A DNA stretch of 64,000 nucleotides from positions 1 through 64,000 of IMG/VR virus record IMGVR_UViG_3300009430_000001. One strand, given 5' to 3'. The translations under genes were made by a program, and so were the position numbers. Positions 1 through 64,000 of the stretch are shown piece after piece (positions within the stretch are counted from its first letter, which is position 1; every line of letters begins with the position of its first letter). The notes beneath the pieces are model-generated. The model made no database searches. It had not been told where the DNA came from and saw nothing but the letters and a program-made list of their open reading frames with translations. The stretch is from a virus.

Positions 1-1100
1 ACAATGATTCGGCCGTAATGGGTGCTGGCGGCTTCCGCCTGCAGTCCCCGGTGGACGACAGCGCTTCGGGGCTGTTGGCGTTGACTTTCACGGATGCCAC
101 GGGACTGAATCTGCTGCGCGCCGGTGATGCAGTGGAGCAGGATAATGCGGCCGTGAGCACAGCATCTCTTGCGCTCAATACGGGAAGCCTGCAGAACGGC
201 CTGAGCACTGCTAATGCGCTGCCTTCTGCGCTGATCTCGGGGGCCCAGTCGCAGCACTTGACAGCACTACCGGGCTTCCGCTCTTCGAACGGTAGATTGC
301 GATTTACATTGACGAATTGCCCTATCGGCACAACTCTTCAGTTTCAGGCTTGTTATGACAGCTCGATGGGAGCAGACGGGGAAAGAGATTTAGCGCTTTC
401 AGGTTCTGGATGGACAGGCGCTGCAGCTCGAAGCATTTGGGGCGGTGACACCAGTGGCATCAACCCTTCTGATGCTAAGTATGTGTTTACTTTGACGACG
501 ACTGCAGCAATAGTTGTTGTCGATCTTCAGCTTGATACTTCGACGCGCACGATTTCGTTGTTCGCCTTGACCCGTGGCAGTGGGGTCCGCGGCCCCGCCG
601 GCATTGTCGAATCCGTCAGCGTGCTCGATCGCAAGATCACCTTGCGCGATACGGTCGGCACCTTCACGGTCGGCCGCACGGTTCACGGCCCGGAGCGCGC
701 TCTTGAGCAGGCGACGCGCTACCTGCTGATCAACGGCCAGGGGCAGATCACCGGGCTGTCGAGCACGCAGCAGGCGCCGGTAGCGGTGCCGCTCAATGGC
801 GAGCGCGCCACGCTCACGTTCCCGGCGACATTCCCGTCGGGCCATCCGCCGGATACCGACATTCCTGATGGTTCGCACATGGTGATTCGCGCCGTGGCGG
901 AGAACATCCATGGTGCGAACCAGAAGGAGAGCGGGCCGTTCCTGCCGGCTGGTTCTGCACAGACGATCACGGCCGCCACTGCCGCGATCGGCTTCAACGG
1001 CTATGACGCGGCGGTCGCGACGCTCGAGCAATCAGCGATCACCAAGCTGCAGGGCATGGGACTGACGGATGCCGAGATCGCCGCGATCCTCGGCCGCTGA
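1..1100 (+). CDS. Tail fibre/virion protein, C-terminal part (5' truncated)
   Basis: The frame is open from the left edge of the window, so the gene starts outside it; the ATG at 18 is probably internal. About 365 residues are visible. The composition is rich in small and beta-forming residues with no enzyme motif, as in phage fibre proteins. A short glycine-rich collagen-like break (GSGVRGPAG) lies mid-protein, and the last ~25 residues form a likely amphipathic helix (TKLQGMGLTDAEIAAILGR). The assignment to the tail rests on the neighbours: the next five genes are fibre-like. A virion or baseplate protein of another kind is possible. Confidence 0.6.
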   Translation, partial: NDSAVMGAGGFRLQSPVDDSASGLLALTFTDATGLNLLRAGDAVEQDNAAVSTASLALNTGSLQNGLSTANALPSALISGAQSQHLTALPGFRSSNGRLRFTLTNCPIGTTLQFQACYDSSMGADGERDLALSGSGWTGAAARSIWGGDTSGINPSDAKYVFTLTTTAAIVVVDLQLDTSTRTISLFALTRGSGVRGPAGIVESVSVLDRKITLRDTVGTFTVGRTVHGPERALEQATRYLLINGQGQITGLSSTQQAPVAVPLNGERATLTFPATFPSGHPPDTDIPDGSHMVIRAVAENIHGANQKESGPFLPAGSAQTITAATAAIGFNGYDAAVATLEQSAITKLQGMGLTDAEIAAILGR

Positions 1101-1108
1101 AGCAGCTC

Positions 1109-1116
1109 TACCCTGA
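1109..1116 (+). promoter_or_regulatory. TACCCTGR start-proximal element
   Basis: TACCCTGA lies 28 nt before the ATG at 1137. It is one of at least ten exact copies at a fixed distance from a start codon in this window, and fits a TAnnnT -10 hexamer. Promoter function is inferred. Confidence 0.6.
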
Positions 1117-1136
1117 TGCCAACAGCGCTCTGAGCC

Positions 1137-1955
1137 ATGCCTCCGGTCCAGCCCACAGATCTGCTGGTCGTGCAGAGGGGGCAGAGCCTGTTCAAGGTGC
1201 CGGCTTCGGCGTTCGCCACGGCCGGCGCCGGGGCTGCTGGCGCGGGCGGCCCGACAGTGAAGCCGGACTGGAATGCCGCGGTTGGCTCCGCTGCTGAGAT
1301 TGTCAATCGGCCGCTGCTGGCGTCGATCGCGACCAGTGGCCGCTACACCGACCTGATCGGCGCACCGGCGATCCCGCCGCCCTATGTGCTGCCACCGGCC
1401 ACGGGCACAACGCTCGGTGGCGTCAAAGGCGGCGGCGTGCATGTCACGATCCAGGCGGACGGGACGATCAGCGCCAACCTGCCCGGTGCACTCATCTACC
1501 GCGGCGTGATCGATGCGACGGCCAATGGGCCCACCTCTGCGCCTGGAATGGCCGGCATCGCGGCCGGCGACACCTACATCAACAACACTGATGGTGTTGC
1601 TACAGCAGCATGGACGGGCCTGACCGGTCAAGCGGTCAAGCGGCATGCGTTGATCGTCTTCGATGGCACCAACTGGCAGGAAGCTGGTGACATCGGCACC
1701 GCGATCAAGCCGGATTGGAATGCAGCCGTTGGCGGCATCAATGAGATCCTCAATCGGCCCAATCTGCATGCGGTGGCCACCAGCGGCAGCTACACCGACC
1801 TGATCAATCGGCCGCAGATTCCCGGGCCCTATACGCTGCCGGCTGCAACAGAGACCGCGCTGGGTGGCGTGATGGTGCCAACGCATTCAGGCCTGACCGT
1901 CAACAGCACCGGTCAGATCCAGGTCGACATCGCTTCTCTGCCTGCTTTGCCCTGA
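1137..1955 (+). CDS. Tail-fibre protein with two WNA/ILNRP repeats
   Basis: The 272-residue protein contains two copies of a ~60-residue repeat. Each begins KPDWNAAVG, continues with an E-I-V/L-NRP motif and ATSG-YTDLI, and ends in a proline-rich LGGV segment. The PDWNA/NRP repeat is common in phage fibre and baseplate proteins. The ATG at 1137 is chosen because TACCCTGA sits 28 nt upstream. The stop is one base from the next start, so the two are co-transcribed. No catalytic motif was seen; a structural role is inferred. Confidence 0.75.
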   Translation: MPPVQPTDLLVVQRGQSLFKVPASAFATAGAGAAGAGGPTVKPDWNAAVGSAAEIVNRPLLASIATSGRYTDLIGAPAIPPPYVLPPATGTTLGGVKGGGVHVTIQADGTISANLPGALIYRGVIDATANGPTSAPGMAGIAAGDTYINNTDGVATAAWTGLTGQAVKRHALIVFDGTNWQEAGDIGTAIKPDWNAAVGGINEILNRPNLHAVATSGSYTDLINRPQIPGPYTLPAATETALGGVMVPTHSGLTVNSTGQIQVDIASLPALP

Positions 1956-1956
1956 G

Positions 1957-3060
1957 ATGGTCCTGATTCCCCCGCATCGAATTCCGGTCCGCATCGCACG
2001 CGGAGATCTGGTCGACCTGGAGCAGGCCCGCGATGTCGGCGAGCTCCACGAAGGCGAAGCGGTGTTCGCCAGGGATCAGGATGCGCTCTATGTCCTCGAG
2101 AATGTCGGCGGTGCGCTGGAGCTGACGAAGATCGGCGGCAGCAGCGGTGCGACGCAGATCGCGACGACGCCACCGGTGGCTGCGGTGCCGGGTTCGAGCT
2201 ACTTCAACCCGACGACGAACCAGCTGTTCGTCAGCATCCCGAATCCAGCGGTGCCCGGGGCACTGCAGTGGAGTCCGGCCGGTGGTGGCACGAAGGTGAT
2301 CGTGTCCGATACGCAGCCGGCGCTGCCGGACATCAATCACCTCGGCACGCTGTGGTTCGACACGAGCCGCAATGGGCTGCTGGTGGCGATCGAGCAGCCG
2401 CCAGGCTCGGGCATGGTGATCTGGGATCCTGCCGCGGGCCCTACGGCTGCGGGCGGGGTGATCATCAGCCCGACGATGCCGCCAGGCACGCATGCTGCCG
2501 GTACGTTCTGGTTCGACAGTGCTCACGGTGAACTATTCATCTGGTACGACGACAGCAACACCCAGCAATGGGTGAGCGCCAATGCGATCGGTGGCCATGG
2601 CGCTGCGGTGCATCAGATCCCGGTGCATGTCGGCGATACGCCGCCACCGACGCCGCAGGAAGGTGATCTCTGGTTCGAAGCCGCATCAGCCACGCTGTAC
2701 GTCTACTACGACCAGGGCGGCACGCCGAACTGGGTGCAGTCGGTGCCAGTGGCGCAGCCAGCCATCCAGAGCGCGATGGTCTACTGCGGTGATGTGGCGC
2801 CGGCCAATCCTATTCTCGGGGGGCTGTGGTGGAACAGCACAACGGGTACGCTGTATGTCTACTACGCTGATGGCACGAATCCGCCGGCGTGGGTGGCGGC
2901 CAACCCGATTACGCAGACTCATGCAGCAGGAGGCGGCGGCGGAGCTGCTGTCGGCGGTGGCGCTGCTACGGGCGTGACGCAGAACGTCTCGATCGGCAGG
3001 CCGCCTGATGAGGTGATCCTGCAGATCGTCGATGGCCTGATTGTCAACGTCATCGCCTGA
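1957..3060 (+). CDS. Repetitive tail-fibre protein (GDLWF...YVYYD repeats)
   Basis: This 367-residue protein is built from at least four ~50-residue repeats: a P-P-G element, then G-LWF/W-D/N-S, then L-YVYYD/ADG and a closing tryptophan-valine pair. Examples are GDLWFEAASATLYVYYDQGG and GGLWWNSTTGTLYVYYADG. This beta-rich repeat is typical of cyanophage virion fibres. A Gly/Ala-rich linker precedes a C-terminal PDEVILQIVDGLIVNVIA segment. It starts one base after the upstream stop. The role in host attachment is inferred from architecture and context. Confidence 0.75.
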   Translation: MVLIPPHRIPVRIARGDLVDLEQARDVGELHEGEAVFARDQDALYVLENVGGALELTKIGGSSGATQIATTPPVAAVPGSSYFNPTTNQLFVSIPNPAVPGALQWSPAGGGTKVIVSDTQPALPDINHLGTLWFDTSRNGLLVAIEQPPGSGMVIWDPAAGPTAAGGVIISPTMPPGTHAAGTFWFDSAHGELFIWYDDSNTQQWVSANAIGGHGAAVHQIPVHVGDTPPPTPQEGDLWFEAASATLYVYYDQGGTPNWVQSVPVAQPAIQSAMVYCGDVAPANPILGGLWWNSTTGTLYVYYADGTNPPAWVAANPITQTHAAGGGGGAAVGGGAATGVTQNVSIGRPPDEVILQIVDGLIVNVIA

Positions 3061-3062
3061 CC

Positions 3063-3377
3063 ATGACTGCAACTCCAACTGCTCCACTGACGGCCGCTGG
3101 CGCCATCGATTTCCCCGACACAACGGGACAGCCGACTGATGGCAGCTTTCAGGTCATCGCGGCAGGTCGCACGTACTCCTGGAACGGTTCGGCCTGGCGG
3201 AACATCGGCGCAGCCGATAACGTCTCCGCCATGCATGATCTCTCGGATTTAACGGATGCTGCGACGCAGCTGGCGGGGTCTGCCATTCGCGGCATCGTCG
3301 TTCGTCATGCGACGCGGCCGGACTACGACCCGGACTCCTTCGCTGTCATTGACACCATCGACTACGGCACGTACTGA
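3063..3377 (+). CDS. Small tail protein, DFP-TTGQPTDGSF family
   Basis: The 104-residue product has an N-terminal block IDFPDTTGQPTDGSF followed by G-TYSWNGSAW. The same block opens the protein at 13304-13669, so the two are paralogues in the two fibre clusters. The start lies two bases after the upstream stop. It is probably a fibre or chaperone-like accessory subunit; no enzymatic motif is visible. Confidence 0.65.
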   Translation: MTATPTAPLTAAGAIDFPDTTGQPTDGSFQVIAAGRTYSWNGSAWRNIGAADNVSAMHDLSDLTDAATQLAGSAIRGIVVRHATRPDYDPDSFAVIDTIDYGTY

Positions 3378-3379
3378 TC

Positions 3380-3760
3380 ATGGCTATTCAGCTTCCCGAC
3401 CCTCAGGTCAGCAGCACTTTCACGGCGAACAACGGCGTCACTTATAGCTGGAACGGAAGCGCCTGGGATTTTTTCGTTCCTGGTGGTGGCAATCTCCCCG
3501 GTGGTGGCGGTGGCGTCGCTGGCGGACTGGCAGCGCTGGGCCAGGAGGGCGTGAGCATCTCGCCGACTCCGCCGCAAACAAATGTGGTTGGAGCGTTCTG
3601 GATTGATTCAGCAGGCGGGCGGCCGGATCTGAAGTTGTGGGATGGCACCCGCTGGATTTCAGCCGTCGAGGGCATTGATGGCATCGTTGACAAGACCGAT
3701 GCCAGTGGCCAGCGGCAGGTGCTGGGCATCGGCACCATTGATGCAGGCCTGATGCCCTGA
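3380..3760 (+). CDS. Small tail protein with G-TYSWNGSAW motif
   Basis: The 126-residue protein shares the GVTYSWNGSAW segment with the previous product, followed by a Gly-rich linker and an AFWIDSAGGRPDLKLWDGTRW block resembling the GDLWFDS repeats nearby. It ends 40 bp before the next gene, and the intervening DNA carries a TACCCTGA element. A fibre or attachment-module component is likely. Confidence 0.65.
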   Translation: MAIQLPDPQVSSTFTANNGVTYSWNGSAWDFFVPGGGNLPGGGGGVAGGLAALGQEGVSISPTPPQTNVVGAFWIDSAGGRPDLKLWDGTRWISAVEGIDGIVDKTDASGQRQVLGIGTIDAGLMP

Positions 3761-3771
3761 GGTTCCGGCCG

Positions 3772-3779
3772 TACCCTGA
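3772..3779 (+). promoter_or_regulatory. TACCCTGR start-proximal element
   Basis: TACCCTGA lies 29 nt before the GTG at 3801. It supports this otherwise unobvious GTG start. Confidence 0.6.
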
Positions 3780-3800
3780 GTCCGAGGCGACAGGCGGAGC

Positions 3801-6800
3801 GTGACCCTTCACAAAAAAGAGAGGCGATCTGCTGCCCTGCATCAGGGTGCTGCAGCTGCGCCAACGGACACCGGCGCTGTCGGCGGCAGCCCCGTAGCGC
3901 CGGATCCGAATCGGCCTGGACTGGCGTATCTCGAGATCGGCGAGATCGCGCTGAATTACAACCACAGTGATCCCGCCATCTTCTTTCGGCTGGATGATGA
4001 CACGGTTGCGAAGTTCTCGCCAACTGCCGGCCTGAAGATCGTCAATACCGCAGCCAATCTGCCGGCACCAACAGCAACGGTTGCGCCACCGCCAGACGGC
4101 GCGTCGTTCCTGGTTCGGTTCGCCGCTGACGCAGTCACGCCGCTCGGGAGAATGGCGACGTGGGACTCGAGCCTGCCGGCTCCAGCCACTGCGGCTCCGG
4201 GCGCACCGCAGGGTGATTGGCGCTGGGACACCGGTGAGGTGTTCGTCAAGGCCCAGGCGGCCGATCCGGACTGGCTGGCCACGGGCCCTCATGCGGTGCC
4301 GCTGGCGCCGGGGGATTTCCAGATCACGACGGAGGCTGGCGCGGAAGCGATCCAGCTCTGGGACGGAACGGCCTGGGTGCCGGTGTTCGATGCGCAGGAG
4401 CTCCACCGGCGCTTCGCCGGGATCCTGCGGGTGGACCGGGCGGCGAATCTGCCGGCCTCGAGCCTGGCTTCTCCGCTGACGGCCAACCAGCTCGCCTTCA
4501 TCGAGCAGGATGCGGCCGGCGGGCTTGATCCGCATCTGGCGATCTGGCGGGAGACGACGGCTGCAGTGGGTGGCGCCACCCCGGCCGCGTCGGTGGGCGA
4601 ATGGCAGGAGCTGCGGCCCTTGTACCGCGGGTCCGTGCAACGGCCGAGCGACCTGCCGACTCCAGCGCTGGGTGCGCCACTGCAGGAGGGGCTCACCTTC
4701 CTGGTGCGCACCACGCAGAACGGTGATCCGCTCAATCAGCTGCAGGTGTTCCACGAGACGGCGCCTGAGGTGCCGGGCACCACGGCGCAGCAGGGTCAGT
4801 GGTCTCCAATCGATCAGACGATCTTCGCGAAGGGGACGCGCAACGATCCCGATCCCACCGCCGGCATGACGCACGGCGATCTGCTCGTCACCACCGAGGC
4901 GGATCACGAGCAGATCAAGGTCTACGACAGCGTGGCTGGTGCATGGCATCTGCTCTACTCGGAGGACATTGTCAAGGGCTGGATTGCCGCTCTGAGCCTG
5001 TTCCAAGGGACTGTCGCAGAAGATGGCACCACACAGCCTGGTGTAGTGGCGTTCAGTGATCTGCCTTATCTGCCCTCCAATACCCAGCAGATGGCGGAGC
5101 TGGCGGCGCATTATTACACCTTCGTCGGCACGCCTGGTTATCACATCGTCGGTCCCAGTCCGACAGGTGGTGGCATTTCGACGCTGGGCAGTCCTCAGCC
5201 GGCGACGCTGACGCCTCTGCCACAGGCAGGGCTGCCGTACACGAGTCCGGAGTTGCCGCTGGTTCCCTCCGTCCCCGGAGCAGCCAATGGTGTTGGCGGC
5301 CGTGCGGTGCTGCAGATCGACGCCGCGGGTGTGATCACGGTGGCGTTGCGCCGTGCCGGCCGCGGCTACGCCAGGAATGATGTGCTGACGCTCGCGGATC
5401 CGAGCGCACCGGGTGGACTGCTGGAGCTGACGCTCGACGTGTCGGCCGCGGGCCAGAGCGGTGGTGATGCCTGTGGCCTGGGTGTTGACCTGGCGGGCGC
5501 GGTGCTGCAGGTGGGGGACTGGCTGCAGGTGGTGAACCGCGGCACCCCCCAGGCGCCGGACATGCACTGGACGCATATCGGCGGTGACCTGCTGGCCAAG
5601 GCGCGGGCGGATCTGCTCTATGGCCTGCAGAGCTGGGCGCAGGGCACCTGGGAGGCCGGTGCGCTGGTCGTTTACAACGGCAAGGTCTGGCGTGCGGCGC
5701 GGGCGATCACCGCTGCTGATGGCGCGCCGGGCTCGAGGCTGTTTCCGTTCACGGTTGCAGCTTCGCCATCGGCAGGCCTGGTTGGTGTGTCGATGGGCAC
5801 GGCTCTCGCGCGGCTGTCCGGATCAGCGGCGGGTGACTGGATTGAATGCACTGCCGACACGAACCTGGGCAGTCAGGGGCCATTCGCCACTACAAGCATT
5901 CAGCGAGGAGATCGTTTTGTTTCTATCGGCGATCCGGTGATCAATGGTGTCACTATCGATGGCTACACCGTCAGCCGGGGCGTGATTCGCGTCCCGGCTG
6001 CGGCAGTGGCAGCAGGTGGAACGAACTGGGTGCCGATCTCACCGGTGGAGATCCCGTCATCGACCTGGACGCCGATCGACATCGACGCCGGCCTCAAGAC
6101 CGTGGCCGATGATGCCGCCCTGCCGCGGGTGCCGCTGCCGAATGATCTGATCTTCGTGATCAGCTCCGCGCGCAACCACAACAAGCCGTCGCTGCTGATG
6201 TGGGACGTGGTGGCCCGTGACTGGGTGGTGGTCGGCGGCGGTCTGCCGATGGATCTGTCCGGCGGCGTGGGCCTGACGAACATCGGTACACCGATCGGCT
6301 CGATCGTCGCCTGGCCGTCCGTCACGATTCCAAGCGGGTGGATCCTGTGCGATGGCCGCACGCTGAATGTGGGCCAGTACCCGCAGCTGCAGGCGGTGCT
6401 GGGTGGCCGGCAGATTCCGGATTTGCGCGGGCAGTTCATCCGCGGCCATGATCCGCGCTGGACGACCCGGTACCTGGGGCAGCAGCATCCGTGGACGACG
6501 GGCCGGCCGCGTGGGGCTCCGTTCACCGGCAACAGCAACGCGGCCGGTCAGCACAACCACGCTGCGCACCCTACCCTGCGGTGGCACGGCTTGTCCGGTG
6601 GCAGCGGTTCATCAAACCTGGAGTGGGGCCTGGAGTGGGGCAGTGGTTCGAGCATTAAGAAGGACGAGTGGACGCAGCTTGACGGTGATCACTACCACAC
6701 CACCAACATCTCCAGCGGCGGTGATGCTGAAACCGCGCCGGATCATGTGACCTTGAACTACATCATCAAGGCCTTCGAAACCCTCGTCACCGCACAACCA

Positions 6801-6803
6801 TGA
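3801..6803 (+). CDS. Large tail fibre with C-terminal phage tail collar domain
   Basis: This 1000-residue protein probably carries the receptor-binding tip. Around residue 50 it has a GEIALNYN motif (the GEIAxN anchor seen in three more proteins of this window). A long body follows with repeated V/IWRxT-type and D-LWDGTAWVPV segments. The last ~170 residues hold a tail-collar-type domain: IGSIVAWPSVTIPSGWILCD, GQYPQL, DLRGQFIRGHD, then histidine-rich HNH and HYH stretches and a terminal NYIIKA. Tail collar domains form trimeric metal-binding fibre tips. The start is GTG, chosen for the upstream element. It overlaps the next gene by 4 nt (ATGA). Confidence 0.85.
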   Translation: MTLHKKERRSAALHQGAAAAPTDTGAVGGSPVAPDPNRPGLAYLEIGEIALNYNHSDPAIFFRLDDDTVAKFSPTAGLKIVNTAANLPAPTATVAPPPDGASFLVRFAADAVTPLGRMATWDSSLPAPATAAPGAPQGDWRWDTGEVFVKAQAADPDWLATGPHAVPLAPGDFQITTEAGAEAIQLWDGTAWVPVFDAQELHRRFAGILRVDRAANLPASSLASPLTANQLAFIEQDAAGGLDPHLAIWRETTAAVGGATPAASVGEWQELRPLYRGSVQRPSDLPTPALGAPLQEGLTFLVRTTQNGDPLNQLQVFHETAPEVPGTTAQQGQWSPIDQTIFAKGTRNDPDPTAGMTHGDLLVTTEADHEQIKVYDSVAGAWHLLYSEDIVKGWIAALSLFQGTVAEDGTTQPGVVAFSDLPYLPSNTQQMAELAAHYYTFVGTPGYHIVGPSPTGGGISTLGSPQPATLTPLPQAGLPYTSPELPLVPSVPGAANGVGGRAVLQIDAAGVITVALRRAGRGYARNDVLTLADPSAPGGLLELTLDVSAAGQSGGDACGLGVDLAGAVLQVGDWLQVVNRGTPQAPDMHWTHIGGDLLAKARADLLYGLQSWAQGTWEAGALVVYNGKVWRAARAITAADGAPGSRLFPFTVAASPSAGLVGVSMGTALARLSGSAAGDWIECTADTNLGSQGPFATTSIQRGDRFVSIGDPVINGVTIDGYTVSRGVIRVPAAAVAAGGTNWVPISPVEIPSSTWTPIDIDAGLKTVADDAALPRVPLPNDLIFVISSARNHNKPSLLMWDVVARDWVVVGGGLPMDLSGGVGLTNIGTPIGSIVAWPSVTIPSGWILCDGRTLNVGQYPQLQAVLGGRQIPDLRGQFIRGHDPRWTTRYLGQQHPWTTGRPRGAPFTGNSNAAGQHNHAAHPTLRWHGLSGGSGSSNLEWGLEWGSGSSIKKDEWTQLDGDHYHTTNISSGGDAETAPDHVTLNYIIKAFETLVTAQP

Positions 6804-8833
6804 CGCAATCTGGATCTCAACCCACGGATCGAAGGCTTGTTATTTGGGAGGCGCAGGCAGGCAATCCCGATCAGGGCCGCATGTTCGCGCTGCCGCCAAA
6901 TCAGGCCAGTGGCGTGCCGCTGCCGACGGCGCGCATTGCCGCCGGGATTCCCGCCGTGGGCGGTGTTGTCGGTGAGCTGCTCTATGACACGATCACGCGA
7001 CGCGGTGTGGTGTGGACCGGCTCGAACTGGCTCGACATCAGCGCCAGTGCAATCGTGCGCTTCCCCACGGATGCGGCCCTGAAGGCCGACACCACGCAGG
7101 TGACGGGCACCTATGCGGTGAGCCAGGCAACGGGCAACCCCTACGTCTACACCGCCACCGGCTGGCTGAAGGTCGGGACGCAGGAATACCCGGATGTGCG
7201 GACGCTGCTGGCGGACAATCCGGCCCACGGCACCGTCGGCCTGGCGATGGATGAAGGTTCGCTGTGGGAGCGCGGGCCGACCGCCTGGCAGTCGCTGTCG
7301 ATGCGTGAGCTGGTCGACACCGATGAGGTGTTCAACTGGCGGTCCAATGAAGGCGGCAGCATTGGCGATCGAGCCCTTGCGGTGGATGTGAATGTGCAGT
7401 ACATCCGCACTGCTCACGGCTGGCGGCCGGCCTCGATCTATGAGGACACCGAAGCGGCCATCAAAGCGGCGACCTGGGCGATCAATGGCCAGCAGGCGAT
7501 CAGCACCGACACCGGCCAGACGTTCGTCTATGTGCGCGAGAGCTGGAGCGATCTGCCGGCTGCCGCGGCGATCAGCGTGGTGGCGGATCAAGCAGCCCGC
7601 CTGGCTGTGGCCACCCCGGCCACGGGCAAGATCGTCGCGCAGCGGGACACGCAGCACGCCTGGCGGTGGGATGGCAGTGCCTGGGTGGATCTCGATGAGA
7701 TCCACATCTATGCCACCGACGCCGATCGGCTGGCCGCCGAGCCACCGGTGGACACCGTGGCCCTGGTGCGGGCCGCAGGCGTGACGGCCTTGAGCGGCGC
7801 GTGGTCGATCCGCACGGCAGGGCAGTGGCAGCAGGATCCGATCCAGCACTACGCCACCGAAGCGGCGCTGCTGGCTGACAGCCCGCCGGACGGGACGCTG
7901 GCCTGGGGCGATGACACCGGCCTGGTGTACGCCCGCCACGGCGGGCAGTGGACGCGGGTGAATAGCCCGACGATCACGATCGGCGCTCACCCGACCACCC
8001 CGGCAGCAGGTGACCTGAACTACCGCGCCGGTCGCGGCCTGCAGGTCTGGGATGGGACCGCCTGGCAGGAAGTGGGCGGTTCAGCCGTCACGGTGGCGAC
8101 GACGGCGCCTGCGGGTCCACAAGCTGGTGATCTCTGGTATGCGACAAATCGCCTGGGACGGTTCAAGGTCTATGACGGCAACAGCTGGCAGGAAACCAGT
8201 GGCGTCAAGTACACCCGTGGCGCCATTGCCAGCAGGCCTGCATATAGCAACTCGGATTATGGCGACATCTTTGAGGACAGCACCACAGGCGAACTGTGGA
8301 TGGCGCTCCGGCATGACTGGCGCCTGATCTCCTTTCCGGCCGAGGACTGGTCGAGTCTGGCAATCGCTCTTGCTCCCGAACGTGTCACAAAACTATCCGG
8401 CCGGATGTATGTCCACCCGCTCGGCGGCAATGGCGGTGGCGCTCATCTCATTCTGGCTTTCAACAAGCAAGGCGGCGGCAAGTTGATGAATAGCGACTTC
8501 ACCATCAACAAGACAGGTGCTTACAATCTTACCGCTAACAACTGGGCGTCGAGAGATTATGATGGCGGCGGCGGGGGCGGCAATGGGTGGTATGGCTGCT
8601 CTTTTCACCCTGTGAAGCCAGGTTCATCTGCTGGATTTGACCTGACGGCAACAACAATCGGCGACAGCTGGTGCATTGAAGTTCGCGCTTCTTTTGTCGA
8701 TAGTAGCAATGATCTTTGTCATTCGGTTGCGCTGTTTGAGTGGAATCAACCGGCCCACCCGCTATCGGAGATTTATTTCTCCACTGTTCAAGGACAGTCG
8801 TCCGTTAGTTACAACGTCGCGCAGATCAGCTGA
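6800..8833 (+). CDS. Large tail-fibre-like protein
   Basis: The 677-residue product is translationally coupled to the collar-domain fibre (ATGA overlap). It contains several degenerate repeats of ~70 residues, each with an A-DAxLLADxPPxGT-type lead-in and a closing tryptophan (LADSPPDGTLAW, LLADNPAHGTVGLAMD). A GDLWY/DGNSWQE block follows. The final 150 residues are glycine-rich with aromatic residues and could be a distal receptor-binding tip. No collar or peptidase motif was recognised. Confidence 0.75.
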   Translation: MTQSGSQPTDRRLVIWEAQAGNPDQGRMFALPPNQASGVPLPTARIAAGIPAVGGVVGELLYDTITRRGVVWTGSNWLDISASAIVRFPTDAALKADTTQVTGTYAVSQATGNPYVYTATGWLKVGTQEYPDVRTLLADNPAHGTVGLAMDEGSLWERGPTAWQSLSMRELVDTDEVFNWRSNEGGSIGDRALAVDVNVQYIRTAHGWRPASIYEDTEAAIKAATWAINGQQAISTDTGQTFVYVRESWSDLPAAAAISVVADQAARLAVATPATGKIVAQRDTQHAWRWDGSAWVDLDEIHIYATDADRLAAEPPVDTVALVRAAGVTALSGAWSIRTAGQWQQDPIQHYATEAALLADSPPDGTLAWGDDTGLVYARHGGQWTRVNSPTITIGAHPTTPAAGDLNYRAGRGLQVWDGTAWQEVGGSAVTVATTAPAGPQAGDLWYATNRLGRFKVYDGNSWQETSGVKYTRGAIASRPAYSNSDYGDIFEDSTTGELWMALRHDWRLISFPAEDWSSLAIALAPERVTKLSGRMYVHPLGGNGGGAHLILAFNKQGGGKLMNSDFTINKTGAYNLTANNWASRDYDGGGGGGNGWYGCSFHPVKPGSSAGFDLTATTIGDSWCIEVRASFVDSSNDLCHSVALFEWNQPAHPLSEIYFSTVQGQSSVSYNVAQIS

Positions 8834-8889
8834 TGGACACCCGCCGCTCCGGTTACGTCCTGGCCTTCCTGCTGACGATGCTGGCCTGA
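8833..8889 (+). pseudogene. 18-codon remnant related to the downstream two-TM gene
   Basis: An ATG overlapping the upstream stop opens an 18-codon frame whose product, DTRRSGYVLAFLLTMLA, closely resembles the first residues of the protein at 9119 (NRKAGLVLAFLLALMA). It then stops. It may be the truncated remnant of a duplicated holin-like gene, or a small leader peptide. Confidence 0.4.
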
Positions 8890-8906
8890 TTTGTGGGATA
8901 TAGCAA

Positions 8907-9122
8907 ATGCCTAAGTACCTGCAGCGATGGATCCTAATGGTGCTCGCCACCATCTCGATTTTGGCTGTAGGGCAGACGGTCGGCTGCGAAGTGAAGGCAT
9001 GGCGCGGCCATGTAGACGAGAAGTGCGTGGATGTCGAGACACGTACCCTGGCTGTGCTGCTGTCCATGCTCACGACGCTGCTGGGCTTGTCTAGCAATCC
9101 CAATACCGGAGACGAGCCGTGA
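8907..9122 (+). CDS. Holin-like two-TM protein
   Basis: The 71-residue protein has hydrophobic segments at about residues 8-25 and 47-62, separated by a charged stretch with two cysteines. Small size, two membrane spans and position directly before the lysozyme fit a holin. Its second segment (RTLAVLLSMLT) matches that of the next gene (KFLAVVLSLLT), so the two look like diverged paralogues, perhaps a holin/antiholin pair. Holins form membrane lesions that release the endolysin. Confidence 0.6.
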   Translation: MPKYLQRWILMVLATISILAVGQTVGCEVKAWRGHVDEKCVDVETRTLAVLLSMLTTLLGLSSNPNTGDEP

Positions 9123-9499
9123 ATCGCAAGGCCGGGTTGGTGCTGGCATTCCTGCTGGCATTGATGGCTTCATTGATGGTGGGCAGCCTTGGCGTGCTGG
9201 TCTGGCGCGCAAAGGAATGCAGTGACTACGAGCAGGCGCTGCTGAAGCGACTGGAGAGCGTCCCCGCCGGAAGCCTGCGCGCACGGGAGATCCGGCAGGA
9301 GATTCAGCAGAGCTTCAGCGGATCGCTGCGTGATTGCAGCGCCGTGGAGCGCAACTTCGGTGAGAATGTGGACAAATTCCTCGCAGTTGTGCTCAGCCTG
9401 CTCACTGGAGCCGGCATCTCCGCTGCAGCCGCCAAGCCATGGGAGGCCAGCACCGCGGATCGACTCATGGACAACGCTGATTCCAATCGCATCGACTGA
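9119..9499 (+). CDS. Holin/antiholin-like two-TM protein
   Basis: The start is GTG in a GTGA overlap with the upstream stop. The 126-residue protein has an N-terminal membrane segment (residues 6-28), a charged helical region with two cysteines (residues ~32-80), and a second hydrophobic segment (~87-105). It is a longer relative of the preceding protein. The extended extramembrane region could equally suit an inner-membrane spanin. The lysozyme gene begins 3 nt after the stop. Confidence 0.55.
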   Translation: MNRKAGLVLAFLLALMASLMVGSLGVLVWRAKECSDYEQALLKRLESVPAGSLRAREIRQEIQQSFSGSLRDCSAVERNFGENVDKFLAVVLSLLTGAGISAAAAKPWEASTADRLMDNADSNRID

Positions 9500-9501
9500 G
9501 C

Positions 9502-9912
9502 ATGGACAAGCACAAGCTGATCGAAGAACTGAAGCGCGACGAAGGGTGCGTGTTGCATCCTTACAGAGACAGCATGGACATTCTCACGATCGGCGTCGGC
9601 CGCAATCTCGAGGCCCATGGCATCAGCATGCATGAAGCTGAGGTGATGCTCAGCAATGACATCGACAATCACTGGAAAGCGCTGCTCGAGGCGCTGCCGT
9701 GGGTGGAGCAGCTGAGCGAGGCACGGCAGCGTGCGATGCTCAACATGGCCTTCAACCTGGGCATCAGCGGTCTTCTGCAGTTCAAGCGCAGCCTGGCGGC
9801 ATTGCAGGCTGGCGATTATCCCCGTGCAGCGGACATGTTCCTCGACTCGCACTGGGCCATGCAGGTAGGCGATCGCGCCAAGCGTGTGTGCAAGATGATC
9901 CGCGAGGGTTGA
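9502..9912 (+). CDS. Endolysin, T4-type lysozyme (GH24)
   Basis: The 136-residue enzyme hydrolyses the MurNAc-GlcNAc bond of peptidoglycan. The glycoside hydrolase 24 triad is spaced exactly as in T4 lysozyme: Glu14 (RDEGC), Asp23 (YRDSM) and Thr29 (LTIGVGRNL). A conserved NMAFNLG motif follows in the middle. There is no signal peptide, so it needs a holin, consistent with the two genes just upstream. The length is that of a single-domain lysozyme without a wall-binding domain. Confidence 0.93.
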   Translation: MDKHKLIEELKRDEGCVLHPYRDSMDILTIGVGRNLEAHGISMHEAEVMLSNDIDNHWKALLEALPWVEQLSEARQRAMLNMAFNLGISGLLQFKRSLAALQAGDYPRAADMFLDSHWAMQVGDRAKRVCKMIREG

Positions 9913-9916
9913 ATCG

Positions 9917-9924
9917 TACCCTGG
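9917..9924 (+). promoter_or_regulatory. TACCCTGR start-proximal element
   Basis: TACCCTGG lies 27 nt before the ATG at 9944, just after the lysozyme stop. It would start a separate transcript for the downstream peptidase. Confidence 0.55.
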
Positions 9925-9943
9925 ACGGAGTCACAGCAGAAGC

Positions 9944-10141
9944 ATGCCATTGCGCCCTGATGAGCTCCGGATGGTGGAAGCCATCGCCACCCAGGCGGCC
10001 CAGGCGGCAGGCGCCGCTCAGCCAGCCCCCGCGCCTGCGCCGGCCCCGAGTGGATTCACCGGCACGGTGCATGTGGATGATGGCTCCGGCGCCATTCAGG
10101 CGCTCACCTTCGCGAACGGCCTCCTGAAGACGGTGGCCTGA
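9944..10141 (+). CDS. Small Ala/Pro-rich protein of the lysis region
   Basis: The 65-residue product has a helical N-terminus, an alternating Ala-Pro linker (residues ~25-35) and a short C-terminal beta-like segment (TGTVHVDDGSGAIQALTFAN). The TACCCTGG element 27 nt upstream supports the start, and the next gene begins 2 nt after the stop. The function is unknown. The AP linker suggests a tether or small virion protein. Confidence 0.6.
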   Translation: MPLRPDELRMVEAIATQAAQAAGAAQPAPAPAPAPSGFTGTVHVDDGSGAIQALTFANGLLKTVA

Positions 10142-10143
10142 TC

Positions 10144-10842
10144 ATGGCATTGCTGACCCCGCAGCACTTCCAGAAGATCTTCGAGTGCTATCGCGGTGAA
10201 CCCCAGCAGGTGAGTGCTGTGTGGCAGCTTTATGCAAAGCTCGGCAAGATCTCACCGCTGTTGCTGGATGATGGAGCTGAATGGTTCCAGAAGTTCAGGG
10301 AAGCACCGCCACATCCGAATCCCCTGCACACGCCGTATCAGAGCCAGCGGGATAACTATCGCGATGCAAACCGCACGTGCTTTTCAAGCAGCTGTGCGAT
10401 GCTGCTGATGACGCTGAAGCCTGGTGCCGTGCATTCCGATGATGACTACATCCGCACGGTGTTCAGCTATGGCGATACGACCGAAGGCGGAACACAGGTG
10501 AAGGCGTTGGCGCACTATGGCGTGCAGGCGAGTTTCATCACGCATGGCGACAAGGCGCTGATCAAGAGGCAGATCGATGCCGGCATCCCGGTGCCGTGCG
10601 GGTTTCTGCACCACGGCACCCCGCAGGCCCCCAGCGGCGGCGGACATTGGTGCTGCGTGATCGGGTATGACGAAAGTGGCGTGTTTGTCAACGATCCCTG
10701 GGGGGAGTGTGATCTGAGCTCCGGCACTTATCCAAGCGCGAATGGGTGCAAGTTGCACTACAGCGATGCGAACTGGACGAACACCCGCTGGATGGCAGAT
10801 GGCCCGGGGACGGGCTGGTGCATTGTTGCAACGCAGCCGTGA
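10144..10842 (+). CDS. C39-like cysteine peptidase
   Basis: This 232-residue protein looks like a papain-fold peptidase of the C39/C39_2 type. The probable catalytic residues are Cys79 (RTCFSSSCAM), His168 (GGGHWCCVIGYD) and Asp184 (VFVNDPWGE), in the order and spacing of that family. Such domains cut peptide bonds and in phages often act as cell-wall endopeptidases. Being next to the lysozyme suggests a second lytic activity or a virion peptidase. No signal peptide or wall-binding repeat was seen. Confidence 0.75.
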   Translation: MALLTPQHFQKIFECYRGEPQQVSAVWQLYAKLGKISPLLLDDGAEWFQKFREAPPHPNPLHTPYQSQRDNYRDANRTCFSSSCAMLLMTLKPGAVHSDDDYIRTVFSYGDTTEGGTQVKALAHYGVQASFITHGDKALIKRQIDAGIPVPCGFLHHGTPQAPSGGGHWCCVIGYDESGVFVNDPWGECDLSSGTYPSANGCKLHYSDANWTNTRWMADGPGTGWCIVATQP

Positions 10843-11312
10843 GCACGGAGACGATCTGGGAGGGGCCGGATGTTCCGCGGCCGCAGGTGCAGCTGTTCCA
10901 CCACCGCTTCGGGCCGGGCGGGATCGAGGAGACGCTCGAGGCCTGGATCCGCCGGGCGCCCCGGGCGATCCGGCCGCTGCTGCGGCTGCTGATTCCGCTG
11001 GCCAAGCGGCTGATCGTGTGGCTGCAACTGCACCGGACGATGCTGAGCGTCGATGCGCAGGCCGCGGCGATCGGCCGGCAGATCGAGGCACACGAGCGCA
11101 CCAAGCAGGTGGAGAGCGCAATCGCCAAGGCGAAGGAGCTCTACCCAGGCGCGCAGGTGGAGCGGGTGTCGATGCCGAAGATGGGTGCTGATGCGGTGGC
11201 GATCACGCACCCGCCACGGCCGGAGCATCCGGCGGAAATGGCGCTGGGGTTCTCCGAGATGCGGATTGCGGCTCCGTGGACGATCGAGCAGGAGCACGAG
11301 GCGCGTGGTTGA
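10839..11312 (+). CDS. Hypothetical protein, helical with amphipathic core
   Basis: The GTG at 10839 overlaps the upstream stop (GTGA) and is preferred to an in-frame ATG at 10746 that would lie deep in the peptidase gene. The 157-residue protein has a hydrophobic arginine-rich stretch (PRAIRPLLRLLIPLAKRLI) followed by a long helical region and a proline-rich C-terminus. It could be a membrane-associated lysis or tail accessory. No family was recognised. Confidence 0.6.
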   Translation: MSTETIWEGPDVPRPQVQLFHHRFGPGGIEETLEAWIRRAPRAIRPLLRLLIPLAKRLIVWLQLHRTMLSVDAQAAAIGRQIEAHERTKQVESAIAKAKELYPGAQVERVSMPKMGADAVAITHPPRPEHPAEMALGFSEMRIAAPWTIEQEHEARG

Positions 11313-11324
11313 GTGCCACAGTGC

Positions 11325-11519
11325 TCACGCAGGTTCAAACGGCTTGATCTCACCATAGACGACCCCCGGCTCCGGGGCGCCGAAGATCGTGGCGCCCCAG
11401 AATGTGACGATGCGCCGGGAAAAGATGTCCTGGTGGGGAGAGGGCTGGCTGTTGATCCACCAGATGTTGCCGAGGTGCCCGCCCCAGTCGAACACTTCAA
11501 GGAAGGCCTGGTGATTCAT
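11325..11519 (-). CDS. Small hypothetical protein, antisense to the late region
   Basis: The 64-residue product is aromatic-rich (FLEVFDWGGHLGNIWWINSQ). The ATG at 11519 is chosen over one at 11567 because a variant element, TACCCTC, lies 26 nt upstream on the same strand. It is the only minus-strand gene inside the first 15.6 kb. The function is unknown; the protein-like composition and the element support it. Confidence 0.5.
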   Translation of the reverse strand: MNHQAFLEVFDWGGHLGNIWWINSQPSPHQDIFSRRIVTFWGATIFGAPEPGVVYGEIKPFEPA

Positions 11520-11537
11520 GGCGGATGCGGTCTTCCC

Positions 11538-11545
11538 CGAGGGTA
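11538..11545 (-). promoter_or_regulatory. Variant TACCCTCG start-proximal element
   Basis: One mismatch to TACCCTGR, 26 nt before the minus-strand ATG at 11519. Confidence 0.35.
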
Positions 11546-11599
11546 GGCGGCCGATCATGGCCCGCACCCTGAGCCCAGTGATACCTCACCTCCCCGGCC

Positions 11600-12070
11600 A
11601 TGCCTCAGATTCAGTTCCTGCGGACGACGACTCCGACCAAGATCCCGGCGGGACTCGAGGCCGGTGAGATCGCCTTCAACCTGGCCAACGATTGGATGTT
11701 CGTTGGCGTTGGCGGCAATGACATCCTCGTCGACGATGCGCCCGTCACTGGCTATGGTGCCACGGCCACCATTCTGGGTGTGGCGAACGTCGCGGTGCCG
11801 GCGCAGCCGACCGGCAAGGGCTACGAGATCTATGAGCTGGGCTCCACTGGGGTGAAGAGCGGCACCACCGCTCCGACCGCTGCCGCGTCGAAACCCGGCC
11901 AGCTGTTCGTTGATACGACCACACCGGCCGCGCCGGTGCTCAAGGTGTTCGACGGCACCAGCTATGTGCCGGTGGTGAGTCCAGCGCGGGTGCTGTCGAT
12001 CGGGGACGATCTGGTCAATGCCGGCGCCGGGGGGCGAGCTTCACGGCCAAGGCGAATGCAGCGCTGGTGA
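11600..12070 (+). CDS. Tail-fibre protein, N-terminal half (frameshifted)
   Basis: The protein opens with a GEIAFNLANDWMFVGVGGND anchor related to the ones at 3801, 12867 and 14148. It continues with a PGQLFVDTTTPAAPVLKVFD repeat and is coding-like until about residue 142. The frame then breaks at a run of six G (12029-12034) and reads an Arg-rich tail to a stop at 12070. A -1 shift in the G run joins it to the next ORF (GAGG/GASFTAKANAALV). Together they would make a protein of ~400 residues. A CACCCTG variant element lies 35 nt upstream. Confidence 0.65.
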   Translation: MPQIQFLRTTTPTKIPAGLEAGEIAFNLANDWMFVGVGGNDILVDDAPVTGYGATATILGVANVAVPAQPTGKGYEIYELGSTGVKSGTTAPTAAASKPGQLFVDTTTPAAPVLKVFDGTSYVPVVSPARVLSIGDDLVNAGAGGRASRPRRMQRW

Positions 12071-12804
12071 CGGCGACTTCGATCACAGCGGCGGGTGACC
12101 TGAAACCCGGCAACACGCTGGTGGTCACCCCCGGCACCGGTAGCCCGTTTGCGAACGCACCACTGGGCGCGTACATCTGGGATGGCACCAACTGGCTGCC
12201 GCTGGGTGGCGGCACGTTGCCGGATGCCACCACGACTGCCAAGGGTGTGGTGAAGCTGGCGCTCGACACTGATGTGCTCGAGGCTGGCGCACCGGCGCAG
12301 ACGACGCCGGATCCGCTGGCGGTGGCGACCGCGGCGCAGCTGAAGGCCCTGGCCGGCGAGGTGGGCGCCCTGGCAACGGGCCATGCGCTGCTGGGCACCT
12401 ATGACGCCAGCACCAGTGGTATCGCGACCGCCAATGCCGAGGCTGCTCGCGGAAGTCGAGCCGGCTTCACCACTGCGGCGAAGATTTCCAGCGGCACCGG
12501 CGCCAAGCCCGGCGACTACTTCGTCGTCACCACGGCGGGCACACCGACCGGTGATGCGGCGGCGATCAATGTGGCACTCAAGGCCGGCGACCAGATCCTG
12601 TTCGATGGCCAGGAATGGCGCATCGTGGGGATCGGCACCGCCGGCGGCGGTGATCTGCTGCACGGGCTGGTGGACGTGAATGATTCGGCGGTGGCGACCG
12701 TGGCAGACATCAAGGGCCTGCTGGTGCGCGACAACGCGATTGCCGATGGCCTGCCGGGTGCCTACCGCCTGGTGAGCGTGCTCGACTGCGGCACGATTCC
12801 CTGA
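12067..12804 (+). CDS. Tail-fibre protein, C-terminal half (frameshifted)
   Basis: This 245-residue frame continues the fibre protein begun at 11600. Coding similarity extends upstream of the nominal GTG at 12067 to the G6 run. It contains a YIWDGTNWLPLGGGTLPDAT repeat and an ATTTAKGVVKLA segment also found at 12867-13304, typical of fibre shafts. It may be expressed by frameshifting, as a separate ORF, or be split by a mutation or assembly error. Confidence 0.6.
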   Translation: MTATSITAAGDLKPGNTLVVTPGTGSPFANAPLGAYIWDGTNWLPLGGGTLPDATTTAKGVVKLALDTDVLEAGAPAQTTPDPLAVATAAQLKALAGEVGALATGHALLGTYDASTSGIATANAEAARGSRAGFTTAAKISSGTGAKPGDYFVVTTAGTPTGDAAAINVALKAGDQILFDGQEWRIVGIGTAGGGDLLHGLVDVNDSAVATVADIKGLLVRDNAIADGLPGAYRLVSVLDCGTIP

Positions 12805-12823
12805 ACGCTGCTTGCCCTACATG

Positions 12824-12845
12824 GCCCCCTGGATAGGGGGCTTCT
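12824..12845 (+). terminator. Hairpin between fibre genes
   Basis: GCCCCC-TGGATA-GGGGGC followed by TTCTC, between the stop at 12804 and the ATG at 12867. It is weakly terminator-like and similar in layout to the minus-strand leader hairpins. Confidence 0.5.
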
Positions 12846-12866
12846 CTGTATTCCTGCATAGGAGCC

Positions 12867-13304
12867 ATGTCCTTTTCGATCAAGCACAAGAACACGTCGG
12901 TGCCGGGCAAGGTCCCGCAGCCGGCGGACATCGAGCGCGGCGAGATCGCGGTCAACCTGGCGGACAAGAAGCTGTTCACCAAGGATGTCAACGATACGAT
13001 CGTCGAGCTGGGCGGGGGCGGCATCACGATCGCAGACACGGCGCCGGTCGGGGCAAAGGCGGGTGACCTGTGGTTCGACAGCGCCAATCTGCGGATGATG
13101 ATCCGCTATGACGATGGCTCGACGCAGCAGTGGGTGGTCACCAGCGGCACTCCTTCCGGTGGCGGGACAGTGCCTGATGCCACGACGACGGTCAAAGGCA
13201 TTGTGCAGCTGGCCGATCAGGCGGCCTGGACGGCGGGCACTGCCGGGCGCGTTGTTGATGCGCCGACTCTCAAGACTCTCATTCTCAGCGCAGGTACTTG
13301 GTGA
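12867..13304 (+). CDS. Tail-fibre protein with GEIAVNLADKKLFTKD anchor
   Basis: Residues ~25-45 carry GEIAVNLADKKLFTKD, nearly identical in protein and DNA to the protein at 14148. The rest is a GDLWFDSANLRMMIRYDDGS repeat, a DATTTVKGIVQLA shaft segment and a short C-terminus. A TAGGAG ribosome-binding site precedes the ATG. The 145-residue product is probably a fibre subunit sharing an assembly anchor with its paralogue. Its stop overlaps the next start. Confidence 0.7.
   Translation: MSFSIKHKNTSVPGKVPQPADIERGEIAVNLADKKLFTKDVNDTIVELGGGGITIADTAPVGAKAGDLWFDSANLRMMIRYDDGSTQQWVVTSGTPSGGGTVPDATTTVKGIVQLADQAAWTAGTAGRVVDAPTLKTLILSAGTW
12924..13012 (+). repeat. Direct DNA repeat, copy 1 (fibre anchor)
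   Basis: About 89 nt coding for the GEIAVNLADKKLFTKD anchor, matched at 14202-14290 with roughly six mismatches counted by eye. It could serve as a recombination site for exchanging fibre tips. Confidence 0.75.
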
Positions 13305-13669
13305 TGGCAGTCGATTTTCCGGCAACGACGGGTCAACCAACCGATGGCAGCTTCAAGTTCACCGATCCCAATGGCCAGGAGTGGTCGTGGGATGGTACGG
13401 GATGGTCACCGGTGGCACCTGCGGCAGCGGCAGGACCACGCGTGTTTCAGCAGCCCACGGCACCAGCAAGCCCGCAGGCGGGGGATGTGTGGGTGGATAC
13501 TTCAGATCCAAATCACGTCGATCGCGTTTTGAATGACGTATATATGTTTGGACAGAAAAGCAAGGGATACTTGAAAATGAATGGCGGCACCAACGCCGCG
13601 CCTACGGCCGCTTCAAGCGCCGCTGTGGCTGACCTAAGGTCTCGCGGCTGGACTATCACCACCAACTGA
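13304..13669 (+). CDS. Tail protein, DFP-TTGQPTDGSF family with RGWTIT tip
   Basis: The ATG overlaps the upstream stop. The N-terminus (DFPATTGQPTDGSF) is paralogous to 3063-3377. The middle is a GDVWVDTSDPNH repeat. The C-terminus (NGGTNAAPTAASSAAVADLRSRGWTITTN) matches the end of the 14148 protein. The 121-residue product thus combines modules used elsewhere in the cluster. The A/T content rises towards the 3' end, as if the tip had been swapped in. Confidence 0.65.
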   Translation: MAVDFPATTGQPTDGSFKFTDPNGQEWSWDGTGWSPVAPAAAAGPRVFQQPTAPASPQAGDVWVDTSDPNHVDRVLNDVYMFGQKSKGYLKMNGGTNAAPTAASSAAVADLRSRGWTITTN

Positions 13670-13680
13670 TTCTCATCGTC

Positions 13681-14094
13681 ATGGCCTCCCCCATCACCTT
13701 CGCTTCCAACAAGTCCGTCATCTGCCACGGTGCCGGCGCCGTGCATCTGGTGGACTACGAGCCCGGCACCAAGATCTGGACCGGGCAGCCCAATACCGAG
13801 GACTTCGATGATCCGATCGAGGCCATCAAGCGCGCCTGTGAGCTGGGCCTGAGCCCTGGCGAGACCACGACCTTCTGGCCCGAGGGCAAGTTCTACGACC
13901 CTGCGGGCAAGCGGTTCGTCGATGCACCGGCCGATGTGCCGATCTGGGAGCCTGATGGCGACTACCCGCAGGATGCGGTGGTGCGCCACCAGGGCCAGAC
14001 CTGGCTGCACATCTCAGGCAAGCAGGGCGCACCGGATGAGGTGTATGACATCGATGCCGGGACGGGAGACTGGATCCCGGTGACGCTGCCTTGA
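13681..14094 (+). CDS. Small tail protein, possible carbohydrate-binding fold
   Basis: The 137-residue product has a C-terminal half reading YPQDAVVRHQGQTWLHIS, P-E, then WIPV. That order (a Y-x-G/D-x-V-V-x-x-x-G-x-x-W core and a closing tryptophan) resembles carbohydrate-binding modules of the CBM5/12 type. The N-terminal half is acidic and unrecognised. It sits between two fibre genes, so a role in glycan recognition is inferred. Confidence 0.6.
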   Translation: MASPITFASNKSVICHGAGAVHLVDYEPGTKIWTGQPNTEDFDDPIEAIKRACELGLSPGETTTFWPEGKFYDPAGKRFVDAPADVPIWEPDGDYPQDAVVRHQGQTWLHISGKQGAPDEVYDIDAGTGDWIPVTLP

Positions 14095-14102
14095 GCTTCA
14101 AC

Positions 14103-14122
14103 GGCCGTCTGCATAGGCGGCC
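14103..14122 (+). terminator. Hairpin upstream of BspA-like fibre gene
   Basis: GGCCG-TCTGCATAGG-CGGCC then TCATTCC, 26 nt before the ATG at 14148. The leader resembles the one before 12867 (TTCC...TGCATAG...CATG), so the duplication may include the leader. Confidence 0.4.
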
Positions 14123-14147
14123 TCATTCCATTGCTGCATAGCACATC

Positions 14148-15614
14148 ATGACCAAGTACGTTCACAAGCATTCGAGCACTGCCGGAAGCAAGCCCACGGC
14201 TGCGGACCTGGAGCGCGGCGAGATCGCGGTCAACCTGGCGGACAAGAAGCTGTTCACCAAGGATGCCAGCGATGCGATCGTCGAGCTTGGTAGTGAAGAT
14301 TCTGTAATTATTGCGGCTTCCGCGCCACCAATTACGCGTGCGGGTCAGCTTTGGCTAAATAATGCTCAGCCAAGCGGCCCGGCGTTGATGGTAGCTCGGC
14401 TGGAGCCCGTGGCTCCCATGCCAACTACTATTTATGTTCCACCAGCCAATATGTATTTTAGCAGTGGAACACTTTATTCCGATGCCAGTGGTGCTTATCG
14501 GGCTCTAACTGGCGGCTCTCACGGTGGCGCAAGCCTCGCTGCGATTGCGGCAGCAAACCCAGGAACATTCGCGGTTGAGCCTGCTTACGATCCGAATCCT
14601 CCGTCGGTTTTGCGCTGGGTGGATGTCTTCGAGAACTTCGTTATTGACGATCACCATGCGCTTGCTCTTGAGGTTTACCCAGATGCCACGCAGACCCCTA
14701 ATTTCAATGCAACCATTAAAGACAAGAATGGGGCTGGGGCAGACCTATTTGTGGACTATGGCGATGGCCACATTGAGCTATTTAGCGTTCCAGGAGGGAA
14801 CAGAGGTATAGACACTAGCCATCAATACGCCAATTCCGCGGCCAAGCAAACTATCAAGCTATACACAAAAGCCAATCTTGAAGTGGTTGTTCCTGTCGGA
14901 TTACTGGCCAAACTAGGGCCGCAAGGGAAAAATTTTCCGAATTTGACTGACTTTGGCGCCAGTAAATACTACGATCCAGCCACTCCAAATCCAAACTGCA
15001 TAGACACTACAGTAAGTTTCTCTGGAATAGAAGATGGTAAAAACATGTTCGCAGGCTGTACATTTTCACAGGCTTCAGACAGATTGGGGACCCTTGAACC
15101 ACGCAATCTTTCGCTTGAGGGTTGCTTCTCCGGCTCGCTATTGACGCGTGACGCTAACATCCGCAGCCTTACCACGAGTATCAAGAATGCGTCATCAATG
15201 TACTATAATTGTGTTCATCTTGCGTCAGCCAGCCTGATATTGAACCCCACTGGGACATTAGTGGACATGATGTTTGCTGGTTGCTCGGCGCTGAGGTCAC
15301 TTCTAAATGCAAATGGACAGTTTTTGAGCGCTAAGTGGATGGTTCGCAACTGTTCGATGTTGACTAGCTTTAGCTTTAATGCTAACGCAAATACGCGATT
15401 CTGCAGGACATGGGAAGGCGCGTTTGATGGGTGTGCGTTAAGCCAGACTTCGGTTGACAACATCCTGGCAAAGCTTGATAAAGATAGCCTACAAGCTAAC
15501 AGCCATAACATTCTGCTCGGCGTGACGGGCGGAACCAATGCAACGCCGGGGGCAAATGGGCTCGCAGCTATAACTAGTCTCACTGCTCGCGGCTGGACCA
15601 TCACCCACAACTGA
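14148..15614 (+). CDS. Tail-fibre protein with BspA/DUF285-like C-terminal body
   Basis: The 488-residue protein has the GEIAVNLADKKLFTKD anchor at its N-terminus. A body follows with repeated NMFAGC, MMFAGCSAL and MVRNCSML segments, like the leucine-rich surface repeats of the BspA/DUF285 families. It ends LTARGWTITHN, as does 13304-13669. The body DNA (about 14300-15500) is visibly richer in A/T than its neighbours, which suggests a recently acquired receptor-binding region. The stop overlaps that of the convergent minus gene. Confidence 0.75.
   Translation: MTKYVHKHSSTAGSKPTAADLERGEIAVNLADKKLFTKDASDAIVELGSEDSVIIAASAPPITRAGQLWLNNAQPSGPALMVARLEPVAPMPTTIYVPPANMYFSSGTLYSDASGAYRALTGGSHGGASLAAIAAANPGTFAVEPAYDPNPPSVLRWVDVFENFVIDDHHALALEVYPDATQTPNFNATIKDKNGAGADLFVDYGDGHIELFSVPGGNRGIDTSHQYANSAAKQTIKLYTKANLEVVVPVGLLAKLGPQGKNFPNLTDFGASKYYDPATPNPNCIDTTVSFSGIEDGKNMFAGCTFSQASDRLGTLEPRNLSLEGCFSGSLLTRDANIRSLTTSIKNASSMYYNCVHLASASLILNPTGTLVDMMFAGCSALRSLLNANGQFLSAKWMVRNCSMLTSFSFNANANTRFCRTWEGAFDGCALSQTSVDNILAKLDKDSLQANSHNILLGVTGGTNATPGANGLAAITSLTARGWTITHN
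14202..14290 (+). repeat. Direct DNA repeat, copy 2 (fibre anchor)
   Basis: Second copy of the 89-nt anchor repeat found at 12924-13012. Confidence 0.75.
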
Positions 15615-15864
15615 CCTCTTCCCCCGCCTCGGCGGCGGCGTCAAGCAAACGTTGGCGGATGCGCTGGCGTTCGCGCCATGCTGTCCACTCTTTTGTGGGG
15701 CGGCCTTGTGGATGCGGCGCACTTGGCACCACTGCATCTGCGATGGCGCGAAGTTCGGCGGCGCACCCAATGCGCATCATTCCAGTCTTGACTACTTCAG
15801 GTATGTGATTAGCCTCGCAATAGGCTTCCGCCATCACTTCCCATAGTGGCTTTGGCTCAGCCAT
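15601..15864 (-). CDS. Small hypothetical protein of the 15.6-16.9 kb cassette
   Basis: The product is 87 residues from the ATG at 15864, which overlaps the upstream stop. The N-terminus is acidic and helical (MAEPKPLWEVMAEAYCEANH), with an AAELRAIADAV segment like the two distal genes of this cassette, then a basic C-terminus. It is the last gene of a five-gene minus operon. Function unknown. Confidence 0.6.
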   Translation of the reverse strand: MAEPKPLWEVMAEAYCEANHIPEVVKTGMMRIGCAAELRAIADAVVPSAPHPQGRPTKEWTAWRERQRIRQRLLDAAAEAGEEVSCG

Positions 15865-16084
15865 TGTTCGCATCCTCCGCCTGGGTTGCTCTCGGCGCTG
15901 CATTCCACGCCTCTGCTGCAAGAGCATCCAGCGCTTCAATGTCGCGTCCGTAGTTGCTGCGAAATTCGATCATCCATTCGCCGCAGCAGTCACCAGTGCA
16001 TTGCGCCCACTTCTCGTAGATGCTGTTGATGTTGAGGCGTGTCGGCACTTGTCCGCATGGGCAAGACTTGAGAGGTTCAGGCAT
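15857..16084 (-). CDS. Lar-like zinc-ribbon protein
   Basis: The 75-residue protein has KSCPCG near the N-terminus, a central CTGDCCGEW pair of cysteine motifs and a C-terminal EALDALAAEAWNAAPR. This layout (CPxCG, C-x(3)-CC, aspartate-rich middle, AWN-R end) matches small Lar-type restriction-alleviation proteins. Those proteins modulate host type I restriction in some phages, but many homologues are uncharacterised. It overlaps both neighbours by a few bases. Confidence 0.6.
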   Translation of the reverse strand: MPEPLKSCPCGQVPTRLNINSIYEKWAQCTGDCCGEWMIEFRSNYGRDIEALDALAAEAWNAAPRATQAEDANNG

Positions 16085-16313
16085 TGGTCTTCTCGAGGGT
16101 GCGACTAGGGCAACGAGCCCAGAAGCCATGACCGGCCGCATAGTCGATCAGCCCTCGGCGGCGCATGTCGCTCATGCAGCGGCGGATGCTATTGCGTGTG
16201 TAGTAGGAGCCGAGCGCATCAAGGATCGAGCGCATGTAGTGACCGAAGCCGGGGCGGAGGTGCTCCCAGATGGCGCGCTCCAGCGCTGTGCCGGTCCAGT
16301 CGTCGCGATTCAA
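16077..16313 (-). CDS. Small winged-helix-like DNA-binding protein
   Basis: The 78-residue protein has a helical region followed by TRNSIRRCMSDMRRRGLIDYAAGHGFW. This resembles the recognition helix and wing of winged-helix regulators (N-x-V/I-x-R-x-L-x-x-L-x-x-x-G-L). It may regulate the small-gene cassette it belongs to. The overlaps with both neighbours indicate one transcript. Confidence 0.5.
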   Translation of the reverse strand: MNRDDWTGTALERAIWEHLRPGFGHYMRSILDALGSYYTRNSIRRCMSDMRRRGLIDYAAGHGFWARCPSRTLEKTNA

Positions 16314-16573
16314 TCCCCCACCTCCCCCGCCTCGGCGGCGATGGCGCGGAGTTCATGCGAGTTGGGAGATGCGGCATCCGCACCCCACCTGACTCCATTG
16401 TCGTTGTAACAGTCCTCCCAGGCGCGGGCGTCCCCCGCCTGCGCCAGCCGCTCCAGGATGGCCGCAGCGGCAGCCTGCCACCGGTCCTTGTATCCCATGT
16501 GCATCGGCTGGTTAAAGGCATTGCGGGCCAGCTCTCCCAGCTCTGCCAGGGTTAGCGGTTTTGGCTTAGCCAT
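16310..16573 (-). CDS. Hypothetical protein, SHELRAIAAEAGE family
   Basis: The 87-residue protein shares its layout with the gene just upstream: an N-terminal TLAEL helix, AAAAAILERLAQAGDARAWED, and a C-terminal SHELRAIAAEAGE. The two are tandem paralogues. The start overlaps the upstream stop by 8 nt. Function unknown. Confidence 0.6.
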   Translation of the reverse strand: MAKPKPLTLAELGELARNAFNQPMHMGYKDRWQAAAAAILERLAQAGDARAWEDCYNDNGVRWGADAASPNSHELRAIAAEAGEVGD

Positions 16574-16871
16574 TGTTCACCTCCTCCGCTTGGGCAGCAA
16601 TGTTACGAAGCTCTTCCGATGATGGGAGCGTGGAGAGCAGCCCTCCCGCTCCCCATGCATGTGCATCTCCAGCATCGGCCAGGTGCTTCAGAAGCGCAGC
16701 CGCTGCCGCCTGCATGCCAGCCCGATGCCCGGCCACGTGCGCGGCGTCCTCGTCCCAATCGTGATGAGGTTCAGGATGCCAGGCGTTGAAGGCCGTGGTG
16801 TAGGCCGCGTCGTACGCGAGACTGGCGATGCTGGTGAGTTCGTCCAGGGTTGGTGGCGTGGAATCGGTCAT
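16566..16871 (-). CDS. Hypothetical protein, SEELRNIAAQAEE family
   Basis: First gene of the minus cassette (101 residues). It contains TLDELTSIASLAYD, AAAALLKHLADAGDAHAWG and a SSEELRNIAAQAEE tail, paralogous to 16310-16573. A sigma-70-like promoter (16913-16942) lies just upstream on the same strand. Function unknown. Confidence 0.6.
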   Translation of the reverse strand: MTDSTPPTLDELTSIASLAYDAAYTTAFNAWHPEPHHDWDEDAAHVAGHRAGMQAAAAALLKHLADAGDAHAWGAGGLLSTLPSSEELRNIAAQAEEVNNG

Positions 16872-16912
16872 GCGCTATTGAGCGTTTGCCAACGTGTGGG
16901 CTTGCATAGCGC

Positions 16913-16942
16913 ACAATAGGTGGGAACAACGCTTTGAGTCAA
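16913..16942 (-). promoter_or_regulatory. Sigma-70-type promoter for the 15.6-16.9 kb cassette
   Basis: On the minus strand TTGACT (16942-16937), an 18-bp spacer and TATTGT (16918-16913) lie 42 nt before the ATG at 16871. It matches host-type consensus, unlike the TACCCTGR elements. Confidence 0.6.
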
Positions 16943-16944
16943 CA

Positions 16945-17322
16945 ATGCGCCTGGGGTACGCCCGCTGCAGCACCGACGAGCAGGCTGAAGCCCTTGTCGC
17001 CCAGGTGACACGGCTGCGGTCCGCCGGCTGCGATCGGGTGATCGAGGAGCTGGTGAGCGGCGGCCGCAACGATCGTGAAGGCCTGCTCGAGGCGATGACG
17101 CTGGTGCGCCGCGGCAGGGTGAAGGCGCTGGTGATCACCCGGGTCGATCGGCTTGGTCGTGATGCCGCCTATGCCGATCAGCTGATCGCTCTGTTGGCGC
17201 GGGATCCTCGATTTTTCAGCGAAGCGACACCAGCGGAGCAGCGGGCGTTGTTTCGCGGCGTGCTGGCTTCGGTGCAGGTGCTGCCGGGAGGGCGATGCCG
17301 TGCTGTGCGGCGTAGCTCCTGA
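16945..17322 (+). pseudogene. Serine recombinase with internal deletion
   Basis: Residues 1-86 match the N-terminal catalytic domain of the resolvase/invertase family: GYARCSTDEQ with nucleophile Ser9 and Arg7, and ITRVDRLGRD with Asp68, Arg69 and Arg72. From about residue 88 the sequence jumps to FFSEATPAEQRALFRGVLASVQVLPGG, which reads like the C-terminal end of a large serine recombinase. The end of the catalytic domain and the DNA-binding parts are missing, so it is probably inactive. The product is 125 residues, against ~180 for small resolvases and 450-550 for integrases. The start is the ATG of MRLGYARCST. Confidence 0.65.
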
Positions 17323-17425
17323 CGCGTTGCTCGACAGCTTGCTGGAAGGTCAGTTCAGCGCGACGGCGTGACGTGGTGTCCACTGCAGCGTGACAACTGC
17401 AAGCAGTGTACCGCACGATGGACAC
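17216..17425 (-). CDS. Possible small basic protein antisense to recombinase remnant
   Basis: A 69-codon frame overlaps the 3' end of the recombinase remnant on the other strand. It has a helical AELTFQQAVEQRVRSYAAQHG segment and a Pro/Ala tail. It lies just beyond the terminator that ends the AbrB gene. The overlap makes it uncertain which strand is really coding here. Confidence 0.3.
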   Translation of the reverse strand: MSIVRYTACSCHAAVDTTSRRRAELTFQQAVEQRVRSYAAQHGIALPAAPAPKPARRETTPAAPLVSLR

Positions 17426-17426
17426 G

Positions 17427-17460
17427 AAAAAACCCTGACCGTTCGCAGCGGCCAGGGTTT
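17427..17460 (-). terminator. Rho-independent terminator after the AbrB gene
   Basis: On the minus strand AAACCCTGGCC, an 8-11 nt loop and GGTCAGGGTT are followed by TTTTT. It lies 41 nt downstream of the AbrB stop. Confidence 0.75.
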
Positions 17461-17500
17461 GGGACCATTAAGCAAGCCGGGTCGATGACCCGCCTGCAGT

Positions 17501-17902
17501 TTACACCAGGGCGGGCTGGGGTGCTTGCTGGAGGACAGGCGGCTGCTCGGCGGCCTTGTTCTGGGGCACCAGGCAGATCATGTCGTTGTCGAACTCGACC
17601 TTGTAGGTGTCGCCGGTGACAGCACCGATCTTGCTGAGGTAGGCCTTGCCGACGCTGATCGTGTTGGTCTTGCTGACGGTGAGCACGCCAGTGGCGACAC
17701 GACGGGGGCGGGTCGGAGCGAAGCTGTGACCGTTGGCTTCCAGCATGGCTTCAAGGAAGGCGGGCACATCGACGCGTTCCTTGCCTTCCTTGGTGAGGGC
17801 GAGATAGCCGCAGGCACGGGCTTGCTCGGACTTGCTCTTGCCGTCGAGCTCGGCGGCCTTGTTGAGCAGAGCGGGGCCGGTGAGGCGGGGAGTGTCGGGC
17901 AT
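17501..17902 (-). CDS. abrB: Cyanobacterial AbrB-family transcription regulator
   Basis: The 133-residue protein has the two-part layout of cyanobacterial AbrB proteins. The N-terminus is LTGPALLNKAAELDGKSKSEQARACGYLALTKEGKERVDVPAFLEAMLEANG. After a basic linker comes a swapped-hairpin-like SVGKAYLSKIGAVTGDTYKVEFDNDMICLV. In cyanobacteria these proteins regulate nitrogen/carbon genes and redox responses by binding DNA as dimers or oligomers. In a phage it could reprogramme host metabolism or phage transcription. The ATG at 17902 is preferred over an upstream GTG at 17911. A terminator follows the stop. Confidence 0.88.
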   Translation of the reverse strand: MPDTPRLTGPALLNKAAELDGKSKSEQARACGYLALTKEGKERVDVPAFLEAMLEANGHSFAPTRPRRVATGVLTVSKTNTISVGKAYLSKIGAVTGDTYKVEFDNDMICLVPQNKAAEQPPVLQQAPQPALV

Positions 17903-17992
17903 GGAGGACACGAGTGTTCGAATGCAAGTGTAAGCGGTATCGCGTGCAGCTGGCGAGAGGAGCCATGCAGCGCGCGTGCTGTCTGTTGCGGT

Positions 17993-18190
17993 TTACGCGG
18001 CAAACTGCCAGGCGCGCAATGCGGTGCGCTGCGTGGACCGGCGAGCGCGGCGAGGGAGCTCCACTGGCAGGGAGCGATCACGGCTGCCGATCATCTGGCG
18101 AGTGAGGCGGTGCACCTCATCGGCGAGGTCGTGGATGCCGCGCTGACGCAGGAGGCCTTCGATGGTGAACAGCGCGGCGGTGGGTGTCAC
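17993..18190 (-). CDS. Small hypothetical protein coupled to the sigma factor
   Basis: The GTG at 18190 overlaps the sigma-factor stop (GTGA), so the two are translationally coupled. The 65-residue product is helical and basic (FTIEGLLRQRGIHDLADEVHRLTRQ). It could be a sigma partner or modulator, but no known anti-sigma motif was recognised. An upstream ATG at 18232 is an alternative start. Confidence 0.55.
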   Translation of the reverse strand: MTPTAALFTIEGLLRQRGIHDLADEVHRLTRQMIGSRDRSLPVELPRRARRSTQRTALRAWQFAA

Positions 18191-19131
18191 GCCGGCACCG
18201 GAGCAAGCCGCGGCGGGAGGGATGGGCTCCATCCCGGCAGCGGCAGGGGCGTGCTGTCGATCATCGCTGGTGGACACCAGTCGCTCAGCAGGGGATCGAG
18301 GCGCAGCTGCTGGATCGCATGCCGTTCGAGCTGGGCAATGTGGTCCTTCGTGCAGTTCAGCTGCTGGGCGATCTGGGAGGGGTTGAGCGGCGGGTCGTTC
18401 AGGTAGAGCGAGCGCAGGATGAAGCGTTGCTGCGGTGTCAGCGCTGCGCGTCCATGGATCGCCTGGTCGAGACATCGCCTGAGATCGTGTTCTTCCAGAG
18501 TATGAGCGCCATCATCGCCAATGACGTTGTGGCTGAGGACGCCGCGCTCGTCTTCGTCGGCCTGCGGGTCGATCGCGATGATCCTGTTCATGTGGAGTGC
18601 CTGCTCCACCTCGAGGATCTGCTCCTCGCTGAGCTCGGTGGCGGCCGCCAGTTCGGCGAGCGTGGCCGGCCGGCCGAGCTCCTGGCTGAGGTCGCGGCGG
18701 GCCCGGGTGAGCTTGCGGATCGCCGTGTGCATGGCCGCCGTCAGCCGGATCGTCGTCGACTGCTGGTGGCAGATCTGTTGGCAGGCAGCCATCGCGTACC
18801 ACGTGGCGTAGCTGCTGAAGCGGAAGCCGCGGGTGGGATCGAAGCGCTTGCAGGCGGTGATCAGATTCTCGAGGGCCGCCATCGCCAGGTCTTCCAGTGG
18901 GATGCCGTGGCCGTCGAACTTGGCGGCGTTGTGCAGGGCCAATCGCTGGTTGGCCAGGACGAAGGAATCCAGCGCTCGCCTACCTTCTCGCTGGATGGAG
19001 CGCGGCGCTGCATCGGGCCCGCCGGGCCATTGCTGCCAGGTCTGGATGGTTCTGCCGAGCTCGATTTCCTGTTCTGGGGTCAGCAGGCGGTATCGCCCGG
19101 CCGTCCGCTTGAGCGCCTCGAAACCGTCCAA
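18187..19131 (-). CDS. RNA polymerase sigma-70 family factor
   Basis: The protein is ~314 residues from a provisional TTG at 19131. Region 1.2-like YRLLTPEQEIELGRTI comes first. Region 2 (residues ~53-125) reads LVLANQRLALHNAAKF-type, then DLAMAALENLITACKRFDPTRGFRFSSYATW; the usual region 2.2 G-L-I/M is A-L-E-N-L here. Region 3 (~130-180) has ELGRPATLAELAAATELSEEQI. Region 4 (~218-282) has LTPQQRFILR, then an HTH, NPSQIAQQLNCTKDHIAQLE. It is a group 2/3-type factor that should redirect host RNA polymerase. The frame stays open to 19485 but overlaps the nblA-like gene there, so the start is uncertain. Confidence 0.88.
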   Translation of the reverse strand: MDGFEALKRTAGRYRLLTPEQEIELGRTIQTWQQWPGGPDAAPRSIQREGRRALDSFVLANQRLALHNAAKFDGHGIPLEDLAMAALENLITACKRFDPTRGFRFSSYATWYAMAACQQICHQQSTTIRLTAAMHTAIRKLTRARRDLSQELGRPATLAELAAATELSEEQILEVEQALHMNRIIAIDPQADEDERGVLSHNVIGDDGAHTLEEHDLRRCLDQAIHGRAALTPQQRFILRSLYLNDPPLNPSQIAQQLNCTKDHIAQLERHAIQQLRLDPLLSDWCPPAMIDSTPLPLPGWSPSLPPRLAPVPA

Positions 19132-19224
19132 GGGAGGAGGGATTGCCGTCCTGATTCTCGCATGGCGAGCAGCCAGCTGCAGAACTGCTGTACTCTGCTG
19201 GGAAGCAGCAAGGAGGGCTGCACC

Positions 19225-19443
19225 ATGATCCTTTCCCCTGAAGCTGAATTCCGTCTTCGCCAGATTGCGCTGGAAGCTGAAGAGCTCGACGCCCCGCAGC
19301 TTCGTAAGGTGCTCGTGCGCACCTGGCAGCTGTGGCTCACGGAACGCCAGACGCTCCGTGAGGCCTTGGCCGCCGAGGGCATCGCGATGAACGTCGAGGT
19401 CAACGGCGCTCATCCGAAGCAGCTGGCCGCCAGCCTGGGCTGA
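19225..19443 (+). CDS. nblA: NblA-like phycobilisome degradation protein
   Basis: The 72-residue protein aligns with the NblA/Ycf18 family over its first ~52 residues: LSPEAEFRLRQIALEAEELD corresponds to the family LTLEQEF-LR block, and LVRTWQLWLTERQTLREALA to the LV-LY-Q-M-RE-LY-LL block. NblA dimers bind phycobiliproteins and deliver them for Clp proteolysis. Phage copies are known from Microcystis phages. A strong AAGGAGG ribosome-binding site lies 8 nt before the ATG. The extra ~18 C-terminal residues are unusual (typical length ~55-65). It is divergent from the sigma-factor gene. Confidence 0.7.
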   Translation: MILSPEAEFRLRQIALEAEELDAPQLRKVLVRTWQLWLTERQTLREALAAEGIAMNVEVNGAHPKQLAASLG

Positions 19444-19452
19444 GGGGATTCC

Positions 19453-19460
19453 TACCCTGA
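19453..19460 (+). promoter_or_regulatory. TACCCTGR start-proximal element
   Basis: TACCCTGA lies 26 nt before the ATG at 19479, within 10 nt of the nblA-like stop. Confidence 0.6.
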
Positions 19461-19478
19461 GCCCGAGGCTGGGGTGGC

Positions 19479-20162
19479 ATGGCATTCATCACGGGAAACA
19501 GCGGCACCTCGACGGGCGCGCACCTTGATTTCCGTGTCTTCGATCCGGCGAAGGGGTCGTACATCGACCCCAACCCTTTCGCCGGCCGCCTTCTTGTCGG
19601 TGGCAAACGCCTGAGCGATCAGTTTCAGGTCACTTCTCCGTATGGCGATCGCGTGCATCCGGTGCATGGCGATCGACGGATGCATCACGGCATCGACTAC
19701 GGAACACCAGAAGGGACGAGAGTCGATTTCGAGGGTGGCACGTTCAAGGGCTGGTCGTTCGACAAAGGCGGCGGCGGCCACATGGGCGTCTTTGGGTTCA
19801 CTGATGCCAACGGCCGGCAGCTTGAGGCTGTCATGTTGCACGGCAGTGACCCAGGCAAGGGCGCGCCATCGGCACCACCTGCTGGCGGAGGTGGATCCTC
19901 GGGCTCCAGCGGCGGCGGGGATGCTGAGCCGATCCCCATGCCGGAGCCGATCAAGCCGCAACCGATCAAGCCGCCGGAGCCGATCCAGCCATCGCAGCCG
20001 CTCACTGCGGGCGGGAGTGCGACGCCGCAGATGGGTGAAGGCCAGAAGCTGTGGGAGTCCCTGCAGAAGGACAGCCATCGCAAGGCCGGTGATCAGCGCA
20101 TGCAGCTGCTGGTGCAGTTGATGGCTGGCGGGTTGAAGGATTTGTTCGGAGGCTTTGGCTGA
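19479..20162 (+). CDS. M23-like peptidase domain protein with permuted motifs
   Basis: Residues 1-20 read GNSGTSTGAHLDFRV, the motif that normally ends an M23 (lysostaphin-type) domain, but with HLD instead of HLH. Residues ~50-80 then have SPYGDRVHPVHGDRRMHHGIDYGTP, the motif that normally begins the domain and carries HxxxD zinc ligands. The order is therefore permuted. A Gly/Ser linker, a PEPIKPQPIKPPEP proline segment and a helical C-terminus with a hydrophobic end follow, for 227 residues. It could be a wall-degrading or purely structural tail protein. The next start overlaps its stop. Confidence 0.65.
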   Translation: MAFITGNSGTSTGAHLDFRVFDPAKGSYIDPNPFAGRLLVGGKRLSDQFQVTSPYGDRVHPVHGDRRMHHGIDYGTPEGTRVDFEGGTFKGWSFDKGGGGHMGVFGFTDANGRQLEAVMLHGSDPGKGAPSAPPAGGGGSSGSSGGGDAEPIPMPEPIKPQPIKPPEPIQPSQPLTAGGSATPQMGEGQKLWESLQKDSHRKAGDQRMQLLVQLMAGGLKDLFGGFG

Positions 20163-20356
20163 TGGACAACGCGCACCCGAGCCATCAGGTCCGACGTGAC
20201 AGTAGTGAGCACGGCCGCCTGATTCCCAGGTACGCCGGAGAAGCGTTCCTGCACATGGCGGGATCTCACGATGTGCCACGTTTGCGGCGGCTGGTGAGCG
20301 ATGAGGCCTACAAGAAGCCGCCATCGGCCAGTGTGAAGGCCGAAGTGTCGACCTGA
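20162..20356 (+). CDS. Small basic hypothetical protein
   Basis: The 64-residue product overlaps the M23-like stop (TGATG) and so is coupled to it. It is histidine- and arginine-rich (HQVRRDSSEHGRLIPRY, PRLRRLVSDEAYKK). No family was recognised. It is probably a virion assembly accessory. Confidence 0.55.
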   Translation: MDNAHPSHQVRRDSSEHGRLIPRYAGEAFLHMAGSHDVPRLRRLVSDEAYKKPPSASVKAEVST

Positions 20357-20397
20357 GGCCGCAGCCCGCGTACGATGGGCCGGACACGCCATTGATC

Positions 20398-20979
20398 ATG
20401 GAGTTGACCATCGAAACCGCTGCTTTGGCCCGGGCGGCCGAGGTGGCTGCCGGCGCCGGGCTGACAGTGCTCGCGATCGCTGCGCTGACGCCGCGGCTGA
20501 TGCGGCCACTGGAGCGCCGGGTTGATGAGCTTGAGCGGATGCCTGAGGCACTGAGCCGCGAGATCCAGAAGGCCTTCCTGACGCTTCAGGGCGAATCGCG
20601 AGATCTGCAGCAGCGTATCAGCGCCGTGCTGCAGCGAACTGGTGAGGCCCTCGAGCAGATCGGCCAGCAGCAGGATGGACTCACGCAGGTGCTCACCGGC
20701 GTGCAGGCTGCCCAGGTTGCGCTCAACGCCCAGGACCAGCAGTTCCAGGCGGCGCTGCTGGAGATGAATGAGCGACTGGGGCGCCAGTCGGAGGTGCTGA
20801 GCCGGCTGGTCGAGGTGTCGCAGCGTCCGCCGGCGATGCCGACACCGCCGGATCCGTGGAGCGGCGGCCTGACGAGTGAACTGAATGAGCGACTGGCCGC
20901 TCAGCGCGAGGAGTTCCTGCGCCGCCAGGCTGAGCGCGGCCGCGCCTTCCAGGCTCCGCAGCCGGAGGGAGCCCAGTGA
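20398..20979 (+). CDS. Membrane-anchored coiled-coil protein
   Basis: The 193-residue product has a hydrophobic Ala/Leu segment at residues ~12-31, then a long coiled coil (residues ~38-130, many Q/E/L heptads such as LQQRISAVLQRTGEALEQIG) and a proline-rich plus helical tail. It could be a tape-measure-like, spanin-like or membrane-tethered virion protein. An upstream TTG at 20392 is an alternative start. The next gene overlaps it by GTGA. Confidence 0.6.
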   Translation: MELTIETAALARAAEVAAGAGLTVLAIAALTPRLMRPLERRVDELERMPEALSREIQKAFLTLQGESRDLQQRISAVLQRTGEALEQIGQQQDGLTQVLTGVQAAQVALNAQDQQFQAALLEMNERLGRQSEVLSRLVEVSQRPPAMPTPPDPWSGGLTSELNERLAAQREEFLRRQAERGRAFQAPQPEGAQ

Positions 20980-21587
20980 AGCTGCTCGTGATCGGACTGA
21001 CGAGCGACGCCCCCGGCTGCGGAAAGAGCACCGCGGCCTTCGCGATCCATGCGTGCCGCGATGGCTGGCACACGGTGCCGTTCGCCAAGACGCTCAAGAC
21101 CATGACGCGAGCATTGCTGGCGGACATCGGCATGAGTGAGCCGGAGATCATTCATCACATGAATGCGGGCAAGCAGGACATCATTGATTCACTGGGCACG
21201 AGTGCGCGGCGGGTCATGCAGGTACTGGGCACCGAGGTGGGTCGTCATATCAGTGAAGACTTCTGGGTACGGATCTGGATGAAGCGAATCCTTGATCTTG
21301 AGCTTGTTAATGCCAAAGGAGTCATCGTTGATGACGTTCGATTTCCCAATGAGGCAAAAGCCATCAAGCAAGTTGGCGGCGAGTTGTGGCGCATTCAGCG
21401 CGACAGTCATATCAAGCTGGATGTGACACATGCCAGTGAAGGCAGCTTGCGGCATTTTGCCGTGGATCGCATTATCGAGAACAGCAGTTCGGTGCGCGAT
21501 TTTGCAGCGGCTGTGAAGACGGCCCTGCATGCTGCTGAACGGCGTCACCTCGAGGCGTTGGATCTTGCTGATGTTGGAGGACGCTGA
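20976..21587 (+). CDS. Deoxynucleoside monophosphate kinase
   Basis: The 203-residue protein has an N-terminal P-loop GLTSDAPGCGKST (Lys17), as in P-loop nucleotide kinases, and a central VDDVRFPNEAKAI motif (residues ~118-130) typical of phage dNMP kinases such as T4 gp1. The enzyme would phosphorylate dNMPs to dNDPs for phage DNA synthesis. The start is GTG in a GTGA overlap. MazG is the next gene, giving a small nucleotide-metabolism pair. Confidence 0.83.
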   Translation: MKLLVIGLTSDAPGCGKSTAAFAIHACRDGWHTVPFAKTLKTMTRALLADIGMSEPEIIHHMNAGKQDIIDSLGTSARRVMQVLGTEVGRHISEDFWVRIWMKRILDLELVNAKGVIVDDVRFPNEAKAIKQVGGELWRIQRDSHIKLDVTHASEGSLRHFAVDRIIENSSSVRDFAAAVKTALHAAERRHLEALDLADVGGR

Positions 21588-21588
21588 A

Positions 21589-21963
21589 ATGGGTACCGTA
21601 CGCACACTGCCATTGGCTGTCACCATGGAAGGACTTGATTTCACCACGTATCAGATGAAAGCTCGGGAGACTGGGATTTGCCCTGCGATTGGCGGCTCGG
21701 AAATTTATCCGTGTCTAGGTCTCGCATCAGAGGTTGGCGAGTTGATGGGGAAAGTCAAAAAGATATATAGAGATCATAAAGGCCAGTACACAACAGAAGA
21801 TCTTGATGCTATTGCCTCTGAGGTGGGGGACTGCATGTGGTACTTGGCGACGATTGCCACGGAGTTGGGAATTTCACTCGAAGGCTGTGCGCGAGGCAAT
21901 CTGGAAAAACTCGCCTCACGCAAGGCTCGTGGAGTGCTCGGTGGTAGCGGGGATAATCGATGA
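21589..21963 (+). CDS. mazG: MazG-like nucleotide pyrophosphohydrolase
   Basis: The 124-residue protein carries the MazG signature: ExxE at Glu48/Glu51 (LASEVGELMGKVKK) and ExxD at Glu78/Asp81 (IASEVGDCMWYLA), which together bind Mg and the nucleotide triphosphate. Cyanophage MazG proteins hydrolyse (d)NTPs and may influence host nucleotide or alarmone pools. The DNA here is A/T-richer than its flanks, suggesting independent acquisition. The ATG at 21589 just follows the kinase stop. Confidence 0.9.
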   Translation: MGTVRTLPLAVTMEGLDFTTYQMKARETGICPAIGGSEIYPCLGLASEVGELMGKVKKIYRDHKGQYTTEDLDAIASEVGDCMWYLATIATELGISLEGCARGNLEKLASRKARGVLGGSGDNR

Positions 21964-22072
21964 CAGTAGATTTCGTTATTCGTGTTGTCCCTGGTGGTGG
22001 TAACATCGGTCGTTTTTGTTGGCGTAATTCCATGCCGTTTCCTTGCCGTCCCTGGACTTGGTGCTTTGGCCG

Positions 22073-22384
22073 ATGCTGGTGGGCGAGGGCTTGAGACCCG
22101 AAGGCTCGCGGATGCACGAGGATGGCCCACTGGTTCTCGAGCCGCGGGCCCTCTACGATTCGGCACTGGCTGGCTGGGCCCGGCGACCCGGCGATGCCAC
22201 GGCGATCCTGATCTATGACGGGCCGCTGCTGGTTGAAGCGTTGGTCGCCGATGGAATGAGCGAAGAGGAGGCGATTGAATGGATCGGCTACAACATCGAA
22301 GGTGCGTGGCTCGGGCCTGGCATGCCGATGGTGCTTAACCGCATTGCACAGGATAAACTGGATGAGGTGCTGGAGAGTCTCTAG
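22073..22384 (+). CDS. Hypothetical phage protein (ILIYDGPLLVEAL family)
   Basis: The product is ~103 residues from the ATG at 22073; other starts (22043, 22112) are possible. The conserved-looking core is ILIYDGPLLVEALVADGMSEEEAIEWIGYNIEGAW. I recognise this as a recurrent uncharacterised phage small-protein pattern but cannot name a function. About 80 bp upstream of this frame show no gene. Confidence 0.6.
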   Translation: MLVGEGLRPEGSRMHEDGPLVLEPRALYDSALAGWARRPGDATAILIYDGPLLVEALVADGMSEEEAIEWIGYNIEGAWLGPGMPMVLNRIAQDKLDEVLESL

Positions 22385-22416
22385 CTGGTAGACTGTTCGT
22401 CCATCCGACGAGATCA

Positions 22417-22800
22417 ATGCGTCAAACGCGAGTCGCAACACCAGCAGAAGTCAAGCGAGCGCTGGAGCTGGCAGCCGAAGGCATGAGCTCGTTTGACATT
22501 GCCAAAGAGCTTGGCAGGAACGATCGCACGGTCCGCGACTGGCTTCGGCGTGGTCATCCGCGTGCTCCATCCATCAAGCCGAAGGAGCGCAGCAACATTC
22601 ATGACTACGGAACGCGGGTGTCAGCGCTGCTCGAGCCGGAGGCCCTGGAGCGATTGGATGTTGTCTGCCAGGAGCAGGGCGGTGTTCCGCGTTCATTCGT
22701 GATCAGGAATGCTGTTGAGCTCTATCTCGATGCCATGGACCGCTTGCGTGGTGGCAGCAGCCGCCCGCTCGATGTCCGTGGCTACCGGCCGGGGTCTTGA
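22417..22800 (+). CDS. DNA-binding protein, HTH fused to ribbon-helix-helix
   Basis: Residues ~8-48 form a resolvase/homeodomain-like HTH (VKRALELAAEGMSSFDIAKELGRNDRTVRDWL). Residues ~65-108 form a CopG/Arc-like ribbon-helix-helix (SALLEPEALERLDVVCQEQG, then SFVIRNAVELYLD). Two DNA-binding folds in one 127-residue chain are unusual. It is likely a transcriptional regulator of nearby small genes. Confidence 0.7.
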   Translation: MRQTRVATPAEVKRALELAAEGMSSFDIAKELGRNDRTVRDWLRRGHPRAPSIKPKERSNIHDYGTRVSALLEPEALERLDVVCQEQGGVPRSFVIRNAVELYLDAMDRLRGGSSRPLDVRGYRPGS

Positions 22801-22803
22801 GTC

Positions 22804-23013
22804 ATGGCGCGAAGCCATCGTCGCCAGAGTCGCTGGGGGCGATCGGGAGATGACTTCAAGATCTTCCATCGCCGGCAGTTGGTTGAGGTCTACATGGGCG
22901 ACTCGTGGGTGCCTGGGTGGGTGGGCAAAGTCGGCAAAGATCGAATCGAGGTCGACCTTAAGCGCGGAGGTACGACCTGGGTCTATGACGCGCGCAATGT
23001 TCTTGTGATCTGA
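22804..23013 (+). CDS. Small basic beta-rich hypothetical protein
   Basis: The 69-residue product has a basic N-terminus (SHRRQSRWGRS) and an SH3-like beta pattern: VEVYMGDSWVPGWVGKVGKD, IEVDLKRGGTTWVYDARNVLVI. It may bind nucleic acid. It follows the HTH/RHH regulator by 3 nt. Confidence 0.6.
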   Translation: MARSHRRQSRWGRSGDDFKIFHRRQLVEVYMGDSWVPGWVGKVGKDRIEVDLKRGGTTWVYDARNVLVI

Positions 23014-23018
23014 AAACC

Positions 23019-23321
23019 ATGGCATCTGACAAAGCCGCACAACTCGAAGAAGATCTGGTGATTGCCAAGCAATTGCCGATTGCAAATCCAAAAGATCCAG
23101 ACTATGTCAATGCAGGGCGCCTGCTTATGCGGTATCCGTCTGCACAGGATGGGCAGTTTGGTGCAGAGGTTCGCTTGATCGTCTTGGCTCGGTTGAACAA
23201 CTGGAACATGGAGCTGCGTGAGCTGTTCGAGATTTCCAGAGAGATCTGGGCCAATGGGTATCGGCCCGCTCATTTGCATGAAGCTTACGGCAGTGGAGCC
23301 GATGCTAGTTCTCCTGGTTGA
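23019..23321 (+). CDS. Hypothetical helical protein
   Basis: The 100-residue acidic helical protein has an internal GRLLMRYPSAQDGQFGAEVRLIVLARLNNWNMELRELFE core. No catalytic motif. It lies in the plus-strand small-gene run, overlapping the next frame. Function unknown. Confidence 0.6.
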   Translation: MASDKAAQLEEDLVIAKQLPIANPKDPDYVNAGRLLMRYPSAQDGQFGAEVRLIVLARLNNWNMELRELFEISREIWANGYRPAHLHEAYGSGADASSPG

Positions 23322-23326
23322 TCAGC

Positions 23327-23770
23327 ATGCAATTCTATTGCCCTGAATGCGGCGCGGAAACCCGCGTCATGGAAACACGAATCACGCAGGGCCTGGGAAT
23401 GCGGCGTCGGCGCATTTGCGAGTCAGGCCATCGCTTCACGACACGGGAAGTGCCCGTGAAGGAGCTGAATGAATTGTTGCGGTTAAAGGCTTTGGCAGAG
23501 CCGAACGATGTAGTCCTGGAGTTGACGCCGATCAAGAGAGACGAGCAATGGGAGTCCGTGGCCCTCACCTACAAACCAGTAGGTGTCCACAGCTTCCTCT
23601 CTGGGTCTCGGCGTCTGGAAGGAAAGCAGTCCGCGCTCGCATTGCGGAGCGTTGCGGATCTTGCGCAGGATGCCAATGGGTTGCTCGCCCCAGAAGGCCC
23701 GGGCGCCATTGAGGGCCTCGAAGGTGATCTGGCTGATCGGATCGTGCCAGAGGTGAGGGCCAATCGGTGA
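23327..23770 (+). CDS. NrdR-like zinc-ribbon protein
   Basis: Residues 1-45 form a zinc ribbon much like the N-terminus of the NrdR repressor: FYCPECGAETRVMETRITQG, then RRRRICESGHRFTTREV. There is no ATP-cone domain. From about residue 55 the frame runs antisense to the gene at 23483-23815, so the tail may be non-functional or the frame may be extended by chance. It may act as a small DNA- or RNA-binding regulator. Confidence 0.6.
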   Translation: MQFYCPECGAETRVMETRITQGLGMRRRRICESGHRFTTREVPVKELNELLRLKALAEPNDVVLELTPIKRDEQWESVALTYKPVGVHSFLSGSRRLEGKQSALALRSVADLAQDANGLLAPEGPGAIEGLEGDLADRIVPEVRANR

Positions 23771-23815
23771 GCCGAAGCGAAGTTCAAGGCGTGCGGAAGG
23801 AGCGAGTGTCGCCAT
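23483..23815 (-). CDS. Hypothetical protein, convergent with the zinc-ribbon gene
   Basis: The 110-residue protein has natural composition throughout (GPHLWHDPISQITFEALNGA, VDTYWFVGEGHGLPLL). It ends the 23.5-24.3 kb minus operon. It overlaps 288 nt of the plus-strand zinc-ribbon frame. No family recognised. Confidence 0.6.
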   Translation of the reverse strand: MATLAPSARLELRFGSPIGPHLWHDPISQITFEALNGARAFWGEQPIGILRKIRNAPQCERGLLSFQTPRPREEAVDTYWFVGEGHGLPLLVSLDRRQLQDYIVRLCQSL

Positions 23816-24071
23816 GTTCGAAGCGTGTCTCTTGCCGTTGCAGGCCGCGGGCCTGGTTGATGGAGGCCTGATTCAGGCCGCCTGCATCACCGCGAGTGAA
23901 GGCCGGCGGTGGTGCTTCGGGGTTCTGGGCCTGACTCTTGGAGCGCCACCTGGCGGCTGCCACACGAGCACGAGCGTAGGATCCGCTGCCACCACCATCG
24001 GTGGCCTGACTGGAGGGGCGACCACGTCCGCGGCCGGGGAGTGTGGCGCCGGAGAAGGATCGTGCGGCCAT
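23784..24071 (-). CDS. Small basic low-complexity protein
   Basis: The 95-residue product is Arg/Gly/Ala-rich (GRGRGRPSSQATDGGGSG, YARARVAAARWRSKSQ). It overlaps both neighbours (TGATG at its start), which supports translation despite low complexity. It may be a nucleic-acid-binding or virion protein. Confidence 0.5.
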   Translation of the reverse strand: MAARSFSGATLPGRGRGRPSSQATDGGGSGSYARARVAAARWRSKSQAQNPEAPPPAFTRGDAGGLNQASINQARGLQRQETRFEHGDTRSFRTP

Positions 24072-24277
24072 CAGTACCCCGCCAGATCACTGGGGTTGAT
24101 GGTGACGCCATGCCTGGCGGCCTGCTCGATAATGTCGAGGTAGCTGGGCACCTGATCCTTCGGCTGCGGAACGGGCGGTGGCGGCGGAGGCGGGACGTTG
24201 ACCTCTCCGGTGTAGATATTTCCCCAGCTGTCGGAGTCCCACGATGTGGTCTCAACGCCAGGCAGTTGTTGTGACAT
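24071..24277 (-). CDS. Small acidic protein with polyproline stretch
   Basis: The 68-residue product is acidic at the N-terminus (SQQLPGVETTSWDSDSWGN), has seven consecutive prolines mid-chain and a helical C-terminus. A TACCCTGA element 27 nt upstream identifies the start. That upstream element suggests late, virion-type expression for this three-gene minus unit. Confidence 0.6.
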   Translation of the reverse strand: MSQQLPGVETTSWDSDSWGNIYTGEVNVPPPPPPPVPQPKDQVPSYLDIIEQAARHGVTINPSDLAGY

Positions 24278-24296
24278 GGAGGCTCTCCAGCTGCGC

Positions 24297-24304
24297 TCAG
24301 GGTA
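24297..24304 (-). promoter_or_regulatory. TACCCTGR start-proximal element
   Basis: TACCCTGA on the minus strand, 27 nt before the ATG at 24277. It overlaps the end of the upstream gene. Confidence 0.6.
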
Positions 24305-24716
24305 CGGGCATTCTGCGCAGCTCCAGCCATGCCACATCACCAAGCTGCAGGAAATCTAAAATCTCGCTCTTCTTCAGGAGCCTGTGATTGCGGACATAGC
24401 GATAGAAGACCGCGGGGCCTGTGGTGGTGAAGCAGATGTGCTCGGCAGTGGGCCACCACAGGACCTGGAAGCCATCGAGTTGCCAGAGGCAGCGGGAGAA
24501 GAGGCGATGCAGGGCGTCGGAGGTCTTGCGCAGGGCTGCCAGGGTGGCCTTGTCGAGCGGCGTCGGGTGACCACTGGCGATGTAGTGGTGGAGCAGGACG
24601 TGCGGGCTGTTGCGGGTGATCGAGCGCTCAGGACGCAGCCAGCGGCCTTCCATGTCGATCGGCTCGGGATCGATCGCCAGGGCGTCGATGCGGCACAGGG
24701 GATGGAGCTCAGGCAT
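24297..24716 (-). CDS. Hypothetical protein
   Basis: The 139-residue product is mixed helix/strand with aromatic clusters (LWQLDGFQVLWWPTAEHICF, AVFYRYVRNHRLLKK). It overlaps the Dam-like stop by 8 nt and so belongs to the same minus operon. No family recognised. Confidence 0.6.
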   Translation of the reverse strand: MPELHPLCRIDALAIDPEPIDMEGRWLRPERSITRNSPHVLLHHYIASGHPTPLDKATLAALRKTSDALHRLFSRCLWQLDGFQVLWWPTAEHICFTTTGPAVFYRYVRNHRLLKKSEILDFLQLGDVAWLELRRMPVP

Positions 24717-25434
24717 TGAACCTCCGGGTTAGCAGCGGCTTGATGCGCGCATGGGCGGTGCCGATGTGGCAGTCGGCTTGCCAGTCGAAGGGGAGTTCTT
24801 CGGTGAGGAGAATGCGGCCGAAGCTGCGGAAGTTTTCGCAGAAGCAGCGGAGGCGATCTTCGTCGATCTCGATGCCGAGCTTGCGGGGGAGGTAGAAGGT
24901 GGTGGCGGGTGCTGCGGTGTTGACGCGCACGAAGCTCTGGTTGTGCTCGGACCAGCGCACCATCGGTAGTCGGCGGTAGTGGATGGCGAAGGGGAAGCTG
25001 AAGAGCAGTGGCTCACGCCGGTGGAGCTCGGTGTGGCAGATCAGGAGAATCGCCTCACTGCAACGATCGGTTAAGTATTCCTTCAGCAGTTTGCGAATCT
25101 GTTGGCGGGCGATCCTCGCGCTTGGATGTACCTGCAGGAAGATCCGTCCATGCCAGGGCTCCTCGAACGATCGCTCGACGGCCTCCACGGGAAACCAGGA
25201 GCCGGCTTCGATCAGGGCCTGGCGCCTGGGGCTCGAGCAGGGATCGAGGTCGATGATCGGCAAGGTGCGACGCAGCGCATCGAGGTAGGCCTGCTCCGGG
25301 GTGAACAGCTGCTCATCGGGTGACTCGATCACGGCGAAACGGTCCTGGGGTAGGGGCCCGTCGGCGTTCACCTGGGGCGGTGTCGAGAGGATCTGGAAGC
25401 GCTCAGGCACGCGCGGCGTCACGGAGCACGGCAT
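24709..25434 (-). CDS. Dam-like DNA N6-adenine methyltransferase, altered catalytic motif
   Basis: The 241-residue protein follows the layout of phage Dam-type adenine methyltransferases: FTPEQAYLDALRR, then IIDLDPCSSPRRQALIEA (SAM-site region), then W-GRIFL, AILLI and a C-terminal lobe. At the catalytic position, where NPPY(S) is expected, it reads QVHPSA, so methylation may be lost. It could be an inactive DNA-binding relative or a non-methylating enzyme. Overlapping neighbours on both sides indicate an operon. Confidence 0.55.
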   Translation of the reverse strand: MPCSVTPRVPERFQILSTPPQVNADGPLPQDRFAVIESPDEQLFTPEQAYLDALRRTLPIIDLDPCSSPRRQALIEAGSWFPVEAVERSFEEPWHGRIFLQVHPSARIARQQIRKLLKEYLTDRCSEAILLICHTELHRREPLLFSFPFAIHYRRLPMVRWSEHNQSFVRVNTAAPATTFYLPRKLGIEIDEDRLRCFCENFRSFGRILLTEELPFDWQADCHIGTAHARIKPLLTRRFNA

Positions 25435-25816
25435 CCAGCTGCATGCCGGGGGAATCGTTGTCGAGCTCGTAGGCGCGCAGGCCGGCGGGATCGGCGATCG
25501 CGATCAGCGTCTTGCCCTTGGGGAGAGCCTCCAGCCGGGCGAGCAACCGGCGGAAGGTCTCGCGCAGATCCTCGTCGCTGTTGCGTTCGGCGAGGTCCAT
25601 CTGCGCCTTGAGGCCCTCAGCGGATTCCCAGATTGCGCCCTGGTCGAAGGCGGTGAAGACGAAGAAGCCAGGGCCGCGCTTGCGACGAATGGCTTTGCTC
25701 TGGCCGACGATGTCATCGAGCACAGCGGTGCCGATCGCCCGGGCCATGCCGATGGCGGTTTCGGAATCGCCAGGCTTGAGACCGAAGAGCCGGCGGGCGA
25801 GATCAGTGCGATCCAT
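25403..25816 (-). CDS. Hypothetical protein
   Basis: The product is 137 residues from the ATG at 25816. It starts MDRTDLARRLFGLKPGDSET and contains FFVFTAFDQGAIWESAEGLK and a Glu/Arg-rich helix (DEDLRETFRRLLARLEAL). It overlaps the Dam-like start by 32 nt. No family recognised. Confidence 0.6.
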   Translation of the reverse strand: MDRTDLARRLFGLKPGDSETAIGMARAIGTAVLDDIVGQSKAIRRKRGPGFFVFTAFDQGAIWESAEGLKAQMDLAERNSDEDLRETFRRLLARLEALPKGKTLIAIADPAGLRAYELDNDSPGMQLDAVLRDAARA

Positions 25817-26213
25817 CGGCGATGAGCTCGAGTTGCTGGGGGTTGGCCTTGCGCCGCGGCCGGCGCTGCAGGCGCGGCTTGGTGCGGATGGCTTGGGTCT
25901 CGAGGCCTGGGAAGAGCCAGGCGCCCTGCAGCCGATCCGGTGCAATCAGGCTCCAGTGGACTTCGATGGCGGTCTCGCTCTGGTAGAGCTCGCCGAGGCT
26001 GGTGAGGCGGTGAACGGAGACCCGCTCGCGGCGGCCCGGCTGGCCAGCGGCATCGAGCCAGGTGACCTGGACGGAGTTGGAGGTGATCGTGGCGTCGGAG
26101 ATGAAGCCGGCGCGGCGACCGATCATGCCGTCGCGCCGGGTGTCACGGACGAGAGCGGAGCTGCCGCCATGTCGGGTGACGAGCAGGTTGGGCCGGACCT
26201 CGACGTGGCGCAT
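25803..26213 (-). CDS. Hypothetical beta-rich protein with basic tail
   Basis: The 136-residue product has a beta-rich body (GFISDATITSNSVQVTWLDA, SVHRLTSLGELY) and an Arg/Lys-rich stretch near the C-terminus (TKPRLQRRPRRKANPQQ) that may bind nucleic acid. Member of the ssb-side minus operon. Confidence 0.6.
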   Translation of the reverse strand: MRHVEVRPNLLVTRHGGSSALVRDTRRDGMIGRRAGFISDATITSNSVQVTWLDAAGQPGRRERVSVHRLTSLGELYQSETAIEVHWSLIAPDRLQGAWLFPGLETQAIRTKPRLQRRPRRKANPQQLELIADGSH

Positions 26214-26244
26214 GAGGCGGACGTTGTGTCCGGCCGAGTCTACT

Positions 26245-26454
26245 TCAGCTGCTCCTCCTCAGCGCACGCAGGGAATCGGAAAGCTCAAGGCTGCGACGGC
26301 GCAGAGATTTGGTCGGTTCCTTGCCAAGAGCCCAGCCGTGTTCATCAAACAGGGTTTGGGCGTCAGGGCTTTCTGCGACTTGAAGGATTTCGTTGGCGCG
26401 CTCGAGGAAGCGTTCGCATTCCTCGACGCAGCCACGGATGTTGTCAATGTGCAT
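26245..26454 (-). CDS. Small helical hypothetical protein
   Basis: The 69-residue, likely all-helical protein (RGCVEECERFLERANEILQV, LRRRSLELSDSLRALRRSS) follows the SSB gene by 3 nt. It could be an SSB-associated factor. No family recognised. Confidence 0.55.
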   Translation of the reverse strand: MHIDNIRGCVEECERFLERANEILQVAESPDAQTLFDEHGWALGKEPTKSLRRRSLELSDSLRALRRSS

Positions 26455-26457
26455 GAT

Positions 26458-27120
26458 TCAGAAGGCCTCCTCGTCTGAGAGCGCGGTTTCGCTTTCGGGT
26501 GCATACGCGGAGCCGAGGGTCTTGCCTTTGACGGCGCCATTGCCGAGCAGGTCAAAGCCCTTGAGCTGGACGTGAACGCGAGATTCGTTGTTGTATTCGT
26601 AACTGGTGAGCACGCCAGCGCAAAGCAGGCGAGTGCCTTTCTTCTGCTGCAACAGCATCTGTGCGAGTGCATCAGGCCCTTCGCTCTTGGCGAATTCAGC
26701 GCAGACGTTGACCCAGGCGGTGGGGGAATCGCTGTCGCGGGGACCGCTGTGGTAGGGGATGGCGACGGACACTCGATCGCCGCGGGGGTTCATCTCGGGA
26801 TCCTTGTTCGTGTTCCCGGCCACGATCGCGGTGAGCTCGCTTTCCTCTTTGGCGACCGCGGTGTCGGCGCTGCCTGGAACCCGGAGCAGGGTGAAGTGGG
26901 CGCGGGGTTCGGCAAGGTTGCGGTTGGAGTCGTTGCCGGCCGGGCAGGTCTCGAGCAGGCCCTGGAAGAGGAGGAGCTGGCCGTCGTAGGCGGAGATGTC
27001 GGGGACGGGCGTGGCGCCGTTGGGAAGAAGCGTGAGGGGCTGGTGAAGGCGCTTGAAGGCCAGGCCGAAGGTGCCGTCTGCCAGGCGCTGAACGCGGCCG
27101 GTGCCGAAGACGAGGCGCAT
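26458..27120 (-). CDS. Single-stranded DNA-binding protein (SSB-like)
   Basis: This 220-residue protein has an OB-fold-like core: SPTAWVNVCAEFAKSEG, KKGTRLLCAGVLTSYEYNNE, SRVHVQLKGFDLLG. It ends in an acidic, aromatic tip (ESETALSDEEAF), the hallmark of SSB proteins that recruit replication partners. The N-terminal ~100 residues are extra relative to bacterial SSB. It sits on one side of the origin-like segment, with the primase-helicase on the other. The ATG at 27120 is preferred to 27159. Confidence 0.7.
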   Translation of the reverse strand: MRLVFGTGRVQRLADGTFGLAFKRLHQPLTLLPNGATPVPDISAYDGQLLLFQGLLETCPAGNDSNRNLAEPRAHFTLLRVPGSADTAVAKEESELTAIVAGNTNKDPEMNPRGDRVSVAIPYHSGPRDSDSPTAWVNVCAEFAKSEGPDALAQMLLQQKKGTRLLCAGVLTSYEYNNESRVHVQLKGFDLLGNGAVKGKTLGSAYAPESETALSDEEAF

Positions 27121-27558
27121 GGAGGTGGGGGTGTGTTGTGGGGCGTGCGGATCGTACACCTGCGTGGTGGGGGGTGTCCAGCGGGGTGTACAGAGGTGGA
27201 ATTAGGCGGGGGCTGTCTGCACGCGCCGGTCAGCCAGCCGGTCGGCAGCCGGGCCTGCGGCCCTGCCGTCCGTCTGTCTGTCCGTCGCTTGGCGGGGGGT
27301 GTGGGGAAATCGGGAGGTGGCCGACCGATCGGCGAGTCTCACCGGGGCGGAAGGCGTCTGCTTGGACAGGTGCTCGGGCGGCGCTGGCCGATCCGGCGCA
27401 AGAGCCGCGGTGGTGACTGGGGTGGATCGGCCAACTGGGGTGCACGGGTGGGCGACCGATCGGTCGGCGGCGGAAGGTGTAGGCTGGACGATCTGAGAGA
27501 TGCCCTCGCTCCTTAAGGGAAGTAAAGGGGTAGGGAGTCTGTATCTATATCTATAAAG

Positions 27559-27567
27559 ATTATACCA
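27559..27567 (-). promoter_or_regulatory. Extended -10 promoter for the ssb operon
   Basis: The minus strand reads TGGTATAAT, a perfect extended -10. There is no good -35. It would give a ~430-nt leader before the SSB gene, crossing the iterons. Confidence 0.45.
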
Positions 27568-27585
27568 GAATAGCCCATAAAAAAG

Positions 27586-27610
27586 AGTCTCATTGTAGAG
27601 ACTCAGCAGG
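27586..27610 (-). terminator. Terminator after the primase-helicase gene
   Basis: The minus strand reads GAGTCTCTACAATGAGACTC followed by TTTTTTA. Perfect stem, classic rho-independent form. Confidence 0.8.
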
Positions 27611-27636
27611 GATTGAACGGAGCCGGGGGGGGGTGG

Positions 27637-30063
27637 TCAGAAGTCGAACTCCTCCGTGGCCGGGCTCGCTTCGCCGAGGGTTGGGACGTAGGTGGCGGCT
27701 GAAGCGTTGCCTCTGCGCTCGATGCGACCGGCGCTGACCAGGGAGGCAAGTGTGGTTTTGATGGTTGTGTCGGATGCTTTCTGATCGCTTGATTCACGAA
27801 CGAGGCGAGTGAATGTGCCACGTTGAATGCCTGGGTAGTTGGCAAGCAGTGTTCGTGGTGAGACGTCTGGTGCTTTGGCGCGGTAGCCGTTCCAGTCTTC
27901 AATGAGCTTGCGAAAGAGGAAGTCACTCAGGGATTCCTGGGGCTCATCATCGGTGCCGGTGCTCTCGACGACGCGGACCTCTGGCTTGCTCATGAAGTCA
28001 AGCAACAGCTGTCGCGATTTACCTTGACCACGTAGCTTCCTGATTTCTGTTTTGATGAGTCGTTTGTCTTTGTCGTATTCAAGATGAATGAGAGCTGAGG
28101 TCTCTTCACCGATTCTGCTGATGCCTTGAGTTTTGCCATTGTCATGGGAATGGTGAATCCAGAGCAGCGCCGCGTTGTGTTTGTAGACGATGCGGTTGCA
28201 GCAGCGAAAGTATTGCAAGATGCGTTGGTCGCCGACTTTCACATCGTCAGGGCAGACGGCTTTCAAGGAGTCGATGACGACAATGGAATAAGGGCGGCCG
28301 TTGTCTCTGGCTTCCTTGAGCTTGCGATCAAGTTCGACAAGACCTCTGAGGCTTAGCTCGAATGGAGCAATGCCTTGCTCGAAGTCTTCAAACCACCAGT
28401 CAATTCGGTTGAGCAGTGGCTCGTTGCTCATGAGTGACAAACTTTCTAGCATGTTGCACGTGTTATCGTGACCGATGCTGAGCATGTCGGTCTGGATGAA
28501 CAGTGCCTGGGTCTTGTCCCAGTTGTCAGAGTTGCAGAATGTTCCTGAGTCGGCAAAGCTGTTGAGAGTTGGATCGCCAAGCGCGGCTCGCACGAGATGA
28601 ATGGCGAGCTGGGTCTTGCCGCAGCCGGGTTGGCCGTACAGGATGTGGTCGGTGCGTTGCAGCAACCAGTTGGGGACAAGGAAAGGAATGGAGCGGGCTC
28701 GATCGGAAGGTGTGATCTTGGTCAATTTGTATTGAATGTTGCGTTTGGGACGGATGCCCAGTTCGTAGGCCAGGCGCTCAAGCAGGGAGAGGTCTAGGCG
28801 TTCTGCGCTGCGGTTGTAAAGCTGGCTTTCGTAGAGGTGTTTGAGAATGTTGTCCTCAATGGTGCGGAAGTCTCTGTCATCGCACGGCAGCCATAGGCCC
28901 TCGGCCCAGAATTCTCGATATGCGCGCAAGCGAAAGAGTTGATCGAAGTGATCGGGTTCTTTGGTTTCTGGTTGTGCTTCGGATTCTTTTTCTTTGAGAG
29001 CGGTAGCTCTGTGTTTGGCAAGCGCTGCTTTGCTAATGGAGTCGGGGACGTTGCTGTTGTAGCTGCGAGTTTCTTCGAGCGCTGTTGAGTCCAGGGTCAT
29101 GGCCGACCCCAGCGTCTTGCCAACCGCGGTAAAGTCGTTCTTGTACGGACATTCTTCGCGCCATTCGGGGCAGATGTCATCAGCAATGACGAAAAGTGCA
29201 GGCAGCTCAACATCGCGTATGGCTTCGAAGCGCTTGAGTGTGACACGTTCTCCGGTGTGCTGACCCTGGTTGTGCCAGACCAGGAAGGCATCCTCGAGGT
29301 GGTGGATGTTTTTGGCGACGGCGCAGAAGACGGGAAACCAGTACTTTTCGTAGCCCAGGCGTCCAGCTCCATGCTGAGAGCCTGGCAACTTGCTGCGCAA
29401 CAACCAGTCCGCGCGAGAGATGTCGTTGTTGGTGAACTCCAGGTTCAGCGCTGCTGATCGCTGCCTTTCGTGGCGTTCAACCTCAGCGAGCGCGGCATCC
29501 TGGGCTGTCTCGATCCAATTCCATGGCAGTGGTTGTGCTTCAGGGTTCTGCTGGACTTCGCTCTGGTCATTGCCGTAGAACAAACGCTCTGGTGTCTGGC
29601 CGGCCCAGTCGCTGAGTGTGAACGGCAGTCGATCGGCGATCTGCGCAAAGATATGCTTGTAGTGGTTGCGATCGTCAATCGGCTTACCAATGTTGAAAAT
29701 GGCGCGGAAGCTGTCATCGCATGGCTTGCCTTCAGCCAGGCGCTTGCCTGTGCGGTGACTGACGCTGGTGTAAGTGGCCAGGCAATGTTGCTTGACGATT
29801 GGGTAGCACCAGAAGTCATCGATCGGTATGTCGCCGTCAATGTCCAGGCAGATCAGCTGGGCGCACTCGATGTCTGTTGCCTTGCGTCCACCGTTGGTTG
29901 TTACGCCACAGAGAAAAGCTTTGCCGCTGCTGACGTGGTGGAGCAGTTGCTCGATTGTGGCATCAACTGCACTCCACGGTTGGCGTTCCGCTTCCTTGAA
30001 GTCGGATGTCTTGTTATGATGCGCAGGATGTACACTGACGCGAAACGCCACATCTGGTGCCAT
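27637..30063 (-). CDS. Bifunctional primase-helicase (AEP-like primase + RepA/RecA-fold ATPase)
   Basis: In the N-terminal third of this 808-residue protein, a primase-polymerase-like domain carries an acidic metal site at Asp74/Asp76 (ICLDIDGD) and later DDSFRAIFNIGKPI. Around residues 477-484 is a Walker A motif (GQPGCGKT) and at ~593-598 a Walker B (SIVVID), as in RepA-like hexameric helicases. ALLWIHHSHD follows, as in the family sensor motif. The C-terminus (TRLVRESSDQKASDTTIKTTLASLVSAGRIERRG) looks like a winged helix. It would unwind and prime the phage fork. It is divergent from the HTH regulator. Confidence 0.83.
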   Translation of the reverse strand: MAPDVAFRVSVHPAHHNKTSDFKEAERQPWSAVDATIEQLLHHVSSGKAFLCGVTTNGGRKATDIECAQLICLDIDGDIPIDDFWCYPIVKQHCLATYTSVSHRTGKRLAEGKPCDDSFRAIFNIGKPIDDRNHYKHIFAQIADRLPFTLSDWAGQTPERLFYGNDQSEVQQNPEAQPLPWNWIETAQDAALAEVERHERQRSAALNLEFTNNDISRADWLLRSKLPGSQHGAGRLGYEKYWFPVFCAVAKNIHHLEDAFLVWHNQGQHTGERVTLKRFEAIRDVELPALFVIADDICPEWREECPYKNDFTAVGKTLGSAMTLDSTALEETRSYNSNVPDSISKAALAKHRATALKEKESEAQPETKEPDHFDQLFRLRAYREFWAEGLWLPCDDRDFRTIEDNILKHLYESQLYNRSAERLDLSLLERLAYELGIRPKRNIQYKLTKITPSDRARSIPFLVPNWLLQRTDHILYGQPGCGKTQLAIHLVRAALGDPTLNSFADSGTFCNSDNWDKTQALFIQTDMLSIGHDNTCNMLESLSLMSNEPLLNRIDWWFEDFEQGIAPFELSLRGLVELDRKLKEARDNGRPYSIVVIDSLKAVCPDDVKVGDQRILQYFRCCNRIVYKHNAALLWIHHSHDNGKTQGISRIGEETSALIHLEYDKDKRLIKTEIRKLRGQGKSRQLLLDFMSKPEVRVVESTGTDDEPQESLSDFLFRKLIEDWNGYRAKAPDVSPRTLLANYPGIQRGTFTRLVRESSDQKASDTTIKTTLASLVSAGRIERRGNASAATYVPTLGEASPATEEFDF
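30028..30037. promoter_or_regulatory. Operator-like half palindrome TGTACACT
   Basis: TGTACACT in the first codons of the primase gene repeats the core of the palindrome at 30087-30096. Confidence 0.35.
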
Positions 30064-30086
30064 GGAGCGGGAGAATCACCAGATAC

Positions 30087-30096
30087 AGTGTACACT
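30087..30096. promoter_or_regulatory. Palindromic operator AGTGTACACT
   Basis: A perfect 10-bp palindrome in the divergent region between primase-helicase and the HTH regulator. Likely a binding site for the dimeric regulator encoded at 30163. Confidence 0.45.
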
Positions 30097-30162
30097 ATGG
30101 CGACTACGCTTGATCGGGCATAGGGTGTTACGATTGCTGCAGTCACAGATGGCGGATAAACG

Positions 30163-30711
30163 ATGGCTCTTGAGCGCAATCGCAATTTTGGCGCTGTTGT
30201 CGCCTATGCGTTGGACGTCTTGTCTGGCAATGGCGTGGTGCGGGCGTCACAGCGTGAGCTTTCGCGCTCCATTGATATTAGTCCAACAATGTGCGGACGA
30301 TACCTGAAAGGTCTTGTTGATCCGTGGACCGTGGGCGCTGGCACCATGCTGGCCCTGGCCAAGGTCGCACGGCTGGAGCCCAGCTCGCTGTTCGCCTGGA
30401 TCGAGCGCGGCCGGGATGCGGCGATGGAGATCGAAGCCCGGCTCCGATCTTGCTCTGCCTACGCGACCAGCCTCGAGCTGGCCGAAAAGCTCGTTCGCCG
30501 GTTGAAAGAGGAGTCTCACGAGTCCAAGGCGGAACCTGACTTGGAGTCGTTGCGCCAGCGCCTGGCTGCAGAGCGTGAGCTTCTGGGTCCGCGGTTTGAT
30601 TTACTGCTTGCTGGAGTGGACGGCGCAGCAGCTGCAGTGGAAGCACTCGAAAGTGGAACGTTTCTCGAGGAAGCGGATCTCGTTGCGCTGGAGCGTGTTC
30701 TTGGTAGCTAG
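30163..30711 (+). CDS. HTH transcription regulator (Cro/CI-like)
   Basis: Residues ~28-72 of this 182-residue protein form a Cro/CI-type helix-turn-helix (ASQRELSRSIDISPTMCGRYLKG, then GAGTMLALAKVARLEPSSLFAWIE). A helical C-terminal domain with coiled-coil character follows, probably for dimerisation. Divergent orientation to the primase and a palindrome in the shared upstream region suggest it controls replication genes and itself. Confidence 0.72.
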   Translation: MALERNRNFGAVVAYALDVLSGNGVVRASQRELSRSIDISPTMCGRYLKGLVDPWTVGAGTMLALAKVARLEPSSLFAWIERGRDAAMEIEARLRSCSAYATSLELAEKLVRRLKEESHESKAEPDLESLRQRLAAERELLGPRFDLLLAGVDGAAAAVEALESGTFLEEADLVALERVLGS

Positions 30712-30753
30712 AGTGGTCGTGTAGTAAAGTGATTCGCGACACGCGGCCTAGGA

Positions 30754-31077
30754 GTGAATCTGAATCTTAAGCGCACAGAAGCGTCGGATGCGCTGCAGCT
30801 AATTCTAACACTGACTCCGCGGTCAGGGATTGATTGTGTCTTTTGTCGCGTGCTAAAGGAGCGACCTGGGCGCCTGGTCGAGTGGCATGGGTCCGAGGAT
30901 GGCACCAGCTTCTGGGCTGAGTTTGTTTTGCCGGACAATGCAGTATGTGAATTCTTAGTGGAACAGCTGGAGGCGGAATCGGTGATCGAGGATCGAGCGC
31001 GACTGCACCGTCTGGTGGAACACCTGGAAATTGAACTGGACAGCGCGATCGGCGACGGTGATCGCGTGGTCGGTTAA
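30754..31077 (+). CDS. Hypothetical acidic protein
   Basis: The 107-residue product starts at a GTG preceded by TAGGAG. A beta-rich N-terminal half (ALQLILTLTPRSGIDCVFCR, SFWAEFVLPDNAVCEF) is followed by a Glu-rich helix. It may be co-transcribed with the HTH regulator. No family recognised. Confidence 0.6.
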   Translation: MNLNLKRTEASDALQLILTLTPRSGIDCVFCRVLKERPGRLVEWHGSEDGTSFWAEFVLPDNAVCEFLVEQLEAESVIEDRARLHRLVEHLEIELDSAIGDGDRVVG

Positions 31078-31131
31078 AAAAAACAACGAAAGATCCCCCG
31101 TATTACGAAGTGTAACGTGGGGGATCTGTGT
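31078..31131 (-). terminator. Strong terminator of the 31.1-32.6 kb minus operon
   Basis: The minus strand has AGATCCCCCACGTTACAC, a short loop and the complementary arm GTAATACGGGGGATCT, followed by TTCG and a run of eight T. It separates convergent genes. Confidence 0.8.
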
Positions 31132-31141
31132 TGGTGGATTG

Positions 31142-32035
31142 TCAGGCAGCAGCCAACACAAGCTCGGGCGTGGGTTCAGGTTGGCGTAGTTCATGCACGC
31201 TGTTCCAGAATTGCTGGCACAGACGCAATGCATTGGCGCGCTCTTGCTCGCGCTCCCAGGGATCAACCCAATACTCACGAGCACCGGTCGGAGTGCCGAC
31301 GATGATGTGCAGCTTGGCGATCTCGATGTTGAGCGTCTCCTTGATCGCTTCAGCATAAAGGCACAGCTGGCGCACGGTCTTCTTGTACTTCTTGAAGTTG
31401 GTACCTTGGCCGGATGGCACGGGGATACTGCGTTGCGCTTGGAAATATGGTGCTTTGGCGGTCTTGAAATCGCTCAGCACGTAGCCACCGTGTTCATCGC
31501 TGTGCGAGATCAGGTCGGGCGTACCGCTGTAGCCCCAGGTTGAAGACCACACGCGAGCCAATCGCCGTGGATCAGACTCATCGGTCGTGCTCCATGTGTG
31601 TTCCCAGCCCAGGCGCAGCGGCTGCTCTGACCAGACGTGATAGTCGAATGGCTTGATGAATTCGTACATGCCGTTATAGAACGCCATCACTTCATCGGTG
31701 ATGCGATACGGCTTGCCATCGACCTGCACCACATCAGGCAGTGAGAGTCCACGGATGCGAGCTTCGAGTAATGCATGCACAGCACTGCCGCGATAAGCAG
31801 CCGCCAGTGGGTCACGGCCAGCTGCGATCTCACGCAGTCGCCAGCGTTCCAGGAACTCACGATCTGCAGGCGGTGCTGTGGCGCTTAGGATCGAGGTGCA
31901 TCCCGGGAGCAGCACCAGGCCACGACCATCCGGCGACGGACAGGGATAGACGCGCAGTTCCTGGCCGTAGTCGTTAATGAGTCTGCGCTCGATGTCAGTC
32001 TCGGAGACGCGGCGTACCGCTTGCGTCCAATTCAT
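31142..32035 (-). CDS. PD-(D/E)XK exonuclease (RecB/Cas4-like)
   Basis: The 297-residue protein has the RecB-family nuclease order: GSAVHALLE with the first histidine, GYSGTPDLISHSDEHGGYVLSDFKTAK (acidic motif GxPD and catalytic D-x-K), and KKTVRQLCLYAEAIKE (the QxxxY helix). Such enzymes resect DNA ends or process recombination intermediates. The ATG at 32035 has a GAGGTGA ribosome-binding site. A GTG at 32044 in a GTGA overlap is the alternative start. Confidence 0.8.
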   Translation of the reverse strand: MNWTQAVRRVSETDIERRLINDYGQELRVYPCPSPDGRGLVLLPGCTSILSATAPPADREFLERWRLREIAAGRDPLAAAYRGSAVHALLEARIRGLSLPDVVQVDGKPYRITDEVMAFYNGMYEFIKPFDYHVWSEQPLRLGWEHTWSTTDESDPRRLARVWSSTWGYSGTPDLISHSDEHGGYVLSDFKTAKAPYFQAQRSIPVPSGQGTNFKKYKKTVRQLCLYAEAIKETLNIEIAKLHIIVGTPTGAREYWVDPWEREQERANALRLCQQFWNSVHELRQPEPTPELVLAAA

Positions 32036-32040
32036 GGCGA

Positions 32041-32352
32041 TCACCTCTGCAGTGTGTTTTCCAGTTGTGCTGCAGCCGTCTGGCGATGGAAGGCGTCAAA
32101 CGTTTCGACAGCGCGATAGGCCAACACGACAGCAGACTGGACTCGCTGCTCGATGTCTTGTGGGTGGAGGTGCGGTGTCTCGCGGGCCAGCATTGCAGCA
32201 GTGACGGCTGCTGTCATCACCATTTCGCTGGTGGGCGTCGACTGCTTGAGAGGAAAACCTTCAGACGAGAAGGAGTCAAAGGCCTCGCGAAGCAGTCGGA
32301 CCTCTTCAATCAGTTCCTTCAGTAGTGCTACCGTCGGCGGCTCGGCTGTCAT
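32041..32352 (-). CDS. Hypothetical helical protein
   Basis: The product is 103 residues. The ATG at 32352 has both a GGAGAT ribosome-binding site and a TACCCTGA element 26 nt upstream, which excludes the longer start at 32370. It is helical (LLKELIEEVRLLREAFDSF) with an alanine-rich middle. It precedes the nuclease gene by a short overlap. Confidence 0.6.
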   Translation of the reverse strand: MTAEPPTVALLKELIEEVRLLREAFDSFSSEGFPLKQSTPTSEMVMTAAVTAAMLARETPHLHPQDIEQRVQSAVVLAYRAVETFDAFHRQTAAAQLENTLQR

Positions 32353-32584
32353 CGGGATCTCCAATTCCATTCAGGGTATTCGCCTCGAAGATCTGTGAAT
32401 CGGTGCTCGAATGCACAGGCTTCCAGCTGTCGTTCCTGAAAGCCCGGGCCAGCTTGGCGGCCGCCAGCTCGAGTGGGCTCAGGCCCCGGGCTGCGGCGCG
32501 CACCTGCTCGATCGACCACTCGTTCCGCAGGGCCTGGAGCTCCCGGCCGGTCCGGGCGTCGCGGAGATCGTCGCTCAGGCTCAT
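32306..32584 (-). CDS. Hypothetical protein
   Basis: The 92-residue product has a helical N-terminal half (DDLRDARTGRELQALRNEW, LSPLELAAAKLARAFRND) and an acidic, disordered-looking C-terminus. It overlaps the neighbours on both sides. Function unknown. Confidence 0.55.
   Translation of the reverse strand: MSLSDDLRDARTGRELQALRNEWSIEQVRAAARGLSPLELAAAKLARAFRNDSWKPVHSSTDSQIFEANTLNGIGDPDDSRAADGSTTEGTD
32371..32378 (-). promoter_or_regulatory. TACCCTGR start-proximal element (inside a gene)
   Basis: TACCCTGA on the minus strand, 26 nt before the ATG at 32352, lying within the coding region of 32306-32584. Confidence 0.55.
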
Positions 32585-33156
32585 GCCGGCAGGCCGATTG
32601 AGATCCGGGATGGCACCTCGACTCCAAGCAGCCCGCGGTCCGTCAGCTCGCTGCGGATCTCACGGCTGAAGTCCTCGAGTCGGCGTGGATTCAGCCTGAT
32701 GCGTGGGTCGCATAGTAGCACACTCCTGATATATTCGCCGTTTTCGTGGTTGTAGTAGTGGAAGATCGCGCAGGTTTTCTCGATCGAGAACCAACCCCAG
32801 CCGAATTGGCAGGCGTGCAGAGGTGAGATTAAAAAGAATGGGATCGCGCGCGTGACGCTGAGTTCTTCAGTGGGTGGCGTGTTCCAGGGATTGGCTTTGC
32901 TATTGGCGATGAACGGTGGCGGGCGCCAGCCTGGGTCGCTGGGGGCGAGGAAGTTGATGCCGCCATCGCCGCGATATGGGGCGTAAGACTCGAAATCGCC
33001 GAGCTCGCCGCACCAATGGACTTCAGCGATCGTGCGCGGAACCTCGATCAGGTGATGGAGGTGCTCGCCAGGCAGCGTGAGCTTGGCGGTGGCCTGGTTG
33101 ATCGTTTCGATGAAACCGCCGGGCAATGGCCGTGCTGCGGTGGTCGGCGACGTCAT
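32581..33156 (-). CDS. Hypothetical protein
   Basis: The product is 191 residues from the ATG at 33156 (alternatives at 33192 and 33228). It is aromatic-rich, with FISPLHACQFGWGWFSIEKT, FHYYNHENGEYIRSVLLCDP and SREIRSELTDRGLLGVEVPS. A beta-rich globular protein is likely. No family recognised. Confidence 0.6.
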   Translation of the reverse strand: MTSPTTAARPLPGGFIETINQATAKLTLPGEHLHHLIEVPRTIAEVHWCGELGDFESYAPYRGDGGINFLAPSDPGWRPPPFIANSKANPWNTPPTEELSVTRAIPFFLISPLHACQFGWGWFSIEKTCAIFHYYNHENGEYIRSVLLCDPRIRLNPRRLEDFSREIRSELTDRGLLGVEVPSRISIGLPA

Positions 33157-33206
33157 GGCTTGATCGCGTTGACGTTGCAGAGTGTACGCCATGGCGAGCA
33201 GGCTGA

Positions 33207-33626
33207 TCAAGAGCCGGAGGATGAACAAGGTTCGATCGTGATCGGTTGAAACGAAGTGACTGGTCCTTTGTAACCAGGGAGCTGCTCGGCGAGCGAGAAC
33301 ACCAGCATGTCAATCAAGTGCTTTGCTGGAGACCGTGGCCAGTCGATTTCATTGGCGCAAAGCGCGTCGTAAGCTTCGACGGCGCCGATGAGGCGGCCGG
33401 GCGCAACCTTGCGAAGTGTTTCAATCTGCAGTCGTGGAAGCAACACGAACTGCTCCAGACGCAGCGGCTCGAGCGATCGATGGCCGGAGATGAGTGCATC
33501 GTAAATGCGGAGAAACACAGGCGAGTCGCTGACGCGGATCAGATCGTCGAGGTATTTGGGGGTGATTTCTGGCGTGAAAGCAAGGGCTGATGTCAGTACC
33601 TGAAGAACCGTTCGATCGATTGTCAT
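33207..33626 (-). CDS. Hypothetical helical protein
   Basis: The 139-residue helical product includes ITPKYLDDLIRVSDSPVFLR and PRLQIETLRKVAPGRL. The ATG at 33626 lies only a few bases after the T-run of a hairpin, leaving no room for a normal ribosome-binding site. No downstream Met is a plausible alternative. Confidence 0.6.
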   Translation of the reverse strand: MTIDRTVLQVLTSALAFTPEITPKYLDDLIRVSDSPVFLRIYDALISGHRSLEPLRLEQFVLLPRLQIETLRKVAPGRLIGAVEAYDALCANEIDWPRSPAKHLIDMLVFSLAEQLPGYKGPVTSFQPITIEPCSSSGS

Positions 33627-33630
33627 CACG

Positions 33631-33655
33631 AAAAAGCCCAGCTTCAAAGCTGGGC
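33631..33655 (-). terminator. Hairpin/T-run directly before a start codon
   Basis: The minus strand has GCCCAGCTT-TG-AAGCTGGGC followed by TTTTT, abutting the ATG at 33626. Confidence 0.75.
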
Positions 33656-33680
33656 ATGAAGGTTGAAGAATGAATGAAGC

Positions 33681-34349
33681 TCACCAATCGTCGTCGCCGC
33701 CAGCAGCAGGAGCAGCGGCTGTTGGCGGTGCGGCGCCGTTGGTACTCATCGGCACGCCGGCTTGAGCCGGTGGAGTGACCGGAGCAGTGAATGGGTCGTT
33801 GCCGCCATTGCTGTACTGGTCCGGAAACCAGGACTCTTGCGCACTGGCGATGACTTTCGGGCTATCCGCGGGCTTGATGTGAAATCGCACCGAATACATG
33901 ATTTGCGGAGGAGCGTCTTTGTCATAAGTCACCTCGGCAATCGCATTCAGAACATTGTCGTCAGTGAGGAAGATGTTTGGATTACTGGTGAAGGTCTTGG
34001 CGATTGCCTTCTGAACCGAGGATTTGTCGATGATCCAGGCGACAGGGCGCTTCAGTTCACGACAATATGCGCGAACGAACCATACGCATTGCGGCTTATC
34101 TTTCTCGGTACTCTGGTACGCGTTGCCGATCTCGTTGATGTACTGCTCGAGCGGGGGTTCCGTTGGCGTGATCACGCAGCTCTTGTCTTTTCGGTAATAC
34201 CGATAGCACTTGCTGATCTGCGATGTGATGTACAGATTGTAACTCTGCCCGGGAGGGATCGTGGACATAATGAACATCCACGGGGGAATTCCCGAAAGAT
34301 CGTGCGTGAATTCAGCGGGGAGCAAATCGATCGCCGGGATCGGAGCCAT
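33681..34349 (-). CDS. Hypothetical protein with SSB-like acidic aromatic tip
   Basis: The 222-residue protein has a folded N-terminal ~165 residues (CYRYYRKDKSCVITPTEPPL, WFVRAYCRELKRPVAWIIDK). A Pro/Ala linker and an acidic tip GGDDDW follow, like the tails of SSB proteins. It could be a second replication or recombination mediator, but no OB-fold motif is clear. A TTG at 34391 overlapping the upstream stop is the alternative start. Confidence 0.6.
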   Translation of the reverse strand: MAPIPAIDLLPAEFTHDLSGIPPWMFIMSTIPPGQSYNLYITSQISKCYRYYRKDKSCVITPTEPPLEQYINEIGNAYQSTEKDKPQCVWFVRAYCRELKRPVAWIIDKSSVQKAIAKTFTSNPNIFLTDDNVLNAIAEVTYDKDAPPQIMYSVRFHIKPADSPKVIASAQESWFPDQYSNGGNDPFTAPVTPPAQAGVPMSTNGAAPPTAAAPAAGGDDDW

Positions 34350-34387
34350 AGGTTGTGGGGAGCGATTGGCGGGCCCAGGTCCGAGGC

Positions 34388-34597
34388 TCAACTCCGGGCG
34401 TCGTCTCCGGCCGGAACCAAGCTGCTCGAGGACCGAGCCGGCTCCAGTATAGCATCAACTGGAGTATATCGAAACCCCGAGCCGCTCGAGGCGAGGCGGG
34501 CATTTGCTGCAGCGATCTCTTCCTCGGTTGCGCTCTTCACGATATAGCCGGCGAGCGTTACTCCGCTGGGGATGCATGTCATCTGCCAACTGGCCAT
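34388..34597 (-). CDS. Small hypothetical protein
   Basis: The 69-residue product includes TLAGYIVKSATEEEIAAANARL. The TACCCTGG element 31 nt upstream supports the start. Its stop abuts the alternative TTG start of the next gene. Function unknown. Confidence 0.55.
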   Translation of the reverse strand: MASWQMTCIPSGVTLAGYIVKSATEEEIAAANARLASSGSGFRYTPVDAILEPARSSSSLVPAGDDARS

Positions 34598-34620
34598 GGG
34601 GTCTGAGGGTCGTGCGTTTT

Positions 34621-34628
34621 CCAGGGTA
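34621..34628 (-). promoter_or_regulatory. TACCCTGR start-proximal element
   Basis: TACCCTGG on the minus strand, 31 nt before the ATG at 34597. Confidence 0.5.
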
Positions 34629-34645
34629 GAAGCGCTGGCCTGGAC

Positions 34646-34675
34646 TGGACCTTAGGAGACACAGCCTGTAAAATG
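34646..34675 (+). promoter_or_regulatory. Candidate promoter of the AP2-HNH gene
   Basis: TGGACC, a 17-bp spacer and TAAAAT, about 60 nt before the ATG at 34734. The leader contains a GGACCCG/CGGGTCC stem. A moderate match to host sigma-70 promoters. Confidence 0.4.
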
Positions 34676-34733
34676 GGGAGGACCCGCGGCGCGTCAACGC
34701 TCGGGTCCCTGATCAACCTGGGGAAACAGGCCG

Positions 34734-35414
34734 ATGAGTCGAGAGTATCACATCCGCGGCGGCGTGAAGGTGCTGAAGCTGCCGCCGCTGGAGCGCGTGC
34801 AGGAGCTGCTCTACGAGGACCCGGAGCAGCCTGGGGTGCTGCGGTGGCGGGTGAGCAGAGGCTGCCAGCCCGCCGGCTCCGTGGCGGGCGGCCTTAATGG
34901 TGGTGGCCGTCGGCGGATCATGATTGATGGCGTTCTTTGTTACGCCTCGCGGTTGTTGTGGCTATTGCGCACGGGCGAGGATCCAGGGGCTGGGGTCATT
35001 GATCATGAGGATCGTGCGAGAGATAATGATCGCTTTGAAAATCTGAGGCTTGCGCCGAATGGCCAGAGCTCTAATACCGCGCACAGTGGCAGGCAGAGCA
35101 ATAATACAAGTGGCTATACGGGTGTGAGCTGGGACGATCGTTGTGGCAAGTGGCGCGTGAAACTTCAATACGAAAACAGGCGCATTCACTTGGGCTTTTT
35201 TCGCAACGTCAAAGATGCTTACGCTGTTTATCTTTGCGCAAAGTCAAAGTTTCACGGTGAAGAGTGGCTCGGCGAGCTTGCGCCTGGCTGGACACTCGAG
35301 CAAGCAAAGCAGCGCGTTATTGAAATGAAAAATGCTCGGTCCTGGGAGCTCCGGGATGAGATCTACAAGGCCGAGCGGCAGTTTGTCAAATGGTATAACC
35401 GGCTAAAACTCTAG
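34734..35414 (+). CDS. HNH homing endonuclease with AP2 DNA-binding domain
   Basis: The 226-residue free-standing homing endonuclease has an HNH-type core at residues ~85-110 (VIDHEDRARDNDRFENLRLA) and an AP2 domain at ~122-175 (SGYTGVSWDDRCGKWRVKL, IHLGFFRNVKDAYAVY). Such genes copy themselves into cognate sites. It is the only plus-strand gene between 31.1 and 49.8 kb and a 17-bp dispersed repeat begins directly after its stop, consistent with an insertion. Confidence 0.85.
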   Translation: MSREYHIRGGVKVLKLPPLERVQELLYEDPEQPGVLRWRVSRGCQPAGSVAGGLNGGGRRRIMIDGVLCYASRLLWLLRTGEDPGAGVIDHEDRARDNDRFENLRLAPNGQSSNTAHSGRQSNNTSGYTGVSWDDRCGKWRVKLQYENRRIHLGFFRNVKDAYAVYLCAKSKFHGEEWLGELAPGWTLEQAKQRVIEMKNARSWELRDEIYKAERQFVKWYNRLKL

Positions 35415-35431
35415 ACTTAGACACAATGCGG
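35415..35431 (+). repeat. 17-bp dispersed repeat, copy 1
   Basis: ACTTAGACACAATGCGG, starting at the base after the homing-endonuclease stop, between convergent genes. Confidence 0.75.
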
Positions 35432-35435
35432 GGCT

Positions 35436-35810
35436 CTACTTCCCTCTTTCCATTCTGTCCAGCAGTCCTTTGATTCCCGCTTGGTGTTCCCGAAAACCTT
35501 CAGCTGCATTGTCATCTGCGAGTTCAGTCGTGAAGTCTGCAATCGCTGCCAACATGCAATGCATGCATGCGCATGTCAGGCGCGAAGCTCTGGCGATTTC
35601 GTCATTGAACACCGGGCCGTCGAGGTATGCAGCAATGTTGGCAAACAGATTGCGCGCAGCTGGTGTGGTGAACGGCGGCATCTTGTCGTCACAATCTTGC
35701 TGGGTTGCAATTTGTGTGCCAAGAAGTATAAGGAAAGACCGCACGAAGTCCATATCATGCGCCAGGCTTGAGTGCCGCAGGTGCTCAGCAATCTGCTTTT
35801 GGTATGTCAT
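35436..35810 (-). CDS. Hypothetical helical protein
   Basis: The 124-residue helical product includes YQKQIAEHLRHSSLAHDMDF and RNLFANIAAYLDGP. The ATG at 35810 follows a hairpin/T-tract by ~20 nt. Cysteine-containing core TCACMHCMLA. No family recognised. Confidence 0.6.
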   Translation of the reverse strand: MTYQKQIAEHLRHSSLAHDMDFVRSFLILLGTQIATQQDCDDKMPPFTTPAARNLFANIAAYLDGPVFNDEIARASRLTCACMHCMLAAIADFTTELADDNAAEGFREHQAGIKGLLDRMERGK

Positions 35811-35833
35811 GGGGGTGAGTTGGGTGAAGAAAG

Positions 35834-35854
35834 AAAAGCGCCCCGAAGGGCGCT
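35834..35854 (-). terminator. Hairpin upstream of 35436-35810
   Basis: The minus strand has AGCGCCC-TTC-GGGGCGCT then TTTCTTTC, between the stop at 35881 and the ATG at 35810. Confidence 0.7.
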
Positions 35855-35880
35855 GGTATTGGGGAGCTTCTATTATCGCG

Positions 35881-36801
35881 TCAGAAGCCGGCGTCGTCAA
35901 GCACGGTGTCCGCGGTGGCATCCACGGTGGACAGCTGTTGTCCGGTGGTGTCGTAGTAAGCTTGCTCGCCTGCCACGGCAGCGGAACCAGCCGGCATCAG
36001 GCCATAGCCCTGGAACGCACGCTTGATGCGCTTGACTGTTTCCAGCAGCTCTTCGATCGTGCTGGGTCCGTTGTACCAGCTGTTGTCGGAGAGCTTCATC
36101 CAGCTTTTGCGATCAGGAGTGGGCACGGAGATCTCGAGGAATCGGGCGCGCTTGCCATTCCGCAGATCGATCCTGCACACGTCAAACAGCTGGCGGCTGT
36201 CGTCTTCCGACTGGCAGATCTCCGCCAGCGCGCCAAGGAAGCTGCGCACCGGGCCGGTGACGCCTGTGCTGCCATCGGGGCGATAGCTGACGGCATTGAA
36301 GTTCAGTTCGATGGCACGACCCTCGGTGTCGCTCATCAGGAAGCGCAGCCGATAGTTGAGCGCATAGGATGCATTCTCATCGGCGGGAGTCACCAGAAGA
36401 AGCATGTCCCGGGCAAATCCGATGATCTTGGATGTTCCGCTGTCTTCGTTGGTGGTTCCACCATCATCGGATACCGTGAAATTCACGGGCTTGTTTGCAG
36501 TCGCAGGTGTGACGGGCTGGAAAGGATTCTTGTACGCGCGGATCGGGGTGTGACCGACGACAGCTGCATCGTCCGGCGGCAGCTGGATCACCGCGGCTTC
36601 GGTCGGGGCCAGGGCGGAGGTCTCCTCGACTTGCTCGGCGACTTGCTCGGTGGCTTGCTCGACAGCTTGCTCAGCGACTTCGGGGATGCTCACGATCTCA
36701 GTTTGAACAGTGGTTTCAGTGGACGGCTCGAGCACTTCAGGGCTGAGTTTGGCGGGCTCGCGGGTACGGGTGGCGCGGGTACGGGTGGAATTCGTAGCCA
36801 T
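35881..36801 (-). CDS. Hypothetical DNA-metabolism-like protein with acidic tip
   Basis: The 306-residue protein has a Glu/Ala-repetitive N-terminus (residues ~35-60, repeated AEQ-V). A globular body carries GFARDMLLLVTPADE and GPVRSFLGALAEICQ; a similar VRSFLGALS motif occurs at 38429-39142. The C-terminus ends TVLDDAGF, acidic and aromatic like SSB tails. The start is ATG at 36801, after a long leader with hairpin and 17-bp repeat. No family recognised. Confidence 0.6.
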   Translation of the reverse strand: MATNSTRTRATRTREPAKLSPEVLEPSTETTVQTEIVSIPEVAEQAVEQATEQVAEQVEETSALAPTEAAVIQLPPDDAAVVGHTPIRAYKNPFQPVTPATANKPVNFTVSDDGGTTNEDSGTSKIIGFARDMLLLVTPADENASYALNYRLRFLMSDTEGRAIELNFNAVSYRPDGSTGVTGPVRSFLGALAEICQSEDDSRQLFDVCRIDLRNGKRARFLEISVPTPDRKSWMKLSDNSWYNGPSTIEELLETVKRIKRAFQGYGLMPAGSAAVAGEQAYYDTTGQQLSTVDATADTVLDDAGF

Positions 36802-36850
36802 TGGAAACAGATGAAGCAGATGAACGCGCTGCCTGTCACGCAGCACAAAG

Positions 36851-36877
36851 AAAAAAGGCCCCCGTGGAGGGAGCCTT
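36851..36877 (-). terminator. GC leader hairpin upstream of 35881-36801
   Basis: The minus strand has GGCTCCCTCCACGGGGGCC then TTTTTTC, 50 nt before the ATG. Confidence 0.75.
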
Positions 36878-36898
36878 TGAGTGGGAGGGAAAATCAAA

Positions 36899-36915
36899 AC
36901 TTAGACACAACGCGG
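36899..36915 (+). repeat. 17-bp dispersed repeat, copy 2
   Basis: ACTTAGACACAACGCGG, in the same intergenic space as the leader hairpin. Confidence 0.75.
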
Positions 36916-36925
36916 AGCGCAGGTC

Positions 36926-37543
36926 TCAGTCTTTGAATCTGTAGTGGTATGGCTTGTAGTGACTGGGATACATCGCATTGATGGGCCCGAGACGTGCATT
37001 CTGTGCCTCAAGCTGCTCGAGGTCACGGCATGCACGTTCCATGGCGCTGTCACTGTCGAGCTTGGCGAGTAGTGGCAAGCAGGGAATGTAGTGCGTTGCG
37101 CCTTGGAATTTCTTGTTGCCATGGCAAATGATCGTGATGCCGCTGGTCAGCGTGTGATAAGCGCCGGTGCGCATGATCAAGCCGCTAGGCATATGGATCA
37201 TGAACAGCGGTTTGCAGATGCGCGTATTGTGGCTGGCATCATCGGGAAAACCTTCAGGCTCAGGAAGCCGTGGGTCGTCATGTGCCACGAGCTCGATGCG
37301 ATAGTCGCGTTGAGCATTGAACTCATCGAGTGGATCGTAGAGATCGCCGCCCCAGCCGACAGCGATCTTGGTCATGTCGTTAGTGTCAAGCTGTTGCTTG
37401 AGGTCTTGCCGGCGATCTAGTTCGATCGCAATGCGACCGAGGAAGTCGCGGTGGTTGTTGGGGAGTCGGGGTTCGATGTAGCTGTTGAGCATGAACTGCT
37501 TGGTTTTCTTGTCGGTGATACGTGATCCACGGACGTTGTTCAC
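36926..37543 (-). CDS. Hypothetical protein
   Basis: The product is 205 residues from a GTG in a GTGA overlap, with an AGGAGG ribosome-binding site 5 nt away. It contains KIAVGWGGDLYDPLDEFN and LFMIHMPSGLIMRTGAYH and ends aromatic-basic (YPSHYKPYHYRFKD). The same GTGA coupling links it to the next upstream gene. Function unknown. Confidence 0.65.
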   Translation of the reverse strand: MNNVRGSRITDKKTKQFMLNSYIEPRLPNNHRDFLGRIAIELDRRQDLKQQLDTNDMTKIAVGWGGDLYDPLDEFNAQRDYRIELVAHDDPRLPEPEGFPDDASHNTRICKPLFMIHMPSGLIMRTGAYHTLTSGITIICHGNKKFQGATHYIPCLPLLAKLDSDSAMERACRDLEQLEAQNARLGPINAMYPSHYKPYHYRFKD

Positions 37544-38088
37544 GTTTCCTCCTGCTTCTTGCGGTCTTCGCTCTCTTGGTGCTTCCATGTGCCCCACTTC
37601 TCGATGTACTCTGTGGCGGTTGGCACGCGCTTCAGCTTGTGCACTTTGCGCCACTGCTCTTCAGTGGTGTCATGGAACTTGGCAGGGCCGCTGATTTCGT
37701 AAAGCTCGAGATCGAGGGTATCTATGCCTGCTTGAATCATCTGCGTCCACGTATTTGTGGGAGTCCAGGCTTGATCGTCTTCGCTCAGGTTGCGTTGCTG
37801 TATCTTGAGCTCTTCGACGTAACCCGTGCGAAGCACGGCCAAGGCCGCTCGCATAATGACGTGAATAACTAGCGCTGGCTGATGTCTGCTGATGCACTCA
37901 CGATAGGTGAAGTTTGTATAATTAAGTTTGTTCTCACAGCGTCTGATTATCGTGATCAGCTCTTTCACTGTGATGATGTCGTGGCGCCAGGCCACGTGCA
38001 GCAGTGCGTTGGCAACGTCTTGGTGAAGCTCAAGCAAATTGTTGTGGGCTTTGCCGTTTTTTTCAATCAGTCGGTTGTAGATGCTCAT
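37540..38088 (-). CDS. Hypothetical helical protein
   Basis: The 182-residue, mostly helical product includes DVANALLHVAWRHDIITVKE and ITIIRRCENKLNYTNFTYRE. It has lower GC than average. First of a coupled pair with 36926-37543. No family recognised. Confidence 0.6.
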   Translation of the reverse strand: MSIYNRLIEKNGKAHNNLLELHQDVANALLHVAWRHDIITVKELITIIRRCENKLNYTNFTYRECISRHQPALVIHVIMRAALAVLRTGYVEELKIQQRNLSEDDQAWTPTNTWTQMIQAGIDTLDLELYEISGPAKFHDTTEEQWRKVHKLKRVPTATEYIEKWGTWKHQESEDRKKQEET

Positions 38089-38117
38089 GTTGCCTCTTGT
38101 GGTTGAAGTGAATCCAG

Positions 38118-38432
38118 TTATTGATTGGCAGGTTCTTGGAGGATGTCAAACAGGCTGGCCCAGCCTTCAACAGAACCGCCATGGTTATTAATTACCTCTT
38201 TGGCCCTGGAGTTGAGTGGATCTATTTGCTGAACCATGAGGAAGTTGATTCCAGTTTGAGCGATTGCTATTTGACGGGCGTATTCGCTTTTACTGCGTGA
38301 CTTGCGCATGGCAAGACTTGTAACTGTTGCTAGTGTGCAATCGACAAGATAGACGAATGCATGCTCGGTCGTGGTAAATTTTTTGGTGCGAAAGATGTTT
38401 TGATCTTTCTCGGATTTGGTGGCTTTTTTCAT
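38118..38432 (-). CDS. Hypothetical protein
   Basis: The 104-residue product has a basic N-terminus (KKATKSEKDQNIFRTKKF) and a helical core (SLAMRKSRSKSEYARQIAIA). An AGGAGG site precedes the ATG, and the ATG overlaps the upstream stop (ATGA). Function unknown. Confidence 0.6.
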   Translation of the reverse strand: MKKATKSEKDQNIFRTKKFTTTEHAFVYLVDCTLATVTSLAMRKSRSKSEYARQIAIAQTGINFLMVQQIDPLNSRAKEVINNHGGSVEGWASLFDILQEPANQ

Positions 38433-39142
38433 GCTGCCTCCTGTAGTTGAATGAGTTTCTGGTCGAGTTGTCGTTTCCTGCTGCCGTGGGCGGGGAACGC
38501 GATAATCACATGGGGTGGACGCTTCCAGCACAGGCGACAGCCGACACATTGCGGCGCACGTGGATCAGGTGCCAGCCTGGAGTGGGGGCACAGCACAGCG
38601 CGGTTGCCGCCGGCTGTGGTCCACGCCGTGCGCTTCTCGCCGGAAGGCACGATCAGGACGGCGTGCAAGCCGATCGCCACCGCGGCATCAGCCTGGGCCT
38701 CGAGCTCGAAGCTGAGGTTGATCGTGATCCGATGGCCCAGCAGCGCATCGAGGTGCGCCGGCTCATGTCGCCACTCCCGCCTGTGGGAGTACATGAAGGC
38801 GGGGCGCTTGCCCACGGCTGCGGACAGGGCGCCGAGGAAGCTGCGCACCTGGCCTGGCGTCTCCCCGGGGACGTCCCCTGCGACACCATATCGCAATGGT
38901 GTTGTGGGCGGAAGACGAAAACGGACCCAGTCGATCATTTGGTCGAACTGCATCACGTCTTTGCCGATGCCGGCGCTGTAGTTGTCCCAGTGCCATGCCA
39001 TGTAGCCCTGGTCGTGATAGCAGGTGCCATCATTCAATGGACAATCGCTGGGGCATGTGTTGCGGCTGGCGGTGATGGCAGCGATTGGGCCCAGCTTGTC
39101 GTTGTTGGTGGGGTACTTGCAGTGGAAGAAGTATTTGGTCAT
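38429..39142 (-). CDS. Cysteine-rich hypothetical phage protein
   Basis: The 237-residue protein has a clustered-cysteine segment near the N-terminus (NTCPSDCPLNDGTCYHDQGY) and another near the C-terminus (CPHSRLAPDPRAPQCVGCRLC). It may be a metal- or Fe-S-binding protein of the phage families with a CPxxCP/GCY pattern. A PGQVRSFLGALS motif recalls 35881-36801. The start is the ATG of MTKYFFHCKYP. Confidence 0.6.
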   Translation of the reverse strand: MTKYFFHCKYPTNNDKLGPIAAITASRNTCPSDCPLNDGTCYHDQGYMAWHWDNYSAGIGKDVMQFDQMIDWVRFRLPPTTPLRYGVAGDVPGETPGQVRSFLGALSAAVGKRPAFMYSHRREWRHEPAHLDALLGHRITINLSFELEAQADAAVAIGLHAVLIVPSGEKRTAWTTAGGNRAVLCPHSRLAPDPRAPQCVGCRLCWKRPPHVIIAFPAHGSRKRQLDQKLIQLQEAA

Positions 39143-39149
39143 GGTTTGA

Positions 39150-39383
39150 TCAGTATTCACCAGGAAACAGCACAATCTCGACTGGATAGCGGATCTCGCC
39201 TTTGTCATTGATCTCCACATCGTAGGGATCGCCAACGACGAATTCGCTTGGCTTGAGTCCAGCTCGAAAGAGCTTCTGCTCAACATCACGCATGATGCTG
39301 TGCCAGTCGGGTTCGGGATTCCAGTATTCCGGCGGCTCACTTGGTCGTGGGTCGCGGAACTGGCGGGGGTCGGTGGTAGCCAT
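39150..39383 (-). CDS. Small acidic hypothetical protein
   Basis: The 77-residue product is proline-rich at the N-terminus (RDPRPSEPPEYWNPEPDW) with a beta-like C-terminus (VGDPYDVEINDKGEIRYPVE). It lies 7 nt upstream of the cysteine-rich gene. Function unknown. Confidence 0.55.
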   Translation of the reverse strand: MATTDPRQFRDPRPSEPPEYWNPEPDWHSIMRDVEQKLFRAGLKPSEFVVGDPYDVEINDKGEIRYPVEIVLFPGEY

Positions 39384-39462
39384 GGAAGTGATGGAAAGTG
39401 GGTGGGGACTTATATGCCGTCAGAGCGCTTACAGTTGGCCAGCGACGGCAATGCCCCGGGGA

Positions 39463-40443
39463 TCAGGCCTTGATGCCGGCGAGTTCGCGGCAGAAGTCGC
39501 GAGCGACTTCGATGCGGCCCTTGTTGACTCCGAATAGCACGCGGCTGAACTTCTTGATGGCGTTCTGGCCGCTGGGGCTGGTCAGCACCTCAGTGACGGC
39601 ATTGAAGCCGTGCCAGGCGGTGCCGCGGACTCCAGGGATGTCGGTGCCGAGGCCGGTGGTCAGCGCTTCGACCATCGGGTTCCAGTCCCTCAGGTCCTCG
39701 AGCGTCTTGGCACGCACCGGCTTGCCGTCAGCCATGATCGGCCGGGCCAGCTCGGGGGCGTAGACGCGCTTGAGCATTTCGCGGAAGGCCTCGGTGTTCA
39801 TCCTTGTTTCCGCGAACAGGTGGTAGTCCTGGACTTCGTCGTTGAAGGACTCCGTGGCGACATTGATGCTCTTGATCAGTCGCGTGATGTCGCTGTTGAC
39901 ACCTTTGCGGTGGGCCAGGCTGCGCTGGTTCTCGCTGCACATTGCAACTTGTAAAGTATTGCAACAAACCACACGCGTATCGGTGTAGAGAGTGCCGACG
40001 CCAGTCTTGCCATCGTGGCCGAGGTAGCCGACGATGTAGCGCTCGATCTTGTCGTTGGCGAGTACGTTGTCTTCCAGGCCTTTGATCAGGCCAGTGAAGG
40101 CGACCTTGCGGCCTTCGTCGAGCACGACGAAAGTGTCGAGGATGATGTGGTCTTGAATGGCTTCAGCCATCTCGACCAGGCGCTCATTCTGCGCGACCTC
40201 GTACTCATGCCCGGCAACGCCGAGCAGTTCGCCGGTGGTGCCGTGGATCAGGGCGCAGCGGTTGGCTTCGTGGGTCTGGTCGTCCCAGTTGTAGAACAGG
40301 GGCTTCTTGATGACTTCGTAGTTGGCTTTGGCCATCTCGTAAGCCTGGCGGGGTGTGATGGTGATGTCATTGATGCAGAGCTCTTCGCCGTGCCAGGAGC
40401 GAATGCCGCGATTGGTGATTCCGGATTGGAAGTAGCTACCCAT
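39463..40443 (-). CDS. DUF932 phage/plasmid-like protein
   Basis: The 326-residue protein matches the DUF932 family layout: an N-terminal WHGEELCI, then HEYEVAQNERLVEMAEAI, KVAFTGLIKGL, DTRVVCCNTLQVAM and a helical C-terminus with TAWHGFNAVTEVL. The family is widespread in phages and plasmids, often near replication or defence genes, with no established biochemical role. A leader hairpin lies ~60 nt upstream. Confidence 0.83.
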   Translation of the reverse strand: MGSYFQSGITNRGIRSWHGEELCINDITITPRQAYEMAKANYEVIKKPLFYNWDDQTHEANRCALIHGTTGELLGVAGHEYEVAQNERLVEMAEAIQDHIILDTFVVLDEGRKVAFTGLIKGLEDNVLANDKIERYIVGYLGHDGKTGVGTLYTDTRVVCCNTLQVAMCSENQRSLAHRKGVNSDITRLIKSINVATESFNDEVQDYHLFAETRMNTEAFREMLKRVYAPELARPIMADGKPVRAKTLEDLRDWNPMVEALTTGLGTDIPGVRGTAWHGFNAVTEVLTSPSGQNAIKKFSRVLFGVNKGRIEVARDFCRELAGIKA

Positions 40444-40500
40444 TTTCAGGAAGAATGCAGGTTTGGAAGGGGGTGGTGAATGCCCGTGTGGGCAATGAAG

Positions 40501-40526
40501 AAAGGCCCCCGCATGATGCGAGGGCT
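40501..40526 (-). terminator. GC leader hairpin upstream of the DUF932 gene
   Basis: The minus strand has GCCCTCGCATCATGCGGGGGC then CTTTCTTC, 57 nt before the ATG at 40443. Confidence 0.7.
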
Positions 40527-40557
40527 AGGAATCAGCGCAGCATCAGCTGCATGACAT

Positions 40558-40785
40558 TCAGAGCGACAGCGACTGTAAAGCCAATTTCGAGTAGGTCCCG
40601 GTAGCGTGCAGCTCTCTGATGATGTTCGCGGCGCGATTCAAGTCCACGTACTGTGTTGCCTCCCTTGGGTCGTTGACGTGCTGAATGCCGTTGGGCGGCA
40701 ACGTCGATGAAGAAGGAAGGTGATTTGCCTTGAGGAAGGACGCGGAGTCTTGATCCAGAATGACGAAGCGGCATGAGCGGTGCAT
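40558..40785 (-). CDS. Small hypothetical protein
   Basis: The 75-residue product includes SCRFVILDQDSASFLKANHL and NRAANIIRELHATGTYSKLA. It is preferred over the alternative minus frame 40532-40774, which is Arg-rich and less protein-like. Confidence is limited by this ambiguity. Confidence 0.5.
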   Translation of the reverse strand: MHRSCRFVILDQDSASFLKANHLPSSSTLPPNGIQHVNDPREATQYVDLNRAANIIRELHATGTYSKLALQSLSL

Positions 40786-40817
40786 GGGGTGGATGGGATG
40801 TCGGGTCGATTGTACGA

Positions 40818-41102
40818 TCAGGCAGACGCTACGGCAAGTCCATTGTAGTGGACTGAAACACTGTGTCCTGCGTCTGTAGTCGCAAGCACAGTTGATAGGT
40901 TGTTCTCGTTGGCGAGGTAGGAAGCGTGCATTTCCATGGCATGGAGCAGCTCAGCTTCGCTGGCGGCTTCGAATACGTAGCTCTCGAGTAGCAGGTTGTT
41001 GATCGGATCTTCGAAGCACACGTGAACCGTGGCCGGTCGCTTGACTGAGCGCACGGTGCTGTTGATCTTGCTGGCAGACGGAATGCGAAGTTCGCGAGAC
41101 AT
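40818..41102 (-). CDS. Small hypothetical protein
   Basis: The 94-residue product is beta-rich (ATVHVCFEDPINNLLLESYV), then a helix (SEAELLHAMEMHASYLANEN). It is preceded by a hairpin and the 17-bp repeat. The ATG at 41111 is an alternative start. Confidence 0.6.
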   Translation of the reverse strand: MSRELRIPSASKINSTVRSVKRPATVHVCFEDPINNLLLESYVFEAASEAELLHAMEMHASYLANENNLSTVLATTDAGHSVSVHYNGLAVASA

Positions 41103-41128
41103 GGGTCTCATGGCGAAGGACGCAGAAC

Positions 41129-41156
41129 AAAGGCCCCCGTGGAGGGACCACGGGAG
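41129..41156 (-). terminator. GC leader hairpin upstream of 40818-41102
   Basis: A perfect 7-bp stem CCCGTGG/CCACGGG plus the shared GGTCCCTCCACGGGGGCC then TTTGTTC. It is followed by GCGTCCTTC and the ATG. Confidence 0.75.
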
Positions 41157-41180
41157 CCGGAGGGTTCTGTGTTTAGTCGG

Positions 41181-41197
41181 ACTTAGACACAATGCGG
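41181..41197 (+). repeat. 17-bp dispersed repeat, copy 3
   Basis: ACTTAGACACAATGCGG, between the stop at 41266 and the hairpin at 41129-41156. Confidence 0.75.
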
Positions 41198-41265
41198 AGC
41201 ATCGGCCGGGGGATCAATCGTCGGGCGGCTCCAGGACCAAGTGGAAACGAAGCCGTGACGATCAA

Positions 41266-41562
41266 TCAGCGGGAGTGTAAACGTCGTCGTCGTTGTGCGC
41301 GGTCGAGTGCTTCGCTCGTTTCCAGGATTGGAGCTTCGCCGCGCTGGATCTTTTTTCCAGCTAGCACACGCTCGAGTTGATGGCGCGGGATGCGCTTCCA
41401 GTCGTTCTCGTGTTTGACATAGAAGTCAACGCGATCGATTCGCTTTGTTCCGCGGCTGTAACGAAAGATTGACGTCTTGATCTCAATGTTGTCGATGATG
41501 GTCTTTTGAGATTCACGCTTATCAAGCGTAATGGCCTTGAGATCGTCGAGGGTGAGTGTCAT
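41266..41562 (-). CDS. Small basic hypothetical protein
   Basis: The 98-residue product starts in an ATGA overlap with the clamp-like gene. It is charged (RESQKTIIDNIEIKTSIFRY, FYVKHENDWKRIPRHQLERV) with an Arg-rich end. It could be a partner of the clamp-like protein. Function unknown. Confidence 0.6.
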   Translation of the reverse strand: MTLTLDDLKAITLDKRESQKTIIDNIEIKTSIFRYSRGTKRIDRVDFYVKHENDWKRIPRHQLERVLAGKKIQRGEAPILETSEALDRAQRRRRLHSR

Positions 41563-42311
41563 GAGGCGGATTCGTCGTTGGTGTACTCCGATGTCCAATA
41601 CAGGAAGTCGTCACGCTTCTGCACGGGCATGATGATGAAGCGCAGAGACACGTCGCCCCAGGGCTTTTTGGTCTTGGACTTCATCTTTTCCCAGCTTTCT
41701 GAATTTATGCCGGAGCGGATCTCCATGGGCATGATGCTGGAGCTGAAGGCGAACTGTGGATGCTTGGCCTCCAGCTTGATGATGATCTCATTGATTACCT
41801 TCATGTAGATCGGATCCCAGAGAATGGGCCGCAAAGCGTTCATCGAGTAGTGACAGGGGAAGATGTTATCGAATGCTTGTACGGTTGGGAATGCGTAAGT
41901 CGCTGGGATCGGCTCATGCGCCAGGCGCGCGTTCTCAAGGAAGATCGTACTGATCTTGCCTTCGTCGTTGAATGCGAGAACAGCGGCGTCATTGGACATC
42001 CACTTTTCGAAGACCTTGAAGTGGATCAGGAGCTCGGGGATCTCCTGGAAATCACCGGGAGTGTGATCACTGAGGCCTGCTCTCAGCGCAACATGGCCGT
42101 TGGTCGCTTCGATGTAGTAGCACTCGAGCGTGGCATCTGAGCGGATGCGCACGAATTCGAGTGCTTCTATGCCCAGGGGTTTGGCGAGCTTGGCGATTTG
42201 TGAAGCGGCCCAAAGCAGGGCGGTGGGCAGGCGCAGCGTACCGCCGGCCGCGGAAGGAGTGTCAGGCACGGTGTGAATGACGGTGGAACCGTAGCTGATG
42301 ATGAGAATCAT
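41559..42311 (-). CDS. DNA sliding-clamp-like protein
   Basis: The 250-residue protein resembles domains II-III of bacterial beta clamps. ECYYIEATNGHVALRAGL corresponds to the ATDGHRLA block, ATYAFPTVQAFDNIFP to the FPDYEKVIP block, and the near-terminal SLRFIIMPVQ to the IMPxRL end. It is shorter than DnaN (~370), so it is either a two-domain clamp or a diverged protein. A phage processivity factor is the inferred role. The match is by eye only. Confidence 0.5.
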   Translation of the reverse strand: MILIISYGSTVIHTVPDTPSAAGGTLRLPTALLWAASQIAKLAKPLGIEALEFVRIRSDATLECYYIEATNGHVALRAGLSDHTPGDFQEIPELLIHFKVFEKWMSNDAAVLAFNDEGKISTIFLENARLAHEPIPATYAFPTVQAFDNIFPCHYSMNALRPILWDPIYMKVINEIIIKLEAKHPQFAFSSSIMPMEIRSGINSESWEKMKSKTKKPWGDVSLRFIIMPVQKRDDFLYWTSEYTNDESAS

Positions 42312-42520
42312 GGGTTTTCAAAAGTAAATTGCTTGGCAATTCCCGATTCGCCACACTCTATGCACTCGATGTAGCTGTTTTCGTTGAAGTTTAGGTCTCC
42401 TCCACACACGTCAGAGCCATTGTCATACATCAGCACGAGTGTGCTGACTTCAATGCGAAATGGCTCTTCGTTGCCGCACTTGGGGCAGCGTATGCCGGCA
42501 AGACAGTTGGTGTTGGTCAT
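42308..42520 (-). CDS. Small zinc-ribbon protein
   Basis: The 70-residue protein has two CxxC motifs (IRCPKCGNEEPF and ECIECGESG), a classic zinc ribbon. It may bind nucleic acid or RNA polymerase. ATGA overlaps with both neighbours. Confidence 0.65.
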   Translation of the reverse strand: MTNTNCLAGIRCPKCGNEEPFRIEVSTLVLMYDNGSDVCGGDLNFNENSYIECIECGESGIAKQFTFENP

Positions 42521-42723
42521 GAGTGGTCTTCAACGGATTTAAGGAATTCGATCGTTCGAATTTTGGGCCATGTGGCCAGTGCTGTGAGCCTGGCGGTTTC
42601 TTGGTTGTCTCCGGCTACCCATACGCGATCACGCATGGGGCAGCCGAAGACATCTTCGATCAGGACGTCGAAGACGTAGTAGGTGGTGGTTTCAGGTTTC
42701 ACGGGCAAGACGCTGGTGGGCAT
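42517..42723 (-). CDS. Small hypothetical protein
   Basis: The 68-residue beta-rich product includes TTYYVFDVLIEDVFGCPMRD and RVWVAGDNQETARLTALATW. It resembles small phage proteins of the host-takeover type but has no nameable domain. ATGA overlap with the zinc-ribbon gene. Confidence 0.6.
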   Translation of the reverse strand: MPTSVLPVKPETTTYYVFDVLIEDVFGCPMRDRVWVAGDNQETARLTALATWPKIRTIEFLKSVEDHS

Positions 42724-43123
42724 AAAGCCTGTAGAATGGTTGAACGGATCTCAGGCCTCCTGCTTCTGAAATACGTTTGATAAGGCCAGAACCTCCTTTG
42801 TGCTTTTGTACTTCATGGATAGATGGGATCTCAAGCGGATAGATGTTGCAGGACTTGAGAAAGTCGTAGATTTCTTCGTAGAATCCAGTGGGATCAAGGT
42901 CTTTGTTGGGGCCGTGTCTGCCGCTGAGGTATTCTGCGGTTGGCATGTAATGCTTGGGCAGTAAATCAGGATGATGGCAGATGAGATAGAGGATCAGGGC
43001 GCAGTCGAGCTCCATGGATGGGCTGCGACGGTCGCGCTGGGCGGCCTCTTCCAGAGCCGTAATGAGATCGGCTGGTGCGGTCCAGTTGACGCGCGGCCGA
43101 TTCCCGCGGTCGCCGGTGCTCAT
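42692..43123 (-). CDS. Hypothetical protein with RHH-like N-terminus
   Basis: The 143-residue product begins PRVNWTAPADLITALEEAAQRDRRSPSMELDCALILYL. This is strand-helix-helix and could be a ribbon-helix-helix fold. The C-terminal half is unrecognised. Overlaps of 32 nt and 4 nt with neighbours. Confidence 0.6.
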   Translation of the reverse strand: MSTGDRGNRPRVNWTAPADLITALEEAAQRDRRSPSMELDCALILYLICHHPDLLPKHYMPTAEYLSGRHGPNKDLDPTGFYEEIYDFLKSCNIYPLEIPSIHEVQKHKGGSGLIKRISEAGGLRSVQPFYRLYAHQRLARET

Positions 43124-43320
43124 TGCTTCTCCTCCGGCATCCAGGGATCGGCATCGGCGCGGGCTTCAGCTTCGGAATCGAAGGGCCCGCTCATCTCGCC
43201 GTCAGGCAGGCAGCTGGGAAAGCAGGCTTGCCAGTACCAGTCAATGTCGGAAAAGAGCGTGAATGTTTCGTAGGAGCCGAAGCTTTCACCGCTTTCGTTA
43301 TGGAATTGGTAGAAGGTCAT
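43120..43320 (-). CDS. Small acidic aromatic protein
   Basis: The 66-residue acidic product is aromatic-rich (YQFHNESGESFGSYETFTLF, DIDWYWQACFPSCL). ATGA overlaps at both ends. Function unknown. Confidence 0.6.
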   Translation of the reverse strand: MTFYQFHNESGESFGSYETFTLFSDIDWYWQACFPSCLPDGEMSGPFDSEAEARADADPWMPEEKQ

Positions 43321-43556
43321 CGTTGCGATTGCCTCCAGCGCTGGGTTTCGCCGGGATTCTCTTCGTAGAGATGCCGCCATTCGTCGGATCCACTGACGAG
43401 GTGTTCGTCAAGCAGAATGCGAAGCGCGCAGTCGAACGCTTCACTGGCGCTCAGCTCACGGCCGTTGGGTCCCTTGATCGGGAATGTTCGGCAGTACCGC
43501 AAGCGGCGTGCGGCGTTGTAGAGCGAAGCGGTGGGATTGGGGGTGGATAGGGTCAT
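43317..43556 (-). CDS. Small hypothetical protein
   Basis: The 79-residue mostly helical product includes LYNAARRLRYCRTFPIKGPN and SASEAFDCALRILLDEHLVS. ATGA-coupled to both neighbours. Function unknown. Confidence 0.6.
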   Translation of the reverse strand: MTLSTPNPTASLYNAARRLRYCRTFPIKGPNGRELSASEAFDCALRILLDEHLVSGSDEWRHLYEENPGETQRWRQSQR

Positions 43557-43960
43557 GGCAGATAGCTCTGATAGCGGTTGGCGTTCCCGACGGCGTGCTT
43601 GAGGGCTGAGGCGAATGCCTCGGCGATGGGCTGGGGTACGTTGAGCTCGAAGATGTCAACTTCGCCTTTGTCTTCGAATATGGGTTCGTGGTGCGGGCTC
43701 AGCGGTGCGCGCCAGAGTTTTTCGCCTTGCATCCAGTAAGCAAAGCCTGTTGGCTTGTGTACCAGATACGATTGCGGATCGCGGCCGGTGCAGTCTTCGT
43801 CAGGGCAGTGGTTTTGGAATTGATGAAGTTGCTTGAGGGTGAGCTCGGTGTAGACGCGGCTGCAGTGGGGGCAGTGAAAGTAGCTGCCCTTCTTGTCCAT
43901 TAAGGCTATGAATCGGCTGCCAAGACGAATGTCGTTTGGCGTGATGGCGGGTTCGCTCAT
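43553..43960 (-). CDS. Zinc-finger-like hypothetical protein
   Basis: The product is 135 residues from the ATG at 43960 (43966 possible). It has FHCPHCSRVYTEL and NHCPDEDCTGRD, a likely zinc-binding pair, followed by FAYWMQGEKLWRAPL and a helical end. The role is unknown; nucleic-acid binding is plausible. Confidence 0.6.
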   Translation of the reverse strand: MSEPAITPNDIRLGSRFIALMDKKGSYFHCPHCSRVYTELTLKQLHQFQNHCPDEDCTGRDPQSYLVHKPTGFAYWMQGEKLWRAPLSPHHEPIFEDKGEVDIFELNVPQPIAEAFASALKHAVGNANRYQSYLP

Positions 43961-44012
43961 GACCATGCAGTGGAGATTTCGCCGTAAGGGGCGGGGTGGT
44001 AGGTGGGGATAC

Positions 44013-44207
44013 TCACGGATTTTCTTTGGCGAGGTGTGAGCGCAAGTCGACGACGGCCCAACCGGCTTCGATGAATTCATCTCGAATCCGGTCGGCCTCT
44101 ATGGAGTGACAGAGACTGCTGATTCGCTCAGAGTCGCCTTTGAACTCCATGAGTAGCGTGCAGTAGCGGCCCGTCGCGGTGGGCGGAATGATGATGACTG
44201 TGTTCAT
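44013..44207 (-). CDS. Small hypothetical protein
   Basis: The 64-residue product has a beta strand N-terminus (TVIIIPPTATGRYCTLLMEF) then a helix and strand (RDEFIEAGWAVVDLRSH). Compact alpha/beta composition. Function unknown. Confidence 0.6.
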   Translation of the reverse strand: MNTVIIIPPTATGRYCTLLMEFKGDSERISSLCHSIEADRIRDEFIEAGWAVVDLRSHLAKENP

Positions 44208-44210
44208 GGC

Positions 44211-44651
44211 TTAGGTAGCAATGGATTCAGATCGGTTCGTTGCAGAGGCCCGAGTGGTCTTCGTAGATCGGCTCTTCGTTGTCTGCCGTCGGGTTGCCGG
44301 CCTCTTCGTCGCGCTCGGCGTCGATTTCGGCCCATTCGATCCAGATGTACGCCTGGATGTACGCGGTGCCTTCGGTGCGCTGGATTTCTGGGTTGTCCGG
44401 GACGCTGATGCAGCGTCCTTCGAGGGCTCGAGCTCGATTGATGAGCTCCTGGTCGCTGATGTCGCTGCGGATCTGGTTGGCCATTGGCGGGCGAGGCGGT
44501 CAGAGAGTCGATGAATGAAGCAGCCAAATGCGTATCTGGCTGCGATGGTGAAGGCGATGGCATGAGCCAGGCCGCGGGCCAGGGCCTCGAGCCGATGCTC
44601 GAGATCCCAGGTGCGGTAGGCTCGCCACGCCTCGAGGGGCGTGAGTTGCAT
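44211..44651 (-). CDS. Hypothetical protein whose 3' half overlaps 44227-44484
   Basis: Residues 1-60 look real (TPLEAWRAYRTWDLEHRLEA, TIAARYAFGCFIHRLSDRL). The remaining ~85 residues are a Ser/Thr/Lys/Arg-rich reading of the next gene in another frame. It is either a genuinely nested gene pair or a gene that lost its stop. 146 residues if the whole frame is used. Confidence 0.4.
   Translation of the reverse strand: MQLTPLEAWRAYRTWDLEHRLEALARGLAHAIAFTIAARYAFGCFIHRLSDRLARQWPTRSAATSATRSSSIELEPSKDAASASRTTQKSSAPKAPRTSRRTSGSNGPKSTPSATKRPATRRQTTKSRSTKTTRASATNRSESIAT
44227..44484 (-). CDS. Small acidic hypothetical protein
   Basis: The 85-residue acidic product includes RSDISDQELINRARALEGRC and YIQAYIWIEWAEIDAERDEE. 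It lies entirely inside a second same-strand frame (44211-44651), and this frame has the more natural composition. Confidence 0.6.
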   Translation of the reverse strand: MANQIRSDISDQELINRARALEGRCISVPDNPEIQRTEGTAYIQAYIWIEWAEIDAERDEEAGNPTADNEEPIYEDHSGLCNEPI

Positions 44652-44656
44652 GGCGA

Positions 44657-45115
44657 TCAGATGAGGTTGAGCAGGGTGAACCAGGAGTCCGGGGCGTCCG
44701 GTTCTACGGAATCGCCGTCGGGATTTTCGATGACGGAATCGAGCGACCATTGGTCGAACTCAGCTGATGCTGGGATCGGCATCCATTGGCCTTTCCAGTA
44801 CATGCCGAAGATGCGACCTGCTTCGGTTTTGAAGCAGGCCACATCGCCACTGGTGTGCAGTGGCCTGTTGGTTTCTGGATCACGAAGCCGGGGCTTGCCG
44901 GCTACGATGCGGCTGAGGCGAACAATCGGCTTCCCGGTGTTCGGGTTCCGTCGTCCGGTGGGGCGAATCGTGGGCTCGGGCTGGAATTGCTCGGCGTCGC
45001 CGTAAAGGTTGCGGTACTCGAGCATGAGTCTCTCGCCGATGGTGGGCGTGCGCTTGTCAAGAAGTTGCTGGATTTCTTTTGTCATTTCGTTGCTAGCTGT
45101 TTCTTTTGTGTTCAT
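44657..45115 (-). CDS. Hypothetical protein
   Basis: The 152-residue product has a helical N-terminus, a basic middle (PTGRRNPNTGKPIVRLSR) and an acidic end. ATGA overlap with 45112-45324. ATG at 45085 is an alternative start. Function unknown. Confidence 0.6.
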   Translation of the reverse strand: MNTKETASNEMTKEIQQLLDKRTPTIGERLMLEYRNLYGDAEQFQPEPTIRPTGRRNPNTGKPIVRLSRIVAGKPRLRDPETNRPLHTSGDVACFKTEAGRIFGMYWKGQWMPIPASAEFDQWSLDSVIENPDGDSVEPDAPDSWFTLLNLI

Positions 45116-45324
45116 TGGTCGTCTTTGAACAGCATATGAGCAGGAGGCTCTGGCTTTGTGCGCCAGAGCTTGCTGTGAGTGGCTTGATCGATCAAGCCAA
45201 TCCTGTAGTGGCGGAGGATCCAGTTATCCCACAGCTCGCGAAGCTCGATTGTGGGCTTGAGACCGCGTTGCAAGAGAAACTCGAGATATTCCAGGAAGAA
45301 TTTCTCGACTTCTTCAGCGGTCAT
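45112..45324 (-). CDS. Small helical hypothetical protein
   Basis: The 70-residue helical product includes TAEEVEKFFLEYLEFLLQRG and ELRELWDNWILRHYRIGLID. A TTG at 45345 overlapping the upstream stop is an alternative start. Function unknown. Confidence 0.55.
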   Translation of the reverse strand: MTAEEVEKFFLEYLEFLLQRGLKPTIELRELWDNWILRHYRIGLIDQATHSKLWRTKPEPPAHMLFKDDQ

Positions 45325-45341
45325 CGGGGTGGAGTGAAGGT

Positions 45342-45596
45342 TCAAGGGTTTTGTCGCTCCAGTCGGATGGGTGATTCGGAGGAGAAGACGCAGCAGATGA
45401 CAGCGCCACAGCCGTTCTCGTCGTTCATGCGTTCCTCGATCTCTTTGGCGGTGTGGCCGTTCTCTTCGAGTAGGTGCCGAAGCATGCTTGTTGTTGCTTC
45501 GTCTTCGGTGCAGGAACCGAACACATGGCCGGTGTCTTCGTCGTCGAACAACACACGGCCCGTGACGGCCCAGTAGCGGATGGGCTTGTCAAACAT
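45342..45596 (-). CDS. Small hypothetical protein
   Basis: The 84-residue product is a strand-rich N-terminus (PIRYWAVTGRVLFDDEDTGH) then a helix with acid clusters (LLEENGHTAKEIEERMNDEN). The start overlaps the upstream stop (TAATG). Function unknown. Confidence 0.6.
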   Translation of the reverse strand: MFDKPIRYWAVTGRVLFDDEDTGHVFGSCTEDEATTSMLRHLLEENGHTAKEIEERMNDENGCGAVICCVFSSESPIRLERQNP

Positions 45597-45805
45597 TAGG
45601 ATTCGGGATAGAAGAAGCTGATGTCGCTGCCTTGCTGCACAAGCAGCTCTTTGCATTCATCATCGGAGATGGCGTTTGTTTCCGAGGTGTAGGCGCCGGA
45701 GTAATCTCCTTCGACTGCTTCTCGCCAGATTCCAGCTGGGGTCATGTCATCGGGGATGGGATCCTGGCTCAGGATTTCCATCGTGATCGTGGTGAGGTAG
45801 GGCAT
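45596..45805 (-). CDS. Small acidic hypothetical protein
   Basis: The 69-residue acidic product includes TTITMEILSQDPIPDDMTPA and DDECKELLVQQGSDISFFYP. It overlaps the end of the DUF6915-like gene by 59 nt. Function unknown. Confidence 0.6.
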   Translation of the reverse strand: MPYLTTITMEILSQDPIPDDMTPAGIWREAVEGDYSGAYTSETNAISDDECKELLVQQGSDISFFYPES

Positions 45806-46160
45806 GGCTTTCTTGTGTAAGCTTGGAGTGGAGGAGCTTGGCTCGCTGGCTGGCCCAGCGCGGGCAGCGCAGGAGATCGACGTAGTCCTGGAGCGTGGGC
45901 ACCATGCCCAGGTCCTCCAGGACGTGTTGCTCGGCGAGCAGGGAGGTCGGTACGCGCCGGCCTCGGGAGTTGGTGATCGTGTCACCAAACAGGGCAACCG
46001 CATCGGCGATGCCCTGGGTGTGATGGGCCAACATGCGATGCATGAGGCGATCAGTGCCAGCGCGGCCGCGGTCCATCCAGCGATGCAGCGCCATGTAGTC
46101 ATCGGGGTCACCCCCGAATGCATTGGCGCTGCTGATGGCGTGGTAGCTGTAATGGCTCAT
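45747..46160 (-). CDS. DUF6915-like protein
   Basis: The 137-residue protein has the family pattern: SSANAFGGDPDDYMALHRWMD, AHHTQGIADAVALFGDTITN, RRVPTSLLAEQHVLEDLGMV, PTLQDYVDLL. DUF6915-type proteins occur across bacteria and phages with histidine-rich helices but no known role. The final ~25 residues run through the start of the next gene and may be an extension. Confidence 0.7.
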   Translation of the reverse strand: MSHYSYHAISSANAFGGDPDDYMALHRWMDRGRAGTDRLMHRMLAHHTQGIADAVALFGDTITNSRGRRVPTSLLAEQHVLEDLGMVPTLQDYVDLLRCPRWASQRAKLLHSKLTQESHALPHHDHDGNPEPGSHPR

Positions 46161-46717
46161 AGTGTTATGGTCGAGTAGTCTTGGGTGATGACGTTGTTGT
46201 TGTGGTTGATCTCGATGCTGACGCCATGTTCGATGCCGTCCTCGAGCTCTTCCTCGGTGGCTTGGCGAATGATGATTTCACCGAATCCACCTTCATTGAT
46301 CTCGAAGCCCGGGTGGTAGCCGTAGGCCACATCCCAGGCGATGGCGTCAAGCGCCTCGCTGATGCTGCTGGGATCGGGAGCGACCACGGGTTTCCAGCAC
46401 ATGGCTTTGCTGTCGTATTGCTGTCCCACGGTTCGCTGATAATTAAATTCAGCGGGCATGTCTTCATCGAGGAGCTGGTTGAGTTCTTTTAAGATTTCGG
46501 TGTTGCACTCGGCGGGTTCGACGGTGATGTCGGAAATATCGCCGGAATCGCCTGAGCCCTCGTACGTGATCGTGATCTTGTGGACACGTTCGTCCTTGGA
46601 GCGCAGGTAGAGAAAGATGCCCTTGAGAAGGAGGCATCCCTTCTGCGCTTGATCCTTGAGTTGTTTTTGGTACTCGATGATTTCGGCGAGAACTTCGTTG
46701 ATGTTGATGGGGTTCAT
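46157..46717 (-). CDS. DUF6878-like protein
   Basis: The 186-residue protein contains ITYEGSGDSGDISDITV and a C-terminal DAIAWDVAYGYHPGFEINEG plus SIEINHNNNVI. This is the pattern of DUF6878-type proteins (EGSGDSG...WEINDG...DHN). Function unknown. ATGA overlap with the DUF6915-like gene downstream. Confidence 0.68.
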   Translation of the reverse strand: MNPININEVLAEIIEYQKQLKDQAQKGCLLLKGIFLYLRSKDERVHKITITYEGSGDSGDISDITVEPAECNTEILKELNQLLDEDMPAEFNYQRTVGQQYDSKAMCWKPVVAPDPSSISEALDAIAWDVAYGYHPGFEINEGGFGEIIIRQATEEELEDGIEHGVSIEINHNNNVITQDYSTITL

Positions 46718-46734
46718 GGGATTGGTGCGGGTGG

Positions 46735-47433
46735 CTAGGGGTTGGTGAGCGATGGTGGAAGCGGGTAGATACCGCGCGGCTTGCCGGGCGGAGTGGTCAC
46801 GGTTTCGGCTTCACTCCAGCCGCATTTGTCTATTCGACTTTTGACAAGCCAGTCGTTTCCCTCGAGTGAGCGTGACCAGTCTGTTAGGCATAGTGTTATG
46901 CCTTGGTAGGTGACGAATCTAGTGTCAGTTCGGTTTCGTGCTTGTTGCGCATAGGTAGCCCAACGCACGTTGCCTGGTTCGTAGTTTCCGTGGCGGTTGG
47001 GAAATCTGTCTAGCTGATGCAGCGAAGATGGTCGTGGGCCTATTAAGCTTAAAATGTCGTTGTAGAATGTTTCAAAATCGTTAATCCATGGCGGGTGAAT
47101 TTGAATGCTCTTTTGCAGGTAGTGCAAAGAAGATGTTGAATTCGGATTGAGGCATCTGGTTTTCATGCCACACCAAATGCTGTAGTATATGGTTCGCTTC
47201 TTTGTGCGCGCCTGTCCATGGGTTGAGTTTAGGAGACTAAGGCTTTTGATTCGCTTGCATCCGCAGCTTGTTGTGCGGCCGGAGGCTAACGCAGTTGCGA
47301 TTACCAACACGCAAAGACGTTCGCAGGAGCAGGTGCACCACCACTGCGCGTTTTTGTGCTTGTTGTTCCAGCCGCGTTTAATAGCTGTCAGATTCCCGAA
47401 TGTTTGATTTTTGAGATCGAGTGGGAGTCCCAT
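46735..47433 (-). CDS. HNH-type homing endonuclease-like protein
   Basis: The 232-residue protein has an N-terminal cysteine cluster (WWCTCSCERL and SCGCKR), a MKTRC segment, and LDRFPNRHGNYEPGNVRWAT followed by YAQQARNRTD. That last block is the signature of phage HNH homing endonucleases (L-D-R-I-D-N-x-G-N-Y-x-x-x-N-x-R-W). It has lower GC than its neighbours and no ribosome-binding site, as expected for an inserted mobile gene. Confidence 0.75.
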   Translation of the reverse strand: MGLPLDLKNQTFGNLTAIKRGWNNKHKNAQWWCTCSCERLCVLVIATALASGRTTSCGCKRIKSLSLLNSTHGQARTKKRTIYYSIWCGMKTRCLNPNSTSSLHYLQKSIQIHPPWINDFETFYNDILSLIGPRPSSLHQLDRFPNRHGNYEPGNVRWATYAQQARNRTDTRFVTYQGITLCLTDWSRSLEGNDWLVKSRIDKCGWSEAETVTTPPGKPRGIYPLPPSLTNP

Positions 47434-47436
47434 GGT

Positions 47437-47829
47437 TTATAGGTCAATGATTTTACCTTCAAGGGTAATGCGTTGCAGTTTGTTGCACTGCAGTCGACCA
47501 ACAAGGTTTTGTTCACTGTCAAACCTAAGGCGGCACAGTTGCTCGACGGCATTTTCGCCGGTTATGAGCTGTAGCCGCCAAAGCAAGCAGCGTTGTTGGC
47601 TGGTTATGAGCGTCCAGCGGGGATACTCTTGCCCTTTGGACAGCTCATTCCAGTATGCCATTGCGGATTCAAGCGAGTCTTGCTCGACTCGCCTGACTTC
47701 GCGGAATAGCTCTTTGGCGGCAGGTTCCCATTTGTAGCGATCGAAGGTAGGCCGCTGTTGGCTTAGCGGCACTAGCTCAACAGTGGAGCCGGCCTCGGTG
47801 GGGGTGGAAGCGGTGGAGATGATGGTCAC
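47437..47829 (-). CDS. Hypothetical protein
   Basis: The product is 130 residues from a GTG at 47829, 28 nt after a leader hairpin. It includes EPAAKELFREVRRVEQDSLE and LITSQQRCLLWRLQLITGEN. Function unknown. Confidence 0.55.
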   Translation of the reverse strand: MTIISTASTPTEAGSTVELVPLSQQRPTFDRYKWEPAAKELFREVRRVEQDSLESAMAYWNELSKGQEYPRWTLITSQQRCLLWRLQLITGENAVEQLCRLRFDSEQNLVGRLQCNKLQRITLEGKIIDL

Positions 47830-47857
47830 GGGTGTCCATGAGAGGGGACACAGAACG

Positions 47858-47878
47858 AAGGCCCCCGTGGAGGGGGCC
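47858..47878 (-). terminator. GC leader hairpin upstream of 47437-47829
   Basis: The minus strand has GGCCCCCTCCACGGGGGCC then TTCGTTCTGTGTCCCC, between the stop at 47901 and the GTG. Confidence 0.75.
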
Positions 47879-47900
47879 ATGGAGCGGAGGGGCTTGCTGG

Positions 47901-48449
47901 TTACCACCAGCCGTGGTATTTGAAGGAGATCCATTTCTTGGCCTCTTCCGGGAGCTCAAGCCAAGGCTTGAGCTGGTTGACGGTGTCTCGGAGATCACTC
48001 CAGTACCAGTCGCCCATATCGGCAGGGCCGAAGAAGAAGCCGGAGCTTAGCGGGAGTTCCTGCATAGCCGTTTCTTCGTTGCGGCTTTTGAGCAGCTGTT
48101 CGCATAGCTTGACAAGTTCTGCGAGTTTGTCGAATGTGACTTCGATTTCCTCGCAGTTCTCGAGGCCGTCGGGGCCTTTCAGCCTGTCAAACCAGCGATG
48201 GATCTGGTTTGCTTTGCGCCAGTAGGCGCAGTCGAGTTGGATGCTGAGAACGCCCGGGACATCGAACAGTCCGAAGACCTGATTGGTCGATGTTTTGAGT
48301 TTGAGTGTTCCCAGAACGTAGGTGCGGAGTTCGCTCCACGCCTTGGTGGTGGGGTTCTTCGCTTCTTCGCGAAGAGCATCGTGATCGGGAAGAGTGATAG
48401 ACGCCTTGAGGTACTGATCGAGTCCCATTGGTTGGTGAGTGAAGGACAT
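47901..48449 (-). CDS. Conserved hypothetical phage protein (MGLDxYL family)
   Basis: The 182-residue product has MGLDQYL near the N-terminus, AYWRKANQIHRWFDR, ENCEEIEVTFDKLAELVKLC and SSGFFFGPADMGDWYWSDLRDTV. I recognise this as a widespread uncharacterised phage protein pattern. ATG at 48428 (MGLDQYL) is an equally good start. Confidence 0.7.
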   Translation of the reverse strand: MSFTHQPMGLDQYLKASITLPDHDALREEAKNPTTKAWSELRTYVLGTLKLKTSTNQVFGLFDVPGVLSIQLDCAYWRKANQIHRWFDRLKGPDGLENCEEIEVTFDKLAELVKLCEQLLKSRNEETAMQELPLSSGFFFGPADMGDWYWSDLRDTVNQLKPWLELPEEAKKWISFKYHGWW

Positions 48450-48455
48450 GAAAAC

Positions 48456-48484
48456 GAGGACCCCGCCTGATGGCGAGGGCTCGT
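48456..48484 (-). terminator. Hairpin upstream of 47901-48449
   Basis: The minus strand has CGAGCCCTCGCCATCAGGCG then GGGTCCTCG and TTTTC, followed by ATGTCCTTC and the start. Confidence 0.65.
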
Positions 48485-48500
48485 GGTGGGCATAAGCCCG

Positions 48501-48517
48501 ACTTAGACACAATGCGG
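48501..48517 (+). repeat. 17-bp dispersed repeat, copy 4
   Basis: ACTTAGACACAATGCGG, between the stop at 48546 and the hairpin at 48456-48484. Confidence 0.75.
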
Positions 48518-48545
48518 CACGCAGTGGACGCGCCGTCACATTGCG

Positions 48546-48713
48546 TCAGAACGACACGTTGCGCGCGCGGCGGAAGCCGACCGTGCCATCAGGGAACTGG
48601 ATGCGCACGAAGCCGTGCGGTGCAGGCGTCAGTTGACGCACAGGGCAGCTGGGGCCTTGCACGGGCACAGCGGCGGAAGCGGTGGCGCGAACGGTCGTGG
48701 AAGTGGGGGCCAT
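48546..48713 (-). CDS. Very small hypothetical protein
   Basis: The 55-residue product starts APTSTTVRATASAAVPVQG and ends HGFVRIQFPDGTVGFRRARN. The N-terminus matches that of the next upstream gene (MAPFTPTTVRAF). It is preceded by a leader hairpin. Confidence 0.55.
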   Translation of the reverse strand: MAPTSTTVRATASAAVPVQGPSCPVRQLTPAPHGFVRIQFPDGTVGFRRARNVSF

Positions 48714-48744
48714 GGAGTGTTCCATGAAGTGGGCAGCAAACCGA

Positions 48745-48763
48745 GGCCCCCGTGGAGGGGACC
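48745..48763 (-). terminator. GC leader hairpin upstream of 48546-48713
   Basis: The minus strand has GGTCCCCTCCACGGGGGCC then TCGGTTTGCTGCCCAC and the start. Confidence 0.7.
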
Positions 48764-48774
48764 AGAGGCTGGGG

Positions 48775-49242
48775 TCAGGACCACTCGTCTGGCCATTCGT
48801 CTTTGGTGATGAGGATGTACCGGAGGTTGCACACCTCGGTGGGATTGTTGAAGCGATCTTCTGGTGCTTGATCGACAGGCCACCAGTCATCTTCGTGAGG
48901 CGACGATGCATAGTCGATGCAGGTGACGTCGATGGTCTTGAGCCAGGCGGCCGGCGCCTGGAAGTGGACCCAGAGGACAGCCGTCGGTGAATCCTTGGGC
49001 CAGTCGAGGCGGAGCTCGGCTTCGGACAGGTCGGCGCCCGGGAGCTGGCCCTGGGCCCAGTCGGCGAGCGATGGGTCGTAGCTGGCCCAAAGTTCGGGGT
49101 CGTGCGAGGCCACGAGAGCACTGACGGCTTCGAGAGAAAAGGCCTTGCATTGGTCATCGAGCACGGTGAGGGCGTACTCGATGGATTTGGTGCGATCGGG
49201 ATCGCTGAAGGCGCGGACGGTGGTGGGAGTGAAGGGGGCCAT
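48775..49242 (-). CDS. Hypothetical acidic protein
   Basis: The 155-residue product includes PFTPTTVRAFSDPDRTKSIE, EAVSALVASHDPELWASYDP and a tryptophan-rich C-terminus (DDWWPVDQAPEDRF, DEWPDEWS). It follows a leader hairpin by ~25 nt. Function unknown. Confidence 0.6.
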   Translation of the reverse strand: MAPFTPTTVRAFSDPDRTKSIEYALTVLDDQCKAFSLEAVSALVASHDPELWASYDPSLADWAQGQLPGADLSEAELRLDWPKDSPTAVLWVHFQAPAAWLKTIDVTCIDYASSPHEDDWWPVDQAPEDRFNNPTEVCNLRYILITKDEWPDEWS

Positions 49243-49268
49243 GGTCAGATGGAAGGGCAATGAGCCAA

Positions 49269-49286
49269 GGCCCCCGGGGAGGGGCC
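49269..49286 (-). terminator. GC leader hairpin upstream of 48775-49242
   Basis: The minus strand has GGCCCCTCCCCGGGGGCC then TTGGCTCATTGCCCTTCC and the ATG. Confidence 0.7.
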
Positions 49287-49302
49287 AATGGGGGCAATGA
49301 TT

Positions 49303-49767
49303 TCATTGAACACCATTTGGGTATTCAATGATGCCAGGGATGTCGCGATCTGGCAGTTGATTGGAAAACCAGCGAAGCAGGTTTTCCTTGACTTTTGGGT
49401 TGTGGGTTCTGCCGGCCTGGTGGAGCAGGGCCATCAGAGCACCTAAAGGGAAGCCCTTGGATGGTTGTCGGAGTGTTTTCCAATCAGTGATTCCATGTTC
49501 ACGAAGAATGTGTGTGGCCTCGTAGAAGATGCATTGGGCAATTGCCAGTTCCTGGGAGTAGGCATTATGGATTTCCCATTGTTCAGGGGACTGATCGGTG
49601 GTGGGCAGGTAATCGTCGATGATGTAAGGCCAGGGGAAGCCATTGTCGATTCCTTGCGGAAGGACGATTTCGCCGTTTTCATGGGCATGTCCCAGGAGGT
49701 CAGCCGCCTTGAGTGGGTCAAGTTTGGCCATCAGGAGCAGGTTTGTGCGATCGAAGGGGGCAGTCAT
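49303..49767 (-). CDS. Hypothetical protein, MAPFxRTxxL family
   Basis: The 154-residue product opens TAPFDRTNLLLMAKLDPLKA and continues ADLLGHAHENGEIVLPQG. The protein at 51028-51561 has the same order (PFNRTHFLDLAHINPQGAAE, HTESHFTLPEG), so the two are paralogues split by the plus-strand gene between them. It ends IIEYPNGVQ (paralogue IFYPNGTI). Confidence 0.65.
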   Translation of the reverse strand: MTAPFDRTNLLLMAKLDPLKAADLLGHAHENGEIVLPQGIDNGFPWPYIIDDYLPTTDQSPEQWEIHNAYSQELAIAQCIFYEATHILREHGITDWKTLRQPSKGFPLGALMALLHQAGRTHNPKVKENLLRWFSNQLPDRDIPGIIEYPNGVQ

Positions 49768-49789
49768 TGCGAAATCAGCAGAACACATG

Positions 49790-49813
49790 AAAAAGGCCCC
49801 CGCGGAGGGGGCC
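49790..49813 (-). terminator. GC leader hairpin upstream of 49303-49767
   Basis: The minus strand has GGCCCCCTCCGCGGGGGCC then TTTTTCATGTG and the start ~23 nt later. Confidence 0.75.
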
Positions 49814-49828
49814 ATGGAGTCGGAGGGT

Positions 49829-49836
49829 TACTCTGC
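49829..49836 (+). promoter_or_regulatory. Variant TACTCTG start-proximal element
   Basis: TACTCTGC, one mismatch to TACCCTG, 24 nt before the TTG at 49853. Same variant as at 51618. Confidence 0.35.
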
Positions 49837-49852
49837 ATCCAGGAGTTGAACA

Positions 49853-51031
49853 TTGCCAGCGAGGCTTCCGAATTCTGAGGAGTGGCGCAGGGCCGTGATC
49901 GATGCCGCCGGCTATGGCGCCGCGGCTTCGGGAGCTGGTGCCCTGGCGGCGCTGTTGATGCGCCCCGAGCAGGCAGAGCCTGGGATCGAGGGCCGGCCAG
50001 ATCCGGATGCACCGCCGACGCAGGAGCGTGATCAGGCGGTGATCGATGGTGCATTGGCCGGCCTGGCCGGTGGTGCACTGGGGGCTGGTGCCGCTTCGCT
50101 GTGGATGAACCGCAAGGCGGGTAGCCCTGAAGTGGTGGCCCGGGTGCAGAGCACTCGAGGGGGTGGGGGTCAGCCGCCTGCTGCGGCGCCTCCCCCCGCT
50201 CCGAAAGGACCCCCGGGGGGTGGCGGTGAGATCGAGATCGATCTGGATGGCAGTGCCAGGATGGCATTGAAGGCCGTGAATGATCAGGTGATACGTGCAG
50301 TGCCGACACTTTCGAAGGCACTGGGGATTCCGGTTGAAGAGATGGCTGAGATTGTTGCAGGTGAAGCTGCTGATTTTATGGCAAAAGCTGATCCAGCTTT
50401 GTATGGTGAGATGATTCAGATGGCTCGCAAGTATGATTTTGATAAAGCTGAGAATCTTGATAATTTTGGCGCAGAGGCAAGGCGGAGACTGGGATGGACA
50501 ATGAGGGAAGCAGCTGATAACGCTGCGGCGGAAATACGCAAAAGTGAAGACAGCCTTAGTGGGGCTGTCCAGAATGCCTACAAAGAAATGTACGATGTGC
50601 ATCCTTTGAATAAAGCATTGTACTTGTTGATGCATGGAGTTGGCTCTGATCCTGACAAAGAGTCAAGAGCTGCGCGGATGGCGGCAGCTGCCATGATTGA
50701 TGCATCAATGGCGAAAACGCCGTATGGCGGGGTGTTTGGGCATGGAATCAGGGCACCTATCATGAATGCAGAGAATACGCTAGATATGGCAGATCAGTTG
50801 ATAGCGGAAACCGGCAGTGGTCCTTACCACCTTCTGCGTGAATTGGCTCATGGTGTTGGTGACAATTCACTGGATGACTGGGAGCTGCCAGAGCATTTGC
50901 GGCCTGGCGCTCCGGTGTCTCCTCATGAGAACTGGTGGTATGCGACGCCTGAGAATCGATGGCTGAATCGCCACGATCCCCAGCAGCCCATGAGACACCC
51001 GGCCTGGCAGCCGCGGCCACGCAGGACCTAG
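49853..51031 (+). CDS. Virion-type protein with two Gly/Ala-rich membrane segments
   Basis: The 392-residue product starts at a TTG with an AGGAG site 7 nt upstream. It has hydrophobic Gly/Ala segments at residues ~18-36 and ~64-85, a proline-rich linker, then a helical body (GIPVEEMAEIVAGEAADFMA) and a tryptophan-rich tail. It is similar in style to the plus-strand proteins at 56966-63329, suggesting a virion or internal membrane-interacting protein. It interrupts the minus-strand small-gene region. Confidence 0.65.
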   Translation: MPARLPNSEEWRRAVIDAAGYGAAASGAGALAALLMRPEQAEPGIEGRPDPDAPPTQERDQAVIDGALAGLAGGALGAGAASLWMNRKAGSPEVVARVQSTRGGGGQPPAAAPPPAPKGPPGGGGEIEIDLDGSARMALKAVNDQVIRAVPTLSKALGIPVEEMAEIVAGEAADFMAKADPALYGEMIQMARKYDFDKAENLDNFGAEARRRLGWTMREAADNAAAEIRKSEDSLSGAVQNAYKEMYDVHPLNKALYLLMHGVGSDPDKESRAARMAAAAMIDASMAKTPYGGVFGHGIRAPIMNAENTLDMADQLIAETGSGPYHLLRELAHGVGDNSLDDWELPEHLRPGAPVSPHENWWYATPENRWLNRHDPQQPMRHPAWQPRPRRT

Positions 51032-51561
51032 ATGGTCCCGTTGGGGTAGAAGATGTTGCTCTCGCTTGCAGTGGGGAACACCCTTGCCAGGTGATCAGCA
51101 CCGATCACCAGTGATTCTGGGTGTTGAAACCTGCTTGCGAAGTCAAGGTAGACGTAAACGGCTTGCAACGGGAAGCCGGGAATGGAAGGAGCTGACTCGA
51201 GGCCAAGCTCGGCCTCGATCTGGGCTTGACGCATGCCAGGCCGACTGACGTTGCCGGTGGCCTGAAGGACTTGGCTGACTCGTCGTTGCAGGTGGTAGGC
51301 GTAGACGAGGATCTCGTCTGCAATTGCTGCGATGGTGGCGTAGTCAGCCTTGATTGAGGCGAAGTATGCCTCTTCTGCGTCGCTCAGTTCGTCGTCTTCT
51401 GGCTGGGTGTGAGCAAGGAGCTCAGGCCAGCCGAAGGGGCCACCTTCTCCTTCAGGAAGAGTGAAGTGGCTCTCGGTATGCGCTGTGCGCAGAAATTCTG
51501 CTGCGCCTTGGGGGTTGATGTGAGCGAGGTCGAGGAAATGCGTACGGTTGAAGGGGGCCAT
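51028..51561 (-). CDS. Hypothetical protein, MAPFxRTxxL family
   Basis: The 177-residue paralogue of 49303-49767 (see shared PF-RT and LPEG motifs). It also has DDELSDAEEAYFASIKADYA and a YVYLDFASRF motif, and ends IFYPNGTI. Its stop codon overlaps that of the convergent virion-type gene. A degenerate leader hairpin precedes it. Confidence 0.65.
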   Translation of the reverse strand: MAPFNRTHFLDLAHINPQGAAEFLRTAHTESHFTLPEGEGGPFGWPELLAHTQPEDDELSDAEEAYFASIKADYATIAAIADEILVYAYHLQRRVSQVLQATGNVSRPGMRQAQIEAELGLESAPSIPGFPLQAVYVYLDFASRFQHPESLVIGADHLARVFPTASESNIFYPNGTI

Positions 51562-51588
51562 GGAGAAGATGCAACAGCATCGAACAAA

Positions 51589-51604
51589 GGCCCCCGAGGA
51601 GGGC
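51589..51604 (-). terminator. Degenerate GC leader hairpin upstream of 51028-51561
   Basis: The minus strand has TGCCCTCCTCGGGGGCC then TTTGTTC. A weaker stem than the others, but the flanking TTTGTTC and position are kept. Confidence 0.5.
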
Positions 51605-51617
51605 AAGGGAGCGTGTG

Positions 51618-51625
51618 TACTCTGT
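51618..51625 (+). promoter_or_regulatory. Variant TACTCTG start-proximal element
   Basis: TACTCTGT, 31 nt before the ATG at 51649. Confidence 0.35.
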
Positions 51626-51648
51626 GGGACAGCAGATGAGGGACCGCA

Positions 51649-51849
51649 ATGATTGGCAGGCTTGCTGTGGGAGCATTGCTTGGCGCTGCAGGCGGTGGCC
51701 TGCTGGGGACGATCCCGGGAGTGCTGGCGCAGAACAATGTCGGAATTGATTTGGGCCCAATGGGCGCCTGGGGCTATAGCTTGGATCCCGTTAGCGGAAA
51801 TGTAGTGTACACCGGCAGAGGGCCGGGTGGATTCAGTGAGCTCACTTAA
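51649..51849 (+). CDS. Small membrane protein
   Basis: The 66-residue product has an N-terminal hydrophobic Gly/Ala segment (VGALLGAAGGGLLGTIPGVL, residues ~7-26) and a polar tail. Possible virion membrane peptide or signal-like anchor. First gene of a three-gene plus island. Confidence 0.6.
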   Translation: MIGRLAVGALLGAAGGGLLGTIPGVLAQNNVGIDLGPMGAWGYSLDPVSGNVVYTGRGPGGFSELT

Positions 51850-51855
51850 TCGACA

Positions 51856-52074
51856 GTGCCGGGATTTCATCCAACCGTAGGCGCCTTGTCTGGCGCTTTG
51901 GTTGGCGCGATGGCCTTGGCAGCGCTTGAGATAATTGATCAGGCTTATGACAAAGAGGGTTGGGATGCGGCGAAGCAGCGGGTTGATGAATTCATCAATA
52001 ATCTGCATCGCCAGAGGGCTGAGCGCCAAGGGGCTGAACGGCCTAGGCGGATGATCCGCATTCAGCAGGCTTGA
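51856..52074 (+). CDS. Small protein with hydrophobic N-terminal segment
   Basis: The product is 72 residues from a GTG, with a hydrophobic stretch at ~8-26 (VGALSGALVGAMALAALEII) then a charged helix rich in Arg/Gln. It resembles the preceding gene product in layout. Probably virion-associated. Confidence 0.55.
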   Translation: MPGFHPTVGALSGALVGAMALAALEIIDQAYDKEGWDAAKQRVDEFINNLHRQRAERQGAERPRRMIRIQQA

Positions 52075-52075
52075 G

Positions 52076-52083
52076 TACCCTGG
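52076..52083 (+). promoter_or_regulatory. TACCCTGR start-proximal element
   Basis: TACCCTGG, 29 nt before the ATG at 52105, directly after the upstream stop. Confidence 0.6.
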
Positions 52084-52104
52084 GGGCACAGGCTTCTTCT
52101 TTCC

Positions 52105-52716
52105 ATGGCAGTCAAGAGATACGCCGGTAGTAGCAATGTCGTGGATGACATCTTGGCGGCTGTTGGCGACAATGCATATACTAGGGCGTGGAGTGACGCC
52201 ATGGGAAATGCGATACGGCCTGTGGATAGAATGATTGCTTCTGACTCTGATCGGTTTGCGTCTTCCTTGAAAGAAATGGAAGGGCTGATTAACCGTGGAG
52301 TCGAGGAAGCGAAAGGGCAGGGGTTATCGCAGGCTGCAGGGGAGCAGCTGCTTGCAAGGTTGAATCGGCTTGATCCTAGCGGTGCTCTCGCTGAAAACAT
52401 GGGAGCTGGGCTGAGTCAGGCAGTGGAAAGAGCAAAGCGGAATGGGTCTTCGGTGGGGAGTGAATTTGCGGGTTTGGTATTTGATGCTCGAGAAGATCTG
52501 AAACCGGAGTTGATCGATGCGTATCTGAAGCAGCATCCGCCCTCTGATGTTCACATGATGACCAAGGCGGGCGGATTGCTTCATGCAGCAGCAGGCATGG
52601 CGCCTTCTGCGTATGGCATCCCGGCTGCGGGAGCAGGTCTTGCTGCGTGGGGCCTGCATGATTATCTGCAGGCCCAGCAGCAGGCGGAGAAGGAGTCTCA
52701 GCTTCCAATGAGCTGA
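52105..52716 (+). CDS. Virion-type helical protein
   Basis: The 203-residue product begins MAVKRYAGSSN, an opening shared in style with 57688 (MPITRFAGEK) and 62748 (MAVTRLAGKA). The body is helical with a C-terminal hydrophobic Gly/Ala segment (GMAPSAYGIPAAGAGLAAWG). The TACCCTGG element supports late expression. Function inferred only from style and context. Confidence 0.6.
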   Translation: MAVKRYAGSSNVVDDILAAVGDNAYTRAWSDAMGNAIRPVDRMIASDSDRFASSLKEMEGLINRGVEEAKGQGLSQAAGEQLLARLNRLDPSGALAENMGAGLSQAVERAKRNGSSVGSEFAGLVFDAREDLKPELIDAYLKQHPPSDVHMMTKAGGLLHAAAGMAPSAYGIPAAGAGLAAWGLHDYLQAQQQAEKESQLPMS

Positions 52717-52720
52717 GGGC

Positions 52721-53038
52721 TTAGCAGTGATTGAGCTCTTCTGCGAGGAGCTGGTTGTCCAGTAAGGCTGCCTGGATCTCGTCGGGAGACATGTTGTCAG
52801 CTCCTCTACTGCGGTTGAGATCAGCGGCTTCGGGAATGATGTTACTCCAGTCGTCGGTGAGCTCGGGGCAGTTGTGTTGGCTGATGACGTGAGAAAGATC
52901 TCGCTGCTCCCAGAATTCTTTGATTTCATGGGGGTCATCGAGTTCTTCAGGCGTAACAGCCAGCATGTCGGAGAAGTCTCCTCCGTAGGGCTCGGCTCGA
53001 CTGTCGAGGTATGAGGTGAGATTGAATGGTAGGTTCAT
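52721..53038 (-). CDS. Small acidic hypothetical protein
   Basis: The 105-residue acidic product includes GGDFSDMLAVTPEELDDPHE and NRSRGADNMSPDEIQAALLD. A TTG at 53047 overlapping the upstream stop is an alternative start. Function unknown. Confidence 0.6.
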   Translation of the reverse strand: MNLPFNLTSYLDSRAEPYGGDFSDMLAVTPEELDDPHEIKEFWEQRDLSHVISQHNCPELTDDWSNIIPEAADLNRSRGADNMSPDEIQAALLDNQLLAEELNHC

Positions 53039-53043
53039 CGTGG

Positions 53044-53931
53044 TCAAGAGGAGAAGAAGGCTGTTATGTTGTAAGTCGTGGTGTTGGTGATTATTCTTGC
53101 CAAGGTGACGGCATTAGAGTTGGTGAATTTTGTTGATTGTTTTTGATGTGGTTTTAGCAACAGGGTGTTGACATCTAGGGCGTCTTCGAGCAAGAGCTGG
53201 GGAAAGAAGCCGTGGAGTGGGTTGTTGATGTATTTTCTGTGCCATTGAATGGACTTGCGGGGAGCAGCTAAAGATGATATAGCTAAAGAATTGTCTTTGA
53301 ATTCGTTTAGGATGTTTTGGTAGTCTGCGACAAGATGTCTGTTGGTGATTTCCTTTGAAGAAATAAATGCTATTTCTTCGTCTTCCAGTTGGGTGATAAG
53401 TCGCTTTCTGCCTTCGATCCTCTGGGTTAGAGGTGAGCTGATGATGCCAAGTGAGGCAAATGCCAAAATGCCCGTTGCAGCATCGCCCAAGAAGGCTGGA
53501 AAGTCGTATTGCTTTGCTCTTTTAAGTCGGCTTTCTTTGATTCGTAGTTCGTTGTAGTAGATTTCGTTGAAGCGGGTGATTTTGGTTAAAATGGAATGAG
53601 CGTCTTTGGCAATGCGCTGATTCTTGAGGATTTTACGTTCAAGATTTGCATGTAGTGATCCCGGCTGTATGATGTCATATAGCCGGGTTTGTCCTGATGG
53701 TTTTTGATAGACCTGGGCAAATAGGTGATCACCTGCCCTGTATTGACAGAACAGGTCAGCAGCCTCTGATCGATGTTGTGACCGTCTGTCGAAGCAGGTG
53801 ATTTCAGTTGGTGGTCCGTTTTCAGGGATGAGGGTCAGGCGCCTGCCAAGTCGGAATGGGATGACTTCAGCGACGGCGCCACTGATGAGTCTGGTAGTAG
53901 CGAAAATGTTTGGATTTTGAAAAGTAGTCAT
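53044..53931 (-). CDS. Hypothetical AT-rich protein with a membrane-like segment
   Basis: The 295-residue product has a noticeably lower GC content than its neighbours. A helical, Lys/Arg-rich middle (LERKILKNQRIAKDAHSILT) is followed by a hydrophobic stretch (GDAATGILAFASLGIISSPL) and Asn/Thr-rich end. It looks like a transferred gene. No family recognised. Confidence 0.6.
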   Translation of the reverse strand: MTTFQNPNIFATTRLISGAVAEVIPFRLGRRLTLIPENGPPTEITCFDRRSQHRSEAADLFCQYRAGDHLFAQVYQKPSGQTRLYDIIQPGSLHANLERKILKNQRIAKDAHSILTKITRFNEIYYNELRIKESRLKRAKQYDFPAFLGDAATGILAFASLGIISSPLTQRIEGRKRLITQLEDEEIAFISSKEITNRHLVADYQNILNEFKDNSLAISSLAAPRKSIQWHRKYINNPLHGFFPQLLLEDALDVNTLLLKPHQKQSTKFTNSNAVTLARIITNTTTYNITAFFSS

Positions 53932-53982
53932 GTTGGCGATGGGGTGAAAGATTGAGCGAGCGTCAGCGAGCTGGCGCTAATG

Positions 53983-54014
53983 AAAAAAACCACCCCGTAG
54001 TGGGGTGGCTTTTG
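53983..54014 (-). terminator. Bidirectional-looking terminator
   Basis: A perfect CCACCCC-GTAG-TGGGGTGG-type stem flanked by seven A on one side and four T on the other. It ends the 54034-54444 gene and precedes 53044-53931. Confidence 0.85.
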
Positions 54015-54033
54015 AGTCATGAAGGCTCTGGAC

Positions 54034-54444
54034 TCACTTGGCGCGACGCAGCGCGTTCCCTTCCGGGTAGCGTTTGTCAGCCAGATGGTCCGAGAAGGCG
54101 TAAACGCCAATGCCAGACCGCTGAACGGTCTTGTTCTCCTCGTCTCGGGTGACGACGCCGAGACTTAGTCCGCAGCCGTTTTCAACGGGAGACTCGAACG
54201 AGATGAACAGAGGGCCTGCCTCGTGAAAGACGCCGTCGGCGTTCTCGAGGGTGATGCGGGCGTCCTTACGGGCAGCCGCAGCGGACTCCTTGCGGCACTC
54301 GGGAGAACCAGCAACGGGAGCACTGGCGGACTCCTTCTTGGAGTCCTGGGGCGCCGAGCCATTGCCATTACTGGCGGGGCCTTCGACCTTCCTTTCGGTG
54401 GTCTCGGCACTGGTCTCGACGGTTTGGGTGGCGGCTTCAGCCAT
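54034..54444 (-). CDS. Hypothetical protein with disordered N-terminus
   Basis: The 136-residue product has a Ser/Glu/Ala-rich N-terminal ~65 residues (TVETSAETTERKVEGPASNG). A small beta-rich domain follows (FHEAGPLFISFESPVENGCG, SGIGVYAFSDHLAD). Function unknown. It sits between two hairpins. Confidence 0.6.
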   Translation of the reverse strand: MAEAATQTVETSAETTERKVEGPASNGNGSAPQDSKKESASAPVAGSPECRKESAAAARKDARITLENADGVFHEAGPLFISFESPVENGCGLSLGVVTRDEENKTVQRSGIGVYAFSDHLADKRYPEGNALRRAK

Positions 54445-54497
54445 GATGGATGAACTTGGGATTGTGTGGTGCCCATCTCCACTGAGGGCATAAAAAC

Positions 54498-54519
54498 AAG
54501 GCCCCCGTGGAGGGGCCTT
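54498..54519 (-). terminator. GC leader hairpin upstream of 54034-54444
   Basis: The minus strand has AAGGCCCCTCCACGGGGGCCTT then GTTTTTATGCCCTC. Confidence 0.8.
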
Positions 54520-54534
54520 TGGATGAGGAGGGGA

Positions 54535-54693
54535 TCAGCGCATGACGCGCTGAATGACTGGAGACGGCACTGGCCGGTCTAGTTGACCGAATGTGCCGTA
54601 TGCGGAGCGGAGCTCGCGCCATTGCACGATGGTCATGCAGATGACCATACCTGCAATGGTGACGCAGGCATGAGGGGTGTAATCGCGATTCAT
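54535..54693 (-). CDS. 52-residue membrane protein
   Basis: The frame reads MNRDYTPHACVTIAGMVICM then TIVQWRELRSAYG and ends VIQRVMR. The N-terminal half is one hydrophobic span. It fits exactly between two hairpins, which supports it despite its size. Possible small membrane modulator of the host. Confidence 0.55.
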   Translation of the reverse strand: MNRDYTPHACVTIAGMVICMTIVQWRELRSAYGTFGQLDRPVPSPVIQRVMR

Positions 54694-54718
54694 GGTGAAT
54701 CACGCGAAGGGCATAAAA

Positions 54719-54746
54719 GGAAGGCCCCCGATTACTCGAGGGCCTT
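54719..54746 (-). terminator. GC leader hairpin upstream of 54535-54693
   Basis: AAGGCCC/GGGCCTT stem with a 12-nt loop. The minus strand continues CCTTTTATGCCCTTCG and the start. Confidence 0.7.
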
Positions 54747-54750
54747 GAGG

Positions 54751-54924
54751 TTAGATATTGGAATTGATGGCGATCAATTCTTCGCATTCTTGATGAATGC
54801 GATCAAGGATTTCCATAAGATCTGGATCTTGATCCATCTCCCATGCAATCCAGAAATGATTGCGGGAATCCTGTTCAAAGGATTCAAGGGCGGCCTGAGC
54901 GGCCTCGGAGTATGGAGCATCCAT
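54751..54924 (-). CDS. 57-residue acidic helical protein
   Basis: The product begins MDAPYSEAAQAALESFEQDS and contains NHFWIAWEMDQDPDLMEILD, then IHQECEELIAINSNI. The ATG overlaps the upstream stop (TGATG), so it is coupled to 54924-55127. Function unknown. Confidence 0.55.
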   Translation of the reverse strand: MDAPYSEAAQAALESFEQDSRNHFWIAWEMDQDPDLMEILDRIHQECEELIAINSNI

Positions 54925-55127
54925 CAGAGGAGCTCCAGGACGATTTCATCTATGGCGTCCTGAAGGGAGGCGCCAGCCTTCATGCGGGAATCGACATCCC
55001 GAGCCACGTGGCCCAGGTTGTCATAGCCCATCATGAAGACGGATGAAAGAGGCTGATACGCCTCAATGGCCAGCGCGATGCGCTGGAGATGGAGCGGCGC
55101 GGCGCTCCAGGAAGGATTGAGAGCCAT
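54924..55127 (-). CDS. Small hypothetical protein
   Basis: The 67-residue product includes HLQRIALAIEAYQPLSSVFM and SRMKAGASLQDAIDEIVLEL. Preceded by a leader hairpin. Function unknown. Confidence 0.55.
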   Translation of the reverse strand: MALNPSWSAAPLHLQRIALAIEAYQPLSSVFMMGYDNLGHVARDVDSRMKAGASLQDAIDEIVLELL

Positions 55128-55151
55128 GGCTCTATTGAAGGACACTGATGA

Positions 55152-55173
55152 AAGGCCCCCGTGGAGGGGCCTT
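55152..55173 (-). terminator. GC leader hairpin upstream of 54924-55127
   Basis: The minus strand has AAGGCCCCTCCACGGGGGCCTT then TCATCAGTGTCCTTC and the ATG. Confidence 0.8.
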
Positions 55174-55179
55174 GTGGGG

Positions 55180-55416
55180 CTAGCCGTAGTTGGCTGGGAG
55201 TTCAACGTCTTTGGCGAGGATCTCGTGGAAGAGATCGTCGGCCTGAGGTGTGAACTCAGTGCCTTCACGGCGTTGATCGAGCACTTGCTCGAAGGTGAGT
55301 GGGGAGTCGCACGGCATGAGTGGTGCCGTGCGGATGATGGGAACGTCCCACATGTCGTGGAGCGATCCCATGGAGTCCTCCATGGTGTAGGAGGACATGA
55401 AGAATTGAGCTTGCAT
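55180..55416 (-). CDS. Small hypothetical protein
   Basis: The 78-residue product is methionine-rich at the N-terminus (QAQFFMSSYTMEDSMGSLHD), then SPLTFEQVLDQRREG and an acidic helix. Flanked by hairpins on both sides. Function unknown. Confidence 0.55.
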   Translation of the reverse strand: MQAQFFMSSYTMEDSMGSLHDMWDVPIIRTAPLMPCDSPLTFEQVLDQRREGTEFTPQADDLFHEILAKDVELPANYG

Positions 55417-55443
55417 GATGCTGCGCTCGAGGGACAGTAAACA

Positions 55444-55466
55444 AAGCCCCCCGTGGAGGGGGCCTT
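55444..55466 (-). terminator. GC leader hairpin upstream of 55180-55416
   Basis: The minus strand has AAGGCCCCCTCCACGGGGGG then CTT and TGTTTACTGTCCCTC. Confidence 0.8.
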
Positions 55467-55478
55467 GTGGCGATGGAG

Positions 55479-55652
55479 CTACTCGAGCTCTGCAAGCCAC
55501 ATGGATTCCATGTGATGGCCAATGAGCATTGCCGCAGCATAGTCAGGGTCTGTGCTGGGCGGAATGTCAGTGTTGTGGCGAAGTCTTGCACGCTCGATTG
55601 CTTGATTGAGTGAGTTGATCATCCATGAGTGATCAACGAGTGAGATTGTCAT
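55479..55652 (-). CDS. 57-residue helical protein
   Basis: The product includes SLVDHSWMINSLNQAIERAR and DPDYAAAMLIGHHMESMWLA. It follows a leader hairpin by ~28 nt. Function unknown. Confidence 0.5.
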   Translation of the reverse strand: MTISLVDHSWMINSLNQAIERARLRHNTDIPPSTDPDYAAAMLIGHHMESMWLAELE

Positions 55653-55680
55653 TGCTGATGCAATTGAAGGACACTGATTA

Positions 55681-55698
55681 AAGGCCCCCGCGGAGGCC
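55681..55698 (-). terminator. Short GC leader hairpin upstream of 55479-55652
   Basis: The minus strand has GGCCTCCGCGGGGGCC then TTTAATCAGTGTCCTTC and the start. Confidence 0.6.
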
Positions 55699-56301
55699 AA
55701 TGCCGGCTCCAGAGAGGGTTTGCCGGCCAACTCCTGCGCCTGAAATTGCCTCCAGGGGGCAAAGTGTAATGACCGGGGGTAATTGTGAGACTGCTTGCTA
55801 TACTAGCCGTCGCAGTTTGATATACCCCCGGGGTGTAAGTGTGGGACTTCCGCATTGTGTCTAAGTCTAGCCAAAGCGAAAGATCCCTGTGGTACCAACG
55901 GGTCTGGGGCCTGTGGGTATAGCTGAATAGCTGGATGCATGGCTGTATGTCGACATGCGCCGCTGGTCGCGGCAGCAGTCGTATTGAATGTGGAGATGGG
56001 CTGATGGATGGGTGAGATCCCTTGCAGCGACTGGGATCTCGAGGAATATGCGCCCGGTGCCGCACCGTCTGGGCGGTATGCGGCGGGGCTTATGAAGGCT
56101 TACGTGCGTTTGCTGTAGATGTGCACAGGGGGGCACTAGCAGCCGAGGTAGCACGTGACGCTTATGAGGACGCATGCACGTGAGCTGCAGATGCACACGG
56201 GGGCATTGGCAGCTGATGATGCGCATGGAGCTGATGCAGCATTGGTATGCTGATGATTCATTTGCTTTCATGCGAGCGGAAGCGAGCATGGGGAGCAAAT
56301 G
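55699..56301. other. Region without a confident gene
   Basis: About 600 bp. It holds copy 5 of the 17-bp repeat, an extended -10-like TGCTATACT (plus strand, near 55795) and an imperfect repeat of the form GCAGATG-CACA-GGGGGCA at about 56114 and 56180. A minus-strand frame of 68 codons (55649-55855) starts at the ATG inside the 17-bp repeat and reads through the hairpin to overlap the next start; I do not consider it established. Confidence 0.5.
55850..55866 (-). repeat. 17-bp dispersed repeat, copy 5 (inverted)
   Basis: CCGCATTGTGTCTAAGT on the plus strand, the only copy in this orientation. Confidence 0.75.
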
Positions 56302-56306
56302 AAAAA

Positions 56307-56326
56307 AGAGTCCCCGTAGGGACTCT
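56307..56326 (-). terminator. Terminator after 56333-56596
   Basis: AGAGTCCC-TACG-GGGACTCT followed by TTTTT on the minus strand, 7 nt after the stop. Confidence 0.85.
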
Positions 56327-56332
56327 GGTGCA

Positions 56333-56596
56333 CTACTTGGCGTAGATGCAGACGCGGGCATTGCCCGCCTTAGATTTGATGACCTTTCCGAAGGCGTCAG
56401 GCGCCTCCTCGTCTGGCCCGAAGCCAGACAGGACGTGCACGCCGATGAGGGAAGCCAAGAACTCTTCGGCCTTGACTTCAGACCCGAGGGCCTGAGCAAG
56501 CCTGGCCTTGAACTTCTTGGTGAAGCCCAAGTTACCAAGCCAAAGTACGTCCTTGGTGTCGGTGGAGGCGTTGGCCTGAGTGGTGGCGTTAGCCAT
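56333..56596 (-). CDS. Small hypothetical protein
   Basis: The 87-residue product includes DVLWLGNLGFTKKFKARLAQ, KAEEFLASLIGVHVLSGFGP and a basic end (KVIKSKAGNARVCIYAK). Possible nucleic-acid binder. It is flanked by a leader hairpin and a strong terminator, forming its own unit. Confidence 0.6.
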   Translation of the reverse strand: MANATTQANASTDTKDVLWLGNLGFTKKFKARLAQALGSEVKAEEFLASLIGVHVLSGFGPDEEAPDAFGKVIKSKAGNARVCIYAK

Positions 56597-56627
56597 GTGT
56601 CGCTACTGCGAACTACAGCAATCAAAG

Positions 56628-56643
56628 GTCCCCGTGGAGGGAC
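56628..56643 (-). terminator. GC leader hairpin upstream of 56333-56596
   Basis: The minus strand has GTCCCTCCACGGGGAC then CTTTGATTGCTGTAGTTCG and the ATG. Confidence 0.65.
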
Positions 56644-56719
56644 ACATGATTCTGTAGTGGTATGTGTAGCTTTGGTATGTGTGTCCTGATTTAGGGGTAG
56701 GTGGGGTTTTTTATGCAGG

Positions 56720-56735
56720 GCCCCCGTTGGAGGGC
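56720..56735. other. Orphan GC hairpin
   Basis: GCCC-CCGTTGGA-GGGC, of the same family as the leader hairpins, but with no ATG or T-run behind it on the minus strand. The remaining DNA between 56644 and 56814 shows no gene. Confidence 0.45.
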
Positions 56736-56814
56736 TAGGGAGGGGCGTGTCTCGATTATGTTTTTAACGATTTTCCGCGCGCGTATAGCGGCTAGTTGGC
56801 TTGTACTAGCTGTG

Positions 56815-56822
56815 TACCCTGA
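56815..56822 (+). promoter_or_regulatory. TACCCTGR start-proximal element
   Basis: TACCCTGA, 26 nt before the ATG at 56841. It opens the second late region. Confidence 0.6.
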
Positions 56823-56840
56823 GGCGGTCGCATGCTGCTG

Positions 56841-56969
56841 ATGGCAAAGTCACCAACGATCGCCGGCAAGATCGTCATCGTCTCGAAGCCGAAGAAGACC
56901 ACGCAGGGCCAGGGCCAGCACAGCCGGCCGCGGAACGGGCGGAAGAAAATGCGGGGGCAGGGGCGGTGA
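56841..56969 (+). CDS. 42-residue basic protein
   Basis: The product reads AKSPTIAGKIVIVSKPKKTT then GQGQHSRPRNGRKKMRGQGR. Very basic, possibly DNA-packaging or virion-associated. The ATG at 56841 fits the upstream element (an in-frame ATG at 56832 is too close). The stop overlaps the next GTG (GTGA). Confidence 0.5.
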   Translation: MAKSPTIAGKIVIVSKPKKTTQGQGQHSRPRNGRKKMRGQGR

Positions 56970-57688
56970 AGCCGCGCTATCAAGCCATTCATTTGCCACC
57001 TGGGCGCCCAAAAGAGCGCAATGAGGCCTGGCGGGTAATGGAGACCCTCGGCTCGATGGAAGCGTGGGGAAAAGACGATCCAAGAACTGATCGCATCTTC
57101 ACGCTTCTTGGTCATGGCGGTGAGCTCAATGAAGATCGCCTCCTTGACCCAACTCATGCGCCGCGGCTTGAGGTGCAGGATCTCGAGCTTCTGGCTGATG
57201 CGCATGATGAGATTGTTCGCGCAGACCCTGCATTACGCGAGGAGATGGAGTTCATCCCTCGGATTCTTGCCAGAGCCACAGAGCCTCGCGATCTACCCTC
57301 TTCATCAAGTGACGAGGCGCAGCCGGGCAACATGAGGCAGTGGAAGCGAAGCGGCAAGCAGCCTTCATGGGCGGCCGGTGTCGCGGATGACGTCCTCGGC
57401 GGGGAGGCGCCGCCAGCGCCAGACAAGGAGGTCACGCCGCCCGATCCTCAGGTGCGGCAGCCGGCCGAGCGGAGCAACCCCACCGGGCAGGAGACGCCGC
57501 AGACGAACCTGAAGACGAAGAAGGATGCCGAGGAGGCCTGGGACTGGGGTCGATTCGCCGGGGATGCCCTGCCCTGGCTTGCGGCCGCAGGTGGCGGCGC
57601 CGTGGGTGGCGCAGCGCTCATGCACTTGCTCTCGAGGCCGGCTGTCGCGGCTCCGGCCATTGCTCAACCTGGAGCGGAGAACTACTGA
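56966..57688 (+). CDS. Virion-type protein with C-terminal membrane segment
   Basis: The product is 240 residues from a GTG in a GTGA overlap. The N-terminal half is acidic and helical (LEVQDLELLADAHDEIVRAD), the middle is a Pro/Gln/Thr-rich linker, and the end is a hydrophobic Gly/Ala segment (PWLAAAGGGAVGGAALMHLL). Probably a structural or ejected protein; see the similar style of 49853-51031. Confidence 0.6.
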   Translation: MKPRYQAIHLPPGRPKERNEAWRVMETLGSMEAWGKDDPRTDRIFTLLGHGGELNEDRLLDPTHAPRLEVQDLELLADAHDEIVRADPALREEMEFIPRILARATEPRDLPSSSSDEAQPGNMRQWKRSGKQPSWAAGVADDVLGGEAPPAPDKEVTPPDPQVRQPAERSNPTGQETPQTNLKTKKDAEEAWDWGRFAGDALPWLAAAGGGAVGGAALMHLLSRPAVAAPAIAQPGAENY

Positions 57689-57918
57689 TGCCGATCACAC
57701 GATTTGCTGGAGAGAAGCTTCGGAGCAAGGTCGAGAACGGCCCGTCTGACATCACGAATCCAATGGAGCCACTGCGGGAGAGGATTCTCAATGCGGCTGC
57801 TCTCTTGACTTCCTTGGGTGAGAGGAATCCCGTTGGAGCCGTTTGGGCTGGCATTAACGCTGGAAAAGCGGGTGCTGTCACGCTCGATGACGCTCGCAGA
57901 AACGGCTGGATGCAGTGA
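57688..57918 (+). CDS. Small virion-type protein (TRFAG opening)
   Basis: The 76-residue product opens PITRFAGEKLRSKVENG, like VTRLAGKALRG at 62748. A helical middle and short basic end follow. The start overlaps the upstream stop. Function unknown. Confidence 0.6.
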   Translation: MPITRFAGEKLRSKVENGPSDITNPMEPLRERILNAAALLTSLGERNPVGAVWAGINAGKAGAVTLDDARRNGWMQ

Positions 57919-57926
57919 TTTTCCAC

Positions 57927-57943
57927 ACTTAGACACAACGCGG
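57927..57943 (+). repeat. 17-bp dispersed repeat, copy 6
   Basis: ACTTAGACACAACGCGG, between the stop at 57918 and the ATG at 57948. It leaves only 4 nt before the start. Confidence 0.75.
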
Positions 57944-57947
57944 AACC

Positions 57948-58202
57948 ATGGCACTTCGAAAAGCGGGCGACAAGCTGCGAGAGCACGCTGAAAAGAGCAA
58001 AAAGCCGGTTGTGCCCAAAGATGCACCGATGACGCATGGCGGCAAAGGCGGGACGAAGGGCACGTTCACGGCTGCTGCATCACGTCACGACATGGGCGTG
58101 CAGGAGTTTGCGAGCCAAGTCAAAGCACATCCGGAAAATTACAGCCCGGCGATGCGCAAAAAGGCGAATTTCGCCGCAAATGCCGCAAAATGGAAGCATT
58201 GA
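57948..58202 (+). CDS. Small basic conserved-looking phage protein
   Basis: The 84-residue Lys/Ala-rich product includes HGGKGGTKGTFTAAASRHDM and QEFASQVKAHPENYSPAMRK, then ANFAANAAKWKH. The pattern of a FA/V-A-P-x-x-Y-S-x-x-x-R/K-x-x-A core and a closing AAKW recurs in phage structural-region genes. Function unknown. Confidence 0.6.
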   Translation: MALRKAGDKLREHAEKSKKPVVPKDAPMTHGGKGGTKGTFTAAASRHDMGVQEFASQVKAHPENYSPAMRKKANFAANAAKWKH

Positions 58203-58220
58203 TCGCCTGAATTCAGCGCC

Positions 58221-58228
58221 TACCCTGG
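58221..58228 (+). promoter_or_regulatory. TACCCTGR start-proximal element
   Basis: TACCCTGG, 29 nt before the GTG at 58250. It marks this GTG as the start rather than the abortive ATG at 58237, which stops after three codons. Confidence 0.6.
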
Positions 58229-58249
58229 TCGTAGGCATGGATTCCTAGC

Positions 58250-61200
58250 GTGGTTGTACTTGCTCCCACTGATTTCGTCGCATTTTCGCAGGCGATTGGC
58301 ACTGATTACGCCGCCAGTGATGAGGAAAAGGCCCGCATCGCGCCGATCGTGGCGCAATGGAAGGCCGAAGTGGCGTCTCAGCAGCGCGAGGACCGCGGGC
58401 CCAACGCTCTCGGCGGCGTCCTGGCCGGCGCGGGGATCCTCGGGGCCGGTCTTGGTGGGGCCTGGCTGGCGCGCCAGCTCAAGAAGCAGGGCGTCAGGCC
58501 CGAGATCGCCGAGCAGACCGCGGCTGCGGTGGCCGCCAAGGGCTCGCCCCCCCCGGCATCGGGCGGTGCGCCACCGGCTTCGGTTGTGGCGTCACCTGCG
58601 ACGCGGGGCCTGGATCGGGTTACCCGGCAAGGCGGCGGGATCTCCCGGGCGCGCGGCGAGTACGACCCCGCCAGCTTGATCCAAAATCCAAAGCTGGGTC
58701 CGCAGATCATGCAGGCCGACACGCCAGAGAAGCGATCGGCACTCGTTCAGGACCTGGCCGCCGCTGGTGACTCCCGGGCCGAGCGTGTTCAACGTTTGCT
58801 CGAGGTTGGCGAGCAGGATTGGCCGACTGAAACGGCTGGGGTGGGCCGGGAGTCGGGCCAGCCTTTCGAGGTCACCTACCAGTCGGCGGCTGGAGCGCTC
58901 GCCGGGATCGGCGGTCGGCAGCGTTACGGCAGCACCACCTATGGTGAGACCGAGGCCGATGCTATGGCTGCGGGCTTCAATGCGCCTACATTGGGTCAGA
59001 CGCGGCGCACCGGTGCTGGCATGTATCAGCCTGGGTATTACGAGCCAGAGGAGCAGTACGGGGCGAACATCGAGCTTTCAAATGGCAAGCTCTTAATGCG
59101 CAGTAACGGCAAGGGAGGCCAGACGCCGGTGCGCTTTGGAGAGCAAAATGCTGCTTTGAACTTTTACAAGGCCGAGAAGCGGCCAATTGCGAAAAGTGAT
59201 CTTGTCGCGGCCGAAGATCCGGAGCGCGACGAAAAGGTTCGTGGTTATATTGATCGTGAAGATGCGACTACTGCAGGAATGATTGAGTCGCTGCCAGCGA
59301 CATCGAAGCAGTGGCCTCGTACTGGCTATGTGGATACATCTGCGGCTCGCATTCCAATTACGCCGCCTGAGCGCGTTCTCAATGTTGATGCGCTGGGCTT
59401 GGCCGGTGAACTTCCTATTGATCAAATGTCAATGTATGATATTTACGAACATCAGGCAAATCCCTCGCTTGCAAATCCTTCGTTGACGCAGGGGCAAAAG
59501 TATTTGGTTTTGAAGCCGGAATGGCAAAGTAGGATCGACGCATTGGCAGATAATCTCGAGCCTGGTCGGCCGTATCCGTATAAGTTCAATCAGCCTGAGG
59601 AGCCATGGTCATATCAGGCAAATAAGGGCTACACGATTGGCAGTGAGGCTGTTCCAGGTGGCAAGGGCGCGCGTCGTCAGGTCTTTCGTAGAGAGACTTA
59701 CACGGAGTACGATCCCAATTTGGTTCGCGAGATTCCGATTTATGATAAAGAGGGTAATATCACTCGCATGGAGCGTGTTGTCGGCGGTTTTGGTCCAACG
59801 AGGGAGACGGTTGCTGATCGCGATATTGAATTGCCAACTCTCGAAAGAGTTCCGATTGATGCAAGCGCCTATCGCGGCAAGACGTCGCTTGAGACGGCTG
59901 GAGCCGAGGGAGAGCCGGTGGATTACAGCATTAATCGGTGGCAGGATCGCATTGTTCCGCGCGATGACGATTTTACGTCTTCGTTGCTTGATTATGCCGC
60001 CAAAGCGCATCGGCATGTTCAGGCCCTTCGCGCACAGGCCCAGGTCCTTGAATTTTCCGACCCTAGAGGGGCAAAGCAGCTTTTAAGGGAAGCTGGCGTC
60101 GCGGAACAGGCGGTGATCACTGTTCAGCGCAAGATAGAGGATCTACGCTATCAGACAGCCGAACAGGAGGGTCGAATTAAATCGGTCAACGCGAGTTTCG
60201 CGCAGGGTCCTTACATTCTCAAGGAGTTTGGCGAATCTGGCATGCGTGCTGGCGCACGCTTGAGAGTTGCTGCCAAGGATCACTTGTCGCGCACGGGAAA
60301 GCCGTTGACGCAGCGGCAAGAGATGGATCTGGCCACTGATCTGGCGGTGCAGCACAACACGGATCTTTTCACGGTGTTGCGTGCTTCTCGTCTTGGCACC
60401 GTGACGCAACCGGAACGCTTGGATGCTGGTGGCGGAAGACTGACAGATCCTCAGGAGCGTCAGCGCGGTGGCGATGTCGTGGGCCTTCGCCAGTTCAAAG
60501 AGTCTGGTGCTATTGTTGGAACCGCTAAGCCGATTGGCGGTAAAGAGCCAGATTTTCTTGAGCGCGTGTATGAAGTGCTCGAGCTGCAACCGCGGCTTGG
60601 CCGTTCCGCTGAGCGCAATGCGGCGTTGGAGGGCAAGGCAAGGGAGTTGGCTGACTCCTTTCAGAACCAGATTCCGGAGCTCGGTAAACTGCTCAAGCTT
60701 GGTGGTGTTTCTGAGCAGGAAAAGGTTAGCCTTGTCTTTGAGGCGATTTCGATGGCTGCCAAAGACTATCACAAGGCGATCAAGGTATTTCCGGAGCTTG
60801 GCGCAAAGGCCTATGCGGGCGGGCCTGGCACGCACTTCTTTGAGGCTTTCATGAAGACCTACGTGCGCAAGGCTGCAAATTTGATGGGTATTGAGTTATC
60901 CGGTGGCCAGGGCACACAGGCATCATTGATGACGCTTGCCGCCGGCACCAGTGAACGCTTGATTAACAAGGCGCGTCGCGAGGGGGTTTCGCCTCGTGTT
61001 GTGTTAGATGAGGTGATTGCTGGCGCTGAATCGCCGGCCGAGGCTTTCGAGCGTCTCGATGCGCGTATCAGCAATGTGCAGAAGACGGAAGCGGCGGATG
61101 ACCCGAATACCAATGGATCGTTGCTGGCTGAAAAGCTTTGGCAGTTGCCAAGCAGTGAGATTGGTGATACTGCTGCGGGCCAGTTGAAGCAGCGCCTGGC

Positions 61201-62392
61201 GGCACGCTCTTCCGGCACCGGAGGTCGCTTGGGGCCCAGCCGTTTTCCCGTGGCGATCAAGCTGGCGACCACGTTGCCAGATGAAAGCATGTTCCCGGGC
61301 CGTCGGTCTTCTCAGGAGGTGGATGCGGTGCGTCGTCAGGGGATCACGGGAACTTATAGATCATCGCAGGATGATTCCGTGATCGCCGAGGGAACATTCA
61401 AGCGGAATAAGCAGGAGACGTTGCTGGATCGCGCTCGTGACCCTGAAGCACGTCGCTTTGGCTCCAATGCAGAATTGAACTCAGAGTTCAAGGCGCTGGA
61501 GACTGAAAAACAGTTGCTGCTCAAAAAAGACAAGGAATCGCCTCGCTTGAAGGAGATTGGCGATTTGCAGCAGGGTTTGATTGATGAACAGCGTGAGATT
61601 GACGAGCATCGCTTTGTGATTGAGCAAGCAATTGGCCGCTTCAATACGGAGTCGATGTCAAGCGGTCGTGTTGTGGGTCCTGGGCATGTCATCATCAACT
61701 CTGGCGTTGGGGTTCGCATTGAGCCGGATCTGCGTGCAGCGCCACGCTCGATGGAGGCGCAACCGCAAAGGGGGGAGATCAGTGATTCGGCCGAGACAGC
61801 TGAAGATGCGCTGGATATGCGTGACGTGGCCGCAGATCGCGATGTGGCTCGTGATTATTTGGCGGACGCTCTTTCGAGAGGCGTGGATGTTGACGTTGAG
61901 GTCCTTGGTGAGGGTGCCGAGCGGGATGCTGATGCGCTGAGCGCTCCGCGCCGCCCGGAGGTGACACTGACAGATGCAGAGGTGCGTGATATTCAGGCTC
62001 GTGGAGGGCAAGGCATTGCGCCTCGTCAGCGAGAAGGCGAGCCGATGCGAATCGACGAGCGACAGGTGGCTCATGTTCTTGACCTTGTCCGTAGGGCGAA
62101 ACCTACCCTGATCAGAGCGAGGAAGTCGTCCGTGCCGGAGATCGCACCGCAAGAGCGAGAGCGCGCTGAGTTTGGCCGCAAGGTTGACTTTTTCATCAAC
62201 AATCCGCAGAGCAAGCAGATCGGCTACAAGGACCTCGAGAGTGGCGCCTTCCGTCCGATGGCGCCGCTTTCGGATGCGGCAATCCGGGCCAGCATGGCGG
62301 CGGAGGGCTCCAGGCGCGCCAGGCGAGAGGAGCTCATTCAGCAGGTGCTCAGTGACGTGGCCCTGCGTCGTCGCATGGGGGTTCGGGGCTGA
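58250..62392 (+). CDS. Giant virion protein (1380 residues), probably internal/ejected
   Basis: The N-terminal ~80 residues include a hydrophobic Gly/Ala segment (residues ~53-73, GGVLAGAGILGAGLGGAWLA). A long polar, largely helical body with acidic coiled-coil stretches near residues 1070-1130 follows (LLKKDKESPRLKEIGDLQQG). Large Gly/Ala-membrane-segment proteins in phage late regions are often internal virion proteins that form the ejection channel; that role is inferred. No peptidase or transglycosylase motif was recognised by eye. An internal TACCCTGA element (62104) precedes an in-frame GTG at 62132. Confidence 0.75.
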   Translation: MVVLAPTDFVAFSQAIGTDYAASDEEKARIAPIVAQWKAEVASQQREDRGPNALGGVLAGAGILGAGLGGAWLARQLKKQGVRPEIAEQTAAAVAAKGSPPPASGGAPPASVVASPATRGLDRVTRQGGGISRARGEYDPASLIQNPKLGPQIMQADTPEKRSALVQDLAAAGDSRAERVQRLLEVGEQDWPTETAGVGRESGQPFEVTYQSAAGALAGIGGRQRYGSTTYGETEADAMAAGFNAPTLGQTRRTGAGMYQPGYYEPEEQYGANIELSNGKLLMRSNGKGGQTPVRFGEQNAALNFYKAEKRPIAKSDLVAAEDPERDEKVRGYIDREDATTAGMIESLPATSKQWPRTGYVDTSAARIPITPPERVLNVDALGLAGELPIDQMSMYDIYEHQANPSLANPSLTQGQKYLVLKPEWQSRIDALADNLEPGRPYPYKFNQPEEPWSYQANKGYTIGSEAVPGGKGARRQVFRRETYTEYDPNLVREIPIYDKEGNITRMERVVGGFGPTRETVADRDIELPTLERVPIDASAYRGKTSLETAGAEGEPVDYSINRWQDRIVPRDDDFTSSLLDYAAKAHRHVQALRAQAQVLEFSDPRGAKQLLREAGVAEQAVITVQRKIEDLRYQTAEQEGRIKSVNASFAQGPYILKEFGESGMRAGARLRVAAKDHLSRTGKPLTQRQEMDLATDLAVQHNTDLFTVLRASRLGTVTQPERLDAGGGRLTDPQERQRGGDVVGLRQFKESGAIVGTAKPIGGKEPDFLERVYEVLELQPRLGRSAERNAALEGKARELADSFQNQIPELGKLLKLGGVSEQEKVSLVFEAISMAAKDYHKAIKVFPELGAKAYAGGPGTHFFEAFMKTYVRKAANLMGIELSGGQGTQASLMTLAAGTSERLINKARREGVSPRVVLDEVIAGAESPAEAFERLDARISNVQKTEAADDPNTNGSLLAEKLWQLPSSEIGDTAAGQLKQRLAARSSGTGGRLGPSRFPVAIKLATTLPDESMFPGRRSSQEVDAVRRQGITGTYRSSQDDSVIAEGTFKRNKQETLLDRARDPEARRFGSNAELNSEFKALETEKQLLLKKDKESPRLKEIGDLQQGLIDEQREIDEHRFVIEQAIGRFNTESMSSGRVVGPGHVIINSGVGVRIEPDLRAAPRSMEAQPQRGEISDSAETAEDALDMRDVAADRDVARDYLADALSRGVDVDVEVLGEGAERDADALSAPRRPEVTLTDAEVRDIQARGGQGIAPRQREGEPMRIDERQVAHVLDLVRRAKPTLIRARKSSVPEIAPQERERAEFGRKVDFFINNPQSKQIGYKDLESGAFRPMAPLSDAAIRASMAAEGSRRARREELIQQVLSDVALRRRMGVRG
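62104..62111 (+). promoter_or_regulatory. Internal TACCCTGR element
   Basis: TACCCTGA inside the 1380-codon gene, 28 nt before an in-frame GTG at 62132. It could yield an 86-residue C-terminal protein. Confidence 0.35.
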
Positions 62393-62748
62393 TGGCATTT
62401 CGCAACCAGGCTCTGCCAGCCCAGATCCGCTCCGGGAACGACAGCCGCCTCAGGCAGCTGGGCCAGCCGCCTGCCGGGTTCAGCCAGGGCGCCGCGGCCC
62501 GGGCGAAGGTGGCCGCCGGCAAGTTCAGCGAGGGGGATCCCGGGGCCGATGCCGCTGCGCCGTGGTTCGTCGGCATGCAGCCGTTCAGCCAGATCCGGGC
62601 GGCGAACCAGAACGTGTTCAATGACTGGGACGATCGATTCACCAACGCCACCGACATCGGCTTCCGGTTCCGGCCGCCACCGCCTGAACCCGAGCCGGCA
62701 CCGGTCGAGGGCGGCTCGAGCTCTGGTGGCGAGGAGGTGAAGGGCTGA
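62392..62748 (+). CDS. Small virion-type protein
   Basis: The 118-residue product overlaps the giant gene (TGATG). It includes RQLGQPPAGFSQGAAARAKV and a central FVGMQPFSQIRAANQNVFND, then a proline/glutamate-rich tail. Probably a structural accessory. Confidence 0.6.
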   Translation: MAFRNQALPAQIRSGNDSRLRQLGQPPAGFSQGAAARAKVAAGKFSEGDPGADAAAPWFVGMQPFSQIRAANQNVFNDWDDRFTNATDIGFRFRPPPPEPEPAPVEGGSSSGGEEVKG

Positions 62749-63329
62749 TGGCGGTCACACGATTGGCTGGCAAGGCATTGCGCGGGGTCTGGCATCGCAA
62801 GCCCTTGAAGGATCTGGGCACCTGGGAGCACACGCGGCAGGCCGTGATGCCGCGGGGAGCCCTGGAGTGGGGGGTGGAACTGGCGCCGGACCTGATCGGG
62901 GCAGGCATGATGATGATGAACATGGAGGGCGCCACGCCACTGGAGCGGGCGATGGCCGGGGCCTTTGATCTCGGCGCCGGGCTGGGCCTGTCGTTCGGCG
63001 GTCGCCTGGCCGGCGGAGCCATCGGAGACGCTGGGGCCAGGCTGGGCGGCGCGACTCGCGCACGGGATTTGCGCCGCGCGGCGAGCACCGGCGCCGGCAT
63101 CGGTGGCTACGTCGGTCCGATGTCGATGATAGTGATGCCCTACGAGAAGCTCAACCCGGCCTATGGCGGTTACGTGGAGCGCATGCAGGCGCAGGGCGCG
63201 CAGCAGCAGGAATTGTCACCGGAGGAATACGGCATGCTTCAGCAGCTGTATCTCAATGCTGCGCAGAGTCCGAAGGTGACGGGCCTGCAGGAGGCGTTGG
63301 GAATGTCGGGGATGCCGATGTATGGCTGA
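62748..63329 (+). CDS. Gly/Ala-rich membrane-interacting virion-type protein
   Basis: The 193-residue product opens VTRLAGKALRGVWHRKPL. Gly/Ala-rich hydrophobic stretches (AMAGAFDLGAGLGLSFGGRL, GAGIGGYVGPMSMIVMPYEK) and a helical Gln-rich C-terminus follow. The start overlaps the upstream stop. Similar in style to proteins ejected through the host envelope. Confidence 0.6.
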   Translation: MAVTRLAGKALRGVWHRKPLKDLGTWEHTRQAVMPRGALEWGVELAPDLIGAGMMMMNMEGATPLERAMAGAFDLGAGLGLSFGGRLAGGAIGDAGARLGGATRARDLRRAASTGAGIGGYVGPMSMIVMPYEKLNPAYGGYVERMQAQGAQQQELSPEEYGMLQQLYLNAAQSPKVTGLQEALGMSGMPMYG

Positions 63330-64000
63330 AGTCGTTGTCAATGAACAGCAGGGCACCGCGCAGCACAAGCGCAATGTGTGGGAGCAGCTTGTCGAGGGCT
63401 TCTATCGTGGTGCAGAGGATCGGTCTTATGAGATAGGTGCCACGCCGGTTGAACACATCATTCACGATGCGGCGTGGAATCCGAAAAACTGGCAGCAGGC
63501 CTATCGCGGCACCGGCGATCGTCCACCGACATTTGCTGAGCGCATTGGTGCGACGATGGGTTTGGCGGTCAAGGATTTGATGCGAGATGGCTCTCGCATT
63601 CCCTACTGGGCGCTCAATCACCCATTGGCGATCTATGGTGTTGCCAGTGATGCAGCGGCAGAAGCGGCGGGGCTGCGGCCTGATTATGCGGCGCTTGAAA
63701 AGCATGCTAAGAAAAACAAGACATCGATTGACAGGGATGTCCTGCAGGCGCAATGGGAAGAGCACATGGGCTTCGACAAGAAGCGCATTCCGCTTGTCAT
63801 TGCCGGCCGCGCTGCTCCATTCATTGGTGCTGCGGCATTGGTGCAAGCGTCCGGCAACCATGATTTGCTGAATCCACTCGAAGGTGGGCGCTCTCCGGGC
63901 TTTGAGGCTGTCATTCCACAAGAGGGGGATCCGACAAAGTCGGCGAATGTGCCGGGTGAAGTAGTTGCTCGTTACCTCTTTGGCCGTACGGGGCGCCTGT
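63322..64000 (+). CDS. Virion-type protein, 5' part (runs off the window)
   Basis: The ATG at 63322 lies inside the last codons of the previous gene, in another frame. At least 226 residues are visible and the frame is open to the window end. It includes WEQLVEGFYRGAEDRSYEIG, TFAERIGATMGLAVKDLMRD and VIAGRAAPFIGAAALVQASG (a possible membrane segment). Function unknown; the operon context is structural. Confidence 0.65.
   Translation, partial: MAEVVVNEQQGTAQHKRNVWEQLVEGFYRGAEDRSYEIGATPVEHIIHDAAWNPKNWQQAYRGTGDRPPTFAERIGATMGLAVKDLMRDGSRIPYWALNHPLAIYGVASDAAAEAAGLRPDYAALEKHAKKNKTSIDRDVLQAQWEEHMGFDKKRIPLVIAGRAAPFIGAAALVQASGNHDLLNPLEGGRSPGFEAVIPQEGDPTKSANVPGEVVARYLFGRTGRL

Follow-up and report, generated by a model that had tools for sequence, protein, structure and literature searches.

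An nblA-like gene is fixed in the S-EIV1-like lineage of cyanophages. The copy described here, in a window of 64,000 nucleotides from a 96,597-base (96.6-kb) IMG/VR record, encodes a divergent NblA-type protein of that lineage's own family, and this protein most likely works as known NblA does, a reading that we hold with reasonable though not high confidence. The gene and its surroundings are as follows, with G006 denoting a related virus that is used for comparison throughout.

18187–19131, minus strand: sigma-70-family factor (regions 1.2–4); the TTG start at 19131 is taken from the alignment with G006 and the start codon is uncertain
19210–19216, plus strand: ribosome-binding site AAGGAGG, 8 nt 5' of the ATG, read from the sequence
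19225–19443, plus strand: nblA-like gene, 72 aa; NblA core (residues 3–48) and a 24-residue C-terminal extension
19479–20162, plus strand: M23-metallopeptidase-like gene, 35 nt 3' of the nblA-like gene; weak matches
20162–20356, plus strand: 64-aa ORF, same order in G006
20392–20979, plus strand: 195-aa ORF, same order in G006, where it also has 195 aa

The coordinates of the 72-aa ORF in the first-pass annotation are correct and its translation contains no internal stops. The strong ribosome-binding site claimed there is present, and the divergent gene on the minus strand is indeed a sigma-70-family factor, with matches to sigma regions 1.2, 2, 3 and 4. The frame is open far upstream, and the sigma gene is on the other strand, as would be expected if this were a spurious ORF that lay antisense to the leader of the sigma gene or overlapped it. 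Such an origin is scarcely credible given the ribosome-binding site and a GC content at codon positions 1/2/3 of 0.74/0.42/0.75, which is typical of a coding frame. It is further opposed by the gene found at the same place in G006, whose product is 41% identical to the window protein over 64 residues (E 5e-15) in a match that begins at residue 2, and by the alignable sigma region, which does not overlap the nblA-like frame. A second, identical copy of the gene is present on IMG/VR contig 3300025106_000026. A search around the gene revealed neither a sigma-70 promoter nor a terminator.

The portal-like structural protein and the large terminase of the virus are closest to those of Synechococcus phage S-EIV1 (49% and 45% identity, respectively), and a test of membership in the S-EIV1-like lineage gave a match to PHROG 20475 at 8e-166. 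Homology of these two proteins indicates that the virus belongs to the S-EIV1-like lineage. Ranked by bit score, the sigma factor has its best partial match in freshwater phage S-LBS1 (42.5% across half its length). A picocyanobacterial host, as proposed in the first-pass annotation, is made likely by the terminase and portal-like protein being closest to those of S-EIV1, the closest cultured phage and one that infects Synechococcus, but the assignment is indirect.

Scans for relatives with the terminase and the sigma factor returned only the same virus, so relatives were gathered by portal-protein alignment. This yielded 80 related viral contigs, and 50 records were scanned with the Pfam NblA profile (PF04485). 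The NblA-like gene is present in 14 of the 50, including all 10 records of at least 41 kb in length; the remainder are fragments. Two of the scanned records score above the Pfam NblA cut-off by themselves. In S-EIV1 itself the scan gave 17.4 bits in AHV82245.1, annotated as a hypothetical protein, and a single BLASTP comparison aligns AHV82245.1 with the window protein at E 1e-5. The G006 portal is 58% identical to that of the window virus, and the two share a gene order consisting of the divergent sigma factor, the nblA-like gene, a peptidase-like gene and then ORFs similar in size and sequence.

Viral contigs contain at least 551 places that a similarity scan for the S-EIV1 type of the protein picked out as candidates. 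This type is under strong purifying selection, with a median dN/dS of 0.07 that is approximate because dS is high (median 1.5). When a profile built only from S-EIV1-type sequences was run against the 1,806 ORFs of the window genome, the frame at 19225–19443 was matched at E 0.0025 and the next at 7.5. The score of the window protein (18.5 bits) exceeds those of all 20,000 of its own shuffles, the best of which reached 15.3 bits. The alignment to AHV82245.1, the identity to the G006 homologue and this profile match together join the window protein to the clade. Used alone as a query against phages and bacterial genomes, the window protein found no matches, nor did a tblastn search of phages with a marine homologue. 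Nothing convincing was found for the window protein in PHROGs, which has no family for it, in the PDB (phmmer) or in annotated phages.

The C-terminal extension had been described as unusual in the first-pass annotation. This description does not hold within the clade, where every relative has an extension, mostly longer and acidic, and that of the window copy is the shortest. In the S-EIV1 type the extension comprises a conserved stretch, a predicted helix and an acidic tail that ends in PF in 80 of 80 loci. The window copy, with 24 residues, has no acidic tail. The core of the earlier interpretation, a phage gene for an NblA-like protein, is supported, but through the relatives of the window protein only.

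Taken singly, the window protein has no significant match to PF04485 (14.5 bits, E 0.05, against a cut-off of 25). It is nonetheless its best match in Pfam, with residues 3–48 aligned without gaps to positions 2–47 of the 50-position profile. Since this score lies below the curated cut-off, the single-sequence search is no proof of NblA identity. The profile comparisons of the family are more informative. PF04485 is matched by 13 of 13 aligned family members (best 1.6e-6), and the family profile, run against all PDB sequences, retrieves the four NblA structures (1ojh, 2q8v, 2qdo and 3cs5) with E values from 3.2e-7 to 0.0057, no other sequence having an E value under 1. In hhalign comparisons with NblA, the mixed family alignment A2 gave 96.4% and alignment A6, mostly of the S-EIV1 type, gave 94.6%, over 49–50 gap-free columns. 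Most members of A2 were chosen with the NblA HMM, which inflates the 13-of-13, PDB and A2 hhalign results; the bias is smaller for A6, whose sequences were found by their similarity to these members. Of 386 whole genomes from the cyanobacterial phylum that were searched in six frames with the family profile, 120 were matched at E <= 0.001, and the top places listed are nblA places found independently by PF04485. A profile of only the window protein and its G006 homologue found NblA in the PDB at E 1.3 and gave 46% in hhalign, two sequences being too thin a basis. At 47 positions compared with Anabaena NblA, the window protein has 12 identities, the same number as Synechococcus elongatus NblA, and the NblA of Planktothrix phage PaV-LD has 7.

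Profile comparison thus supports homology of the clade to the NblA family. The alternative is that this is an unrelated small helical protein and that the resemblance to NblA reflects convergence of two amphipathic helices. It draws on the sub-threshold single match, the lack of a PHROG match and a blank Foldseek search, and it is difficult to reconcile with a gap-free match over the full domain in 13 of 13 relatives or with profile searches in which NblA stands out both in the PDB and in whole genomes. It is further opposed by a PF04485 search of six other cyanophage genomes: five have no match at E <= 1, and the one that is matched, PaV-LD, has a known nblA. We consider convergence improbable.

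The AlphaFold monomer of the window protein contains helices at residues 5–20 and 23–50 (mean pLDDT 73.5, mostly 70–90), and in the models of S-EIV1-type relatives the corresponding helices, at 14–28 and 32–59, are in register with these. The predicted short-helix/long-helix hairpin, seen in models of monomers, is of the NblA type. Foldseek searches of the PDB and BFVD with both models retrieved no NblA, a result that we take as uninformative, the query being a two-helix hairpin searched without a positive control.

NblA hands phycobilisome proteins to ClpC, and its dimers form a four-helix bundle (PMC7966870). By analogy, the window protein probably serves as a Clp adaptor in the breakdown of phycobilisomes. 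Its short and long helices are predicted to form a hairpin, and two such hairpins would dimerise into a four-helix bundle. The dimer would then bind phycobilisome proteins as cargo and, by docking on ClpC, pass them to the host ClpC–ClpP protease. The outcome during infection would be a release of amino acids and weaker absorption of light. Dismantling of phycobilisomes by the window protein is plausible, with the reservation that the protein lacks a residue that does not vary among canonical NblA.

That residue is at position 53 (Anabaena numbering). Of 64 distinct canonical NblA sequences, a sample in which high scorers and Nostocales are over-represented, all 64 have Lys there; S. elongatus, Thermosynechococcus vulcanus, Microcystis phage Ma-LMM01 and PaV-LD have Lys or Arg. 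The window protein, S-EIV1 and another relative (G008) have Ala instead, G006 has Gln and the marine-type relative G012 has Arg; across the clade the basic residue is usually lost. Position 51, a large hydrophobic residue in sampled NblA, is also Ala in the window protein. Both positions are conserved in sampled NblA but are not part of the PF04485 family definition. Bienert and colleagues (2006) reportedly linked the binding of phycobiliproteins to L51 and K53. The basic residue is likewise absent, as read from the sequence, from an NblA-like ORF in a small cyanobacterial genome of 63% GC, probably that of a picocyanobacterium; in its genus, 4 of 25 genomes have a marginal match and none exceeds the cut-off. 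Loss of the basic residue may therefore be an adaptation to such hosts rather than a loss of function. Small cyanobacterial genomes with a clear nblA were also considered as picocyanobacteria and set aside, their sequences being Thermosynechococcus- or elongatus-like.

These substitutions are the starting point of the main competing explanation, in which the protein is a Clp adaptor with an NblA fold that has given up the phycobilisome as its cargo, or at least as its main cargo. The hairpin and the ClpC docking would be kept and another host or phage protein would be delivered, perhaps at lysis. Besides the loss of the basic residue at 53 and the hydrophobic residue at 51, this explanation has in its favour the clade-specific acidic C-terminal region with its uniform PF end in the S-EIV1-type loci, and the fact that a peptidoglycan-hydrolase-like gene adjoins the nblA-like gene in each of three settings, as a lysozyme gene in the S-EIV1 type, the M23-like gene in the window and an extensin-like peptidase gene in G006. 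It is weakened by the marine relative, which retains Phe51 and Arg53, and by the probable picocyanobacterial protein described above, which suggests that differences in the antenna may explain the missing basic residue. We regard an altered cargo as unlikely, though as the most serious of the competing explanations. Slightly less likely again is its fullest form, in which this widespread cyanophage lineage would have turned NblA into a proteolysis adaptor of the lysis cassette, altering its cargo, adding a C-terminal module peculiar to the clade, discarding the phycobilisome-binding residues and retaining the gene beside a peptidoglycan hydrolase. The preferred reading is still that of an adaptor for phycobilisome breakdown.

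Among the S-EIV1-type contigs, 74 extend far enough upstream to show the preceding gene, and in all 74 the phage lysozyme gene immediately precedes the nblA-like gene on its strand; these contigs are closely related and do not count as independent. The peptidoglycan-hydrolase-like neighbour suggests that the nblA-like gene may be expressed in the middle or late phase. In the window, the product of 19479–20162 matches Pfam M23 at E 0.12, a PHROG metallo-endopeptidase at 1.3e-5 and an endolysin at 2.7e-5; its motifs are seemingly permuted, with the C-terminal motif at residues 5–31 and the N-terminal motif at 47–82. The same slot in G006 (6254–7093 of locus L106) holds the extensin-like (M15-type) peptidase, which is unrelated to the M23-like protein and overlaps the nblA-like gene. 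In two divergent marine-type relatives (L091 and L092, around 1547–2017), the beginning of the nblA-like gene is overlapped, in a different frame, by an ORF resembling an HNH nuclease.

Further from the gene, an AbrB-like regulator (PF14250, E 1.4e-4) at 17501–17911 adjoins the phage sigma factor, and genes for a deoxynucleotide monophosphate kinase and MazG follow the nblA region at 20976–21963. A 488-aa ORF near the tail genes (14148–15614) has no Pfam family and lies where the GC content of the first 26 kb is lowest (53.5%); it is possibly a recent acquisition.

Phage genes of the NblA type are a direct link between infection and host light harvesting. A 'hypothetical' gene of the type phage S-EIV1 now appears to be an NblA that is kept by nearly every member of its lineage, which makes it possible to test whether picocyanobacterial phages generally dismantle the antenna and what stands in for the usual binding residue. 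Phage NblA is already known from Ma-LMM01, MaMV-DC, PaV-LD and marine phages (PMC9602691), and the genes that Nishimura et al. 2017 listed for the S-EIV1 group include hli and ptoX but not nblA (PMC5332604). We found no earlier report of NblA in the S-EIV1-like lineage, although it may have been noticed in Chenard et al. 2015 or Nadel et al. 2019, and its fixation there in this divergent form appears to be unreported.

Compared with cyanobacterial NblA, the window protein has a near full-length, gap-free core that includes L7, E10, F13 and R16 (Anabaena numbering), the same predicted succession of a short and a long helix, and a divergence within the range of true NblA. It differs in falling below the Pfam cut-off, in having Ala at both 51 and 53, and in its clade-type extension of 24 residues. 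The NblA proteins of Ma-LMM01 and PaV-LD are likewise phage-encoded and share the domain, but they score 52 and 45 bits and keep Lys or Arg at position 53; nblA of Ma-LMM01 adjoins ribonucleotide-reductase genes, whereas the window gene adjoins genes of lysis type. PF04485 gave no match at E <= 1 in S-SCSM1, S-TIM5, P60 or Syn5. The NblA of S-SCSM1 and S-TIM5, like that of the window, was called as a distant homologue by profile methods in picocyanobacterial phages, but these two belong to other phage lineages, the marine cyanomyo- and cyanopodoviruses (PMC9602691). S-EIV1 AHV82245.1 shares with the window protein its phage lineage, the NblA-like core and the presence of an extension, and differs from it in an acidic tail that ends in PF and in a position behind a lysozyme gene rather than beside a sigma factor.

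Follow-up and report, generated by a model that had tools for sequence, protein, structure and literature searches.

In the mycobacteriophages of cluster K, a short asymmetric repeat, the SAS (consensus GGGATAGGAGCCC, 13 bp), stands beside the start codons, just upstream, of numerous small genes that belong to different families; it lies mostly in one orientation and is conserved while the genes differ, its function being unproven (PMC3203893). About half of the SAS copies have an inverted repeat of two 17-bp arms directly upstream, together called ESAS, and the consensus of this repeat differs between subclusters (PMC3203893). Judged by analogy, SAS and ESAS are the closest known counterpart of the element analysed here, a leader in which a hairpin (P1) is followed by a U-rich gap and then by a short start block, and which stands directly before a small gene. 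The explanation that we favour, and consider probable from the sequences at hand, is that these leaders are terminator-start junctions with homologous recombination taking place between them.

The leaders come from the phage of IMG/VR record IMGVR_UViG_3300009430_000001 (G0), an S-EIV1-like phage of a family that infects picocyanobacteria; the whole record measures 96.6 kb, and its first 64,000 nt are the window, that is, the whole stretch of DNA analysed. The same leader is present in two freshwater relatives syntenic with G0 (G1 and G2), and more distant relatives (45-47% identical in TerL) show the same layout, with 3-13 copies each. S-EIV1 itself, a cultured relative, differs in its intergenic repeats. 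A covariance model built on copies from these three phages and run on the window and the remaining genome recovered exactly 15 leaders in the record (E=5e-12 to 1e-4), where a preliminary description of this DNA had counted about 15 hairpins. All of them are on the minus strand and confined to 36,840-56,648 (Table 1), so that the leader-bearing region described earlier is real and only its span, taken from 33631, was slightly too wide. Each of the 12 genes previously named as preceded by a leader does have one, and three additional copies were found before 36801, 40443 and 48428/48449. Hairpins at 33655 and 35854 were discarded as leaders: they have plain T-runs and no block, and are ordinary terminators.

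Table 1. Leader copies and second repeat in the window (CM, covariance model).
Feature	Position	Strand	CM score (bits)	Following gene(s)	Remarks
Leader 1	56610..56648	-	37.6	56333-56596 (87 aa)	start codon at +31
Leader 2	55666..55702	-	31.5	55479-55652 (57 aa)	
Leader 3	55429..55467	-	47.1	55180-55416 (78 aa)	
Leader 4	55137..55175	-	46.3	54924-55127 (67 aa) and 54751-54924 (57 aa)	
Leader 5	54706..54747	-	35.6	54535-54693 (52 aa)	hairpin arms differ, block same
Leader 6	54483..54521	-	47.0	54034-54444 (136 aa)	
Leader 7	51572..51616	-	33.2	51028-51561 (177 aa)	
Leader 8	49778..49816	-	43.3	49303-49767 (154 aa)	
Leader 9	49252..49290	-	45.6	48775-49242 (155 aa)	
Leader 10	48728..48766	-	41.0	48546-48713 (55 aa)	
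Leader 11	48441..48486	-	23.4	47901-48428 or 48449	hairpin arms differ, block same
Leader 12	47843..47881	-	46.9	47437-47829 (130 aa)	GTG start
Leader 13	41115..41153	-	43.8	40818-41102	
Leader 14	40487..40529	-	28.2	39463-40443 (326 aa)	phrog_1221
Leader 15	36840..36878	-	43.0	35881-36801 (306 aa)	relative in G2
Second repeat GCATTGTGTCTAAGTC	48500..48515	-			about 20-35 nt upstream of leader 11

The block, with consensus TTNNNTNNNTGYCCTTC, is locked in register to the hairpin. A TG occurs at +10/+11 after the hairpin in 14 of the 15 G0 copies and in 8 of the 9 copies of the close relatives (22/24 over the three phages), a register matched in none of 20,000 shuffles, and the start codon follows at +27 to +32 in 12 leaders and at +56 to +61 in the remaining 3; the conserved block and nearby start codon of the preliminary description are hence borne out. 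In the distant relatives the block is longer, TGYCC..TTCAACAGTGCA, with the TG at +9/+10 in 36 of 43 copies and the first start codon at +24 to +37 or +42 to +60. The block on which the earlier proposal had staked itself is therefore conserved in relatives, its register being kept in phages 45-60% identical in TerL despite quite different hairpin sequences. An HMM made from the distant relatives gave no direct match to the G0 leaders, and the link between the two sets is drawn from layout, the common TGYCC block and synteny. The TG was rejected as the true start codon, as only some copies have it in frame with the gene that follows, and so was a conserved leader peptide, with both a common reading frame and a common peptide absent.

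The block is pyrimidine-rich and resembles neither a known promoter nor a Shine-Dalgarno sequence. Searching for sigma-70 -35/-10 hexamers yielded 8 promoter-like sites between 38 and 57.5 kb against 7.8 expected, with none in the minus-strand leaders. The lack of Shine-Dalgarno sequences remarked on earlier is true of all 15 leader genes (no GGAG, GAGG or AGGA core 4-20 nt before the start), but it is not specific to them, such cores being rare genome-wide (5/29 other minus-strand genes and 5/32 plus-strand genes of G0; 8% by chance). That lack, along with the mostly fixed distance to the start codon, would suit a translation-initiation module in which the pyrimidine-rich block and the hairpin place the ribosome at the start codon. 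We nevertheless hold such a module to be improbable, because a second class of start codons lies 20-30 nt farther off, and because non-array genes of G0, where Shine-Dalgarno sequences are rare throughout, manage without the block.

P1 is a GC-rich stem-loop of 6-11 bp in G0 and 7-14 bp in the relatives. U.G pairs occur in its stem in one orientation only (12 U.G cells), which fits the coding-strand RNA and not double-stranded DNA. In the distant relatives, P1 is present in 42 of 48 copies that have a co-directional gene ending just upstream, versus 3 of 17 copies that do not (p=3e-7), and several of the six exceptions lacking P1 carry a shorter hairpin. Moreover, most arrays open with a copy that no gene precedes and that consists of the block alone, which is conserved both with and without a hairpin. 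That the hairpin tracks the upstream gene and that the block otherwise stands alone indicates that the leader is composite, being made of the 3′ end of one gene and the start signal of the next. A T-run of at least 5 follows the stem in 39 of 49 copies of the distant relatives, whose U-runs are mostly of the ordinary terminator type, in 3 of 15 in G0 and in 0 of 10 in G1/G2. Terminator-like sites number 40 against 17.9 expected, many leader copies score as such, and the hairpins of G0 are near-identical, as they would be if the leaders were plain intrinsic terminators and the likeness beyond them had arisen incidentally, through recent intergenic duplication. This we consider very unlikely: the block holds its register at such divergence beside different hairpins and persists where the hairpin is missing, and its conservation refutes the explanation in its plain form.

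In G0, at least 4 of the 15 leaders (1, 2, 7 and 8) retain the hairpin with no obvious co-directional gene to terminate. Indeed, leader 2 lies about 600 nt past a strong terminator (56326-56307), the intervening stretch being without a recognised gene, a divergent plus-strand ORF begins at 51649 next to leader 7, and the upstream ORF adjoining leader 8 (49853-51031) is on the plus strand. These hairpins and the weak U-tracts of G0 are the reason for keeping the attenuator and processing-site readings that were put forward at first. Further minus-strand copies of GCATTGTGTCTAAGTC, a candidate promoter, are found upstream of leader 13 (41180-41195) and leader 15 (about 36898-36913). TTGTGTCTAAG has 7 exact copies in the genome, and if it acts as a promoter, strong termination at leaders 11, 13 and 15, just downstream, would be self-defeating. 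In viral contigs GCATTGTGTCTAAGTC was found in six stretches, which is below our own estimate for chance and hence uninformative. GATGTTAA was dismissed as a promoter used generally by the relatives: it shows no genome-wide enrichment and, in several arrays only, precedes the initial copy.

The block is in part able to form a small second stem (P2). A TG-anchored pairing test was above chance, if modestly (p=0.023, 0.0225 and 0.001 in three sets), and native partners paired better than permuted ones (z=3.25; within-genome p=0.003); a second stem common to all G0 leaders was rejected, the mean folding z being only -1.0 (-0.26 in G1/G2). P2 pairing beyond chance, the weak U-tracts of G0 and the TTGTGTCTAAG elements that shortly precede three leaders would all agree with a processing or stability element. 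In this reading a long early read-through transcript would be cleaved within the U-rich gap, by RNase E for instance; P1 would protect one mRNA at its 3′ end, and the next mRNA would have its 5′ end marked by P2 or by the block. Such an element seems to us rather unlikely, since the block occurs without the hairpin where no gene precedes and the U-runs of the relatives are ordinary terminator U-runs.

The array proteins tried had no match in Pfam and almost none had relatives in other arrays, whereas the leaders recur there, in keeping with the earlier remark that leaders are more alike than the genes behind them. Of 80 units, 43 contain a single gene, and for only 32 of 92 units does at least one other array contain a relative. 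Within the window, gene 49303-49767 is a paralogue of the gene at 51561 (29%, E=1e-12), and the protein of gene 54034-54444 is related to leader-led genes of G1 and G2. Two exchanges were observed between G1 and G2. At the first, G1 has two leaders around a small gene and G2 a single leader at the same place, and the alignments on either side share 38 nt of G2 (6306-6343), a stretch that is the leader itself. At the second, unrelated ORFs lie between two conserved leaders; similarity breaks off at position 7572 of G2, shortly after one of them, and returns at 7833, about 20 nt short of the other. One gene gained or lost and one swapped, in a single pair of relatives, support the cassette idea. 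Exchanges that end at leaders, and units of one gene, might also be expected of attC-like sites at which a phage recombinase inserts cassettes; this is extremely unlikely in our view, as homologous recombination between repeats of about 38 nt explains the junctions and a non-exhaustive search identified neither a fixed crossover point nor a dedicated recombinase. Among the four readings first suggested, a terminator joined to a compact start signal and a module for adding or swapping genes are thus both supported, by the hairpin that follows the upstream gene, the conserved block and the two exchanges; mobility is not, if it means an element that moves by itself, as repeats in common and homologous recombination are enough.

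In the junctions that we favour, P1 and the U-tract would by origin be the 3′ end of the preceding gene, either an intrinsic terminator or a hairpin protecting that end, and the register-locked block (TGYCC..., extended in the relatives to TTCAACAGTGCA) would be the start signal of the following one; we infer that P1 acts to end transcripts and the block to start them, as promoter and/or mRNA 5′ end, and that the recombination is homologous. Joined together, these parts would lay out the leading stretch of the replication-side gene cluster as consecutive expression cassettes, mostly of one gene each, in which homologous recombination between near-identical junctions could add, remove or replace a gene while leaving its neighbours undisturbed. 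In G0 the hairpin would by now belong permanently to the junction, and with a weak U-tract some transcription probably reads through. More tentatively, the block and P2 may be a lineage-specific start signal recognised by a factor of the phage, such as its encoded sigma factor or an RNA-binding protein, and so act as a common socket for the ever-changing early genes of S-EIV1-like cyanophages. If so, any ORF between two junctions would be expressed at once under shared control, and the genes plugged in would probably include host-takeover and counter-defence genes. The element marks the accessory gene array of a picocyanobacterial virus lineage by sequence alone, and it offers both a handle for finding mostly orphan genes and a case for testing how phages gain or swap small genes without breaking expression.

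Across all 4227 Rfam families no window match exceeded the gathering threshold, the best sub-threshold matches being chance-like, and exact pattern searches found neither the G0-type leader in cellular genomes nor its strict form in viral contigs. Two further contigs (L146 and L147) were rejected as carriers, each having one match, probably by chance, to the block of the distant relatives. Under the terms tried, the literature outside subscription papers yielded no description of the element. N4-type hairpin promoters were set aside, no such RNA polymerase being seen among the proteins scanned.

Several known systems share part of this anatomy. Like intrinsic terminators, the leaders have a GC stem, of 6-14 bp, followed by a U-tract, with T-runs of 5-6 in the relatives; unlike them, they add a register-locked block after the U-tract, which itself is weak in G0, G1 and G2. 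RNase III sites of the T7 type are hairpins before genes with longer duplexes; the leaders too place hairpins in the short intervals ahead of start codons in an early region, but their stems measure only about 7 bp. Phage morons are promoter-ORF-terminator units, inserted singly and with sigma-70-type promoters. The leader arrays resemble them in being one-gene units with their own signals that vary between close relatives, and differ in comprising as many as 15 consecutive units, which share a single conserved junction and lack a recognised promoter. As for SAS and ESAS, to which no sequence relation is implied, the leaders likewise adjoin the starts of many unrelated small genes and carry a lineage-specific inverted repeat upstream. 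Their block, however, is pyrimidine-rich, without a Shine-Dalgarno-like core and distinct from the SAS consensus, and their hairpin, contrary to the ESAS repeat, resembles a terminator, has a U-tract after it and, in the relatives, depends on the upstream gene.

When copies of this phage and of two relatives were used to build a covariance model, it detected exactly 15 leaders in the whole record of 96,597 bases; they span 36,840 to 56,648, and all lie on the minus strand. Such an alignment had been proposed in the preliminary description, which reported about 15 similar GC hairpins (P1) before small minus-strand genes, each leading into a T-rich tract and then a block like TTnATGYCCTTC; listing all hairpins and aligning those of the region confirmed it. 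The span it assigned to the family also takes in hairpins at 33,655 and 35,854, which are plain terminators without a block. Counting from the last hairpin base, T is nearly fixed at +6, and TG, with YCC next, lies at +10/+11 in 14 of the 15 copies and in 8 of 9 in relatives, a regularity reached by none of 20,000 shuffles. U·G pairs occur in the stem in an orientation consistent with coding-strand RNA. The start codon, too, keeps its register, at +27 to +32 in 12 of 15 leaders and at +56 to +61 in the remaining ones; because this second class of distances exists, a purely translational role is less likely. None of the 15 leader genes has a Shine-Dalgarno, as had been noticed for most, but this is general in the genome and hence no leader-specific trait.

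Scanning IMG/VR with a relaxed leader pattern yielded two close relatives from one metagenome, G1 (38.9 kb, five full leaders) and G2 (90.2 kb, seven), both collinear with this phage. More distant relatives were gathered by a TerL search (45-47% identity); many of the relatives are fragments of uncultured viruses. In several distant ones, rows of leader-led small genes (arrays) repeat this layout, although their hairpins are unrelated in sequence and their block is longer (consensus TTTTTTANTGYCC..TTCAACAGTGCATTT). At E<0.1 we counted 13 copies in G024, 11 in G022, 9 in G019, 9 in G025, 8 in G023, 7 in G018 and 3 in G021, confined to one strand within each genome, while a reversed control sequence gave no matches in other loci in the HMM search. 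The geometry is shared too, with TG at +9/+10 in 36 of 43 copies and the first start at +24 to +37 or +42 to +60, and the block of the preliminary description, TTTATGTCCTTC, is present unchanged in G024 at 5571. Since the HMM of the distant relatives does not score our copies directly, the case for a common origin is made by layout, block core and synteny. The array heads a cluster running on into exonuclease and primase-like genes, on one strand throughout and with TerL on the opposite strand, an order common to this phage, G2, G022, G024 and G025. The TerL of this phage is 57-60% identical to those of G1 and G2 and 44% to that of Synechococcus phage S-EIV1 (KJ410740), which the TerL of G1 and G2 matches at 48%. 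The S-EIV1 small-gene region matching the array's place (4800-10900, minus strand) has different intergenic repeats, without Rfam match. An identical TerL is encoded on a contig of 6.5 kb from a different metagenome (IMGVR_UViG_3300037307_000351), which by this sequence is the same phage or a very close one present elsewhere.

Among the distant relatives, 42 of 48 copies with a co-directional gene ending just upstream have the hairpin, versus 3 of 17 without such a gene (Fisher p=3e-7); a shorter hairpin occurs in several of the six exceptions, and in most arrays the first gene is preceded by the block without a hairpin. The simplest reading of these sequences is that the hairpin would end the previous gene and the block start the next. 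P1 would thus make 3' ends, and the block make or mark 5' ends. U-runs in distant relatives are of the ordinary-terminator type (longest T-run at least 5 in 39 of 49). As strong terminators in the relatives would shut off the genes behind them if transcription were not restarted, we favour the block being, or including, a transcription start, perhaps with a phage factor; the block resembles no known promoter. Alternatively, a read-through transcript processed in the U-rich gap would have the same mRNA ends, and this fits the weak U-tracts here, where the longest T-run is at least 5 in only 3 of 15 leaders (0 of 10 in G1 and G2). With these poor U-tracts, and because the hairpin is kept where no obvious co-directional gene ends (leaders 1, 2, 7 and 8, numbered from 56,648 downwards, and G2 7300, which lies some 600 nt beyond a strong terminator), it seems to have turned into a fixed part of the leader in this phage, G1 and G2. 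About 600 nt without recognised gene (about 55720-56300) separate a strong terminator (56326-56307) from leader 2, and a stretch of comparable length occupies the corresponding place in G2 (6680-7290); an origin or array control region is possible.

The block may also form a second stem, as TGYMC can pair with a GKRCA-like segment downstream. TG-anchored pairing gave p=0.023, 0.0225 and 0.001 in three sets, and in 63 distant-relative copies pairing was better between native than between permuted arms (z=3.25, and p=0.003 within genomes). Perfect stems vary by genome (TGCAC/GTGCA in G023, TGTAC/GTACA in G025, TGCACTA/TAGTGCA in G018), which is the pattern that covariation would give; pairing is poor in many copies. 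The stem is probably real but not universal. Inverted repeats can also serve as protein-binding sites in DNA.

According to our gene calls, 43 of 80 units hold one gene whose end lies no more than about 80 nt from the next leader. The median array protein has 114 aa; a relative in another array exists for only 32 of 92 units, and none of the ten larger array-region proteins tried matched Pfam. Two exchanges distinguish G1 from G2. In one, two leaders of G1 enclose a 60-aa gene at a place where G2 carries a single leader; the flanking alignments share 38 nt of G2, and this shared stretch is the leader. The other concerns two conserved leaders with unrelated genes (85 and 128 aa) between them: similarity ends just past the first leader and returns close to the stop codon, some 20 nt ahead of the second. 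Such a pattern would be expected from recombination between direct repeats. The paralogous, leader-led genes at 49303-49767 and 51028-51561 (minus strand; 29% identity, starting MTAPF/MAPF) are, judging by their likeness, a duplicated cassette.

Other elements of this phage and the S-EIV1 repeats are tabulated. Four of the seven TTGTGTCTAAG copies have the 16-mer GCATTGTGTCTAAGTC in common and three lie about 20-35 nt upstream of leaders; not found in G1 or G2, TTGTGTCTAAG is a candidate phage promoter or other signal. The sigma factor, 42% identical to that of G2 and to part of that of S-LBS1, could read the start block or TTGTGTCTAAG. A conserved structural gene, probably that of the major capsid protein, contains or adjoins the introns; its homologue is split in G2 too and intact in G1.

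Further elements in this phage and intergenic repeats of S-EIV1
Feature	Position	Strand	Remarks
TTGTGTCTAAG	35425, 36909, 41191, 48511, 57937; genome 76708	-	7 exact copies with next row
TTGTGTCTAAG	55856	+	
Group I introns (two)	L007 (genome beyond the window):12886-13113, 13910-14194; genome about 76.9-78.2 kb	+	Rfam RF00028
HNH-type homing endonuclease-like ORF	34734-35414	+	by eye
HNH-type homing endonuclease-like ORF	46735-47433	-	by eye; resembles ORF adjoining TerL in G2 (33%); no Pfam match
Phage sigma factor	18187-19485	-	phrog_351; related to those of other cyanophages
S-EIV1 repeat CTGATCCGTCAAAGCGGGT..			2 copies
S-EIV1 repeat AACCCTGGGCRTCCATA..GTCCCAGG			2 copies
S-EIV1 repeat GTCCTGAGTATGACNTTAAA-like			3 copies

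Taken as sequence evidence throughout, our results show a composite junction whose anatomy, strand and position are fixed, which is kept in distant phages despite turnover of the genes, and at which exchanges end. No Rfam family matches the element, and no description was found in the literature searched, which covered few subscription papers. The nearest published case we found, with no membership claimed, is SAS/ESAS of cluster K mycobacteriophages, a short repeat of unknown function that adjoins the start codon in many small genes unrelated to each other and is preceded by an inverted repeat specific to the lineage (PMC3203893). The leaders resemble it in layout, but differ in sequence, in the U-tract and in their dependence on the upstream gene.
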